NCBI GenBank assembly: GCA_963969365.1
Contig: OZ017760.1
Location: 496,001 to 560,000, forward strand
Source: Asterochloris sp. CNOR1
Lineage: Eukaryota > Chlorophyta > Trebouxiophyceae > Trebouxiales > Trebouxiaceae
Direction of reading: 5' to 3'
Length of the DNA stretch: 64,000 nt
Shown one piece after another: positions 1-64,000 of this stretch; the first letter of the stretch is position 1; every line of letters starts with the position of its first letter. The notes under the pieces are model-generated. The model did not search any database, was not told the origin of the DNA, and worked only from the letters and a program-made list of their open reading frames with translations. Both the position numbers and the translations under genes were made by a program.

Positions 1-2026
1 AGCGTGCACCTGGTTGCTGAGCCATGTATCAGACCTTGAGAGGGTATCCAGCAGTGGGCTTGGTCAAGAGGGTGCCGGCCTACCAGAACCGCAACTGCTG
101 CCGCCTCAGACGCAACGCAGATGGCTTGAGGCCCCAACCATGGTCATGCCTCTGCAGCCCCTGGGCACCCACCTGGAGGCTGTGGACAGCTGCCTCCAGG
201 GTCCACCTTCCGCAATGTGCCAGAGGCTTGGAGGCGGTCTTGACTGAAAGCTTGGTCACTGCAGCCCTGTTCGGAGCACGGTGCACACCTGCAGCCTGTG
301 GGCAGCTGCCTCCAGGTTGCCCTCTCCACGTCTGCCAGGCGAGACTTCAGCTGCCAGCATTCAGCAGCTATGGCGGCAGCCACCAGCACAATGGGGCGCA
401 CCACCAAACTCAAGCAGCCCTCAGCTGAAGACATACCCATTACAGCCCTGTTCAAAGCATGGTAACCACCGTCAGGCTCTTAAACAAGAGCCTCCTGGAA
501 CCACCCCGCGCAGATGAGTTGACAGCCTCCAGCATGAGCAAGTCTGCAAGCACTGGATGGCCCCAATGCTTTTGAAGGAGTGGCTGCATGAGACGAACTG
601 TGTGCAGTCCCAAAGTGTGTACACTGCCCAGTGAAGGCCGATACTAAATCTGCAGCACTTCGCCATGCATGTCAGATGTGCCGGGTACATGCATCTGCAC
701 ACTGCACAACGTGCCAGCCATGGGGTGCATGACTTGTGATGGCAGCGGGCACCAGCCGCGCTCACCTGTTGAGACATTGGCACTGCGCAGGCCAGGTACG
801 ACTGACTAGCCGCAGTCAGGGGGCCTGCGGAGTTGATACAGCTGCCTCCCAGCTGATCCAACCTGGCTCTCTGGGCCCTGGCATCCCTGAAGCCAAGCTC
901 TTTGCTGTTGCTTGCCCACACCAGCCACTTGCCTGTATGAAATCCTTGACTGCAAGGCAAATGCTTGGCCAAGACAAGGTGAAAGAGGTCGGGTTTGCTG
1001 CAGACGCTTGCAGGGCTTCAGAGTGCAACGTCCTGAAGCCAGCACCCAATTAGTCTTTGCTGCAGTGCTGCTTTAGTGGCAACACAAACATCCCCTTTTG
1101 TGGTGTTGCTCAGCCTATCAGCTTGCAAAGGCCCAGAGCGCTCGAGGAGCAAGAAACGCCTTTCAAGTACTCACTGGGCAGCCATGAAAATCTGAGGACC
1201 AGCCGCCGGCTGCTCCAGCATTGAGCACAGTGGATTTGTCCTGAGAGGTTGGCAGTAAAATGTGGTTGTTGCAGCATGCTCCATGGCAGACTGCACTGCT
1301 GTGGCAGTGCCTGGATGGCTATGAGGAGCGCAGCAGGGAGCTTTGCCCAGCACTCCAATCCCCGCTGCTGCTGCTCCACAGTCTCTGGTGACGTCTAGTT
1401 GTCCGGCCACATCACTGCCACGCACATTGCTGGCTGCAATGCCTGGCTGCGGCTTACGATGATACAGCTGTATGGCTGACAGGACTTGAAAAGCGTCCTC
1501 AAGCCACACTGCCTGGCAAAGGCCCAGCGGCAGGCCCAAACGCACGTAGAAATTTCCACCCCAGCACGCCAGAGTTGATCAGGCTGCGTCCAGGTGCCTC
1601 CATGCTGGATTCTCACTCCTGAAGCTCATATATGGCGGCTTCAAAGCTGGGACGCCACACAAGCATCCCCAGAGGTGAAAGCGGAGCCCCCTAACTCCTG
1701 CTCTGCCAGTGCCATCATCCTCAGTCCGGCTCCCTGTGATTCCACTGAATCAACCCACCAAAATAGAAAGCCAATGGCTTCTATTTGCAGCCGGCCACGT
1801 AAATCATACTTTATCGAGCTCAAAACCTCTGTAGAAGGCCGCCATGGCCCACAGAACCGAACCCATGGGGCAGCTGCAGCTGCACGGCCCTGGCAAGCAG
1901 GCTGTTGCCAGTGGCGTCCGCCGAGCGGCCTGCAGGTGTGCCAAGCTGGCCGCATCGGCTGCCCCTGCATCGCACGGGGTTCACCGATGCTGCTGTGGCA
2001 CATTATGCCAGTCATGAGACAGGGGT
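1..2026. other. No supported gene; degenerate repeats
   Basis: I see no exon here that matches a known family. Open frames exist on both strands (for example a 241-codon minus frame at 1641-2366), but they are rich in Ala, Gln, Cys and Trp, as expected from the CTG/GCA-biased base composition of this genome, and lack conserved-looking blocks. Imperfect repeats are visible: the segment near 254-290 (CAGCCCTGTTC core) recurs near 436-470, and the CTGCCTCCAGG motif recurs near 186 and 306. These could be intronic echoes of a gene lying off the left edge. Confidence 0.4.
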
Positions 2027-2143
2027 GTGGCGCGGCTGCATGCGCAGCAAGCACTGCTAACTCCATTATATGCCACATACGTGCTGCCATCAGCTGCTGC
2101 ACTACGTCCCTGGCTGGTTTTCCAGCAGCTGTGCCTGCTGAAT

Positions 2144-2470
2144 GATATTGGCGCACATCTGCGTGCTGCTCAGTGCAACAAGCTGGCAGCCAGGCATTGG
2201 CCCCAGCATGCAGTTTTTGCGGCAGCGTATGGAGGCCAGAGCTGGCACAGCTTTTCAAGGCAACAGCTGCAAGTCTCTGCTTGCAGGCGCAACAAGCGTC
2301 AGCAGTCGCGCAGGCAGGCCGCAGCAACACTGCAGGCGCGGGCGGAGCCTGTGTCAGCAGGGACACAGGCCATGGCTGAGGCAGGTGTCAGCACCATGCA
2401 GTCGTCAGCACAGGCAGGAGCCCCGCAGGCATCGCAAGCCCCCGTTCTGCGCGGCCATGAAGGTGCACTC
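2144..2470 (+). other. Candidate transit-peptide exon of phytoene synthase
   Basis: An open plus frame rich in Ser, Arg, Gln and Ala with few acidic residues lies about 0.5 kb upstream of the first certain phytoene synthase exon. That composition fits a chloroplast transit peptide, which the enzyme should have because it acts on plastid membranes. I could not fix the start codon or the splice to position 2980, and two overlapping frames look similar, so this is only a candidate. Confidence 0.2.
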
Positions 2471-2979
2471 ACTTATCAGGCACCACACCGTCTTCAAACA
2501 CCAGTCTGCGCATCAGATGATGCACTGGGTTCTCTAGTTGCAAGCCGGCTGTCTTGCAGCTCAAAGTCTGAACTGAGCTACCTGGTCTCTTGGCCCCCCT
2601 ATGCAAGAGAGATTGCTTAAGACACATTGGCACTATGCAGGTCTGTGCCTTGCAGCCTGCACATAGCTTGCATCTCATTGCTCTGCTGAGCATGCCCTGC
2701 TGCAGTCCAAGGAGCAGCCATTCAGCCTGCACTAGCCGTAGCATTGCTACAGGCATCAAGGATGAAGTGATGAGTCTGACTGGGCATCGCATTTTCCCTC
2801 CCTTCTGCTGTGGTGGAGGACCACATCAGGCAGGCGTGCCTGCATCAGCAGCAGCACACCCTTAGGCTGTGCTCTCACAAGCTACTTTGCAGGTGATCAA
2901 AGTCTGTCCCTGCTGTATTGCAAGGGAGCAGGGCGTCATGCGGGCCCGCCTGTCGCACCACCAGCAAAAACTGCTGTAG

Positions 2980-5900
2980 GCTCACAAGTATTCCTTGGAG
3001 TCAGTGATCTGGCTCATCAACCCCTCCCCTGCCCTGACTGCAGTGGAGGAGCGCGCCATGCAGGCCTGCATACAGCACCACCAGCAGCACCCCCACGGGC
3101 TGCAGCTGCCCAATCGGTGGGGCGCCTCTGGGCTTGACGACGCTTTCAGCCGGTGCGGGATTGTGACAGAGGGGTACGCCAAGACCTTCTACTTGGGGAC
3201 GCAGCTCATGACGCCAGAGAAGGCCCGCGCTGTGTGGGCTGTGTATGTCTGGTGCCGACGCACTGACGAGCTGGTGGACGGGCCAAACGCCTCGCGCATC
3301 ACGCCTGCAGTGAGTCTTGGGGTGCTTGGCAGGGGGACTGCTGAGCGGCCTGTGGCTTGACCTATGGCTTGCCTAGCTGCCTGCTATGTCAGCAGTGTCT
3401 GAATGGCTCCTGGATGAGCTGGTCAATGGGGCCTTTTATTACTTTCAGCATGTCTGTCCCCCTGGGGCCGCTGTGCTGGACCTGAATAGACAGCAGCAAG
3501 CTGGTGCTCCTGATTGATGCTGTTGTGCACCTGCTGGTGGCAGGCATGGCTGCCAGCTGTAAGGGGTGGCAGATGGTGTGCCCATGCAACAGTGGCAGAG
3601 GGCGGCTGTCAACATCAGCCCGGTTAAGTGGCAATGGGGCCTGGGTCTGCAAGAGGGGCCTCAGCAGCTGTTTCTTGGCTGATGTCCCGAGCTCAGCTCG
3701 TCAACATCCCTCTTTGTTTGCGACTCTGGGCTGGTGGGGTGAGTGCCTGGTGGGCAGCTTTGAGGGTGACTTGAAGGTCTGTAGTGAGATGTCTGCTGCT
3801 GCTACCTGCAGGCTCTGGACCGATGGGAGGAACGTCTGGAAGGCATCTTTGAGGGGCGGCCCTATGACATCCTGGACGCAGCCCTTACCCACACAGTCTC
3901 TCAGGTGCAGACTGGTGGAGCTTGCTCAACTGGGGCTGGGATAAGCAGGCAGCTGCCTGCCTGATCTTACAGGGGTGCAAAGAGCTTAGTTAGGCTGCAA
4001 CTCTGGCTGACAAAGGTGTCTTAGGTGGATGGGCTACCGCTGCATGAGCCGTGCCTGCCGTGTGCAGCAGCTACATGCAACATATTCGCACTGGGACGCA
4101 GCCTGCCTAGGTAGCTCACTGTGCATGCCAGACTCCATTGAGGTGTGCCTGGAGCTCACCAGTCATGCTCGCTGGCTGACATGCTGCAATGTTGCGTGAG
4201 GGCCTGCATGCTACGCAGGCGTGCAAGGCTGATTACCACTGGGTCACCTCTGCATGATGGTGCTGTTTCTGGGAGCTCACCTGCATGATGCCACTGAAAC
4301 ACAGGTCAGTTGCAACTTTATGCATGCCTGCAGTTCCCCGTCCACATTCAGCCCTTTCGCGACATGATTGACGGCATGCGCATGGATCTTGTGAAGGACC
4401 GCTACGAGACCTTTGACGAGCTGTACGAGTACTGCTACCGCGTGGCAGGCACTGTGGGACTGATGACCACGCCCATCATGGGCATCGACCCCGCCTACAA
4501 GGTGAGATCTGTGGGACTGCTGCTGCTGGGCAAAGGATGCTGAAAGCCAAGGCGATGTGGGCGGTTTGTGATGGGCCAGTACTTGGAGGGAATAGGAACA
4601 GCCTGGCGCACCCTGTATGGTGCATGCTATGCGCACATCTTAGCTGCGGTCAAGAATGGGGCTAGGATTGCAGCCTGGCCACCTTTCAGTTGTGCATACC
4701 CGCACAAAAGCAGCAACCAAGCAGTGTTGCTCTGCCCTCCGCATCTGCAGGATGGGTCCAGGGGTGTTTGTTTCATGGTGCGTGTGACCTGACCGTTAAA
4801 AGCAGGACCTGGGAGCCGTCCTCAACCTGTGTGCTCTCACAGGGCGACCTGGAGCCAGTGTACAAGGCAGCCTTGGGCCTGGGCACGGCCAACCAGCTGA
4901 CCAACATTCTGCGCGACGTTGGAGAGGATGTGAACGAGCGCAACCGCGTCTACATCCCCCTTGATGAGCTGCGGGAGTTTGGCATTCCTGAGCAGGCGGT
5001 GAGGAGCTGGGCTGCTCACTTGGCAGCGTGCCGGCAAGGTTGATCTGAGGGTGCTGCGAGGTCAAGGACACCTGAAAAGCCACAGGAATGTGGCACTTCT
5101 CACCAGGCTTCAGCAGTCAGCAGTGTGATGTGTTGGCCTCTGTGATGCATCTGCGCAGTGAGTAGGCATGCTCATGTGCAGAGAGAGGTGTGTGATAGAC
5201 CAGCCTAGCTGCCTTTCCCTGCATAAGCGTGGGCGTCTTTGCATAGTCGTTCATAAGCCAGGGCAACTGCCCAATGATGTCAAACATTTTGAAGGCACTC
5301 TTGGCACTGTGCAAGGACACACAGGGTGGATTGTTGGTGCTAGGGGACTTTTCTAGTATCAGTCCGTTTGGGTGCTAGCAGTCTTGTGGGGCAGGCAGGC
5401 CTAGGGTGGGGCAGGGAGCTGCATCACACTGCGCCTGCCTTGCCTGACAGCCTGAGGTGCTGCTGGTGGCATGGAATATGCTTGTGAACATCGCTTTTGT
5501 GCATGATCTGCAAGGGGCCTTGCAGCTTACTGCTCAACATGCGACCGGCGGCATACAGGCCCTTGCAGCCTGTGAGTCCTGTGCCCTTCACAAGCGTCTC
5601 CACTCCCTGTGCAGATGACAGCAGTCTGCCCCAGCAGCCGCACCCCTCTGCATTGTGGCAAGCAATCGTATTGCCATGGCTTGATGCAGAGCAGGGCCTG
5701 GTTTATGGGCTGCACAGAGCTGTCAAGCCAAAGCTTGCAGGAGGTGAGCTTGATGCTGGGCAGTGCATACTCAGCTGCTTGCTGCAGGTGGGTGATGGCA
5801 GCCTCATCTACCCCAGCGGGCAGGTGGACGAGCGGTGGCGGCATTTCATGGAGCGCCAAATAGAGAGGACACGAAAGTACTTTGCGCAGGCAGAGGCGGG

Positions 5901-6690
5901 GGTCGACTTCCTGGACAAGGATGCCCGATGGCCAGTCTGGTGCGTTGCCCTGTCAATCAGCCAACAGATTTGTGCTGTGGCCAGGAAGCAATGAAACATC
6001 ATGTTCTCAGGTCTGTCAGGTCCGATGCATGATGTGCTGGCAGACATGTGCTGCAAAAGCCCAGGCAGGCATCCAGCAGGCTAGATGCACAGTCATAGTC
6101 AAGTGAGCGTCTGCGCTGCCTGAGGGCTGGTGAGCCCCACCACAAGCATGGCGCAAGCTTAGTGGCTGCTCGCTGCTCCCTGAGGAACCTCAGGGAGGGG
6201 GAGTATTTCGTCAGCCCACTGCTTGGTGGGTGTTTGTGCAGCTCAAGGCCCTCTGCATGTGGCTGACTGAGCTGCCAGTATTTGGCTGTTGGCTCCCACC
6301 TGCTAGGACCTGGTTTTTTGTGGTGCATCAAACAGCATCACCCAGTCTGCATCTCCTTGACATTCTGCAGACCTGCAGTGATCTTATGTGTGTGTCCAAA
6401 CCCCCTGACAGAAGGCCTAAACCTCTAGATGTGTTGGCAGCATGCAGCAGGCACAACATCCAGCTGCCCCGCATCGCTGAGTGGAAGCTCCTGTCCCTTG
6501 CAGGTCTGCGCTGATCCTGTATCGTCAGATCCTGGACGGCATTGAGAAGAATGGGTACAACAACTTTTCCAAGAGGGCCTACGTGCCCAAGTGGAAGAAG
6601 CTGGCTTCCCTGCCTTTTGCTGCTGTTCGTGCTCAGATGGCCTCTAACCTCAAGGCCGCCAACCAGCCACAGGCGGCCGCCTCCCACTAG
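2980..6690 (+). CDS. PSY: Phytoene synthase (chloroplast carotenoid pathway)
   Basis: This enzyme condenses two geranylgeranyl diphosphates to phytoene, the first committed step of carotenoid synthesis, in the plastid. Six exons were read: 2980-3309, 3812-3904, 4334-4501, 4843-4998, 5788-5939 and 6504-6690 (TAG). Junction phases agree throughout and give 361 residues of mature protein. Both Asp-rich substrate-Mg binding motifs are present: DELVD in exon 1 (after WCRRT) and DVGED in exon 4 (after TNILR). The family blocks [38 protein letters not shown] and [12 protein letters not shown] are also recognisable. The first certain exon opens inside the protein, so the start codon and transit peptide lie upstream and are unresolved. 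Exon 5 opens with an atypical stretch ([10 protein letters not shown]) where other family members usually have a short acidic segment. No paralogue is seen in the window. Confidence 0.95.
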
Positions 6691-7387
6691 CTGCAAGGCA
6701 GTTTGACAGGGAACGACGGCCGCTCAAAGTGGGCACTCAAACTCAGCTCAGGCCAGAAGTTCCACAAAGACTGTGATTTGGATCAAATTTGGCTGCAGCT
6801 GCAGAGCCGCCAGCTGGCCAGCCTCTTGCTGTCAGTGGGCAGTGGCATTACCTTAGGCATTGAGTACACTTGTTCATGATCAAAAGACCATCATGGCAGT
6901 TCTAGGCCACGCACCCTGTTTGCAACTTGTAGCTTTAGCCCCAGTCCTGCCAGGGCATCCTTGGCTTCGCCTGTTATTCCTCACTGGTGTCTGCTGTGGC
7001 TGATGTGTCTGGCAGACGTCTTAGTTCTGTCTCAAATAGCGCCTGGCAATTGCTGGGTCTGTCCCCCTGCTCTGTTGCAATGAACTGCCAAATGAGCAGA
7101 CATTCATTCAGCACTGTAATCTACCTCTCATTTGTCTGCACGCAGCTGTGGGCACAGGACATCTGCAAATCCCCCAATTCATTAGGTCATTAGATCTGCG
7201 TGGGAAGGCTGGGTACACTGCAACATGCTGTCAGCAACCAATCGGCATGTCATGCTGACATTCAGATGTCACGATCAGGCAAAGCTTGACATGCTGCGTC
7301 CGCAGCATCGGCGACAACAGAGCAGCCCCTGCATCTCTAGGCTCTGTACTCGAGGTAACCTGCAGGTCCTGGCTGCTGGCAGGCAGC
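6691..7387. other. Intergenic region between PSY and next gene
   Basis: No coding exon is supported. A TGTAA pentamer, the usual green-algal polyadenylation signal, occurs near 7116, about 425 bases after the PSY stop, and could end that transcript. The rest, up to the ATG at 7388, should hold the promoter of the next gene; I see no clear TATA box. Confidence 0.4.
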
Positions 7388-10300
7388 ATGGAGCAGCCGC
7401 ATCCGCACCCCAACAAGGTGCGCACTGCTGGGCAGGCAGTCTGCTGCATGCCTGCTCCAGCTGCATTGACCCTGTGTTGCCGACGACTGCATGCTTTGAC
7501 TTGCATGCCAGTGTCTCATGTCAACTGCATCGCTGGTGCAGGCACCGGACAACAGCCAGCAGCTGCAGCAGCTGATGCTGGCCCCTCTGCAGGCAGCAAT
7601 GCTCCCCCTGCGGCCCCCAGGCATGCAGGCTCCGAGAGCACGCAGGCCGGCCTCAGGAGCCATCCTGTTGAAGGTCAGGCGTACTGGCAGCTGGCCCTTG
7701 CACTGACACACTGCACAGGAAGGCTGTTCAGCTTCAGACTAGACTCACGTTGCAGCATGGCAAGATGCCTTGCTGTTGGTACCCACCTGTTTGCTAGCAA
7801 CTTTGTCATGAGCAGATGTTGTCAGGAGCATGCCAGGCTGTTGGAGGTCAGTGACCTTCATGGGCCAGATATGTAGCACGTGCAGGTGGTACTAGCAGGG
7901 TTCTTGAGCAGCATGCTTGTCCAAGAGGTGCCGCCTGAGACAACCCCTTAGCTGCCTGCCATTGTGCTCTGCCCCCCGCGAAGGCAGGGCCGCACACAAG
8001 TCTATGCTGCAGGTCTGGTTGCACTGCCACTCAGGTAAGCAGGGGCCTCTGAGCTGACATTTGAGTGCACTGCCTGCAGACCTGAAGTCACCAGGCGACA
8101 GAAACAGTCATGCGGAGACGTCATCACCTGACATTGAGAATGCGCTCAATCCTGAGGAAGGGATGACTGCAGGGCCCCAGGCCTCACAGCCTCGCAGGAG
8201 GCGGCAGGTGCGGTGCTGCTTGGCCTGAAACGCTGTCAACGCCAAGCATGAGTGGAAGCCTGAGGGCGTAAGAGTAGTGAGCCACAGGCATCACAGCCCT
8301 GCAGGGCGCAGCAGCTAATGCGCCACCTGTGGCACAGAGGTCTCACTACTGTGCATGCTTGTGTAGGGTTTAGGGTTTAGGGGAGGCATAGGGGTGCAGG
8401 GCCACAGGACTCGCGGCTTTGCAGGGCACAGCAGGTCAGGTGTTGCTCAGGGCAGAAGGCTTGCACTGCTGCGCATAGGCTTCTGTGGAGGCCTGAGGGG
8501 CCGGGATGGCCCTTTGCAGTTCTGCACGAGGCAGCAGGCGCCAGCTCTTGGATGGTCAGCATCAGCAGCAGCAGGAGCATGCCTCCATGCCTGGACACTT
8601 GTTTGTGCACCGCTGAGGCTGCCCCCTTGCAGCATCTCATTCCTGTTGCGCTGCCCGGAGCAGCAGCATCTCGGCCGATCCCTGCACCAGTTAGACCCTG
8701 AAACCTTGGAAGTCTAACACTTACCAACTAACAGTTAGCAACTGGCCCGCTCCTGCCTGCAGCTCTTCCAGCGGGCGCTCTCTGATGCATGGCTGCAGCA
8801 GAGGATATCATTGCTGACACCAAGCTGGCCCCCCTATGCCCTGTTAACTGCTGTAGCAGCAGAGTGTGCCCTCCACCAGTGGGTGCGCCTTCAGGCGCAG
8901 AGCTGACTGGCAGCGGCTTGTTCTGTGCCTGCAGCTGCAGCAGCAGAGCATGCCCTCCACCAGCGGGCGCTCCTTCATGGACTCGATAAACCAGAATCGG
9001 GGCCTCAAGACGGGGCTCACTGCCGGCCTCGTGCTCCTGGGCGGGACGCTGCTGTTCTCTATCGTGAGGGTGGTCATGAAATATAATGCCCCAGACGCCA
9101 AGAAAAAGCGCAACATCAACAAAAACCTGGTGAGGACAACTGATGACACCCGCTTTTTGGACAGACTGCTTTGCTTCCTGCTGTGGTGCCTGTGTGCCTG
9201 CTGCCTGCTGGATGAAGGAGCTGGTGTCATGATTGCCTGCGTCCAACTGCCTGTGTCCAGCACCTGTTACCCTTCAGGGCCTGCTGCAACCCATCTGATT
9301 GTGTTTGGCCTGTGCAGGGGTACAGCCTGCATGCTCTTTGACAGCAGCCAGCAATGCTGCTGCAGCACATGTCACTCTGGCTGACATTGCTTTCATGTTG
9401 GGGCTGCAGTTTGTGGTGGAGTCTCTGGCCAAGTATCTCCCCTCCAAGCGGCAGGAGCTCACCCCAAGTGAGGCACTGCACTGCTTGTTGTCATGCTGGA
9501 AGCTCTGCAGTGGCCTTGTCTTTGCCTACAGCCTGCAGTCTCTGTCGAAAGAGGCCTGGAGGCTTCCTTAGACAAGTTGAGCTCCACTCGTCAACTCATA
9601 TGTTACTAATGGGCTCCCTGTCAGCTGCCATGACAGCCCCTAGCGTCACAAAACCTGCAGCCATATCGGCCGTCCTCTGGCTGCCTCCCGGGGTGACACC
9701 TGCTGTGTGCACAGGACATACTGCCCCGTCCCACTGTGCAAGTGATGCCCCATTTGGCGCAGATGCATGCAAGCCTGGATCCTGCTGCTGCCTGCATGGT
9801 CGAGCCCGCTCTCATATCGACTGCACTGCCTGCCAGACTCAGCATGCGCCCTGCCCAGCCGTGCAGGCTCCATGCAGGTGCTGCCCCTGCAGCTGCTGCC
9901 TTGCCCAGCCCGTATGGCTCACCACAAAAGAGCGAATTTCCTTTGCTGCCTATCATGCAGGTACGGTGCAGGGCATCATAGGGCGCACAGGCTTCAGCCC
10001 AACAGAGGCCTTCCGCAAGTACCTCTGGTTTGCGCTGCGGGAAAGGAAGTTTGACCAGGACGCAGTCGACGACCTAGTGCAGCTGAAGATATCGCTCAGG
10101 CTGCAGGACTCTGAGGTGGGGTGGGTGACCCAATGTTCAGGCAAAGCATGCAGGAATTTTCTGTATGTCCAGTCTGCATTGGATTGTGCTTGACATGTTT
10201 GCGGCAGAGAGCAGGCTGCTTGAGATGCATTTCATCCCCGGTGGTGCTGAAAAGCATGCTGCCTGCGGCTGCAAGACACGCACAGAAGTCTAATCTCAGG

Positions 10301-11707
10301 GGCACTGACGTGACGTTTGCAAGACAGCACACTGGCAAGAACTCTGAGGTATCAAGAGAGCAGGTAGAGCAAGAGTTAGCCCTGACAGCATGACCCCTAT
10401 GCCATTCAGCTCTTGGCAATGGTGATTTTGTCCCCTGCAGGCGCTTGACACACTGCCAGGGCGGGCGTAGCGCATGTCCATACATAATGGCAGTTGGCAG
10501 TCATATTATACTGACTCTTGTAGGTGCACATGTGCAGGTCGCTGACGCGCTGAAGGAGAGGGCAGAACGCATCTACAAGCAGTACGGCAATGTGATGATG
10601 GACGTGGCAGGCATGAGCAAGGCAGGCATTGACAGGAAGGCTACCTGCAGGGGCCTGTTCTCCAAGCTATTGTATCTGGCAGGTGAGTTCTCGGGAACAG
10701 TGTTGCACTGGGCCAGTTGGGTACTGAATAGCGTGCTGTGTTGGCAAGGCTTCGTTATGCCTGTCCTGTTGCAACATGCTGGTGAGTGCCCCAGTAAGGG
10801 AGAGTCTCCAGATAAGCAGAACTGGTATTCACAGCAACTTGACGAATGCCATCTGCAGGGGCTGTTCTTCATGAGGCTGCAGTGTTTGGCACTTGGGCTA
10901 CGCAGGACTGCTTGGGGCTCGAGCAGTTGTTTCATGAACATCCGCTGTGCCGGCAAGCCTGGGGGCGTGCAAGGAGGGGCACCGTTGCTGCAGCGTGCTG
11001 AATGATTGCTGACAGACTGCTGATGGTCAAATGAGCAAGGCTGGCTCTGGCAAATGGCCACTTGCAGGGTCCTGTCGTCTGAGTTGCTGCATCTGGCTGG
11101 TGGGCCTGAGATTCCTTCCATGCAGCAGGACTGCCCTGCTTTAGGGCTGTGTACTGCGCACATGGGGGACCATGCTCACGCACTTGCCCTGGTCAGCAGC
11201 AGGGGTGTTTCGGGGGCCGGCTGCGTGTGGCAGGTGGTCTTGCCTCAGGGAGCTGTGTGGGTGCCTGCAACTGGTAACTGTGACAGCTGCAGTGCAGCCT
11301 CACCATGCTGGCCTATGCCTGGAATGTTGTGCAGGCAAGTTCTTCAAGGCTTGTGCAGGCTGCACATTGCAGTGCTCACCAGATGGCGGCTGGCAGCGTG
11401 TCCAGGCCATTGTACCCTGGCAGGAATTCCTGCTCAGGCCTGGTTGCCTGTCTGCAGTAAGCATAAGCAAATCCCCTCCAAATTCTTGTTTTCTTCAGTT
11501 GTGCTGCTGAAAAAGGCTGGCTGCCTGCTTGCAGAGAGCGAAAGCCTGATCTCCCAGGACGCTGCTGGTGCCAAGGCAGATGTGGCTGGCGTCTTTGGAG
11601 CAACAGCAGAAGACTGCGATCAGCTGCGCATTGTCAGTCTGCAGGAGGTTGACTTTGACGAATTGGAAAAGCAGTTCAAGACCTTCGACAAGGAAAATGG
11701 ACAGTGA
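7388..11707 (+). CDS. Conserved single-pass membrane protein, function unknown (343 aa)
   Basis: Nine exons join in phase to exactly 344 codons: 7388-7417, 7542-7673, 8013-8034 (22-base micro-exon), 8080-8207, 8941-9129, 9410-9467, 9961-10115, 10538-10682 and 11535-11707 (TGA). Residues 1-104 are low-complexity and basic (PRRRRQ at the end). One transmembrane helix lies near residues 129-147 (GLTAGLVLLGGTLLFSIVRV), followed by a basic KKKRNINKN stretch. The C-terminal ~190 residues are helical and look conserved (GRTGFSPTEAFRKYLWF, MSKAGIDRKA, ATAEDCDQLRI). The pattern resembles unnamed plastid-envelope proteins of the green lineage, but that is recollection rather than proof. An alternative start at the Met of exon 5 would give a ~236-residue protein. 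Function is not assignable. The long intron before the last exon carries degenerate copies of the preceding exon end. Confidence 0.8.
8364..8383 (+). repeat. Short interstitial TTTAGGG-type telomere motif
   Basis: About two and a half units of the plant/green-algal telomere repeat (AGGGTTTAGGGTTTAGGGG) lie inside an intron of the membrane-protein gene. The tract is too short to be a chromosome end. It may be a repair scar or chance. Confidence 0.6.
10760..11105 (+). repeat. Intronic echoes of exon 8 end and its splice donor
   Basis: The exon 8 end with its donor (about 10645-10690; CTGCAGGGGCCTGTTCTCC, then CTGGCAGGTGAG) is followed in the intron by degenerate copies. One is near 11060-11105 (TTGCAGGGTCCTGTCGTC, then CTGGCTGGTG) and a shorter one is near 10760-10790, also ending in a GTGAGT-like site. 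They have lost the reading frame. Confidence 0.6.
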
Positions 11708-13150
11708 TGGTGCAAAGTGATGTCATCACTTATGGCATCCAGTCCTCGCCCTAGGCCGTTTGCCTGTGCTTCAGGCCCCCTTCCTTAGCCTTGACGTTTT
11801 GCGCTTGACCAAGCTGCTCAGTTTGAAGTTAATCCTGCCCAACTACAAGGACACACCATTTCTAGACTCGTATCTTACATGCATGAAGATTGCCAGCTGG
11901 CTTCACACTGCTCGAATTACAGAAAATTGTTGGGCTCAGAATGCCTGCTACATTGCCTGGCAAGATCTGGACTGGACTCCTGTGTAGTCCTTCAAAATGC
12001 TCAGGGTGGAAATGCATGATCAGCATGTGCTGAAAGGGAGTTTCCAACATAAAATGAGAGTGCAACGAGTCAGGGTGATCATTGCAACCCAGCTGCAGCT
12101 GAGGTAACTTTGCTGCAAGACTCAAGAGGGCTGGCACTGCACTTTACGGCTGCTGCCCTTGGATCAAAGGCTGTCTCTCATAATGCTTGCTTATCTGGGG
12201 AGACCCTCCCCTCTCCGGAGACCCTCTCTTTAGGGGCGGGGGAAGGTGGGGGGGCTCAATGCAAAAGGGAATGCAACAGTGAACACTGCCCTTATGGTCA
12301 CTGCTCCTGTGCAGCTTCATGGCAGCACTGATGCCATTGCTGCTGCTGCTGAGCAGTTATGCCAAAACGGGGACTTCAGGTTTGACTGGGGAGCCGCATG
12401 AAAGCACTGCAAAATGGCTCGATGATTGCTGAAGACGTGGGGTCCTGCACTGCTCCTGCCTGCTGCTGCTGCACTTCACACCATCTGTCCTGGTGTTCCT
12501 ACACGCCCTGTTTCCCCTAGTACCGTTGACATGTGTTGTTAAGAGAAGGGCTGCAGTCGTGAAACAGTGTTCGTCTCGTTGAATAACCAACATATCTGAG
12601 AAAGTTTGCCGGCTCAAGTGCTTGCTGGAAGGCACGAGGCCACCCAGACCTGGCCGACAAGCCATGCCATTGAGGGCACCTCACAATGTCCTTGACAAGC
12701 AAAGAGGCAGTCAAGAAGCAGCGCCAGCAGCTACAACCAGTTCCAGAGCCCATCGCCTCACCTGCATGGTTCAGTCCTCAGTGAGGTCTGGGGCTGGCAG
12801 GAAGCAGCAGCAGCGGCAGTAGCGCTTGAGGCAGCTGCCTATGGCCCCCCAGCACCTGCTGCACAGGTGCACTCTGGGAGTCCACTCTTGCTGCCTCTCC
12901 TGGCCCAGGTCAGAGGGTTCCTCTGCTGTGGGCAGGGCTGCCACAGGCTGGAATGGCGCCAGTGCTGGGTGGCTGCATTGCCACTGTGCCTGCACAGGGG
13001 CAGGCTCAAGACGGTCGTGCCAATCCCAGCCTCTACAGGTGGCTCCATGCCCTGCCAGCGCTGTAAGGTGGCACTGCCACTGTGCCAGCAGGCGAGCAGG
13101 TGGGCATGCTCATGATGTCCACGCAAAAGCCATTGCACGACTCGGCACGC
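11708..13150. other. No supported gene; low-complexity DNA
   Basis: Downstream of the 343-residue protein gene I see no exon with family similarity. A G-rich patch lies at 12205-12255. From about 12950, imperfect repeats of a GCCACTGTGCC-like motif begin and lead into the repeat region of the next minus-strand gene, whose 3' end could lie here. Confidence 0.35.
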
Positions 13151-13179
13151 GATGGTAGCAGGCCGGGCAGGCAGGACCC

Positions 13180-13540
13180 TTGACTCACCACAGGTGGGGT
13201 TTTCTGGTGGCCGCAAAGCTGAGCCGCTCATCCAAGTGCAGGCAGGGCAGGCAGGAACTGCGCTTGCCACAAGTGGGAGTGCACACTCCCTTTCAGCTTC
13301 GCCCGTTGGCGGCTGCATTGCTTGGCAGAGCGAGTGGGTGTCTCGCTGACGCCAGGCGGGGATGCAGGCTCCTTTCTGGCTGGGCCCCTGAGTTGCTGCA
13401 ATGCTGATCTGAGCTGCTTGTCCGTGTGCAGGCAGGGCGACAAGGAGCTTGACTCACCACAGGTGGGGCTGCAAGCGCCACTCCGGCTGGCCCCTCTGCT
13501 GCTGTGATGCCGACTTGCTGGTTCTTGTGCAGGCGATTGT
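13180..13540 (-). repeat. Tandem exon-like repeats, ~85-100 base unit
   Basis: On the minus strand, units starting with CCTGCAC and several of them ending CCCACCTGTG then GTGAGTC recur near 13455-13532 and 13180-13245, with more diverged units near 13265-13340 and 13365-13440. Each looks like an exon end plus a splice donor. They may be true repeated exons of the overlapping minus-strand gene or decayed duplicates of one exon. Confidence 0.5.
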
Positions 13541-15117
13541 GCCTGCTGCGCTTGCACCTGGGCACGCTCATCCTCCACCCTCTGTGGGTCCACACAGGCC
13601 GTTGCTCGGGGTTCAGCTGCGGCAGCTGGGCTGCAGCCTTTGGGCACCTGCCACCTGCCACTGCTGTTCTCGCCCCTTCTGCTAGGTGGCCTGTCCAGAC
13701 ATCCCTGAGCTCAGGCTGCTGCTGCGGTGACACAGCAGCTGCTGGGGCCACGGCCGGTTGTGCGCCTCCCCAACTGCTGCCATATGCACCACCTGAGGGC
13801 TGCAGCCGTGCAGCAACTGCAGCACAGCCTGCGGCAGGCCGGGTGGCACCCCCACTGATGCCATCGGCAACGCCTGAGAGCTGCACGTCTGCCGCCAGTG
13901 TCAAGCCAGGCCCCTGCGGGCTGCCCTCAGCTGCTCCCAGGCACCCTGCCAGCGGCATGCCCAGCCCGCCCGCGCCTCCCTCACCTGCAGCTGCAAACCC
14001 TGAGGGGTGCCCACTCTTGAGAGGCGCTGCAGCTCCTGGAGGGCACAGGTGAGTTGCCAGAGGCACGCCCTGCTTGCACATGCTGCGGTCTGGCAGGCCA
14101 GGGCTGTGTACGCCAGAGCGCGGCTGCTCTGACGAGGGCTGTGCGCTGGACCCCGGAGCCCCGGCATCCGCCCAGGTCGACCCTCCGCAGGTCGGCAGTC
14201 AGGAAGCTGAGGCGGGAGCTGAGGCATGAGCCCCACCCAGAGACTGCGGTGCACACACACGCAGCTGGCCCTGGTGGCTTGCGGCCAGCCGAGGCGAGAA
14301 CTGGCTGCTGCTGCTGTCCCTTGAGGCGCTGCCAGGTCCTGCCTCTGCAGCGTCAAACCCCAGCTGCTGCTGCAGCGGTGGCGGGGATGGCAGGAACCTG
14401 GGGCTGTCCAGAGAGGCACACTGACTACTCAGCCTCAGTCTCTCCAGGGAAGGGAACCTGGGCAGCAGCCTCTTGGAGACAGCTGCACCCTCACAGGCAT
14501 CCTTCTCAGCCACCTGCAGGGCACCCAACGTGCTGTGATTGAACATCAATTGTACACCCTAAGAGAGAAGTGATGGCCTGCAGACCAGGCGTCAGCAAGC
14601 CTAACAGCATTGAGGGATGTATTGATGCATATGTTGTCCCTCTATCGTCCTTGATCAAAAACCAAGCAGAATGACAAGAGTGAGCAACCCGCGGTGCGAA
14701 CAGCAGCAGAGGGCTCAAGCGCACGTGCTACTGCCTGCTGCGTGCCGACCAGACTTCCTGATGCAAAAGCAGCCTCAGCAGTTGCCTCTGACTCCCCTGC
14801 TGCCTCAAACCTCCAGACATCCCCTCACAGCAGCTGCTTTGCACCACTACGCTGCTTGCACACTGGAAGCCTTCAGTTCTGAGGCGCGCTGTACATTGCA
14901 CACCTGTGCGGCCTCTGCATCTGACAGCAGCAGCTCCTGAAGGCCTGTCTCGTGCTGAGCTTGCCACATGCGCCACAAAATGGGTGGCAGGATGCCCGTC
15001 CTTGCCCGCATCAGAACGCCACAACTCTCAGTGCCGGGAGAGCCGCGCTCCTGCTGTGGTGGCTGCTGGGCGAAGGACCGCAGGGCAGGAACTCCGGAGT
15101 CTTTGCATTGCGTGACC
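13456..15117 (-). CDS. Hypothetical disordered protein (partial model)
   Basis: Minus-strand exons are suggested by long open frames with good splice sites. One reads from about 15117 to 14909 (ends SDAEAAQ then GTGTGC). One starts at 14513 after TGCAG (VAEKDACEGAAVSKRLLPRF, then Ser/Pro/Gln-rich). One long Ala/Gly/Pro-rich frame covers about 14050-13456 and ends at a GTGAGT donor. The protein would be largely disordered with no recognisable domain. The junctions between the last two exons, the start codon and the 3' end were not resolved, and the composition (Ala, Gly, Pro, Gln) is also what a random open frame here tends to give. If real, the gene lies head-to-head with the plus-strand gene starting at 15154. 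Confidence 0.35.
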
Positions 15118-15153
15118 TGCAGGGTCTGACAGGTGCTGTGAGACCTGGTGAGC

Positions 15154-18100
15154 ATGGTGCCCCAGCGGGCCATCAATCCGCAGGGAGGCAGGGTGTTGAT
15201 TGCCCAATCACGCATGCTGTTCCTGCACTTCGTACAGGGCGAGGCGCTGCAGTGTCATTGTACGGATGTGGACGCACTGAAGATGCAGGTATGTCACAGA
15301 GCATGCTGCCCACAGAGCAGTGGTCCTGCCCTGCTGGCTCCAGGCCAGGACCCTGCGGTGCGCAAGCTTGGCAACTTGCTTGACAGTGCACTTCAGGACT
15401 ACTGTGTTTCGTTCGAGAGTGCTGTTGCTGGACTTGGGCTAGGGCTGCTTGCAGCATCCCCAGGCAGGGAGGGCCCAATGCAGCCCTGCACCTCCCAACA
15501 CCCAGCTTGGACATGTTGCCCACATGAAGAGACAGCTTTGCACTCAATGTGATGTCATGACTGACCCGCTCCAGACTGGTGACCGGCCCCTCTGTCCCCT
15601 GAAGCGCCCGTAAGCTGAATTTCCCCTCCTGCTCTGCTGTCTGCATGGGCAGATCACCTCTGTCAGCAGCATGCTGGTGCAGGAGCTTGGCTGCCTGTTC
15701 CACGCCTGGCGCCAGAACAAAGATGACGACAAGCTGTCAGCATGCTGCTGCCCAGCAGACGTTTGCTACACAAGCGCTGAGGCAAGCAGCAGTGAGGCTC
15801 TGCGCGATCAAATCATGGTGTTGCTGCAAAGGAACTGTGCGAAGCCCAAAGCACAGCGTGGACGAGACCAAGTGTGCTGCTGTGCCTTGGGCTTCGCATA
15901 TTTCCCTGAAGCTTGTCAAGCACTGCGGCAGTCGGCGAAGGTCACACCACAGGACCAAGTGTGCCGGCGTGCCTGCACCCACCTGGGCCCCAGAGCGGCA
16001 GTGCGGCAGCTGCCAGAAGTACTGCTGCAGGGCTGGCTGCTCCTGCTGGCAGGCTGGCCCGCCTGCCTGCATCGGTCCGCGCTCCTGTGAGTCCGGCTGC
16101 CAAAGCTCCTGCTGCCAAGCGGGCCGGCCTGCCTTGCACTGTGCACCCTGCATGACCAGAAAGAGCTGCAGGTCTGAGGCACTCTGCGGCCTGACCCCAG
16201 CCAGGAGACCCTTCCGCAACATGCTGTGAAGGGCTCTTGCTCTGCGAGCAACCACTGCTGAGGCGAGCAATGCCCTGGAAGGATCTTTGACAAGCCTGAA
16301 TGCCTCTGCAGCAGTGGCGCTCCTGCATCCCTCCCTCTCTCAAAGAAGGTTGCTGCAACATAGTGCCTTCTTGTGCTTTGCAACATCCAGCTTTGTGGCA
16401 GTTGTCAGTGGCAGACTGTTGCTAAGCTTCTGCTCACCTGCATGGTCCTGTTCCTCGGCACTAGAGGCTGCCCTTCCCTCTGCCGCACTGTGGGCCACCT
16501 CATCCAAGCGAGCTCCCAGCCTCTCTGCCAGCAGCTCTGCAGAGAGCAAAGCTTTCTGAGCGCATTGGGGCCAAGGCGTCTTTATTGAAGCCGGCCAGGC
16601 ATCTGGGTGACGTGCAAGGAGTGCAAGCCTGGCTGCTGTGGGCAGCAGCACCTGTGCTGAGCATGGCCATCTGGGTGACGTGCAGACCTCAGCCCTCAGG
16701 GCAGCAGCATTGCTGAAGCTGCCCAACCTTGCCGGTGCCAGCTGCACACTGGGCAGACATGACAGTCTGCACTGCTGCTGGAAGCACAGCCAGCCCACAA
16801 GCAAGCCGACTTGCCATGTGCAAGCAGGGCAGTCTTGCCTGCTGGAAGTGCTCAAGGTATGGGCATAAGGGAAACGTACTGCATGTGATGCTGTTGGCCG
16901 AGACACAGGCCCAGCAGCACCAGAGCTGAGCGCAAGCTGGGCAGTCTGCCAAGCAGCTGCCGTCAAGGCAGCGCCAGGCCACAAGCAGACCCTGCTCACC
17001 GTCTGCATGCTCAGGCTGAGAACCGCATGCATGCTGGGTAGGTGAACTGGCTGTCAGTGCTGCAAGGAGTTGCTGCAGGGTGGACATGGGCCCGTGCTGC
17101 ATGCTGCCTGCGGGCGACTGCAGCAGGTCGCCTGGAGGCAGCAGAGATGCAGATCACTCTCCCTCTGCAGGCATAGCCACGCAGGCCTGTTCCAGCACAT
17201 GCAGCAACACAGTCCAGGGCACTGCCCGAGTTGCTTGCTTGTGGATACCTGTTCGCACATCATGTCCAAGAGACAAGCTGGCATTTGCCTCTTCGCTGGC
17301 AGACCCTGCATGCAGGCAGTCTGCTGAATTTGCATCATGAGCCACTGCTGCGGTGCAGCTAAGCCTTGCAGCTTACTAACTACTGGCCGAGGGGCTTTTC
17401 TGCCTCGTCTTGAAAAACCCATGAGAGTCCCGTGTATTCGTTTGATTCAAAGCATGGGTCAGAACTGGGATTTGTCACTGACAGTGCAAGGAGCAACATA
17501 TCAGATTGTGACAGATGTGATTTTATCCAGCTACTGTCAACTCCAGGATCGCACACATCAGAATATGACCTATCATTGTATGCCTCATTATATGCATCAT
17601 TATATGCATCACATGCAGTGTATGAGCAACAAGCAATTGCAACAGCCTGAGGGAGAAATGAGTCCTGGTACTGCTTTGTGATGTAAAGAGCTCATCAGCT
17701 TGGCCACCCTTCAGAGTGAACAGGTGAATTCCAGAACAAACGGAAATTGCAAGCGTGCCAAGCATGTGGCTTGGTGAGGCCCAGGGCGCACAGTGCGTGC
17801 TCGCATGTCTGGCAATCCTTGGCTAGGACTGATAACCACCGCATGCAGACAATACATGCGCAGTCCTCAGCTTGAGTTGGATTCAAGGCTTGGCTTGCTT
17901 GATGTGCTGATAGGCTTGACAGTGCTGCATGGTTCCGTAAACTCTGGCAAGACAATCAGCCATGGATGGTGGCTATCTGCCATCTGCTGCATACAGGCAA
18001 GCTTGTCTGTCAATGCTGGCAGGCCTCCGCAACAGTCCCATGCTGCCTTGACCCAGCGCTGACTTTGGGCTTCCAAGTTGCTGCAGTTAATGGCGTGGCC

Positions 18101-19933
18101 AGAGCTGGTTCATGTGATATGCACAGCTGGCTGCACAAAGATGGGCTGCAGGCCTGAACTGCAGGAGGCTGGAGAGGCCCTACATGCTGCATGGCAGCAC
18201 TGAGCTCTGGCAGGTTACCTTGCATGTCGTCATGTACTGCACTGCAGGCCGCCATGACAAAGCCCAACCAAGGTCTATCAGGGCAATACTGACAAGGTGC
18301 TCACAAGATTCGAGCCAGGTACCCGGGAGGCAGTCATGTGGCAGCAATCGGTCACGCCCAGCATCAGAGGCAGATTGGAGGAGCGCAATGACATCTGTGT
18401 GATGCAGTTCAGCACAAAGACGGCCCAGGGGGTCATCATTTTCTACATGACCGAAGCAGGTGGGCAGCAGTCATGGGCAAGCCTGCGCAGACATTGGCTC
18501 ATGTGTGACATTAGTCGCTTTTGGAGAATGCTGGGAACAGGGTTAGTGCGTCTGGGGCCTATCACGACACGGGGCTGGGGGGTATGTGCGAGAAAGAGCT
18601 CAACATCTGGAACAGAGCTGTAGGGGCAGTGTGGGGTTGCTGCAGATGGCTGACCTGACTGCCATGGGTGGGTGATGCTATGTGACCTGTTCTGTAAGCT
18701 GCTCGCTGATCTGCTTAGCTGCACGGAATGGGTAGCCACCTCCTGGCACTGTCTGCCTGTTGTCAGGAAGCACCTGCTGAAATTGCTGCCGAGTTTGGCG
18801 CAAGCAAGCTCAAGCATCTTATCTGATGGTGCTCTCTGGGTCGGGAAGTGCCTGTGCTGTGCTGTTGCTCAACCATCTTGACTGATGGTGCTCTCTGGGT
18901 TGGGCAAGTGCCCATGCTGTGCTGTTGTGCCTTACCCCTGAGACATGTGCCACACCAGATGGCTCAATTGTCAGACCTTGGGCGGTGTCAACAGCTGAGC
19001 CTTAGAGGAGTTCATTGCAGGCTGTAGCTCAGCAATCTGCTGATGCAGCCTGCAGACAGTCAGAAGGGGTGAGGCTTGCTCTGCCTGCCAATGCCCTCAC
19101 TTCCCTGCCTGCGCCACAGCGCCTGACAGCTCTGGGCTGCTGTGTCAGCTGCAGCCAAAGTGCACTCCCGCACTCGCTGTCTGCCACTCTAAGCTGCTCA
19201 TGGGGTGACTGCCCATGACATTCCTTCTGCAGGCAAGCAGCTGCCTGACCACTGCCTGTCTCCTGCCTGCAGGCTGCGAGCCCCACATCCTCAGCCTGCA
19301 CCCTATGCGCTGTGCCTCAAACAAAGCCTTCAGCAGGCCAGCAGCAGCCTCACTGCTGTGTGTCCCTTTCCTGCAGGCTCCGCTTCCTGCGTCACCATGT
19401 GGACAAGTGCAACATGACCCTCAACTCACACACGTAGGCGGCCCCGCTTCAGCCAAGCGCCCTGTGCACAGTGCCTGGCTCCTAGTGCTTGCCGAGAGTC
19501 TGCCGAGGCCAACAGGCCATGCATTCCTCAAGTGCAGCCCCTCTGCAAAGTTTGTGCCCCCCGAGCCCTGCAGCCTCAAAGACACCAGCCTGAGTCACCG
19601 TCAGAGATGGGGCTTTGCAGATCTTGTGCAGTGTTCCCTGGACATGACCTAGTGCACGCAGTCTTGTGGCGCTGTGTCAGCATGCCTTTGCCTGCAGAGG
19701 TGCTGTCCAGGACTGACTGGTCAAGCTTCCTGCTGACTGGCCTTACCCTATGCAGGCTTGTGGCAAATCATGAAGGCCAGGTGTGGATCGTCCCTGAGGA
19801 GGGCCCACCAATTGACCAGCAGGGTCAGCCCAAGTGGCCCCTCGGCTGGCCAGAGGGAGTGACAACGGAAATGGACATCCTTGACCTGCTGAGCATCCCC
19901 CGCAGACAGCCTCGGGAACGCAGCGCGCTCTGA
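15154..19933 (+). CDS. Unrecognised protein gene, multi-exon (partial model)
   Basis: Exons with consistent phase at the 5' end are 15154-15288 (ATG start; MVPQRAINPQGGRVLIAQSR), 15349-15423 and 15653 to about 15740 (ITSVSSMLVQELGCLFHAW). Further exons are likely at 18298-18459 (FEPGTREAVMWQQSVTPSIR, ending FYMTEA before GTGGGC), about 19377-19434 (LRFLRHHVDKCNMTLNSHT) and a terminal exon from about 19757 to the TGA at 19931-19933 (WIVPEEGPPIDQQGQPKWPL). The N-terminal part is helical; the C-terminal part is richer in beta-like and Pro/Trp segments. I do not recognise the family. The gap 15.75-18.29 kb probably contains exons I could not place, or separates two genes. Confidence 0.5.
17577..17620 (+). 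repeat. Short A/T-rich tandem repeat
   Basis: The 12-base unit ATTATATGCATC occurs twice in tandem (about 17586-17610), with further partial ATGCATCAC copies beside it. It is an isolated AT-rich island in GC-rich surroundings and probably intronic. Confidence 0.6.
18811..18928 (+). repeat. 59-base tandem duplication
   Basis: Two head-to-tail copies, 18811-18869 and 18870-18928, share CAAGCATCTT/CAACCATCTT and CTGATGGTGCTCTCTGGGT. They differ at several positions, so the duplication is not recent. It lies in a probable intron of the unrecognised gene. Confidence 0.8.
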
Positions 19934-20189
19934 GCAGCTGTGGTGGCCTGCCCACAGGCACCAGAAGCACCGCATGTCTGGGCGTGCGTGCATCAGCCTT
20001 GGATGCATCGCTTGACATGTGCTTCCTGATTGGACAAGATGCTGCCCAGATTTGAACGCCTAGCGCCAGCATCAGCCTGAGAGTTGTCCCTTTGCGCTCA
20101 GCTTGTCTAGTCAGCCTTGCCTGTTTTATGGTTGATGATGCAGTTGCATGCATGCCATATGGGCAGGCATGGACGCATCAAGACAGGAT
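19934..20189. other. Intergenic spacer
   Basis: Short spacer between the TGA at 19933 and the end of the left inverted-repeat arm. No exon is supported. Confidence 0.4.
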
Positions 20190-23100
20190 GCACTGCATAT
20201 ATAAATTTGCAGACACATTGCTGTGATTGGGGACTTGTCGCTCTGGCAGGGCCCCTCTGCAGATATTGCATGCAAATCTCGCTGTTCAGCAAGCTCAAGA
20301 TCATCAGACACCTAAGGGGCTGATTTAATTGATTCAAGCACCGTAACATACTGCTTAAGATTGTTGCGGTGCTGCTTTACCTTATCTGAAGGTGAATCAG
20401 GCAGTGTGGGGACCTCCATCCCATGGGTCCAGGCATTGAAGGGTGACTGAGCTCCGCACCACCACATGAATAGCTGGGTTGGTACTGCTGTCAAGTTGCT
20501 CCAGGGTCTCAAGATGCCAGCTTTCAGGTCATGCTGCGAGGCGACCGTGCACTGGAACATTCGTCCACTCCCAGGATGTACAGCATCAATACCAGGGAAA
20601 GTGGTTGCGTTGGAACAGCATATGCATCCACCAGAGGTTACTGTGCTGCACCTCCCGCTATTCCAGGAAGAGTTGACGGCGGCTGCTTCACATCGCTGAA
20701 TTGGAGTGGCAGGAGGTGCAGCACAGTACCCTCTTTGGCAGCGGCGCCAGGATCTGGTTTGCGTTGCCCTCCCCGTTCACGAGCCGGCAAAAGCTCTGTG
20801 CAATACAACGAACATTAGTGCTCATTCTTCTGCTTCGCTCACTTGCAAGACCTTACCCAGTGTTGAACTTGCCACCTTGCGAAAGTGTCGCATGCATGTG
20901 CAACTCCTTCATCTGCCCTCTTCAAGATCTGAGGCCCTGCAGAGCAACTTTTGCGTCCTTCAACAGGGAAGCATGCGACAATAGGCGCCACCTGCATATG
21001 TTGTGGCATCGCTTGCTTAAAAAGCAAGTGACTCACTGAGAGGCTGGTCGTCACTTGCAGACAGAAAAGCGCGCTGCTGCTCTCCAAACCTCCGCATCAT
21101 CTGCTCTGCCAGCCTGCGGCAGATTTCATTGGACCTGAATGTGATGTCCCAGGTTGTGAAGTCGCCTGCACGACATTGATGGGCAGGGGTGTGTGATTGC
21201 ACACCTTGCAGTAACAGGCTATTGACCACTAGACTGCAGTGCTCACCTGATATCCAGTTAAGAGCTGAGATCAAAAGTAACCTATGACTAGCACTGTCAG
21301 GGAACCCCACACTGTCGGGTGTGAAGCCCGAGACCAAGTCGTCCCACTTGAGATTGACCAGAGCTCTCTCAACATCAGCCACTGGGTCAGGCCTGAGGCG
21401 ACAAGAACCTGCCGGGGGATGCCACCAAGACAACATGGAGGCGCTCCTGGACCTGCATGCAGCATCTGGTAGTGACCATCGTGGGCTTGCAGACTCGCCA
21501 TGGCGAGCACGAGGGCGACATGACACAAGTGGGCACGTGCAATAATTTGCAGCTGCCAGCTCATGAGCACACTGCTCAGATGGGGGTGCAGTTTTGCCGC
21601 CACCTTCAAGATGTCAGTCGGGGTCCAAGGATCCATGCAGAGCGCGGTCTCAAAGACAATGCTCATTTGGCGCAGATAGCCTTTGAAGCGGTCAGGCTTG
21701 TAGGAGTGGGCCACAAGGCTCAACTTGAATTTGATCCTTTTGTTGGCCTTTGGCTTGGCACCGTCCACCAGGTAATATGAGCCACCCTCTTCAAGCAGCT
21801 GCAGCAAGGATCACATGCTGGCACCCACTGTAGGCTTACAATGCTTGAGGCTGTGGCTCACCCATTCTGCATGGTGCAATATGTGCCAGGTAACAGGAAG
21901 CCTACCGTGCTGGCTTGCTCAAAATTGATCATCCTGGCTCCACCTTTGCCATCAAACAAAGTATAAACCACATCATCCTCAAATTCATCATGCCACAGCA
22001 CCTCCTCGCCAGCTTTGAGCAACCTGCAGCATTGCCCGGAGGGCGGGCTGGGCAGCAGCAGGGTGCAAGGCCAGCAGCAGGGTGCAAGTGGCCCCGGATA
22101 CTAGCCTGCCCTGGGCAATGGCTCCACAGTGGAACCCAGGCAACACCTCACTGTATGCATCCCCTAAACACCATGAGCTGCCCTCACTCGATGAGGACCC
22201 ACACCAACCACCAAGATTTGCCAATGTCTGCGTTGCCGCTGACCACAAAGCCCTTAGAGCTGCTGCTGGTGACGTGCTCCCAGAGTGCCTTGTAGACGTC
22301 GCCCACAAGCATGTCTCTTCTCCACTCCAAGACTGGAACAGGCACAGGAAGCCATCCTCATCTGGCCGCTCAGGGAAGTCAGGGGTTTTCGCTGCAAAGG
22401 TAGCCATCCCTGCAGAGATGTGCGGCCCTGCAGGCAGCGTTGTCCCGTCAGTCCTTCTGCTGTGGCGCGCATCAACCACCTCTAGCAGCCCACCAAAGAT
22501 GGCGGCCCGTCACACCAGCCGGGCGGAGGCAGGTCTTGCAAAGACACAAGGCCCCACCACTTGAGAGCTAATCAGCCTTTTTAGGATGCTACACTGCGTC
22601 CTAAGTGCAGCAAAGCCACCAGCCTTTGAAAGGGTGCGTTGACCAGCAGGGCAGCATGGCAGTTCCGCAACCATTGTGCAGCTGTCAGGTCAGCTACAGG
22701 CAGCAGGCGCCAGCAGCCTCCTGCAAGCCGCAGTGGGCACCATGGTCCAGCTTCTGAGCACTGACTATCTGCACAGCAGGTGCTTGCAGGTCAGGGACAC
22801 AAAAACTGTCACAGCTGTGCACCAGGTGAATCAACCCTGGCAGCACTGCAGCGCACTCTCGCATGATGTTGCTGCCCAACCGGCAGGCGGCCACTTGCCT
22901 GTGGGCACTGATGCACAAAGGCCCAGTCGGCAAGTGTAGTATGTACCAGAGGGCCACAGCTCCCAGGACAATGACAAGGCCACCCTGAACACCGCCCCAC
23001 TCATGGCACCTGCTGCAAAGCATTGCCTGCAGCCTTGACTCAGTCACCCCTGCAGATGCTTGCTGGCCCATCAGGCTGTGTGTGCCCAGAAGGCAAAGCA

Positions 23101-23420
23101 GGTGGGCCTGAGAGCATTCAAACTCTCAAAAGCCCTGGCAGGAACCACAAGAGCGCCTCCTGTGGGGCATGCAGCCTGTCGCAGCACACCCTGCAGCCCT
23201 GGCAGACAAGCTCCCTCTCCCTAAGGGGAATCTATACCTAGCCCAACAAGTGGGCCACTGCCCTCAGCCCTGCCTCTGCTTGACATCTAAACAAGGGGAA
23301 TCCAGCATGGGCGACCTCAGGTAAGCTCTGCAACAGAAACAGAAAGATGTACAGCCCAATTGACGCACCACCCACACCCCTGCCAAACCGTCAGCTGTGT
23401 GCTGCAGGCAAGCCCAGCCA
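20190..23420 (-). repeat. Left arm of a ~3.2 kb inverted duplication
   Basis: Read on the minus strand, this segment matches 53460-56640 on the plus strand nearly base for base over long stretches, introns included. Matching blocks include the P-loop exon (left 22195-22480, right 54380-54664), the exon with VDGAKPKANKRIK, and the far end (left 20331-20190, right 56460-56640). Similarity stops near 23420, where the two genes acquire different 5' sequences. About 30 kb lies between the arms. Confidence 0.9.
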
Positions 23421-24470
23421 CACAGCGATCTAAAGGCCAGCTTTCTCACCCTCACCTGCTCCGGGATCCCCTGCAGCCTCGAAGGCTGGCTGCTTGGCAG
23501 CCGGTTCGGCTGTCTCTGTGCTGCCAGCCACATGCTTCCGCTTGCCTCCAGTCAACCGCTGGGGCTGTGCTGGCTGCTCACCGGCTGCCCCTGCTGCTGC
23601 TGCCGCTGCTGGCAGGTCGACCTCACCCTGCAGAAGGATAAACCTGACAGGCAGGGAAAGAACGAGGTGGACAGCAAGACTACCTCAGCCAGCACACTGC
23701 CACCCTCCATGCAGAGCGGGCAATTTCAGCAGCAGGTTCCTCGGGGTGTGACGTGGCAGGGACTGCAGCATGCTGTCTCAGAGGCAAAGCATGGCACACT
23801 GCCACTGCGAAGAGCATCAGAGCTTGAAAGACCGCCAAGCTGCGGGTGGCCCCACCTTGTTTGTGCTCTTCTTTGGAGGCGCCTCCAGCTGCAGCTGCCC
23901 CTCTGCGGGCCCTGTTGAAGTCCCACCTGTTCAACAGACCCTGCAGAGGAACAAGCATGACTATGCACAACAGCTGAGACCCCTCTTGCAATAACACCTT
24001 ACCCCTGCTGCGATGGAGGCGGGCAACAGTGACTTGGCTTTGGTGTTGGAAATTGACAGGTCAGACCAAGGCAAGGCAGAGGAGAACAGTTCTACCTGAG
24101 GGCAAAGCTGTGCCTCCCTCGCTGCTGGACCTCCACCAGCTCACCACCCCGCAGGAGGCTCATGCTGTGGGTGCGCAGCAGAGCAAAGCCATCCAAGAAG
24201 AGCTGCAGCTCTTGGGGGCTGCCTTCCAGCTGGAAGTCATACCAGATCTGCACATGAGCGCGGAACCAGTTTGATGGACATGTCAGGTGGCTTGAGCATG
24301 GGTAAGATCAAGCATGCAGTCTCACCGCGCTGCTCAAGTCTGCAATGTCCTTGATCTGCCTGTCAATCAAGAACCTGCAGGCCAGAGGAACATTGTAGAG
24401 CCGTGAGTTTTGGGCATCAGGAGCTAGTGTGCGGTTGCTCCTCCCACCAGCTTCTTTGCAGGGAGTGCGC
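20310..24470 (-). pseudogene. Crinkler/RHS-like P-loop ATPase gene, left copy, decayed
   Basis: The minus strand encodes an ATPase module with Walker A GNADIGKSWW (exon ending near 22195 at a GTGAGG donor), then blocks DGAKPKANKRIK, SYKPDRFKGYLRQ and PTDILKVAAKLHPHL. A P-loop of this kind followed by a poorly conserved helical region is typical of the Crinkler/RHS effector family; that assignment is an inference from motif style. The upstream part is unique to this copy: exons about 24377 back to 24470 (DRQIKDIADLSSA), 24100-24257 (WYDFQLEGSPQELQLFLDGF), 23870-23930 (WDFNRARRG), and a linker exon 23460-23636 with a KRKH basic patch. Lesions relative to the right copy: a splice donor changed from GTGAGC to ATGAGC near 21560-21565, indels near 21424-21441, and one inserted base near 20430. 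Expression as an intact protein is unlikely. Confidence 0.55.
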
Positions 24471-25174
24471 CTTTATGTTTTCGCTCAGTGCACTCTCACT
24501 GAGGTGCAGGCGACCCTGGCTGGCCTAGCCATGCGGACGCTAAGTGGCGGTGCAATGCTGGCTGATGACCTACTGACCTATGTGAAGGTGCTAGGCAAAG
24601 CAAAGTCTGCCATGGACCTTGAAGGTAAGTGATTGTCCGGTGTGGAGCCAAATAATGAGCTTAGGACTGCCCACTGCTGGCCAGAAGCCAGACATAACAA
24701 GATCAGCTGGTGCAAGCCAGACGGCAAGACATGTCCCACAGTGACCAGTGCAGCCAAGGGCAGCTGCTTCTTGCTACTGCAAGGCATGAGTGCTAAGCTG
24801 TGGATCTGATCTATCTGAGGCCATCACTATGCTGTCCTGTTCGCCATACACGCTCTCCTTCACTGCACCACACGGCTGGGAGCTTCTAGAACTGTAGGGC
24901 TCAAGAGTTGTCAGAGGCCTGACAGCTCAGACACTGTAGGCAGACTCACCCATACAACCCTCCATCTTGGGCCTGCGTGGGGCCAGGCGAATTCTGCACC
25001 CTAACAGCAGTTGAGCAAGGGGACAGCTTTAGCAAGTAAACACAGTTTTACCTTTTCAACTCAGGCAATGCCAATGCTTAGAAAGAAGCTTGCATGCTTT
25101 GAAGCGTAGAAACATATGGTGAATCATGGCACAGGAGCCGCTGAGGGGAGGCAGAGGTGTTTCAATCAAGAGAT
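24471..25174. other. Intergenic, no convincing gene
   Basis: This spacer lies between the 5' part of the left Crinkler-like gene and the stop of the lipase gene, both on the minus strand. A plus-strand frame at 24459-24624 is flanked by splice-like sites but has no partner exons nearby. The remainder is relatively AT-rich (25021-25140) and would hold the lipase 3' UTR and the promoter of the next gene. Confidence 0.4.
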
Positions 25175-28100
25175 TTAGGGGACAACCTTCAGGATAGCAA
25201 TGTGGTCTGCAGCAACGTGCTCAAATACTTGCTGCTCATCAGGTGTCACATAAGGGTAGCAGCTGCGCTCTCCTTGCTGTAGCTGAATCTTCAATACGCC
25301 TGCAGGCCAACAGTGCATGGACATGTTTTCTGCATGCTCATCAAGCGCAAAAATGCAGCCCTGCTGTCACTCACCATCGGTGAGAGCTGAACCCTCGGCC
25401 TCAGCAACAACAGCAGCGACCTGCCCTGCCGTGGCAGAGATATCTGCTGCCTTGTCAGGCCGCTGCCCATGCTTGCTGTTCAGGGTCGGGTAGGGCTTGT
25501 CGTGGAACAGCTGTCGCTGGTCGGGAGTCAGAGGAAGGTGGCGATTCAAGAATGCAAGCATGGAGCGTGTTATGAGATTGAGGCCCAGCACTGGCTCCAT
25601 GTCGCCTGAGAATCCGATCTGCAGGGCAGCCAAGGACACAGTTCGTAAGCCTGCCAAGTTGCTGCTTATGAGCTGCACGAGCAACTGCAGCCTGAACCTG
25701 AGCCCGTTGCAGATGGCCAGCACCCTGCTCCAGCATCAAGCTGCACAGGCCATTACAAACAGCAGAACCATGATGCCCTTGTCCTCAAATGCCCATGGGA
25801 CTGACCTTCTTGAGCAGCCAGCTGAAGCGCTTGGCAAACAAGGGCATCACATCTGTGAAAGAATCGTGGCTAGACCCTTTCAGCACCAGCAGCACTGCTC
25901 CTCCACCGCTGGAGCCGATACTGCCTGCCTCCTGACTGCTCCTGCATTGATAGGACCAGGACTGCAGCGCATGCAACTATCTGGAAGATGTGCCTGAAGG
26001 CAAGTGTGGGCCAGGGGGCGAGTGCGATCAGGCGTCAGACCACCTAATATGCTGGGCGGTTGACAAACCCCCACACTGCCACACAACCTGTAATTGCGGG
26101 GAATGTCATTGCAGCATGGCACCACCATGACAAGGCGCCCCTGGCGGCAGTGATGCAGACAAACCAATCCATGGCTCTCAAGGCGTCAACATGCACAGAG
26201 GCGACTGCTTGCAATTCCAACTGATGCAGCTCAGCCGCATCGTTGCATTTGTGCCAGTCAATTGCCAGAGTCTGCTCCTGGCATGAAGCTGCCACCGCTC
26301 TCACCCAAGCCGTAACCAGTGCAGCTCTGCAACGCAATGACCCCACTGCCCCATGCAGCGCAATCACCTGGACAATGCACCCACTGCGCACAGGCCATCT
26401 GTACAGTAACGGAGCACCTGTGCCTGGCAGCCTCCAGGATCTGGTCTTGGCGGGGCCCCCCACACTTGAGCTCCCCCTTCTCATTTGGAGTATTCCAGGT
26501 GTGGCTGCCCATGATCAGCAGAGGACTGGGAGTTCGCCACCTCATCAGGACATCCTGGTCCGCCAGCAGGGCGCCCCTACAGCCACAAGGTGCAGCTGTG
26601 GTGTTTCTGAACAGGCTGCTCAGGTTTGCCAGCAGTTTGTGTGCACACAGTTTGATGGACAGCCAGCAGGGGCAATCTTGCACATACTGCTTGCAGGGCG
26701 GCCCTGCAGGCAAGAATTGCAGCTTTGGCACTTTGCACTGGCTGCTTGGGTGGAAGCCAGAGAGGTGCCTGGCGTCAGGGTCACAGCTGCTGGGCCTGAG
26801 GCATAACCTCAAGCCAGCTCCAAACATGCACAGTGCTGCCACCCGATGAGGTGTCAGGGGATTGGGGCCTCAGCTGCAGGCCCACAAGCTTGGTCTGAAT
26901 CTGGCTCCCAAACATGGACCATGAAAGCTGCAAGATGACTGAGACATGGGCGCCTGCCCGTGTTTGCATAGCAGAAGCCTCAGAATTGCAGGCTCAGGCA
27001 CAGTCATGCAGGTACCTCAGGCAGCAGGCTGGTCCTGCCTCACTCTAAAGGTACTGCACCTGTGCAAAAGCCGTGCCGATGGCAAGCTTCTGTGCTCCAC
27101 TTCCCAGGCGATGCACACCCAAGGCAGACACCAGCATAAGGCAGGCTCACCACCAGGGGTCCAGCGCGATGGTGCACTTGAACAGGGGCTCCTGTGCGCA
27201 CAGAGCGCTGACGGTGGCACCCCCATAGGAGTGGCCTGCCAGAGCCACTGCAGTCATATCCAGGCGCCCTGCAGCATGGGTCAAACAGGTTCCTTGTTGA
27301 AAAGTCACATCTGGCCGGCTGGCCATGGGCTGCTGCCAGTTAAAAATACGACAGCAAGAAGCTTTGCATGGCACTACATGCTGGGAAATGCACAGATGTG
27401 TCCCGCAGCATGGGGGCAGCGTGCTTGTTTGACTATTGTGCCTGCCTGACCGGCCATTGTCTGCCTGCCATATGGTGGCGCAGCGTGAGCAAGTAGGTTT
27501 GTGTGGCACAGCATGCTAGCTGAGCAGAGCGGGGAAAAGATTGCCTCTCAGACACTTGTGCCTGGCTGGCTGGCCGTGATCTGCCTGCTTCAGCATGTTG
27601 GGACACTACATTGAGCTGCGGGCTGGGAAGAGCAATGATGGGGCGCAGAGCAGGATGTCATTTGGAATCTCAAACCTGCCAGCAGTCGGGCAACCAGGGA
27701 AGCTGCTCAGGCGTGGTGGCCTGGCTTGCCTTGTGAGGACCCGTGAAGCACATTTGGTATGCAGCAGCTGCACGTCAGAATGGCCTGACCTTTGAGGAGC
27801 TCTGCCGCTGAATGACGGCTGCTCAACTTCAGCCCGCGCACTGTCTCCCCAGCACTCATGCTGCTGAGAAGCTTGTGGGCTGTGAGCACCTCCCCCATGC
27901 GATACCTGCATGAGCAGAGCCAATTGCTTGCCAGTTGTGCTCTGCAGTCATGTCTGTGCAGTATGCCAGCAAGCTGGGGACGCATCATCCAGCTGCACTT
28001 CCAGCGCTTTTGGTACACAGAGGCCTGCCAACAGCCTTCTGAGGTCTTGAGGGTCGCAAGTTGGTCTGGGTACATGCAAACACCTACCTGGTCTGGGACA

Positions 28101-29357
28101 TGCGCACCTCCTCTGTCCCCCAGCCCTCATAGAAGAGCCAGCCTGCGCCGTATGCCAGCTTTGTCGCGGCCGCTGTGCCATCAGCATGCTCCAGCATGCA
28201 CACCACATAGCCCTGCAGGAAGCAGACGTGACGTGTAACCCTTCTGGGGCAAGCTCTGCCCCACAACCTGTGCCACTTGACACTGCAACATCTTGCTCAA
28301 CGTGATATGATGCAGTGCTGCGAGCAGATTGCTGAGGGGTGCCTGAATTTCCAGAGCTGCTGTGCACAGCAAGCCATCCAAGGCTGTCTGAATGCTGAGC
28401 AGAAGCACCTGAGAAGTGAGCTCTGCACAGATGGCTGAGTAGGTCGTCCGTGTGCCGCCGATGCCGTGACTGAAGAAGACCACAGGGAAGGGAGGGGTGC
28501 CCTCAGCTACTGGCAGGTGCTGCACGCAAGCGTCACAACATTCGCACCAGGACGGTGTTGTATGCAGGCCATGGGCTGAGAGGTGCAGGTGGGACATTTG
28601 GGCCTACCCTGCTGGCAAGTGCTGCAGGTCAGCAGCAGGACAGTGACCAATTTGCCAGGGCCTGATCAAGGGCCGGACACTTCATGGACCTCACGCGCAT
28701 CAGGATGCTGAAGACACCTGCCCTCACTCGACCATGCTGCAGGCAGACAACCATCTGGGCAAGAACACGAGCATGACAGGCTGCACAGCGCATCCTGCTA
28801 AGGGGAAGTGCATGACTGTGCAGGATGCGCCCAGAGGCTCCAGCGCCATGCTCCCAAGAGGACTGACCTTGAACGTGTTTATGGGCTGTGTTTTGCCAAA
28901 CCCATAGATGATGGGGGCCAAGGCCTTCCTGGCAGCCCAGCCTTTGAACCCTTTTGCCCAGAAAAACAGAAATTGGGCAAAGCCTGCAGGAGCCGGGAGG
29001 CATGCCACTAAGATGATACACACATGACATCATGCAGCAGCCCTCCGCCAAGCGCTTGCCTGTTGCATAGTACCAGTGAGGCAGCCATGTCTGCCTCCTG
29101 GCCCTGAAGCACCCACTGCCTACAGAGTCCTTTGAAGCTGGGAAGAACAGGCGGGCCACTAGATGCTGCAGGCAGTGGAAGAATACAAGGGTGTCTCTGA
29201 CTAGAATTGTACAGTCTACACTCAGCTATGGGAAGGGAGGCAGGCTCCATCAACCCACGTGTTGTGACGAGAGGTCCTTCCGCTTGATGGGACCTCCTGT
29301 GCTGGTGTATTCAAGATCAACCACGCTGGCTGCAAAGGGGCCGGTTGGGGCAGACAT
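25175..29357 (-). CDS. PAF-acetylhydrolase-like phospholipase (alpha/beta hydrolase)
   Basis: Predicted to hydrolyse short or oxidised acyl chains from phospholipids, as PLA2G7-type enzymes do. Eleven exons close exactly to 478 codons (477 aa): 29259-29357 (ATG at 29357), 29060-29165, 28868-28983, 28409-28519, 28088-28212, 27790-27905, 27151-27268, 26418-26576, 25806-25920, 25375-25618 and 25175-25299 (TAA). The whole catalytic triad is visible: Ser in GHSYGG (about residue 238), Asp in ALDPWW (about 261) and His in GSSHDSF (about 335). The family blocks VFFSHGIGGTRTTYSAIC and GYVVCMLEHADGTA precede them. No clear secretion signal is seen at the N-terminus (MSAPTGPFAAS), so an intracellular enzyme is likelier. 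Intron 2 uses a GC donor (AACAG/GCAAGC). A ~75-residue C-terminal extension follows the His. Divergent from the zinc-binding gene upstream. Confidence 0.9.
27434..27597. repeat. Duplicated ~40-base block in lipase intron
   Basis: The block TTGTGCCTGCCTGACCGGCC...ATCTGCC-like at about 27434-27474 recurs at about 27556-27597, and a weaker copy (CTGGCCGGCTGGCC) lies near 27311. All fall in the intron between lipase exons 6 and 7. Confidence 0.55.
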
Positions 29358-29722
29358 TACTTGCAGTCAAGGCCTTCTGCCTCTCCTTCTATTCAGCTGG
29401 CAAAAGCTGGGCTATCAAGCTCGCAGTGAGAACATAATATGTCAGAGTCGTACTGGACTGTGTCAGAGGTGAGACAGTCCTGCCTCCATCTGCATGGGTC
29501 CTGAGTGACCTGAATGCTACTGCTCCAGGGCAATGCTACCCGCACTGGCTACTCCTGCCGGTGAGCTGAGGCCCATGGGCTGTTGGCTGTGCATGCGCTT
29601 GCAAGCTTGAGAGGCCGCTCCATTCACTCTGTGAAGTGTCCTTGTCAGCGGCTCTCGTCACAAAACTCACTGATGCATGCATGTGAATTTGGGCTGTATG
29701 CAGTGCCCCTCCCTGAATGCAG
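29358..29722. other. Divergent intergenic region
   Basis: Shared upstream region of the lipase gene (minus, ATG at 29357) and the zinc-binding gene (plus). It may contain the first exon of the latter, for example around 29640-29690 where several Cys codons occur. No TATA box or paired operator is evident. Confidence 0.35.
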
Positions 29723-30241
29723 CAGAGAGTGCCGCAATGTCATATTGAAAGGGGAGTCGGTGGTGGTGCGTGATGGTCGCAAGATGCGGTTCTTCTATCA
29801 TGCTGATTGCTTCTCAGGTGGGTTGCGAGGACCTGCTCACTCAGGCAGCACCAGGATTCAATGTCCTGACAGTCTGTGTCTGGACCTGATGCTCGAGCTG
29901 CACCAGATGCACCCTGTTCATGGTATGGCTGTCATAGAGCACTCACTCCGGCAGGTTGTGTCTGAACCTGCATTGTCGTGGTCAGCTTAAGTTCACAGCC
30001 TGTCTTTGAGCCAGCTGCCCATGTTTCACGTGTGGGGCTTGGCCTTGAACAGCATTCCTGTCTCTGTAGGGGAGGCTGATCCCCGCACTCAGAAGAGCTC
30101 CAGCTTTCATGACCCCACTCTGCGCATCTCAGACAAAGCGCCGCCTGAGAAGGGGCGTGGCAAGTGGTCAACCTCAGAGGTGGGATGCCCCCCAAGATGG
30201 ATGTGTCTGACACTGCCTGCTGGCTGCAGATCAGCCTGTGA
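29723..30241 (+). CDS. Small zinc-binding (LIM/treble-clef-like) protein, partial
   Basis: Two well-supported exons, 29723-29818 and 30070-30179, join in phase, and a four-codon terminal exon 30230-30241 (ISL then TGA) fits after a TGCAG acceptor. The first exon reads ECRNVILKGESVVV then FYHADCFSG; the second begins GEADPRTQ. A Cys-rich start with a His/Cys pair (YHADCF) is the pattern of a LIM-like or treble-clef zinc finger. The N-terminal zinc ligands must lie on an exon upstream that I could not place. I do not recognise a named family; the role is unknown. Confidence 0.55.
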
Positions 30242-30855
30242 GTAACCCCTCAGGAGCACACTGCTTGGGCTGCTTCAACTCCTACCCGCTCAAACCCCCC
30301 ACCCCGGCTCCCCCTATCAGGTGGTCCAAAGGCTGGACGTCCATTGTGCAGGTGGGCTACAGAACAACAGTGTAGGGACAGGCACCCCTTACCATGACTG
30401 TACAGACAGCCTTGCAGGATGCGGCTGAGATTCTGTGGCACGCTTCAGCTTGCAGCCATGCAGCCAATGTGTGCCCGAAGTTGCTGGCATCAGGTCATAG
30501 AGCAGGTAGTCAGCACCTCAGTATGTGAAGTCCTCCTGCTAGCGCCTGGACAAGAATTTTTCAGTGCAATTCTCCTGACATGCTTGCACTGTGTCAGATG
30601 TAAGTACTGCTGTTCATGACCTCTGAGAGGACTGATAGTGAGATGGAGCCAAGGGAGCATGGCTTGGCACGGGACGCACAGCGTACAGCAACTATTGTAG
30701 TAACAACAGCATTCATGACCTGGCCTCTTGGTACAATCTGTACAGCAGCATGCTTATTAGTACAACTGAGTCAGCTCTGCGGGCAACATGAAACCCTTTC
30801 AAGCCCTGTAACATTTGCCGCTCTGCAGGAGTGCCGAAAGCAGGCCTAGAGCGGC
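30242..30855. other. Intergenic region upstream of NASP
   Basis: No coding exon supported. It separates the zinc-binding gene from the NASP start codon at 30856 and should carry the NASP promoter. A run of alternating short motifs (GTAACAACAGC, GTACAACTGAG) occurs at 30690-30770, but no recognised element. Confidence 0.35.
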
Positions 30856-33800
30856 ATGACAGAGCTAGCAGTATCCGCATCGGCTGATGCACCCTCCAGA
30901 TCGCGCGACCTTACTGAAGTAGACAAAGACGCCCTGCAGAGGGCTCAGGGCCTCTTTGATGAGGGTGTATCTCTGATCAGGGTGAGCAGATGCAATTCAC
31001 AGGCCAACTGCAACATAGTGAAGTCGAATTGATACACAGCACAGTGCCTTGCTTTGAGGCCTGGGCTCGGAAGAGAAGACCCTGAGCTGACATCAACAGG
31101 CACAAGCTTGACTGAGACAGAGCCTTGTGCACATGGCCAACTGCTGTGCTGCAGTCCAATGACATTCCTGGGGCAGTGGAGCAGCTTGGCAGGGCGCTGC
31201 AGCTGAGGACAGAGGTCTGGGGAGGTAAACTCGCAACAGGGTCTGGAAGCAGTGCTCGCTGGATGTCATCAACCTGCTTTGTCTCGCCAACATCTCCACC
31301 AGTCTGGCCTCGCATTGCAACCCCCTGCAGAGGCAGCAAAGAGGCTGCCAGCTTGTGTCACTGCCAACCAGACCTGCTGACAACGGTCGCACCCAGTTAA
31401 CTACATTCAGCCGTCTGCAGGCCTTCGACCTCCTGCAAGGTCCCTCTGCAAAATCAGCCTGGGATGCTGCGTGTTGTCCCAGCGCTGCTTAGGCTTGAAC
31501 GATCCCACTGCTGCATACCTGCAGAGAGGCCCTGGGGTGCCACCTCAGCTTTCTCATATACAGCGCAGCCCTCTTCTGACGGCCTTGGTTTGGGCCTAGT
31601 GACTGACCTGCAGATGTCTCTGCCTGCAGAGACTGCCCTGGAGTGTGCTTCCAGCTTCTACAAGTATGGCGCCGCCCTCTTCTGGAAGGCTCAGGACGAG
31701 AGTGACATTTTGGGCAACCAGGTGCAGGCAGCTGCAGCCCGCAAGGACGCCGCTGCTCAGAGCCAGGCTGCCCAGCAGAGTGGAGAGGAGGAGGATTCTG
31801 AAGAGGACGAGGAAGAAGAGGAGGAGACTGATGGTGAGCTGGGAGAGCTGGCACATTGCAGGTGTTGCTGTGTTTGGCCTTTGTGCATGGAGCAAACACT
31901 GGTGGTGAGGCATCCAAAGAGCAGGCACTGGCGGTGAGCTGTCCAAAGGAGAACTTGCTGCCGCTGTGCCAGAGGAAGGGAACTAGCAGCAGTCGGCGTG
32001 CACTTGTTTGGTAAGTCAATCTTATGTGCCATGATGAGGAGGAAGAGGAGGGGAAGACAGAATATGAGTGCGTGGGCTGGGTTGGGCTGCAGCAGATGCT
32101 GCTACTTTGGTGGTCAAGGTGCCTGTCAGGAGCTGCCTGTGCAGCAGGTGCACAGCAGCTGACCATGGGTGTACTTGCCTGTGGCCCCATTGCCTGTCGC
32201 AGATCGTCGTAGACGGCAGGGGCAAGGCTCCTGTGTAGGCCTTCCTCACAGACCCACAGGGCAGCAGCTGACAGCAGCAATCCCAACGCATACAACAGCC
32301 AGAACAGGCATGCCTGCTGCAGGCTATGAGAGGGGAAGGCTTAATGGAAAGGGCAAGGCCCTTCTGAATGTCATCCACACAAACCGGGCAGCTGCTCACA
32401 GCGGCAACCTAACAAGCCCAAGGAGTACCCTGTTGCTGCAGGCAATGACAATGACAGCATGGACAAGATGACCACGGCAGATTTGCAGGTTCTGCCCAGC
32501 AAGTAGAGGTGCTGCTCGCCAGGTACTCGATGGCCAAGATCTGCCCACCTGCTGCAGGCGACGAGAAGGAAAACATCGATGAAAAGGGCAAGGCGCCCCT
32601 GAAGGTGATTCCCACTGACCAGGGTAGCGAGGATGAAGATGGGGCAGCGGACGCAGACGATGCCCAGCTGGCCTGGGAGATGATGGAAATGGCTCGCCGC
32701 ATCTGGGAGATAGACGGCACCGAAAAGCACCTGCAGGAGCTGGCAGGTGAAGGTTTGGTTCACTCAGCTGGAATTGGGAGGGGGGCCCCAACCCTTCAGC
32801 TGTGACAGCTGTGCAGATGCAAGCCCACTGGCACTCAATAAGACCCCGCAGGGCAGGTGGAACCTGGCTTGGTCACGGCTGTGCGTTGCCTTCAGTTGAG
32901 CCTGGAATTGCCCAGGAGGCCATGGCGATGCCATGCTGCAGCTTGTTGTTTGACTGCACCAAGAAGCCACGGCAGGAGCAATCAGGTGGGCTTCTGACAT
33001 GGCAGGTAAGCTCAGCTGGGAGGCAGCCTACCATGCTTGGGAGATTACTGGCGCTGCAAAGCACCTGCGGGAGCTGGCAGGGTGAGGGGGGGGTTGCCTT
33101 ACCCAGGGTGTGACACATCCTTGGGACCGCCTGGACTAGACCATGCACATCCCAGGGCAAGTGGAAAGTTGATGTGGTTAGGGTTTCTCAAATGTGGTGT
33201 TTTATTATTGTTTGGGAGACCACCATCACCTGTAGACAGAGCATTGCAGATGGTGGAAGTGTCGTGCCGCATGTGGGAGGTTGATCGTACAAAAAATCTC
33301 TGGCAGGGACTGGCAGGTGTGGGCACTGGGTTGACCTACTCAAAGGGTAGGGCGACCGTCTGTCCTTGATCTGTGGGGATGGTGCAGGCTCAATGCTGAT
33401 GGTGTTCCTCTATCAGTTGTGCCCAGCCCTGGTCGCAGATGCTGGCGCCAGACTGGCTTTGCTGCTTGACTGACGTGCAGCCCAAAACTGTCTTGGCAGA
33501 TGGCTGAAGCTGCCCAGCATGGCTAAAGCCGTCCTCAAGAGGCAGACGCCCCTTGGGGGGTCTCAACATGACATCCCTGCAGGGTTGCTGGCCAAGAGGG
33601 TCAGCTGCCTGTCTGCCCTGGTGCAAACACGCAAGTTGAGCAGCTGTTCAAGGGTTGTTCTTCTCTGCTGCAGATGCTCATGCCATGCTGGCCTCCATGT
33701 GCCTGGAACAGGAAAATTTTGATCGCTCCCAGGGAGACTTCAAGGCCGCCCTGCAGCTGCTGGAGAGGTGCCCCCAGGCAAGTCCCTCCATGTCTTTCTC

Positions 33801-36674
33801 TGTTTCTATGTTAACCGTCACAGGAAGACTTCAAGGCTGCTGAAGCATTGCTGCCAGACACTCGTGACAGGGGCTTGTTTAGGGGCCTTTGGAACACCAC
33901 AAACTGTGCCAAGTGCGGGCCACTGGTTGTCCTGGACCTCAGCAGCAGGAACAGGAGCACCTAGGGCAGTGACAAGCACGACATCTTGCTGGGCTGAGAG
34001 CATCCTTGCTGAGATTATTGAGTCAGCACTGCTCCACCCAACAAGGTCATCACTGAGCCGAGCGCGTGGGGCCAAACCCTGAACCCTAGACCCCGCCTGC
34101 AGGCCCAGGAGCGGCAGAAGGCTGAGCTGCACTTCAAGCTGGCCATGGCGCTGCAATTTGCCGAGAAGCCTGAGCAGGCCTTGAAGGAGATCAAGGTGGG
34201 CGCTTGTGCCTCTTGTGCCTGAGGTAGTTTCTTGCAGCTGCAGCTTTAGGTGCTTTTGCGGTGAGCTGCATGATGACATCAGCAGGCCACAGCACTGGCA
34301 CACATGCCTAGGCGCTGGCAGTCTGGAGATTGTGGTGCAAGCTGCCTGGTTTGTCCTTCTGCACATCATCGCTGCCATCATCTGGGTGTGTGGCGGGCTG
34401 CAGGTGGCCATCCGCATCCTGGAGGGCCGCATCGACCGGGTCAGGCAGCAGCAGGAAGCGCCTGCAGAGGGGGCTGCACCTGGTGATCGGCTTGGCGCTG
34501 GGGCTCCTCCACTGCAGACGCCTGAGCAGGAGGTGAGTGCCTTTGGCTATGCAACAAAGCAGCAGCAGCATGCATGTGAGTGGGCCCAGGGTGCTGTCAT
34601 CCTTAGGTGCAGGCGCCTGAGCAGGTGGGGGCCGGTGCCACTGCCACAGTCTCTGCACACATGCAGCAGGCACCTGCGTGCGCCTTCAGGTTCTGCAATT
34701 GCACCTGTTGCACTGAGACCCATGCACAGGGCTGTGCTCTGAGGGCTTTTGGCACATGCCTGAGCAGACGGCGGCCCGGGGAGGTGCAAGAGGGTGCGTT
34801 GACCCCAGGTGAGGCAGCAGCAGGGAGGCGCGTGCTCAGGCCCGGCTGGGTGGGAGCACTGTGTTGACAGGGGGTGTGTTGGGTGCCAGCATTGTCCCCA
34901 GGTGGTCTGTGTAGACACCACTGCTGAGCAGCAGCTGCGGAGCAGCAGCTGTCTGAACCAGAGGTCAAGGCCAGGAATGCATGAGACAACATTGCACACC
35001 ACTGATGGCGCTGCCTGCCAGGTGATGCTCTGCAGCATGCAGCCTGCTGATGCAGAATGGGATATGGCCTGAACCCAGCAGCGCTAAGCCCCTGCAGGTG
35101 CTGAAATTGCAAGATGGCCTGTAGGCGCCCCACTGATGGAGGCAGGAGTTTGATGCTGGGGCCTGGTTTCTGTCTTTGGCTGTCTGCAAGCAAACTGCAG
35201 ACACTCCCAAAAGGTGCCCTGATGTCAACAGCAACATTGAGGTGGAGGACAGTGGTTATTTGACTGTAGGTGAAGGACATGGAGGAGGTGCTGGAGGATC
35301 TACACGACAAGGTGGACGAACTGGAGGAGGAAGTCAAGACCAACGCGTCTACACGTGCATCCCTCAGGGTGGGTCAGCCGCCCACATGGTTTGCAGCTGC
35401 AGCTTTCGTATTGTTCTGTGACGTGTGATATGCCAGGACCATGCTGTTTCTCCCTCCCTGGCCCCTCACAGCCCACAGCCGCATTGCTGTGCCCTTTCAA
35501 TCAGGCCCGCTTGCACCCAAATATACACAGGTTTCCCTGAGGCCTGGCTGCATGAGCCGGCAAGTCTCGCCAAGTTAGGGATGGTGACTGCATGCAGCAG
35601 CATCTGCTTGCCTGGGGTGCAGGCTTGGCATTGCCAAGCTTATGTGCCCCTTGCCTGCAGCAGAGCCCGTGACTGCCAAAGGAAAGTGCCAGTGCCACAC
35701 CTGCTCAATCTCACCTCTAAGAGCATGCTCTGTCTACTGCATTGTTGTGGCGGCAGGCACCAAAGACAGATTTCTGTCTCCTGGCGGCAAGAGAGGCGCA
35801 ACAGAGAGCATGCTCTGTCTGCTGCAGTGTTGTGGCTGCCAGCACAAGGCGGGCAGAGTCTCACGAGAGGCCCTGCATTCCTCAGAGGCAAATGGCCGAG
35901 TCAGCCTTGCACCCCTCTCTGCAGGCCACCTTTGCCCTGGTGACCAGCCAGATCACTGCCAGTCAGGGGCAGGCAGACTCCAGCAGCAGCCTGGGGCCAG
36001 GGCCCAGCAGCTCAGCAGATGTTGCCCCTGCTGCCCCTCAGGTTGTAGACCTGGGCGTGGTGGGGCGGGGTAAGCGGCGAGTCACTCCTGTGGCTGTGGG
36101 GGGTGCAGCCTCTGCTGCCCCAGTCAGTGCAGGTGGGCACCTCATGGCTGCAACATGCTCTGAACTCTGCCTGCAGGGGCCTGCTGGCCTCCTGTTCCTT
36201 CATCTGACTCTAGGCCTCTACATGCACCCATGCAAGCATTCATGCCCACCTACCAGACCCTGCAGCTGGTCCAACTCCTTGTCCTCTGCAGGCACAGCTG
36301 CAGGCCCCTCGCAGCCGCCACCTGCTGGCTCCAAGCGGAGCTTTGCGAACCTTATGGGTGGGGAGCAGCCACCAGCAGGCTTCCCAGCCGCGGCCCCTCT
36401 GAGTGGTACATCACAGAATGCCAATGGACCAGCAGCAAAGCGCACAATGGCAGACCTTATGGGTGGGGAGGCCGCCTTCTTGTCTGTCCCCAGCAGCAGC
36501 ACCGCTGCAGGCGCAAGCAAAGCACCAGCAATACCAGCACCACAGGTAGCAGAGCCTACCTTGGCAGCTGACAGCAATGCTAAGCCTGTTGAGGCTGCAC
36601 TGCCAGCCTTCCTGCAGCCTGCTGCCATCGCAAAGGTGTATGGCAGTGCATCAAACAACCGGGATTGCGTCTAA
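30856..36674 (+). CDS. NASP-family histone H3-H4 chaperone (SHNi-TPR)
   Basis: NASP/Hif1-type proteins hold H3-H4 in the nucleus and cytosol for chromatin assembly. Ten exons close exactly to 535 codons (534 aa): 30856-30981, 31155-31224, 31630-31833, 32558-32746, 33674-33777, 34103-34195, 34404-34532, 35270-35368, 35925-36132 and 36292-36674 (TAA). TPR helices are visible in exons 1-3 (ALQRAQGLFDEGVSLIR, GAVEQLGRALQLRTEVWGE, ALECASSFYKYGAALF), 5 and 6. The acidic insert that interrupts a TPR in this family is present (long Asp/Glu run at about residues 115-133). A heptad-like acidic helix (EEVLEDLHDKVDELEEEV) follows the TPRs. The tail is disordered with a basic patch (GRGKRRV) and two LMGGE repeats. 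The intron after exon 5 has a GC donor (CCCAG/GCAAGT). Confidence 0.92.
31834..32395 (+). repeat. Echoes of flanking exon ends in NASP intron 3
   Basis: After exon 3 (ending GAGACTGATG/GTGAGCT) the intron holds ACTGGTGGTGAGGC (about 31900), ACTGGCGGTGAGCT (about 31927) and an acidic-codon echo (GATGAGGAGGAAGAGGAGG, 32033). Near 32211-32262 and 32309-32395 are two degenerate copies of the start of exon 4, the second beginning CCTGCTGCAGGC and containing AAAGGGCAAGGC as in the true exon at 32558. Confidence 0.7.
32920..33325 (+). repeat. Echoes of exon 4 end in NASP intron 4
   Basis: The end of exon 4 (GCACCTGCAGGAGCTGGCAG/GTGAAG) recurs in degraded form at about 32920-32990, at 33041-33087 (AAGCACCTGCGGGAGCTGGC then AGGGTGAG) and at 33248-33325 (ATGGTGGAAGTG...CGCATGTGGGAGG...GACTGGCAGGTG). 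The copies retain splice-donor-like ends. Confidence 0.75.
35721..35845 (+). repeat. Direct repeat in NASP intron, 85-base spacing
   Basis: GAGCATGCTCTGTCT followed by CTGCA-TGTTGTGGC occurs at 35721 and again at 35806. The copies span about 40 bases each and differ at a few positions. They lie in the intron before exon 9. Confidence 0.75.
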
Positions 36675-36755
36675 ATGAGGGACCCCCGGTGTGAACGCTA
36701 AGAGTACGTGAAATGCATGCTTGAGCTGCTGTTTGGAGAGGTAGTTGATAAGCCA

Positions 36756-36760
36756 TGTAA
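36756..36760 (+). terminator. TGTAA polyadenylation signal of NASP
   Basis: TGTAA, the usual green-algal poly(A) signal, lies 82 bases after the NASP stop in the convergent spacer between NASP and the receptor kinase. Cleavage would be expected shortly downstream, near 36775. Confidence 0.4.
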
Positions 36761-36924
36761 GCCAAGATCACCCCCTGGTCTTGGGGGACTGGGAAAAAGA
36801 AAAGCATGTGGCCCTACATGAAATTAAGATCAATGTGGAAATGCACGGCACAGGACCAACTCCAGCAGTGCAGACATTGAGAGACTCTCAATTCAAGAAT
36901 GTACACGAGGCCAAGTGCTGAGTG

Positions 36925-39900
36925 TCAGTGGTAGCCAGTTGCAGACTCATGGTGCGAGTCTAAGGACTCCTGAGAATGGTTGGAGGCAGTGGGTTCTACT
37001 GAGGGGAAGGCAAAAGATATGTTGTGCATCAGGGCAGGCGATATCATGTAGGCAGGCCGAGGTGGTCTCTGGTACTGCGGCTCAGCTGGGGGGTGGGGGG
37101 ACTGAGGGGCTACTGACTCCTGACTGCTGCGGCTACCTGGCACAGCTTGGTGCTCTGAGGCCATCGCAGCCTCTGCGGGCTGATCAGATTCGGCGACAGC
37201 AGGGGGCTCTGCACCAGCGGACGTGGCGTGTGACACCGGCACCTGTGACTCAGGTGCCTGCTCTGCCTCCTGGTCCCCCTGCGTGCTGTCGTGTGCAGGC
37301 AACGACATCGTGCGCCGGTGGCGGGTGAAGCTGTTGCTGCTGCTGCGGCGTTTCCCCGCAGGCGCTTGATCTGCCCCAGGCGTCTGGTGCTGGGACAGCT
37401 GCGCCCGCCAGATGGAGGCAAATGGGACGGCCCCCTGCCCGCCTGGCCCTGACCCGCCAGGCTCTGCCTCAGCAGCAGCAGCTGGCGGTGGGTCGCCAGG
37501 CGCTGCATCTGTGCCCTCCCCACCAGCAGCCACAGGGGAAGCCTCTGTCCCTGCCTCTGCCCCGGCTGCGGCCTCCTGCTGTGCAGAAGCCGCCTCAGTC
37601 AGGCCCTCCGTCAGTGGCTCCGAACCCTCCTGTATCGCGGCTGGCTGTCTGCCAGGGCCTTCGCGGATGCGCATGAGACGCTCGACCACCTCACGGGCTG
37701 TGGGACGCCTGTCGGGGTCCTCGTCCACGCAGTCGGACACAATGGTTGCCACTGACTGGGGGCACTCCTCAGGCACCCTGCAGAGTGACAGTGATGTGGG
37801 CCATATGAGGTGACACGGTCGCACATGACAGTGCCCACTGCCGGGGGGCACTGCGGGGTACCCGGACGCTGCAGGCATCAGCTGAGCGTTGTTTGAGGGC
37901 AGATGTCAAGTGAGACACAGTTGCTGCCATTGCCTGGGGGAGGTCCTGCAGCAGCAACAGATCTGTGAAGGGGCCTAGAACATGCATTTATGCGGAGGTG
38001 GCACCGCCTGCTCCCCCCGGGCCCTTGGCATGTACGGTCAGCATGAATCTCCGGAGACAGGAAAAGGGTCCTGCTCTGAGATAGAGAAGCGTGGTCAACA
38101 GAGACTCGGGCTGCTGATGCAGGGGTTGAGGGGCTGACGCTGCGTGCCTGATGGAAGCAGCCAGCACAAGCTGCAAGCCTGGCATGATACACACTGCCAT
38201 AGCCACAGCACACCTGAGTGGCCTCAGCGCCCTGCTGCAGGGCGGCTCTCCTGTGCAGATCTCCCAGAGGACCTGCAGCAGCAAGCAGCTTGCTGAGTGG
38301 ACAGCACGCAGAACACAGGGCAGCTGTTCGCCTGTGCGCAGGAGAGGACTATGCAGTGGATCAGTTGCTCACCACTCCATATGAGTAGATGTCCACCTTC
38401 TCTGTGCAGTTGGGCCGCCCAAGCAGCACCTGCAGCGCAGAGTGAAAGCGCTCAATCTCAAGCAACGCGGCACAGCCTCAGAAGAAGCATAAGAATCTGG
38501 TTGGAGAGGCGTGTTGATAGCAGGGCCACAGGACAATGCGCAGAGCTTGCAGGAGCACAAGCAAGTTGCCTCAGCGTGAGGCCTGGCAGCAGGAGCGCTC
38601 GATGCGTTAGCCCTGGCGACCACCTGCCGATGCGCAGTCAGTCGCTACTCCAAGCAAGCCGTGTGCAGGTAGGCCTTCGAGTGCCCACTTCCGGCCCATG
38701 TCCATAAAAACGGCACTTAAATTCATGCCACCGCTGCATGAAGCGTTTGGCATCCAAGGCAGCAGGCTGCTCACCTCTGGCGCACACCAAAAGAATGTCC
38801 CCACGGCAGCCATGGTCGACAAAAACTCGTGGTGCAGGATCTTGGCCAAGCCCACATCGGCAATCTTGGCTGTGTAGCCCCTAGCTAGAAGTACATTTGC
38901 GGATTTCTGCAGCCAGACATGCAGCTGATCAGCTGTAAGCTTGGGGAGACACCCTTGCCTTTGGCAGCAAGAAGAGCTTGCCAAGTGCATGCTTCAGGGG
39001 TTTGATGCCCTGGAGGCAACACAGCAGACACACAGCAGCCTGAAGCCTACAGCTGGCGTGTGCTTGACTCACCATATCAAAGTGTACAATCTTCCTGGAG
39101 TGCAGGAAGTGGAGGCCTGCAGCCAGCCCAGCAGCTTGATCAGCAGCTTGCTCACCAGCCAAAGAGGGATGCCATTGCATGGCTGCCCTCTGACGCAGTC
39201 ATGAGGGGCAGGGGGGTCACCATTCTGACTGGCAAATGCTCTGCGCTGCCCACTGGTGGCGAACAGCACAGCAGCACAGACCATGCCTGACAGCCTCACT
39301 CACCTTTGGCTATGTCAATGGCTATGCGCCTCCCTAGCCCCAGCTGCCTCCCAGGCCCCTTGGGATTATGCCTGCACCAGGCAGGGCAGAGTCGGCGCCT
39401 GGTCCTTGTTTGAGCAGGCACTGCCGCCTTTTGTGGGGCTGCATGTACTTCTGGACAGGGCGATGCCTCTAGCAGCTCATGTGAGGGCAGCAAGCATGCT
39501 GGCCCGCAAGGTGGCCTTTCAGCAGAGACACCTGCCATCACCTCATATCACACCTCCACTGCTTGTGAGTCTGCCCCTCACACTTGCAGATCATGTGTTG
39601 GATATGACCCAACACCCTCTGAAAATCACTGTGAGCTGCTCTTGTCCCTGATCTCCCAGGCTGCACAACGCACAGCATCAGGCTGACCTGAACAGCTGCA
39701 ACCCTGTGATGTGCAGTCCAGGGTCTGGAACAGGGCGTTACAACACCAGTCCACAACTTATTGCCTGCTCATGAAAGACCCGGCTTGGCATGGCAAACAC
39801 TTTGTGCAGCGCTCACCTGTACCAGCTGAGCTTGCCCTCGCTCTCACAGGCCAGGGCCTGGAACAGATCTCCGCCCTCCAGGTACTCAGTCACCAGCAGG

Positions 39901-42900
39901 GTCTCAGTCGGCTGCAGGGCCAAGCACCCAAAATGGTCTTCTGCCTTGCGAGTTGGCTGTGGCAGGAAAGGATGAAAGAGGGCACAGGGCACTGCAAACT
40001 GCACTGCTGTATGCACGACCAGTGCTGTGGGTGGAGAAAGGTCAGATGACAAGCACTGCAAGGCTGTTGCACTGTACATGCTCCAGGCGATGGCAATCAG
40101 AGTGGCTCTGGCCACAGGGTGGATGCTGCCGTGTTCATAAATCATGCTGGGCAGCCACACAGCACAGCGAGGTATGTCAGGTGGCGACCACCCACCTGAA
40201 TGCATGCCCCCACAAACTGTACAATGTTGCGGTCTCTGCACGCCTTCAGTACAGCAATTTCCTGCAGGGGCAAGCACCAAGCATGTCATGGAGCATGCCA
40301 CAAACGCATGTGGGATGCGCCAGACAGCGTTGCCTCTCAGCTTGCAGCTTTACACATTGCACTGAGCCCTGCTTGCAGGCACCGTTGCAGGAAGGCCAGA
40401 AGCCTGCCAGCAAGGTGGGCAGCTCCAGCAGCAAAGCATGTAAAGCACAATGTGCAGCACCTGTCAGCAAGAGAGACCTCAGCAGAGCACACACAAGCCC
40501 CAGCCACAAGGTGGGCAGATCCCAAAAGAGTGCTGCTCAGCAGCAAAGCATGCAGATGGCCCCGCTGCAGGAACAGCAGCTTTCGCAAAGCAACTCTCAG
40601 CGGCAAAGCCTACAAACGGGCTGATTGCTTGGGCGAGCAGCTGTCAGCCAAGCACACCACAGCCAAGCACACACCTGCTTGATCAGCAGCTCTCGCTTCT
40701 GCATCTGTGCAGCTGATCGCTGGGAGCCCCCACTACCATGTATCTGGTCAGGCTGGCGGAACTTCTTGACTGCCACCACCTGCAGGCATGCCTGTTGCTG
40801 AGCATCTGCTCCATGCACAGCAGGTGTTTGCAGCAGATGATGTTGTGAGCATGCACGAAGCCGCAGGCAGTGCTGGCAAGCAGGATGAGGTTGACAATGC
40901 ACTGCAGTCTGTTGCTTGGAAGCACTCTTGTCTGCATGCATGCTTGCCAATCAAGCCTGCTAAAGCACTCAACTTCACTAAACCCACCTGTACGCCTTGC
41001 AGCAGACCTTTATACACCTACAAGCAGATCAAACAAATCGTCAACAACAGGGTCAAGTGCCAAAGTGATCCGGCCATGGCGTGTGGTGGCACGTAAGGCA
41101 ATTGCATTCACACCCACAGCAACTGTGCAGGAGGCAGACATGGAAGCCCGCTTGTGCGCAGTGGGCTCCATCTTCTCAAGGGTTCAGATGTTGGCTCACA
41201 AAGGCTGCTGCAGCCAGTGCACACAGTTGCAGCTGTCCCAGTCAGGACTCTAAAGCCTGACCAAACACTCCCACATGGAGGGCCGCTGCTACCTTTGGCA
41301 CAGCTGCCTGGCTGCAAATATGTTGCTAGTCCATGCTGAGAGATGGCTCCTTAAAGACCTACCGTACTGAAAGCCCCCGTGCCCAGCAGCCATTGCCGGC
41401 CGTCAGGCCGTGTGCAGATGGTCAGGTCCTCTGGGCCAATCTCCCAATCGCTGCCGATGCGTGGCAGATCGTTCAGCCAGGTGGACTCCCCGATGCGCCG
41501 GGGGCTGTCGTCCCGACTGCTGTGCCTCTGCAAGTCGCCTCCCCCGCTGCTTGAGGGGGACAGGGTCCCTTGCGTCAAGCGGCTGTTGCGGGCGCTGCTC
41601 AAGCCGTCTCCGATGGCATACAGCTGGTCCCTGCAAGGGGAAGCATGGCACAGGTCAGCCTGAAGACAGGGCAGTCATGCCAGGCACAGCCCAAGAAGAC
41701 AGGGGCATGGCGTTGGCTGGAGGGGGTAAGTGAAACAATGCGCTGAGCGCCTAAAAGGCCTGCAGGATGCCAGGGGCCAGCGGCCACTGTTCAGTCTACC
41801 TTATTCTCTTTGCCTAGGGGCTGGGCAAGATGGATGCACACCAGCCTGGCTAGGCTATCAGGAACCTCAGATGAGTATCTACCCATCATCACAAGTCAGA
41901 CATGGACTCCTCCTCTTGAATTGTCAAGACTGTGTGCACAGACTAGGAGCCCCACTTGGCTCCCTCACCAACCTCCAGCTTGCCTGCGGGTCTGGAGACC
42001 GTGTGCTCCCGCTGCTTGAAGAGCTCACCACAACTCAACTCGCACCCTGCTGATTGAACTTGCCTGCGATTTTGTAGCGGGCCTCACCCAGGCGCTGCTT
42101 GGCTAGATGATCACACACTGCGAACCCTTCGCCATCCAGAAGGCTCTTGCCAGTCAGTGTACTGCTGTAAATTTGTCGATCAGCGGGGACTAGAGCAAGC
42201 CCGCCGCTCTGCAACAAATTAGGAGATTGGCCCACCTGGACCCCCACTTGGAGCTCTTGCCAGCCTCCAGGTCGCCTGCTGCCCCAAAGGGTGCCCCATC
42301 CCGCCGCTGCTTGGAGAGCTCCTCGATTTGACGCGCCACCCTCAGGCGCCGCGCCACCCGCCGGTAGGCCACGATACCAAAAGCTACGAGCCCCAGGAAC
42401 ACGAGCTGCACAGAAATTCATAACTCAGGCAAAATGCTGATGTGCCAGGACGACAATGGAAGGCAAGGGCTGCTCACAGTGACAGCTGTGCGGTGCAGTA
42501 TGAGGCTTGATGAGACAAAGCAATGCTGTGCCCAGCGGTGCATACTGGAATGCAAACGGCGCACAGCTGGGCAGGGCAGGGCTGCACTGTTCTGCACAAG
42601 GCATAGCTGAGAGCTGCAGAGCAGACGATGCCCAGCAGGAATGGTGGGGCTGAGCTGCTGGCGCACCGGGAAGATGATCCCCAAAGTGTAGGTCTCCACC
42701 TTGCTGTTGCCGGCGCTGGAGGCTGCAGGTTGGTGGCACAGTCGGTGCTGTGCGGCCAACAGCGTCTGCAAACCCGAGTTGCACGTGCCAGGGCAAGGGT
42801 GTGCAGCCAATGGCATTTGCGACGCAGAGGTGCACGAGCCGGGGCAAGGGTGCAGAGGTGAATAATCAGCAGAGTGCTGACTTCTGCCATGCCATCGAGG

Positions 42901-45611
42901 AGTGTGCACAAGGCATGCAGCACTGTGCATTAGGCTCCTGGCCTTTGCCAGCAGGAGCAGGCACAACATCCTGTATCATTCAAAGTGTGCAGCTGGGCTT
43001 GCCTGGGACTGCAGGATAAGACTTGACCGCCGAGGGGCCAGGTGCTGGCGTGGCAGTGGCCTCAGCTGAAGGTGTCGCGACATATGAACTCACACCTGCA
43101 GGCATGACGCACTGCTTCGATATGGGGATCTCTCTGCCTCCGCCATGTGAGCACAAGATGGTCCCATCTACCAGCGACATGCTGCTGCCATGGAAAGCGG
43201 AGGCAGACGCAGGCAGGAGCAGGGCTCCAGAGGCGACTGTGGCTGTGTACAGGATATGAGAAGCAACAAGAGTCTGTGGCACGGCTGAAAGTTGTGCTCA
43301 CCAAAGCCGGGTTGGAAGGCCAGCAGGTAGGCAGAGACCTGGGGCCCCAGCCTGCTGGTGCGCAGGGTGCTGGACAGGGTGCCGTTCACAATGACCTGAG
43401 TCAGTGCCAAGTGGACAGTGTCCACATAGGCCTGCACAATGGAGGCAAGCTTCATCACCTAATGAAGCCCAGATCGAAGATGAGATCCTGAATAGTGATC
43501 TTGGCATTGTGGACACAGCTGGACAGTGTGGAAGCCAGACAGCACAGCGAAGGTGAGGGCTGTTCAGACTGACAGCTAGAAGTCAGATGCTGCTGCAGTA
43601 TGGCAAGATGCCTGATGTACACAGGCAATTCCATGCAGCACAGGTGCCTCCACAACAAAGAGCTCATTAAATGCAGGCACTAGGGTATCCAGGGAGCGCC
43701 AAGCAGGGGCCCTGGGCCAGGCACAGCCACAGTGTGTGGGGCAGCTACACAGACAGGCGGCAGGCAGGAACGTGATGAGACAGATCGTCTCAAGCCTGCA
43801 GCCGCAACGCCCGCCCCTGTTGCACTGAATACCAAAACACAGTGAATACTCTAAATGTATCTACGTGAGATTTCAGGAGGCAAAGTGCATGAGAGACACC
43901 ACCAGGATCTCAAGGAAGGGCAGGCACCCATGATGCGGCTCACACTGCAGCGTTTTGCTGCTACCTCATATCAGTATGGACTGCCATTGGAGCGGCTACA
44001 AGAAGCCTCGCCTGGTGGCCAGTGTCCAGTTCATGCAAATGTCCAGCTTGGTCTGGTTGCCAGTGATCTTAAGCCACAAGCTCACCTGGTTGGCAGTGGC
44101 CACCACCACATGCAGAGTACCCTGAGTTGGTTGCCACTCTCCACCCCACCCCCATCCAAAACCCTGAAGTGGTTGCCGGTGTCCATCACATACAGAGAGA
44201 GCCCAGCTCCAGCCTCTCACCTGATTGCCAGTGTCCACCTCATACAGAAAGTTCAGGGTGGGCAGGCCCTCAGGTGGCTTTGGGGCGGTTTTGTTGTAGG
44301 CTGGCAGTGCATCCAGGGCCTCCTCCACGGCGCTCTCAAGGTTGGCGCTGCCCTTTGAGAGCACAGGGCCTGGCGCCTCCCAGGTCGCTGGGCTGGGCGG
44401 CGCCGGGAGCACTGCTGGAGGTGGCGCCACAGCTGCAGGGGTGTAGCCTGCAGGGGCCGCCCGCAGGCTGCGCCTGCTGGGCTGTTCGTGTGCAGTGCGT
44501 CTAAGGTACTGTGCAGCCTCCACTGTGCTGTCACTGGTGTGTCTGTGGGCACCAGGGCTTTCTGGAAGGCCCGGTTGCACCGGCTCCTGCAACTGGGCCT
44601 CCTGCAGCTGCCAGAGGCGCTGTGCAAGCGCAGCGCCCTCCCCAGTTGTGGGCATCTCCTGCCAGGCAGGGGGAGGCAGGTCAGGCTGTATGAAAGCAGG
44701 CAGCAGGGACGTCAAGTTCCCCAACCATGATCCAGTGTGACAGGCAGGCAGCACCGGAGTACGGTCAGAATGGCGCATCTCTACTGGATCCGTGACCGAG
44801 CCAGGCTGTGGATCAAGGTGTGACATTGGAGACAACACTGCCAATCCTGCCATTCCACTTCCAATGCCAGTGTAGGGACCCACCTCTAAAGCAGGTGCTA
44901 GCTTGGCCAGAGCGCCGTTCCAGTCAAGCAGCCTGGCCACAGCTGCTCTGTGTGCAGCAGCCAGGGTAGCTTCCCCAACGACACTACCCTCAGGAGGCTT
45001 CAGAGGCTGGACACGATCTTCCCAAGAAGTGCTGAGTAGATGGCGCCCAGAGCTGCTCTGCGTGGTGGTTGCCTCAGGCCCTCCCACAGGAGAATAGTCC
45101 AGCAGGTGCAGGTCGGTGCTGTTCACGTAGGGTATGAGAGTCTCAAGGGTGTAGCTGAGGAATTCGGCTGCCTGCAAGCAGGTCGCTGGCGAGTGATGAC
45201 CTGTGCGCATGTGCATAGATGCAGTGGATCGACAGATTGCAGCAAGGCATGCGGCTCAGCCCATGAGCGGTGGAGGCATCCAAGATGTTGCTGAGTGGCA
45301 AAGTTTCTTTTGCGACTAGTGTGCTGCCTGAGCTGTCCTGGGGCGGTGCTGCAGGAGCAGGACCAGAACAGTCCCTCTCATGTGGACATACATGCAGCTC
45401 AACCGTTTCCCACGCCTGACCTGCTCTGCTGCGACATTGCCTCCACCGCCCGACAGCTGAATGATGAATACGAGGGTCCCATTCAGGATGTCTTGCTCTG
45501 TCAGAGCTGGCAGCAGGTCTTGCGAGACTGGCGCAGGCGCAATCTCTGGCAGAAGCAGGGAGGCAGTGCCCTCGGATGTAGTGGTGTTGTCGCTGCTGCT
45601 GTTGACGGGGG
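36925..45611 (-). CDS. Receptor-like TKL protein kinase (5' end unresolved)
   Basis: Seventeen in-phase exons were placed: 45421-45611, 44221-45171, 43302-43431, 43003-43242, 42667-42722, 42236-42405, 41363-41630, 40988-41017 (30-base), 40675-40779, 40196-40261, 39817-39911, 39304-39347, 39073-39116, 38775-38906, 38373-38429, 38214-38272 and 36925-37777. One more likely exon begins at 45337. From 45171 to the stop they give 1,099 residues. Order: long ectodomain with many Asn-Xaa-Ser/Thr sites, one transmembrane helix spanning an exon junction (LGIIFP/LVFLGLVAFGIVAYRR), juxtamembrane basic region, kinase, ~280-residue disordered tail. Kinase landmarks: GTGAFSTVYKG loop, VAVKKF lysine, IVHFDMKSANVLL catalytic loop (HFD rather than HRD), KIADVGLAK (DVG rather than DFG), KVDIYSYGVVLWE. 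Catalytic Lys and both Asp remain, so activity is plausible. GC donor at 43003. Ligand unknown. Confidence 0.85.
44004..44200 (-). repeat. Five echoes of an exon end and donor in receptor-kinase intron
   Basis: The exon ending at 44221 finishes GAGGTGGACACTGGCAATCAG/GTGAGA on the minus strand. Downstream in the intron are degenerate copies at about 44167-44197 (GTGATGGACACCGGCAACCA), 44121-44146, 44080-44117 (GGCCACTGCCAACCAGGTGAG), 44046-44070 and 44004-44043 (GGACACTGGCCACCAGGCGAG). Spacing is roughly 35-50 bases. Confidence 0.75.
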
Positions 45612-46776
45612 CTGCAGATCAGGAGGGGGCAGGGTGTCAAACAGCAGCGTGCACACAGCAGCAGGGCAGCCTCCAGCCAGAAAGCAGGGGGTCAGTGCCC
45701 TGGGATGCATGCAGGACCTTCACTGAGGCTGCAAGGCAGCAGAGGAATGGCATGTACCAGGGCGCATGCAATTGTTGTAGGTGCCCAGAACACTGTCCCT
45801 CCGCCAGGACGGACGGACAGTGCCCTGAACAAGTCCCTGTTGCGGCCGCTGCTCGCCACAATGCTGCTCTGCAGCATTGATGACCAGCAGCATACAGCCC
45901 TTGACCTCCAGCTTCTTTGCACCACATGTGTTCCAGCGCACGTACACCATTTGAGACAGTGCTGCCAGTCACAAAACAGCGCAATGTGGCTGGAGACAGC
46001 ACATGTCACTGCTGTGGCATTGCAGCTTGCCAACGCACTTGGGAGGCCACCATGCATGCCATGTGAGTCAGCATTGCAGGCCCAAGACGCTGATAACGCT
46101 GCCTTAAAGCACGCCTGACCACTGTTTTCATGCAGAATTACAGACTGCGGACATGATGAAACCATCCTGGTGCCATGACGGACGGCACCATCTGGGTGCA
46201 ACAGTACTTCAGGACACCTTGGCTGTATTTCTGAGGGCCAAGGCCCATGTGCCCTGCTGCAGGTCTTCTGTAAGTGCCAGGGTACCTTCTGCTTTCTCTC
46301 ACCTGCTTGTGCAGCACCTGAAGTCACACAGAGCAGCAGAACAACTGCCTGGGAGATCTTCGTGATGCAGTCCCCCCTGCCCGTCATAGGAACCCAGCTG
46401 CCTCCAGCTAACTGCATGCTTTCTCCCACAGCGTTCGCTGCATGATCGTCCAGCTGCCCCGCCCACAAACCCGGGCAGCCCAACACGGCGGATCTCTGCT
46501 CGGTTGAGAATGAGCAAGAAGGCGAAAGGGAACTACAGAGTCTTGTTGCGCCAGCCTTTCCGGTCACTGCAACTATGACCAAATTGTCGCCACCCTGCCA
46601 TTGTTGTGATGGCAGACAGTTGAGGCCACGTGATCAAGGTGCTGGCTTCCTTGGCTATGCAGGGCCTGCTTCCTTGCCCTCTGGCGTGTACATGAGATGT
46701 GTGGATCAGATGTGTTCAGAATAGCTTGATGTATGAGAGGTTCACGGAATGCATGCAGGCAAGTGGGCGTAACACA
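45612..46776 (-). other. Probable 5' exons/promoter of receptor kinase
   Basis: Between the first placed receptor-kinase exon and the malate dehydrogenase stop. The signal peptide and first ectodomain exons should be here. Open minus frames exist near 45800-45870 and 46300-46580, but I could not join any in phase, so none is called. Confidence 0.35.
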
Positions 46777-49700
46777 TCACTTCTCCTGCTCGCTGAGGCA
46801 CTGCAGGGCCAGCTTCTTCTCCTCCACGAGCTCTTCACCTACGGCGCACACAGCTTTGCCATCTGAGCTGCATGAATTGCAAAGCAATGCAATGCGCCAG
46901 CTGGCAAACACTGTCACTGTTGAGCAGGGCGCATCCAGCAGTGGTGCAGCAGACACATCACGGCAGTGTCTTCTGGCTTTTGGAGGCGTTGCTGCTGCAG
47001 CTCTTTGCATATAGACAGCTTGCAACTATAGCTGGCAAGGGTCAGGGAGAAGCCGCATTGGCACCTGTTGCCTTTATCTTCTGCGCAGAGAAGTCGTCGA
47101 TGTTGAGGCCCTGCACAATCTCCCACTTCCCGCCGGAGCACTTGACCGGGAAAGAGAAGATGACGTCCTGCAGCAGACACAGAAACAGCTTGTCGCCGCT
47201 GTGCACAGGCATTGAGACACCAGCCAAATTTCAGCGCTGGCTGGGTGGGGCCTGCAGCAGACACAGCAGAATGAATTCTTAGATGTTTCGCAGCCCTATA
47301 CTGCACTGCTGACAACACAATACTGAGAGCACTGTGAACCACTGGCTGCCTGCATTGCTCTTGCTGGCCCCTGGCACCAGGCAGGTACTTGCAGGCCAGA
47401 CAACCAATTGCATTGTTGGTATGCTTACGGCTGGCCATAGACAGCCAGGAAAGATGCTGCATGCCGCGGGAGGAGGATGCACACCAAAGCAGGCAAAATT
47501 GAACATCACAGGGGAATTCTACCAGCAGCAGCGGCGCCACAGGCTCAGCAGTCGAGAAGCTGACCTTGGGGGTCCCATAGCTCCCGTCTGAGGGGACGCC
47601 CATGGACACCCACGTGTCCTTGGGGGTGCCCAGCACCCAGTCCCTAATGTGGTCGCAGGCGCTGCTGGCCGCCGACATTGCGCTGGATAGGTTGCGGGCC
47701 TGCAGCACAAGCCAGGGTTATTACACACTTACTTTGCAGCCAGCAGCCTTCACCTGCCATCATAGAGCTTTCCCAGCCTGTATGCAGGGCATGGCATCTG
47801 GGGCTGAGCCTGTTGTCCACCTCACACAGATGGCTTCCTTGCAGCCTCACTGTGTGCAAGAGGGCAGCTGTGGCAGTGATGTGACTGAACGGCTACCACG
47901 ATGCGGGAAAAAGCTGGGACTGCCTTAATTATAGCTGTCCTCAGAGGTATGCTGCCTGAGTGAACACAGACAAACGTGACAAAAGGTAGGCTTGCCATGG
48001 TGAGGGCTCGGCATGTGCGCAGTGGCGGGCTGCAAAGCCAGCAACAAGAGCTACGGTGCCACCAAAAGTGCCAGCAACCCAAAGCCTCCCAATCCTTGAT
48101 GCTGGCACACCCCTACGGGTGTTTGTGCATCAACCCACACCAGAACTACAGCAGCCTTGCCGGACGGCTGGCTGCTGCTTGGTGCCCTGGAAGCACGGCT
48201 TGCTTGGCCCCCTGCCACACAAGACATTTCTTAGTCACTGCAGATTCACCCTCTGTCACTGCAGGTTTCAATCACGCCTCCATGCAGGTGGTCGTCAACC
48301 GACCCCACACCACCATGACAGCAGTCACAGCCTGTGGCTGGACCCTGATGCCTGCCTCTGAAGATGCTTACCTCAAGTCTGCTGGGAGCTCAGTCCAAAC
48401 CACCCCCAGTAGACACATTCAGGGACTTGCCTTGATGATGGCTGCCCCCCGCTGCTGCACAGTCTCGATGAATTCCCCCTGCAGGTACTTGTCATCCCCA
48501 ATGGCCTCCTTGATGGACTTGCCCGCCGCAGTGCCATGCGTCACGTCGGGGTACTGCGTGCTGGAATGGTTGCCCCAGATGATGACATTCTTGACCTCGG
48601 TCACGGGGACGCCCGTCTTCAGGGCAACCTGCAGTTTGCAGGTAGAAAAACTTGCAGTGGAGTGACCTGTGGGCACAGTGCTTCGCTTGCTCAGGGACAA
48701 CAGCAATGATACGCCCCACGCTGTATGTCGCCCCAGCCCTGAGAATGACGTGAAGGTATGTGCAGGTGCAGCCCTCATATATTAAGATGCCAGTCTTCAG
48801 AGTCCTTGCTGGCAGACAGGTACAGTCATATCTTTTTGTGGCCAGGGTGGCAAGCATGTAGGAGCACACACCTGACCGTCTGCCCTGTGCGCTGCTCAGA
48901 GCGGGACGAAATCACCTTCTAGCAGGCCTCATCCCCCATTCGGACCTTGCCGCAAGTCCAATGCAAGGCCAACACACCTGCACTGGTGCCCTGTTGTGGT
49001 CAATGCCAGTCATGCATAGTGGCAAGCCCCTTGCCCCTTATGTAAGCATGAGTGAGCAAGTGAGGTTCAAGGTCCACTGACCAACTTTACTTTGAGCTCA
49101 TCTGCCCCAGCGCCCTGCAAATGTCCAAGCCAGTCAATCAAAGCAGCCGGCTGCAGCCACACAGCCAGGGATGCTGGGGGAGCGGGCTGACCGGGCTCAG
49201 CGTCTCTCTTACAGCGGCCCAGAGTCTCCCACTTGATGTATTGAACTATTTTTAAAAACAGGCTGTATGGTGGACTGACCTGCCCCAGCGCCCTGTTGTG
49301 GTCCAGACGGGTCATGCACGTGATGTTCTCGTCCTTGACCTTGGGCGCGTTCTCCTTCAGGATCAGGGCGTTGGTGTTGGCTGGATTGGCCACCACAAGC
49401 ACCTGCAGCCGCACCAGGCTCATGTGACATGGTGGGCATGCCCTGCAGCAGTGTTGCCTGGACTCTGCGGGGCAGATCAGCTCCTGCCTGTTCTGGGATG
49501 GGAGGGTTAGCCAGTGCCCCTACCTGCAGCCAGCACCAGCAGTCAGCCAACAGTGATGTCGGCAAGTCTGATCAAGTGTTGGCTGGCCAGGTGGGCGGTG
49601 GTCAATGTGCCGCCATTTGGGGAGCCGCCCCATAACAGAACCCTTATCGACACTGGCTGCCAGCTCAAAGGACAGACCCCCCCAGATGGCAACCCACCTT

Positions 49701-51209
49701 GACGGTGGGCTTGGCATGCTTCTCCAGCGCCGTGGCCTGGCCCTTGTAGATGGCCACGTTCTTGGCCATCACGTCCTTGCGCTCCATGCCACCCTTGCGG
49801 GGGAAGCCGCCCACCATGACTGCCACATCGATGTCCTTGCAGGCAACCTCAGGGTCGGTGGTGGTCACCACGCCTGCAGCGCAGAGGCGCAGCATCAGCA
49901 CATGGGTGAACAGCTGTGCATGTCTGCTGTTGCAGAGTGCAGGCCATCAAAAGGTCACAAGGCGTCTCTGCAGCAGGGAGGGCAAGTGGCAGGTGGATGA
50001 CCCTGGGATCTGGGACACCTGCTGCTGCAAAGCAAAGGCCACCTCAAGGTTGCAAGTGGCCCCACGTGTGCTGCAGGGAGGCGTAGGCAATTCAGAGCAG
50101 GGGGCGGCCAAGAGTGCTGTTGATGGGGTGACCTGAAGCAGGGGCCTAGTGCTGAAACCACAACGGGGCTGCTTGCTGTTGCGGCCAGCATCGAAATCAT
50201 GACGATGCGTGTGGCAGGTGATTGCAGGGTCAGTTGTGGCCCCCAGCACCATGTCGATGACAGGGGCTCTGACCAGGTGGGTACAACATGTCAACAATGG
50301 GAAGAATCTGATTCCACTAGGCTGTGAAAGCATCTGCAGCACAGCACAAGCCATGTTGTCACAGGTGCTGCCTGCAGACCTGCAGTGGGCAGGTAGGCTG
50401 ATAGGCAGTAGTGTCGCCAGGTGTTGCATTCTAGGGCGGAGTGTTTGAGGCAACGGCCTTCCATCACATCTGCAGCGCTTGAGGGTATCAGGGCTATCTA
50501 CAAGCGCAGCGTTGGCAGAAGGCTGGGTCTTTGAAACTGCCACAGGTCTGCAACCAGACACTGAGCACCAATGTTGATGAGACTGCAACACACCAGGTTT
50601 GCGACACCCCGCAGGGCTTGCCTTACAGCGGGGAGAGGATCACTCGATAAGCAGCCTGTTGACACACCCTTTTGGCTACACTATGCAAGTTTGGGAGGCA
50701 GGCAACATGTCCAGGGTACACAAGCCCAGCTCGCTCTGCAGCACGAGATAAGATAAATTGACGAGCCTCGAGGGCCCCCTCGTGAGCAGCAGATGAGTTT
50801 GCACCAAAGCAGGATTGCAGCAAACGGCCCCCAGGCTTACCTTGCAGCAGGGGAAAGGCTGAGTCGATGAGCTCCATCTTGACACCCTCCAGGCTCTGCT
50901 TGGCAGGCTCAATGTCCAGCAGGTGCAGGATGATGGGCTGGTCAGGGCCCAGCATGGCCCCACGGGCGACCTGGGGGCACAGCGCGTAGCCAATCTGGCC
51001 TGCACCATACAACATGGCTGCTCATAGGCGGGAGGCCAGGACCCTGTTTAGCAGTGATTGCCAGGGAAGGGCCCAAGGCTCCTTGGAGGCAGCATCTGGC
51101 CTACTGCACATGGAAATGCACTCTACAGCATGCTGTGGCACGCATGCAACTTTTTTGCAATCTGACCTGCAGCTCCGGTGATCAGGATTCTTTTCACGTC
51201 CTTGCCCAT
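46777..51209 (-). CDS. MDH: NAD-dependent malate dehydrogenase, cytosolic type
   Basis: Interconverts malate and oxaloacetate with NAD. Eight exons close exactly to 333 codons (332 aa, the usual length of the plant cytosolic enzyme): 51167-51209, 50841-50999, 49698-49873, 49280-49402, 48431-48628, 47565-47699, 47065-47167 and 46777-46838 (TGA). The ATG is followed at once by [18 protein letters not shown], the NAD-binding beta strand and Gly-rich turn, so there is no transit peptide. Substrate and catalytic residues are all visible: Arg92 and Arg98 in [19 protein letters not shown], Asp160 and Arg163 in LDHNRAL, and His188 in [10 protein letters not shown]. Intron 5 has a GC donor (ATCAAG/GCAAGT). 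Introns 2 and 4 contain degenerate copies of neighbouring exon ends. No C-terminal peroxisomal signal (ends LSEQEK). Confidence 0.97.
48984..49130 (-). repeat. Echoes of exon 4 end in malate dehydrogenase intron 4
   Basis: Exon 4 ends GACCACAACAGGGCGCTGGG then GCAG/GTCAG. The intron has GACCACAACAGGGCACCAGT then GCAG/GTGTG at about 48984-49021, and TTGCAGGGCGCTGGGGCAGA at about 49101-49130. Both are on the same strand and in the same order as the exon. Confidence 0.8.
50190..50680 (-). repeat. Echoes of exon 2 end and exon 3 start in malate dehydrogenase intron 2
   Basis: At 50616-50680 the plus-strand text GGCTTGCCTTACAGCGGGGA...GATAAGCAGCC...TTGACACACCC mirrors the true exon 2 end at 50835-50890 (GGCTTACCTTGCAGCAGGGG...GATGAGCTCC...TTGACACCCTCC). 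At about 50190-50250 a degenerate copy of the exon 3 start still translates as ATTDPAITC, compared with TTTDPEVAC in the exon. Confidence 0.75.
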
Positions 51210-52944
51210 ACTAGACTGGAAGTAAAATGAACGAGTTCCGATTGGGAGGATAGAGCAGCTTCTTGTTTCCGGGATAGCAAGACCGGCGAGAGCAAGACCT
51301 AAAATTCAAGCTGCGATCGTATCTGAGCGGGTTGCTGTGGCTGTCTACTGAAGTATAGCTGCTGCCAATCAAGTTGCAAACACCAGTGTCACATGATCTG
51401 ACATAGCCAAGTTCTAGAGCACAGCAGCGGTCATTGAGAAGAGTGCCCCTGCTCCCCAGCAGACAGCACCTGAGAGGTCACGACGAGGGAGACCTGGCAC
51501 AGCATCATCAAGGGGCTGCAAGCTGAGGTGGTGCTTGCATGGAAGCCTCAAGTCATGAAGGCAGTGCCTCCATGGGTGTCAAACCGCTGACTGTATGCTG
51601 AGCCTGGCTTCTTCCTCTTCGACTGGCATTCCTGCTGCAGAGTTCCACGGTGGGCCATACAAGACTGTTGAACAGGTGCAGGGCTCCTTGATGTGTAGTG
51701 GAGAGGCTGCCCAGACCAGGCTATCTTTCCTGGCACAGGAGCCTAGAGGTGCAGTGTGATGATGCATGCCGTCCTGCCGTTGCGCCAAGGAGTGCTGTGC
51801 GGGCCTGATGCTGATGTAGCTGGTTTGCAGGGGTGTTTCTCTCAGTGCAGGTCAACCTCACAGCATCTTGAAGTGTCCCTTCAAGAAGAGTGAGTTTCAA
51901 TCTGTCTGCAATGACAGTGCTTGTATTGTTTCTGATGTTTCCAACGCCACTTCCTTTTCTGAGAGCTTCCTCTCTGCTGCACACGCGTCATTGCAGGACA
52001 TGTCGCTTGCATTTGCTGACATCTCTGCAACGTCAGGGTCTGCCTCATGCCTAAGCCTGGTGGCAAGTGGTGTATCTACTTGGTCTGCCTGTGCACTTGT
52101 AGCAGGAGCTGGACTCCTAGCTGAGTACACAGCAAGAGCGCTCTGCATGCTGCAGGCAGACAGCACCTTGGCTACAAGCAAGGCTGGCGAGCACCCAGCT
52201 GGCCACAGTCTTGACTTGTGACTGTCCCTCGTGTCTGCAGGGCAGCCTGTTATGAGCATTCTGGAGGTCTACACGTGTTGCTGGGCTCAAGGCTGACACA
52301 CATTGAGCTCGTGGCCATAGCAGCCTTCTGCAGGTATGCGAGTGAATCGACAAGCCATGGCTGCTTGACAAGGCCCATGCCCCCTTGTGCATGGAAGCAG
52401 TGTCTGGTGATAGTGCTGGCGAGGAGGGAGAGGGCACCTGGCCCCAGCAGGGCCAGCTGTTGCAGCAATCAGCTTTGTGGCATGTCATGTCCTGGTGGCT
52501 GCCAATGGCCAGGGGAGCTTTGTGCTACCCCCTCAAAGGTAACAGGGTTCAATTTTTGGTTGTGCTGTGCGGCGCCCTGTTGCTGCTCTCCCAGAGGTGC
52601 TGTCATGGTGTGGTAACAAGGACCTGATGCTGTGATGGACATCTGTGTCTGAGGCTCTCAGCCAGGCATGTTGGAGCAGCATTGGCAGCAGAATCCCTCC
52701 AGCGGGCACCCCTCGAGGCCACATATCCATCTGCCACTCTGCCATGGGGACACATGTGCATCATCTGCAGGCAATACATCAGTTGTGCCTGCATATTGTG
52801 CCTTCTGCGTGTGTCCTGTCCAACTTGGTGCCTCACCCTGCGTTTGACCTTAAACCAGATGTGTCAGCTACAGCTTCATGTGAGCCATAGGAAGTCCACA
52901 TGCTTCCAGTGCTCATGGCTTTATGGCTGTGCTCTGCAGATACA
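51210..52944. other. Upstream of MDH; no supported gene
   Basis: The first few hundred bases should be the malate dehydrogenase promoter and 5' UTR (minus strand). Beyond that, an open region at about 51868-52260 can be read on both strands (117 codons plus, 120 codons minus). The minus reading is acidic and Ser/Ala-rich (DPDVAEMSANASDMS) and might be a real exon, but no neighbouring exon was found. Confidence 0.35.
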
Positions 52945-55900
52945 ATGTCTCATGTGTATTTCCAGCATCAAGCCAGTGGCAATCCGGTTGGGGTGCTGTC
53001 ACCAGATGGGGAAAGGGTGCAGCTGGAACGTGTGGCCAAAAGGTTCCACCTGGCACCAGGCAGCCTGACGCTGAAGAGTAAGACATCTGAAGACTTCATA
53101 GAAGTATCGACCTCTGAAGCTTTGCGCCTGGACGTGTTGCGGGACCTTGTTGCTGGCAGGGGTTCCAAGGAGCAGCCCTTCGAGGTCGCTGGCCTGAAGC
53201 AGGTGAGGGGCAGGCAGTCAGGTCAGCTGATTGGCTGGTGGGGCGTGCAATGACCAGGCAGGACGCATCTAGCTGAGGGCAATGGGCTGCCTGCCACCTG
53301 GAGGGGAGCATGGGTTGGTAAGGCTGCAGATGTCGTCCTGCTTGAGGTGCAAGAGCAGGCAGTGTGTCCCGCGGGAGGTCTACATGCCGCCAGGTCTATG
53401 CATGCTCTGAACCTGCGGCCATAGGAGATGTGTCTGCAGGCGCTTTGCTAAGCCTGCTGAGCTCACCTGCAGCACACAGCTGACGGCTTGGCAGGGGTGC
53501 AGGCGGTGAGGCAGTTTGGCTGTCCATCGTCCTGTTTGTGTTGCAGAGCATGCCCTGAGGTCTGCACATGCTGGGTCCCCCTTGTTGGGCAATCACGCAA
53601 AGGCGGAGCTGAGGGCTGTGGCCCACAGGCTGGGCTAGGTACAGTTCCCCTGGGGAGTGCGAGCTTGTCTGCCAGGGCTGCAGGGTGTGCTACGGCAGGC
53701 TGCGTGCCCTACAGGAGGCGCTCCTGTGGTTCCTGCCAGGGCTTCCATGCTCTCATGCCCACCTGCTCTGCCTTCTGGGCACACACAGCCTGATGGGCCA
53801 GCGAGCATCTGCAGGGTTGATCGATGTGTCAAGGCAGCAGGTGCTGCTCTGCAGCAGGTGCCATGTGTGGGGTGTTGTTCAGGGTGGCCTTGTGATTGTC
53901 CTGGAAGCTGTAGCCCTCATATAAGCACTGCACTTGCCTGCTGGGCCTTTGTGCATCAGTGCCTGCCGTTTGGGCAGCAACATCAGGCGAGAGGGCGCCG
54001 CAGTGCTGCCAGGGTTGATTCACCTGGTGCGCAGCTTTGACGGTATTCATGTCCCTGACCTGCAAGCACCTGCTGTGCAGATAGTCAGTGCTCAGAAGCT
54101 GGTGCCCACTGCGGCTTGCAGGAGGCTGCTGGCGCCTGCTGCCTGTAGCTGACCTGACAGCTGCACAATGGTTGAGGAACTGCCATGCTGCCCTGCTGGT
54201 CAACGCACCCTTTCAAAGGCTGGTGGCTTTGCTGCACTTAGGACGCAGTGTAGCATCCTAAAAAGGCTGATCAGCTCTCAAGTGGTGGGGCCTTGTGTCT
54301 TTGCAAGACCTGCCTCCGCCCGGCTGGTGTGACGGGCCGCCATCTTTGGTGGGCTGCTAGAGGTGGTTGATGCGCGCCACAGCAGAAGGACTGATGGGAC
54401 AACGCTGCCTGCAGGGCCGCACATCTCTGCAGGGATGGCTACCTTTGCAGCGAAAATCCCTGACTTCCCTGAGCGGCCAGATGAGGATGGCTTCCTGTGC
54501 TTTCCTGTGCCTGTTCCACTCTTGCAGGGGAGAACAGACATGCTCGTGCGCGATGTCTACAAGGCACTCTGGGAGCACGTCACCAGCAGCAGCTCTAAGG
54601 GCTTTGTGGTCAGCGGCAACGCAGGCATCGGCAAATCTTGGTGGCTGGTGTGGGTCCTCATCAAGTGAGGGCAGCACGTGGTGGTTAGGGGATGTATACA
54701 GTGAGGTGTTGCCTGGATTCCACTGTGCAGCCATTGCCCAGGGCAGGCTAGTATCCGGAGAGCCATCTGGCCTTGCACCCTGCTGCTGCCCAGCCCTCCC
54801 TCCGGACAATGCTGAGGTTGCTCAAAGCTGGCGAGGCGGTGCTGTGGCATGAGGAAATCGAGGATGATGTGGTTGATACTTTGTTTGACGGCAAAGGTGG
54901 AGCCAGGATGATCAAATCTGAGCAAGCCAGCACGGTAGGCTTCCTGTTACTTCTGTTACTTGGCACAGATTGCACCATGCAGAACGGGTGAGCCACAGCC
55001 TCAAGCATCGTGAGCCTACAGTGGGTGCCAGCATGTGTCCTTGCTGCAGCTGCTCGAAAAGGGTGACTCAAATTACCTGGTGGACGGTGCCAAGCCAAAG
55101 GCCAACAAAAGGATCAAAAACAAGTTGAACCTTGTGGCCCACTCCTACAAGCCTGACCGCTTCAAAGGCTATCTGCGCCAAATAAGCATTGTCTTCGAGG
55201 ACGCCCTCTGCATGATCCTTGGAACCCGACTGACATCTTGAAGGTGGCGGCAAAACTGCACCCCCATCTGAGCACTGTGCTGGTGAGCAATTTGTTGCAC
55301 GTGCCCACTTGTGTCATGTCGCCCTCATGCTTGCCATGGCGAGTCTGCAGGCCCACGATGGTCACCACCAGATGCTGCATGCAGGTCCAGGAGCGCCTCA
55401 ATCTTCATGGTGGCATCCCCTGGCAGGTTTTTGTCGCCTCAGTCTCTGACCCAATGACTGATGTTGAGAGAGCTCTGGTCAATCTCAAGTGAGACGACTT
55501 GGTTTCAGGCTTCACACCCGACAGTGTGGGGTCCCCTGACAGTGCTAGCCATAGGCTACTGGGTGAGCACTACTATCTGGTGGTCAATAGCACTGCAGTC
55601 ATGTAGCTGCAGAGTGTGCAATCACCCACCCCTGCCCATCAATGTTGTGCAGGTGACTTCACAACCTGGGACATCATGTTCAGGTCCAAACAAATATGCC
55701 GCAGGGTGGCAAAGTAGGCTATGCGGAGGTTTAGAGAGGAGCAGCGTGCGCTTCTGTCTGCAAGTGACGACCAGGGCCTCTCAGTGAGTGACTTGCTTTT
55801 CAAGCAAGCGAGGCCACAACATATGCAGGTGGCGCCTATTGTCGCATGCTGTTCTCCTAAAGGACGCCAAAGTTGCTTTGCAGGGCCTCAGATCTTTAAG

Positions 55901-56530
55901 AGGGCAGATGATGGAGTTGCACATGCACGCGACACTTCCGCAACATGCCAAGAGTAAAGTTAGGTGAGCTCTTGCAAGTGAGCGAAGCAGAAGAATGAGT
56001 ACTGATATTCTTTACATTGCAGAGAGCTTTTGCCGGCTCGTGAACGGGGAGGGCACAGCAAACCAGGTCCTGGCACCGCTGCCAAAGAGGTTACTGCGCA
56101 TCACCTCCCGCCACTGCACTTCAGCGATGTGAAGCAGCTGCCATCAACTGTTCCTGGAGTGGCGGGAGGTGCAGCACAGTAACCTCTGGTGGACGCATGT
56201 GCTGTTCCGATGCAGCGCACTTTCCCTGGCATTGATGCTGTACATCCTGGGAGTGGACGCATGTATGAGTGCACGGTCTCCTCGCAGCATGACCTGAAAG
56301 CTGGCATCTTTGAGACCCTGAAGCAACTTGGCAGCAGCACCAACCCAGCTACTGAAGTGGTGGTGCCGAGCTCAGGCACCTTCAATGCCTGGACCCATGG
56401 GATGAAGGTCCCCACACTGCCTGAATCAGCTTCATGTAAGGTAAAGCTGCACTGCAACAATATTAAGCAGTATCTGCTTCACATCTGTTGCTTGAATCAA
56501 ATCCTTAGATGTATGATATCTTGAGTTCGC
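52945..56530 (+). pseudogene. Crinkler/RHS-like P-loop ATPase, right copy, with distinct N-terminal header
   Basis: An ATG at 52945 after a TGCAG site opens an 86-codon exon to 53202 (donor GTGAGG) encoding a compact strand-helix-strand domain (VYFQHQASGNPVGVL, GERVQLERVAKRFHL). It resembles in pattern the ubiquitin-like header of Crinkler proteins; that is an inference. The ATPase module follows in the duplicated segment: Walker A GNAGIGKSWW in an exon ending at 54664, then about 54784-54934 (EAVLWHEEIEDDVV), then from 55052 (VDGAKPKANKRIK). Relative to the left copy, one base is missing at about 55213, which brings a stop soon after, and a TGA stands at 55490-55492 where the left copy has TGG. 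These lesions make an intact product unlikely. Whether header and ATPase form one gene is unproven. Confidence 0.5.
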
Positions 56531-56640
56531 TGTAAAGCAAGATTTGCATGCAAGATCTGCAGAGGGGCCCTGCTAGAGCGACAAGCTCCCAATCGAAGCA
56601 ACTGTGTCTGCATACATGAATATGCAGCGCAATCTGCCTT
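53460..56640 (+). repeat. Right arm of the ~3.2 kb inverted duplication
   Basis: This is the partner of 20190-23420 in opposite orientation. Similarity runs through exons and introns alike, so this is a DNA-level duplication rather than conserved protein only. The right arm starts just after the header exon and its spacer, and ends before the kinase-like gene. Confidence 0.9.
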
Positions 56641-57280
56641 TCGGGGTACCTCCATGTGAGATGTCCCCACTGGACATGAACTCCACTGTCCTGTCCTCAG
56701 GATCCTTCGGGCTCCGAGTAGGCACCCAGTCCTAAGCTCATTGATATTAGATGGCAAAGGTTCATCAAGATGTCTTGTGGTGGGCATGAGAATCATGACT
56801 AGGCTCTGCCGCGGAGCAGGCCTTCAAGCGCTTCACGCTGTGTTGCAGGGCGTGACATGCCTACTACAGGTCGGGATTCCGAAGGAACGAGTGACTGTAA
56901 GGCCTTGTTGTGCGTCAGTTCGCTTGGAGAAGCCAAGCAACAGACTGTTTGGCGTGCACTGAGGGAGGTGCGCATCGGCAATGGTGCAGCACCATCCAGT
57001 GGCTCAGTCCTCAAGGGATTCTGCTGACCCATCTCACATGACTGATTGTCCTTGCTGCAGGCAGATCCTGGGGCGACAGGTCATAGGACACCAATTTTGC
57101 TAGCAAGAGACTTGCTGAAGAGCTCATCTTGCAGGGGTGAGGCTGCATGTCACTGGTGGCTGCAATGGCACAGCCCGCTGTTCTGTGTCTCGCTCTACTG
57201 ACTTCAGCCTGATCTTAAAGCTCATTTCTGCATGGTTGCCCGTGAAGTGAGGCAGAGCAGATACAGCGAGGCCCTCTGTT
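56641..57280. other. Intergenic region between effector-like genes
   Basis: No exon supported. Near 57266 a ~45-base unit containing GGCCCTCTGTTATGGCTGCA begins and repeats into the start of the next gene. Confidence 0.4.
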
Positions 57281-57350
57281 ATGGCTGCAGCGGAGCAGCC
57301 CGCAGGTTCAGCAAGGCCCTCTGTCATGGCTGCAACGGAGCAGCAGCAGG
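57262..57350 (+). repeat. 45-base duplication across the start codon
   Basis: CAGCGAGGCCCTCTGTTATG, then GCTGCAGCGGAGCAGC at about 57265, is repeated as CAGCAAGGCCCTCTGTCATG, then GCTGCAACGGAGCAGC about 45 bases on. The duplication creates two in-frame ATG codons (57281 and 57326), each followed by Met-Ala-Ala. Confidence 0.8.
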
Positions 57351-60078
57351 AGGTTAGAGCCGTGACATTGAGCCAAGCGTGCTTTCATGCCGATTGAGTG
57401 CTCTGCTGGCAGAAAGCCTGGTGCGCGTTAGACATGCTGTACACTGAAGCTATTGGCACTCAGCCATCTTCACGCCAGTGTGCTGCCAGCTCAGGTGCTG
57501 GAGGTGGCAACTGCTCCTGCTGAGCTGCGGGAGCTGCTGACACAGGGGGGTTTGGCAGCGGGGAAGCTCCGTGCCTTCACAGATGAGCATCTGGGCATTC
57601 TGTTGAGGAAGGGATTCTGCATGCCGGACACGCTTGCCACTGCAGATGAGGATATGCTTACAGAGCAACCTGCGCTCCCTCCCACCATCCGCCGGGCTCT
57701 TCTGTCCAAATTCAATCCAGACGCCCCCACTGCCAGCACCCCCAGCAAGAAGCCACGCGCAGGTTTTCAAGCATGCTTCTTGTTTTGCTCAACGTTGCAC
57801 TGTGGGCATGAGGTTGCAGTGTACCCTTGCTGGGGTCCTTATACAGTTCTTGCATGCAAGAAGGTCGCCTGGGGCAGCCGTAAACTGCGCAGTTCACGGC
57901 ATGCCTGTAAAGTGTGAATTGCTACATGCAGAACATAATCTTGAAGAGCTTATTGCAAAGCAGCTTCAGCAAGTCATGGAGAAGCTGTTTCCACGGCGCA
58001 AAGCAGCTTACGCAAGCATGCAATTGGAGGATGCCGATGGTGGGCAGGGCAGCTGCCTATCTCTGTCACTGAAATGCTGTGCAGGTAGTCCAATGCTATT
58101 CAGCAGCTGCTGTTGTCTGCTGCTTACCAGGCCAGCAAGTAACTAGATAGGCCTCCCATATGGTTTGCAAGCACATCGATCCACCTAAAGAACCCAGCAT
58201 CCTTTGCGCCGCTGCAGAAGCCACACTGTGGGTGTCTGAGGTCAAGGATCGCAACGTTGTGCGGCAGTGTGTGGAGGTTAATGAGGTGCTGTCCCCTGAG
58301 CGCCCTCTGCTGGCTGACCTGCGGTACGTCCGCTTGCTGGCCTTGGCACACAAGGTGGAAGCCAGCAGCATCCTTAACATGAAGGAAGAGCGAATACGCA
58401 AGCAATGCGACCTGCAGCGCCCGTACCACCCCTTGCTGCTCACCATGCTGCAGGTAACACCACCTCACTGCTTGGCTTCGCATGTCAGCCTGGGCAACGA
58501 GCAAGCAAGCATGCACATGTGGTGACTGCGCTCCGAGCATCCCATGCCAGTACAGTCCATGAGATCACTGGCACATGCTCTGCAGGCGTCTGCATCTGGG
58601 CAGCCTGGGGTTGACTTTGCTGAGGAGGACCATGCCAAGGACGACCACGCCCAGCCAGATGTGCGCTGCCTTATCCAGGGGAGAGCGGCTGAGGCAGTGG
58701 AGGCAAAGCCCGGGGAACATCATGCCACAGCACCAGACTGGCAGGGCATTGACAACAACCGGGACGCCTTTGGGAAGGTGAGGCCGCAGCACTGAGATGG
58801 CTTCCAGTCCATGAGCAGTCTGCATGAGAGCAGCCACACTGTGGAGGGTTGGCATCAGCGTGCACGCTTGCTGGCATGTTTTGTGAACGCTGTGCGGGGC
58901 TGATGCAGATCTACAAGCTCATCCGCACTCATCTTCTGCCCCACAGTCAGCGCCGCAGGTTCCTTGGCATCCTTGTCAACCGAGTCGACGCCATCTAGTG
59001 TGCTGAGATGAGCTTTGGCGGCCCTGGCACGGTGCTGACGAGGTGCCATGTGGCCCCATGCATCCGTGAGAGGATGGCTACGCCAGACGGCATCCTCTGC
59101 CGGGGCCTGGACAGCATGCATGAGCGCATCGAAGACCAGGATCAAGCCACACTGGCCGATTCCCTGCTGGCGGTGGAGTACAAGCCCGCCCCTGGTGGGC
59201 GCCTGCTGGTGCGCTGCGTCGACACCCTGTGCCATCTGCACCAGATCTCCCCTGTCCCCTATGGCCTGCAGTACCACGACGGCCGCACCCTGCGTGATGT
59301 TTCGGCTGGTTCAGAGGTGGCAAGGGGGGCCAAACCCATGATGCTGGAGCTCCCAGACAGTGCCAACACCTTCAAGGTCAGCTGCCTGGCCTTGCTACCT
59401 CATAGTCCTGCTCATTCCTTGCCTGTCGCCGTGCAAGGGCATGGCCAACCTCCTGCAGGTGGCGCCTTTGGACCGCATCCATCAAGGTTCCGATATCCAC
59501 ATTTTGGTAGACAAGGTGAGGCGCACTGTTCAAGCCCTCTTCTCAACCTGCTCACTTCTGGCCTGCACCACTCCTGCGTGCCAGGGGGAGGGCATTCGTC
59601 GCATGGCGCGAGGTGGGTGGGGCAGCGTCGCTGGTGTGGAGGAGCTGGGCTTCATCGAGCTGGAGGGCCATGCCGAGCCCGTTGGGTTCCTGACAGACCC
59701 CCTGGAGGTGGCGGCAGCATGCACAGCGCTCCAGGAGGTGGGTTGGCTGCAGAGGGGGCACCGCGGCAAGGAGCCTGAAAGCAGGCGTGGCGCAGCTTTC
59801 GAGTGTTGCCTGACATTGGCAGCACGCTGAATCACTTCACACCCTGCTGCAGGCATGGCAGGGCATGCATGCCAGGGGCATCCTACACCGGGATGTCTGC
59901 TGGCAACTTTCTTAGGGTCGACTCACAGTTCAAGCTGAATGACTTCGATATCAGCACACGGTCCACCAGCTCTCCTGATGAGCTGAAAAGGCGCTGTGGC
60001 ACACCAGCATTCATTCGCCATGGTGGGCACCGGACACCGCTTACTGCGAGGCCTATGATCGCCATGCGGCGTGCCTGA
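57281..60078 (+). pseudogene. Crinkler-type protein kinase gene with in-frame stop
   Basis: Ten in-phase exons: 57281-57352, 57495-57772, 57932-58039, 58218-58453, 58586-58777, 58909-59376, 59459-59515, 59585-59737 and 59853-60078 are certain in phase; the first two encode MAAAEQPAG and a helix-turn-helix (SAM/HhH-like) domain (LRAFTDEHLGILLRKGFCMP). The C-terminal part is an atypical kinase lobe: a partner Glu-rich strand (GFIELEGHAEPVGFLTD), the catalytic loop LHRDVSAGNFL and the metal-binding LNDFDIS, then CGTPAF. HRDxSxxN with DFD is the style of Crinkler-associated and fungal FunK1 kinases. A TAG at 58996-58998 interrupts the frame, and no splice I tried removes it. After CGTPAF the frame ends quickly, while the +1 frame continues more plausibly from about 60040, suggesting a second lesion. 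The gene is separate from, but adjacent to, the right ATPase copy. Confidence 0.5.
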
Positions 60079-60745
60079 CAATGGCAGCAGTGCTGAAGCT
60101 GTCTGGGACTAAAAGAGCAGCTGGCAGAGCTGTTGCAATGTGACATGGTGCCTGCTGCCTTCAAGGAGTTGGTGCAAAAGTGAACAGCTGCTCAACGCCT
60201 GACAGCCGATGAAACAAACAATGCCGTAAATGTGTGCAAAAAGAGTGCAAGATGTGCAGGCCCTGTTGAGCCAAGATGATGATTGATAATCGGCGGGGTG
60301 TCGCACGACCTGCAAAAAAATACAGACCTAAAACACAAGACCTAGAAGCCGAAAGCAGCCATTTTATGCTTGCTGAGCCAGAATGAACGTGCATACATCC
60401 GACCCCTGGTTAGGCTGGCAGGACCGATATGCCAAAATTCCATGGTTTGTTCTCAACGTTGCACCTCATGCTGTGCTGCAAACATGAGATTAGCAAGCTT
60501 GCTCGTAGCTGGCTGCCCCTAATCATCCCCATATAAACCTGAGCACAGCTTTGCTGCAGGGGTGTTCTGGCGGTGCAAGCTCTCGGCATTGTCCAGGCTG
60601 CATGGCTTGTGCTCTATAAACCACTCGCTGGAGAGTAAGCAGGCCCCTCTCCTGTATGTAGCCAATTCATGCCGTTCATCTCATGACACGATCATTGCAT
60701 GTGCTCCTGACCTTCTGCCAATGCTGCTTGTGTGCCTGCCTGCAG
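60079..60745. other. Intergenic; candidate promoter of membrane-protein gene
   Basis: No exon supported. An AT-richer stretch contains CCATATAAAC near 60530-60539, which could serve as a TATA box for the downstream gene whose first exons are not fully placed. Confidence 0.35.
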
Positions 60746-63700
60746 TCGCCGGGGAGCCTGGAATACAAAAGCTGCTGCCATCACAGAGAGCAGCTTGGTA
60801 TCCCCACAGGCCTTGCTCTGGTATAGGGCAGCCTCCTTTGCCTGGTGCCTGTTTGTGTGCGGGACGCAGCTTCTCAGGAAGGGCTGGACCCTAGCCATCT
60901 TCAAGTTCTACACAGTATGTGAGTGGTGCAAACGGAGGCCACCTGCTGATGTTTCAATTCGGCCCTGCTCACATCCAGCCTGGCTCTTGGCTTCAACAGC
61001 AAGCGCCCATGCACATCCTCTGTACAGCCGCACATCTTGCTGGTCTGGCCGCGAGTTTGACTGCCAGGTGCCCTTGCAGTGCATGCTGTGCCGTCTGCTG
61101 CCATTGCATGCTGGCCTGTGCATCGCATGCTGAGCAGTCCGCTGGCCTGGCAGCGTGTTGAACCCCTGACCTGAGCAGCAACGTCAGGTGGTCCAGGGAC
61201 AGGCACCAAGCTGCCTACTGTTTTGTCTGCCCAGCCTGGCAGCATGCAAAAGGACGGGCAGTGTCCTTTGCTGCCAGTAAAGGAGCCCCAATCAGCCTGT
61301 GCAGCTGGCCAGGTCACAGCAGCCCTGTCATGGTCTTGTGTCAGCTTGCTGCTTGCCTGCAGTGTTGTGAGGGCAGCAAACACCGGCCTGACCCTCCTCA
61401 TCTGTCAACTGCCAGAACAGTAGCACCCTCTCAGGGCATTCTCCGCCTTCTGTCTGAACAATAGCAGCGGCTTGAACCCCTGTCCTTGCTGTCTGCCAGG
61501 GAATTACTACCTCCTCATGGCATTCTTTGCCTGTGCCACGCTGGCCAGCCTGCTGGCTGTGAGGCAGCAACGAGCCGTCAAGGCGCTGGGCAAGCACCCT
61601 CGCAGCAATCACAGCTCCCCAGGCACTGTGAATGGCCTGGGATATGCCATCATCAGCATGTTTCACATCAATCTCACGACAGTATTCATAGTGGACGTCC
61701 TGACCTGGACTGTGCTGTGGCCCATGCTCAGCGCCAGCCCCAACACGTGAGCCTGCTTTGCTGTTTCTGGCTGTTGCTGGCTCTGCCTTTGATTGTTGAG
61801 TCTGGGCTTTTGGGCATGGGCCTCATGCGGGCTGAGCTGTGGCCCCTGCTCAGGGTCAATCCCGATTTGTGAGGGTGGTCCTTGGATTTGGGCCTGTGGT
61901 ACGCTGTGTTCAGCGCTGGCTCAACACATGAGTTCAAGCCTAAGGCTGGGTGCAGAATTTATACATCGCATACTCAGGTGGACTGTGCTGTGGCATGTGC
62001 ACAGCACCAGCCTTCAAGGGTGAGCTGGGGTGCCATGGTGCTGGATGTCAGCCTTTTGAAGATGTGAGCCTGAGGTTGCCGGTGCTGTCGCCCATGCTCA
62101 GCACCAGCCTGTCCTTGTAAGCTGGACATGCTACTGGGGTGGCTGGTGTGCATGCGGCCTCAGTCCAGGGGGTGCCCTGTCTGGTGGCATGCAGGGGTGC
62201 GCTGCTGTGCGCTCAGCTGGTGGCTCCCTGCCTGCAGGAAGAAGTTTGCTCAGATTGAGCTGTTCAACTTCTGGTCCTATAACCAGGTGAGGTACAATCA
62301 TTGGGGAGGCAATAGTGGCCATGCTGGCTGCCTCAGCGCTGCCCCGCGCAAATGCCCAGCCATGCTTGCCCTGCTGGCTGGCTTCCTGTTTCAATGTCGC
62401 CACTTAAGGGTCCCTGTCTTCCCCCAGCGCTGCCAGTCGTAGTTTCACAGTCCACAATTGCCTGCTGAGCTGAGCACACATGGGGGTCCATGGCCAGATG
62501 CGGCTCTGCGCCTTGGGCTGCAGGCCCTGCATGGCAGCCATCCTCTGGCCGTCAAGCTTGCAGCCATCTTGCATGATACAGCTTTGTGCGCCTGATGCTC
62601 ACTCCCGCTGCTCACCCCGGCCTTGTCCTCAATGCTGAGCGCGGGCAGCACTCAGTTTTGCCTGTCAAGCTCCCAGCTCTTTGCTGATGCTTGTCTCAGA
62701 CGCTCATGCTCCCCTGCACTTGTGCAGCATGGCTTCAACGCCGCCCTCATCCTGGGGGAGGCTTTTTTGAACGCGCTGCCCATCTTTGCATACCTGATGG
62801 GCTACGTGGGGCTCTGGAGCAGCCTGTACGGCATCTGGGCACAGCTACACTACCTGAGGACCGGCCGCTTCCTCTACCCAGTGAGTTGCTGTGCCTTCCT
62901 GCTGTGGACAAGGGTGGCCCGATGTCTGAGGCATCTTGGATAGCAGCAACTCAGGCAGCGCAGGCACTGCTGGGCAGGCAGGCCAACCCTGGTAAACGGC
63001 TGGCTTGCTTCCTGGGCACAGCTATCTTTTTCATACACAGGGTGGTCCCTGCATCCATCAAGATTGTCCGCATGGCGCAAACAAATGTGCACTGACATGC
63101 CAGATGCAGTGCCACAAGACACTGCACCAGTCAGTGGGGCAGGAGGGGTGCAACCCCAGCAATATGATGTCTCCTACTGCGCTCTGGGACACATTGCAGC
63201 CTTTCATGAGTGCAATGGTGTGGTGGCTGAGCAGCGCTTTGGATGCACTGGCCAAGGAGGGCGGCTGATCTGAACATTGTCCACACGTGGCAGCTCAGCG
63301 TGTTTCTTGTGCAGAAAAGAAAGACTCAACGTGATGCTAGTGAACCAGAGCAGCTCAGCCAGATCGCTCAGCGTCCTGGGTCCCCACTGCTGCTGTGCCA
63401 TGCATCAGCTTGTCTACTGTCTGCTTTCGTGGCGGCTCAGTCACCTTGGTGCAGATTGGACCAGCAGTACAACGCAGCCTGACGTCTGGCATTGCTGTTG
63501 TTCACGAGGCTGCTTCTTTGCACTGCTGCTGCACTGCATCGGGCGCTCACCTGACTGGCTGCAATTTGCTCACAGCTCAGGCTTATGCATGTGCATCGGG
63601 GTGGCTGCTCTGCCGTGTGGCTGCAAGACTTTGCTGGCAGCTTGGACGCACGGCTGCTGATGTCAGCTCTGCTGCTACACATATGCTGGTGGCTTTCCTC

Positions 63701-64000
63701 ACTATACTGTGCTGCTGCTATGAGGCTTGTGGATTTCCTGTCTGCTGCACCGGGGTGGGCACAATGCTGTCAGCAGTGCCTTGATTGGTTTGTTACGATG
63801 TGAGCTATGGCTCCCTGTTGACGTTCTGTGCTGCTGCAGTTCCTCAGTGTGGAGCAGTGGTGGTCGCCACTGGCTTTCTTTGGCCTGTTTCTGGTTCACT
63901 GGATGTTCTTTGGGCTGGTCATTCTGTTGAGGGCGCTGAAGGCGCAGCTGCTGGAAAGGCTGCATAAAAACGCAACTTCTGCAGCCAGCTTCCACATGCA
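60746..64000 (+). CDS. Multi-pass membrane protein, Rolling-stone-like; runs off window
   Basis: Five exons join in phase: 60746-60918, 61500-61746, 62238-62286, 62728-62880 and 63840 to the window end, with no stop. The protein has about six hydrophobic segments: LLWYRAASFAWCLFVCGTQL, FKFYTVWNYYLLMAFFACA, GYAIISMFHINLTTVFIVDV, FNAALILGEAFLNALPIFAY, GLWSSLYGIWAQLHYL and WWSPLAFFGLFLVHWMFFGL. The FYTVWNYYLL block and overall layout resemble the Rolling-stone/plant unnamed transmembrane family, a recollection not tested by search. No catalytic motif is visible. The last exon ends with a basic LLERLHKNA stretch, probably cytosolic, and the true C-terminus lies beyond 64000. The first placed exon may not hold the start codon. 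Intron 2 carries four degenerate copies of the preceding exon end with its donor. Confidence 0.7.
61831..62123 (+). repeat. Four echoes of exon 2 end and splice donor
   Basis: Exon 2 ends GACTGTGCTGTGGCCCATGC then TCAGCGCCAGCCCCAACAC/GTGAGCC. The intron then holds 61831-61875 (GAGCTGTGGCCCCTGCTCAG, ending TTTGTGAGG), 61892-61932 (TGTTCAGCGCTGGCTCAACA, then CATGAG), 61979-62026 (TGGACTGTGCTGTGGCATGT, ending AAGGGTGAGC) and 62075-62123 (TCGCCCATGCTCAGCACCAG, ending CTTGTAAGC). Spacing is about 60-95 bases and each copy retains a donor-like end. Confidence 0.85.

Follow-up and report, generated by a model that had tools for sequence, protein, structure and literature searches.

Decayed copies of exon ends in the adjacent introns of Asterochloris

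Exon ends of Asterochloris recur as diverged, same-strand copies, here called echoes, inside the introns adjoining them, and this pattern is confirmed to be real and genome-wide. The echoes are probably decayed short (mostly 60–140 bp) local tandem duplications that chanced to span exon–intron junctions.

Exon-end copies and their controls

We analyzed 304 kb of sequence from Asterochloris, a green alga found in lichens, including a window of 64,000 nucleotides from contig OZ017760.1 to which all table coordinates refer. A self-trained ab initio gene finder predicted 666 exons, of which a filter removed 304. Exon ends were compared with their own adjacent introns, and matches with a score of at least 30 were accepted as echoes. 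Such matches were detected for 30 of 311 donors and 28 of 319 acceptors. With shuffled introns, 1 of 3110 donors and 4 of 3190 acceptors matched at this score; with other introns, 0 of 1603 and 3 of 1660 did. The reverse-complement control gave no match for donors or acceptors. These numbers bear out the original prediction, made from the window alone, that introns carry copies of adjacent exon ends, that the copies are on the same strand, and that each family is private to its own intron and not shared as an introner or transposon would be; the latter origin is rejected. Chance similarity through composition or shared splice motifs is refuted by the same controls for the set as a whole and retains practically no probability. 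CTGCAG-like words are abundant in the genome, however, and individual entries may be accidental, such as 16–20 nt matches with scores of 30–32 (e.g., 47167–47182) as well as four catalogue entries on the wrong side, each scoring 30 and derived from the distal part of an exon.

A catalogue compiled with longer queries and targets than those of the controlled test lists 112 echoes, distributed over 78 of 692 exon ends (in 70 of 362 exons), with one copy at 52 ends, two at 19, three at 6 and four at 1. The window contributes 29 echoes at 19 of 127 exon ends; in other loci, 54 of 535 exon ends have an echo, spread over 16 of 22 loci.

Echoes located in the window are listed in Table 1. As predicted, copies are present in the 343-aa membrane protein, NASP, malate dehydrogenase (MDH) and Rolling-stone-like membrane protein genes, with 4, 7, 3 and 3 echoes, respectively. 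Phytoene synthase, whose copies had been called weak, has four echoes with scores of 31–42. In the receptor kinase, two echoes were indeed found, but both are short and borderline (scores 30 and 33). The MDH echoes belong to two donors; there is also a 16-nt match at another acceptor, and 28 nt of an exon start match the downstream (wrong-side) intron. Since MDH exon ends are conserved in Arabidopsis (the donor end at 49280–49318 is conserved in Arabidopsis MDH 5nue and in P0002), the direction of copying is fixed as exon to intron, and derivation of exon ends from intronic minisatellites is rejected for MDH only. The NASP echo at 32033–32080 is acidic-repeat sequence and the weakest of the set, and the block echoed at 45682–45707 does not extend to the junction of its exon. 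The Rolling-stone-like protein had no Pfam match; a further degenerate copy near 61895–61932 in this gene was recognized by eye only.

Table 1. Echoes and source blocks in the window
Feature	Position	Strand	Lag (nt), score, other data
Phytoene synthase, acceptor end of exon 3044–3309, source block	3022–3102	+	exon model, Pfam SQS_PSY
Three echoes, acceptor end of 3044–3309	2693–2731, 2796–2869, 2908–2966	+	lags 337, 226, 119; scores 32, 42, 42
Echo, acceptor end of exon 3812–3904	3724–3766	+	lag 89, score 31
Echo, acceptor end of exon 8935–9129	8850–8893	+	lag 84, score 58, identity 0.86
Weaker second echo, acceptor end of 8935–9129	8559–8587	+	lag 372, score 34, identity 0.87
Donor end of exon 10538–10682, source block	10613–10685	+	alignment
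Two echoes, donor end of 10538–10682	10839–10871, 11031–11102	+	lags 210, 418; scores 32, 48
Echo, acceptor end of exon 26418–26576	26693–26728	-	lag 127, score 32; gene beyond earlier list
NASP echo, acceptor end of exon 31630–31833	31518–31578	+	lag 105, score 38; skipped in P0133
NASP echo, donor end of exon 31630–31833	32033–32080	+	lag 230, score 30
NASP echo, acceptor end of exon 32558–32746	32313–32392	+	lag 235, score 54
NASP donor end of exon 32558–32746, source block	32678–32753	+	donor use supported by P0133
NASP echo of donor 32746	33038–33088	+	lag 334, score 50, identity 0.83
NASP second echo of donor 32746	33248–33319	+	lag 570, score 49
NASP short echo, donor end of exon 34404–34532	34608–34628	+	lag 95, score 32
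NASP short echo, interior block of exon 34404–34532	34805–34835	+	lag 369, score 34
Two echoes, donor end of exon 44221–44601	44007–44046, 44081–44104	-	scores 34, 33
Echo, block 33–59 nt inside acceptor side of exon 45421–45611	45682–45707	-	score 37
MDH donor end of exon 49280–49402 (11 protein letters not shown), source block	49280–49318	-	conserved
MDH echo, donor end of 49280–49402	49102–49117	-	lag 178, 16/16, score 32
MDH echo, donor end of 49280–49402	48976–49016	-	lag 302, score 37
MDH echo, donor end of exon 50841–50999, degenerate donor included	50608–50665	-	lag 220, score 42
Rolling-stone-like, donor end of exon 61500–61746, source block	61699–61746	+	model collinear with P0121
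Rolling-stone-like, three donor-end echoes	61829–61853, 61979–62012, 62069–62109	+	lags 122, 273, 370; scores 35, 43, 47

Topology of the copies and repeats outside junctions

The nearest blocks cross the junction or lie within 3 nt of it in 44 of 53 cases. Introns on the wrong side are nearly empty: none of 225 exon ends matched the upstream intron and 2 of 229 exon starts matched the downstream one (score at least 30). Pooled exon-side flanks contain no residual homology (z −1.6), i.e., the edges are abrupt, and intron-side flanks retain some homology (z 3.7, n = 50) as a pooled effect, with 5 of 50 single flanks above the 95th percentile of the null. Taken together, these three features fit tandem duplications spanning splice junctions. 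Acceptor-side units with lags of 60–160 include at least 41 nt of intron in 24 of 24 cases (uniform-null p = 5 × 10−5), which suffices to take in the branch-like CTNAY peak at −30 to −21; the difference between donor and acceptor units in the length of intron included does not reach significance by itself (Fisher p = 0.12). The exon part is at most 71 nt in all 86 junction-reaching blocks, below the uniform-breakpoint expectation, and 26 of the 112 catalogued blocks do not extend as far as the junction. Among the 98 of 112 echoes with a predicted exon of at least 30 nt on the far side, 18 run into that exon and only 2 terminate no more than 12 nt from the far splice site, which rejects intron gain by exon tandem duplication.

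We propose that at a donor, a unit composed of the exon end, GT and the intron start would be duplicated; the first donor would stay in use, and the second exon end with its donor would be dropped into the intron. At an acceptor, the intron end, AG and the exon start would be duplicated, the last acceptor would stay in use and the first copy would be stranded upstream. Since splicing would bypass the stranded copy, duplications of this kind would be nearly harmless. Neutral drift would then affect the stranded copy but not the conserved exon copy, and exon ends would thereby serve as preserved references for a process that may have struck noncoding DNA at large. The repair step could be fill-in of staggered breaks or template switching.

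We infer a tandem origin for each copy, although the lag generally exceeds the length of the aligned block (median block/lag ratio 0.28 in 153 pairs), the spacers of high-identity blocks 8850/8934 and 35720/35805 have no visible homology, and blocks of less than 35 columns make up 48% of those observed versus 16–34% of those simulated; some copies could therefore have arisen by dispersed or shorter duplication. Such short blocks relative to the lag, and the abrupt edges of several high-identity pairs, would also be produced if the copies were templated insertions made during break repair by synthesis-dependent copying of nearby DNA, and human repair-mediated local duplications, some with splice sites, are described in PMC2671141. 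We consider such an origin doubtful, since direct orientation alone is in excess here whereas the human cases include a duplicated exon in opposite orientation (PMC2671141), the pooled residual homology runs on along the intron side, and block length approximates the lag in several pairs (59, 64, 65 and 119 nt).

Local repeats were surveyed in 26 ten-kb chunks (the first 60 kb of the window and loci L001–L020). At distances of 30–1000 nt and at least 30 bits, 142 forward and 7 inverted pairs were found, with no excess of inverted repeats, and ungapped segments scoring at least 32 numbered 175 at lags of 20–1500 versus 2 at control lags of 4020–5500. Close same-strand copies thus exceed both distant and inverted pairs, as local tandem duplication predicts. 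The lags have a mode at 60–140 nt and a second rise near 200–280, as multi-copy arrays give (lags 119, 226 and 337 at one acceptor). A table of score excess by class was disregarded, since the classes are not represented equally at near and far lags.

The same kind of repeat was present in 36 of 467 survey windows at exon ends, 103 of 3927 in intron interiors, 11 of 646 in intergenic DNA and 7 of 216 in long exons, which speaks against the original view of junctions as the thing duplicated. Exon ends are matched about three times as often as intron interiors (ratio 3.0, 1.9–6.5 by bootstrap over loci, chosen because intron-interior windows overlap at a step of 40 nt); junctions are at most a candidate duplication target. 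Earlier counts (junctions 28/364, intron interiors 60/2696, exon interiors 2/226) shifted after retraining and with more sequence, and at 7 of 216 exon interiors are not clearly poorer in repeats than introns.

Age of the copies

In the controlled test, 33% of 58 echoes were at least 85% identical to their source and 2 (3%) at least 95% identical. A single age of 0.20–0.28 predicts 17–27% and 1–3%, respectively, and steady birth 63–70% and 27–30%. When the best echo with at least 35 columns was taken for each exon end, a count that leaves out the 22 of 78 ends without such an echo, 5 of 56 reached 85% identity; steady birth is expected to yield 60–63% of junction copies of this length in all six combinations of exon constraint and indel rate tried. 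The simulations, which assume an exon constraint, an indel rate and uniform breakpoints, gave a junction/interior ratio of 2.9–4.6 at an age of ca. 0.22–0.26 substitutions per site and 0.8 for steady birth. Longer blocks cluster at 70–85% identity; in the whole catalogue, 43 of 112 entries are at least 85% identical, mainly short ones, of which the threshold demands high identity. Since the majority of copies look old, duplication appears to have been more active formerly than now, and since 6 of 36 intron–intron pairs (at least 35 columns) are at least 85% identical, a single old age is too simple. Young copies are not hidden as called exons, as just 1 of 9 exon–exon pairs of this length reached 85%.

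Mismatch rates at the three codon positions were 0.166, 0.173 and 0.229, a pattern of near-neutral decay in which the copy drifts and the exon itself undergoes silent substitution. RIP-like mutation was rejected as the source of divergence (194 transitions, 180 transversions, no general C-to-T flood). C-to-T changes affected 21 of 84 CpG sites and 47 of 636 sites elsewhere, an excess that methylation decay would give.

Duplications of mostly old date, still legible because the exon copy is conserved, would account both for the threefold junction excess and for the shortage of young copies. An old, lineage-wide episode of rampant 60–140 bp tandem duplication may thus have inflated Asterochloris introns and be best legible at exon ends, a reading we advance tentatively and at somewhat less than even confidence. 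The higher match rate at junctions could also be due to steady, ongoing local tandem duplication with neutral decay and a preference for junctions, but this is quite unlikely given the shortfall of highly identical copies at both thresholds (5 of 56 and 2 of 58) and the intergenic and intronic repeats that occur without junctions; the continuing steady mode of growth originally envisaged is not supported, given the same scarcity of young copies. Absent young pairs would be explained without an old episode if birth were steady and identical repeats quickly collapsed by recombination or slippage, with diverged pairs surviving. A few near-perfect tandems do exist (e.g., L018:545–744, 96%). Collapse would, however, have to remain efficient up to ca. 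15% divergence, and ages of at least 0.12 alone give a junction/interior ratio of ca. 1.4 against the 3.0 observed, which makes this explanation unlikely. By rough extrapolation, duplication might have added about a quarter of intron length.

Relation to known duplications and effects on introns

Introners affect introns genome-wide and have splice sites in their copies; one family is common to introns of unrelated genes, whereas no such family links the intron-private Asterochloris copies. Repair-mediated duplications in vertebrates were reportedly described by Pace et al. in 2009, and local sequence duplication in fly regulatory DNA by Nourmohammad and Laessig. Doublets, or close direct repeats (Thomas et al. 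2004; Achaz et al. 2001; Messer & Arndt 2007, via PMC2671141), are likewise short, close copy pairs found across the genome. According to PMC2671141, those surveys considered identical or nearly identical pairs, whereas longer Asterochloris copies are mostly 70–85% identical, sometimes occur in several copies, and can be read because an exon end forms one member of the pair. The vertebrate repair-mediated set in that paper is likewise closely linked and partly includes splice sites or partial exon/intron sequence, but it excludes copies within 50 bp, one duplicated exon is inverted, and partial exon/intron donors number 4 of 824, compared with 78 of 692 exon ends here. Templated insertion during repair would be expected to yield copies in either orientation, whereas inverted pairs are not in excess in Asterochloris. 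In PMC3188502, fly local duplications are likewise seen as decayed similarity, of ca. 7 bp motifs within ca. 70 bp of regulatory DNA rather than splice-junction units of ca. 100 bp. Intron gain by tandem genomic duplication, as presented in PMC3443670, likewise creates extra splice sites by duplication around AG|GT, but makes a new intron, whereas here an existing one is lengthened. The direct repeats of Rogers & Bendich 2025 (PMC11782384) likewise touch splice borders; they are of 4–30 bp, link the 5′ and 3′ borders of one intron and are read as insertion scars, unlike the Asterochloris copies of one border (mostly 20–80 nt) inside the intron.

Exon-end copies inside their own introns were not described as a genome-wide pattern in the titles and abstract beginnings of the open-licence literature matches listed, which is weak evidence of novelty, and the word “tandem” is absent from the main text of the Asterochloris genome paper (PMC6652019) as available. 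Local duplications are already known; what is new is a fossil record at junction scale. Transposon-free intron lengthening is difficult to quantify, as neutral sequence loses the record of its past. With a reference copy retained in the exon, duplications that crossed a junction become countable, and approximately datable, through a simple self-alignment of any annotated genome; if the old episode is true, exon-end echo counts would offer a general gauge and date of past intron growth.

Annotation of the genome gives about 10,000 genes with 9 introns each. Of 221 introns between two trusted exons, 37 contain an echo, too few for the introns to be called filled with copies. Their median length is 502 nt versus 266 nt for the 184 introns without one (p = 1 × 10−7), a correlation to which the greater room for finding an echo in a longer intron may also contribute. 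Simulation suggests that many more echoes have been worn past recognition. Of the original proposal of intron growth by local duplication, the local, same-strand, intron-private copying and the longer introns stand; junction targeting and continuing growth are not supported.

Decoy-like splice sites are present in the copies, as claimed, at about the level of the rest of the block: the donor GT was retained in 12 of 18 and the acceptor AG in 29 of 37 copies, where 0.65 was expected (slightly high for AG, p = 0.09). This frequent retention and the identity cluster at 70–85% might be taken as signs of functional decoys (splicing silencers, poison or alternative exons) under selection. Neither the near-flat codon-position pattern nor the otherwise ordinary splice dinucleotides reveal copies that keep frame and splice sites under selection, however, like repeats occur outside genes, and the transcript-like NASP protein P0133 skips all seven NASP echoes, so that functional decoys are very improbable.

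Junction duplications may also provide extra splice sites through which exons could extend or introns slide. Since echoes mimic exon ends with donors or acceptors, they can mislead gene prediction: JGI model Astpho2/8482 counts as coding a stretch that overlaps one NASP echo (33038–33088).

Local direct repeats and exon-end echoes

Local direct repeats are in excess. Self-comparison of the window at 30 bits or more and distances below 1 kb retrieved 43 forward pairs versus a single inverted one, and 26 ten-kb chunks yielded 142 forward versus 7 inverted pairs at distances of 30-1000 nt. Ungapped segments scoring at least 32 numbered 175 versus 2 at control lags, and ungapped segments most often had lags of 60-140 nt, lags of 200-280 forming a second maximum.

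The genome containing the window comprises 56.4 Mb in 21 contigs; the sample analysed was 304 kb out of 56 Mb, with our own ab initio gene models. These came from a splice-aware HMM trained on the sequence itself from a seed of 18 window peptides, which learnt the signals CAG/GTGAG for donors and CTGCAG/G for acceptors. Because predicted genes were over-merged and small false exons were present, the analysis was restricted to the 362 of 666 exons that were at least 45 nt long and had a coding score of at least 6.

The last (or first) 60 exon nucleotides plus 6 intron nucleotides were aligned to the adjacent intron. A score of at least 30 was reached by 30/311 donor ends and 28/319 acceptor ends, compared with 1/3110 and 4/3190 for shuffled own introns, 0/1603 and 3/1660 for introns from other loci, and none of either kind for the reverse complement. 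With controls near zero, this self-alignment, the check proposed with the original prediction that introns carry diverged copies (echoes) of their own exon ends, upheld it. Echoes sit on the side permitted by splicing: in a smaller data set, exon ends matched the upstream intron in 0/225 cases and exon starts the downstream intron in 2/229. A catalogue built with longer queries holds 112 echoes at 78/692 exon ends, including four wrong-side matches, all scoring 30. Outside the window, echoes were found at 54/535 ends in 16 of 22 loci.

Structure of the copies and a possible splicing filter

The nearest echo lies at a median lag of 119 nt, and 44 of 53 nearest blocks cross the junction or end within 3 nt of it. 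Tandem duplication across the junction predicts an abrupt exon flank and a fading intron flank. Beyond the block, similarity ended abruptly on the exon side (z -1.6), and weak pooled homology was seen on the intron side (z 3.7; 5/50 singly above the null's 95th percentile). The exon-side edge would then be the true breakpoint, and intron-side homology would fade because both copies drift. Against a simple tandem, the block is usually far shorter than the lag, and in several pairs of high identity the spacers are unrelated. In MDH (malate dehydrogenase), copying ran from exon to intron, since the exon ends concerned are conserved in Arabidopsis. Mismatch rates by codon position (0.166, 0.173 and 0.229) are spread across positions, and the echo is therefore free of protein constraint; GT or AG within echoes is kept at about the same rate as the rest of the block. 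C-to-T differences at CpG were raised in echo alignments (21/84 versus 47/636 elsewhere), which suggests decay of methylated CpG.

Acceptor-side units with lags of 60-160 had an intron part of at least 41 nt in 24/24 cases, while a uniform null expects 8.8 with less than 38 (p 5e-5). Over 344 acceptors from all loci, the branch-like motif CTNAY peaks at -30 to -21 (65 versus about 27 per 10-nt bin), which suggests the branch site position; the minimum intron part fits the outer acceptor's need for its own branch site. Donor units were less restricted (2/13 below 38), the contrast with acceptors being non-significant (p 0.12). In the 86 blocks that reach the junction, the exon part is at most 71 nt.

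Local direct duplications are already known in eukaryotes, as are repair-mediated ones copying splice sites in vertebrates (PMC2671141); PMC3443670 also reviews tandem duplication as one way in which introns are gained. Genome-wide echoing of exon ends within their own introns was not described among the matches listed from the open-licence literature. Two sampled introns (L013:7304-7701 and L017 near 6587) have the arrangement that intron gain by tandem duplication would leave: a copy of the end of the exon before them occupies their 3′ end and runs as far as the acceptor.

Junctions, intron interiors and age

In equal tests (66-nt query against the next 200 nt), scoring windows were 36/467 at junctions, 103/3927 in intron interiors, 11/646 in intergenic DNA and 7/216 in exon interiors, the junction/interior ratio being 3.0 (bootstrap over loci 1.9-6.5). 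Such a ratio could reflect preferred duplication at junctions, as originally claimed, or greater age. In a simulation with assumed parameters, real exon and intron sequence received tandem duplications, introns then drifting neutrally and exons more slowly. Steady birth gave a ratio of 0.8, and ages of 0.22-0.26 substitutions per site gave 2.9-4.6. Copies of at least 35 columns were at least 85% identical in 5/56 cases, versus 60-63% predicted by steady birth under all six parameter settings. With no length filter, 33% of 58 echoes reached 85% identity and 3% reached 95%; steady birth predicts 63-70% and 27-30%, and a single age in the range 0.20-0.28 would give 17-27% and 1-3%. Ratio and identity spectrum together thus make most duplications look old, with the exon end a legible witness, and a preference for junctions was not borne out. 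Not every duplication is old, since 6/36 intron-intron pairs of at least 35 columns were at least 85% identical; short blocks were commoner than simulated (48% versus 16-34%). Echoes at 58/630 ends and a probability of detection between 0.32 and 0.47 would correspond, in a rough extrapolation that relies on the simulation and its 80 permitted starts per junction, to a duplication every 280-410 bp of intron and to 24-36% extra length.

Introns, splicing and gene models

Introns with an echo have a median length of 502 nt versus 266 nt for those without, partly because greater length gives more room to find one. The seven NASP echoes are all skipped by P0133, a protein from a 1763-base contig that we took as a transcript because its reading frame spans ten exons; its source label, lgn, presumably stands for contigs assembled from public reads. 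In the JGI fgenesh model Astpho2/8482 (P0134), window 33008-33082, which overlaps a NASP echo, is treated as coding, and exon 33674-33777, present in P0133, is missing.

Pfam matches among predicted proteins were phytoene synthase, kinase, SHNi-TPR and MDH domains. No Pfam domain was found in the Rolling-stone-like protein, which is collinear with its homologue P0121 and 52% identical to it. The MDH model aligned with Arabidopsis MDH (5nue) along its full length. With one exon start edited by hand, it agreed with JGI protein Astpho2/8485 at every aligned residue; the latter lacks 10 residues of the model, and the model lacks 2 residues and the last 5 of Astpho2/8485. Astpho2 is the portal name for Asterochloris sp. 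Cgr/DA1pho, a lichen alga whose genome measures 56 Mb and whose genes contain 9 introns on average (PMC6652019). The genome with the window is here assigned to Asterochloris at the level of genus.

GC donors are frequent (24/343 trusted predicted donors), and the 10 residues absent from the JGI MDH protein fall at the minus-strand one tabulated below. The gene finder also placed a false 12-residue MDH exon at 49488-49523 (-), adjoining the acceptor of exon 49280-49402. By eye, the 12 residues are vaguely similar to the 11 at the start of that exon, and the stretch is possibly another worn echo. An over-merged model at 21387-29357 (-) has a product that in part matches PAF-acetylhydrolase isoform II (PF03403, E 3.7e-48).

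GC donors and the inverted duplicate in the window
Feature	Window position	Strand	Support
GC donor	33777	+	P0133
GC donor	48431	-	P0001 and 5nue
Inverted duplicate, 3.3 kb, 87% identical	20180-23418 and 53456-56640	+ and -	self-comparison

The inverted duplicate has diverged less than most longer echoes. The predicted protein from its second copy had no Pfam match; judged by eye, the duplicate's reading frame resembles that of an NTPase (motif GNAGIGKSWW).
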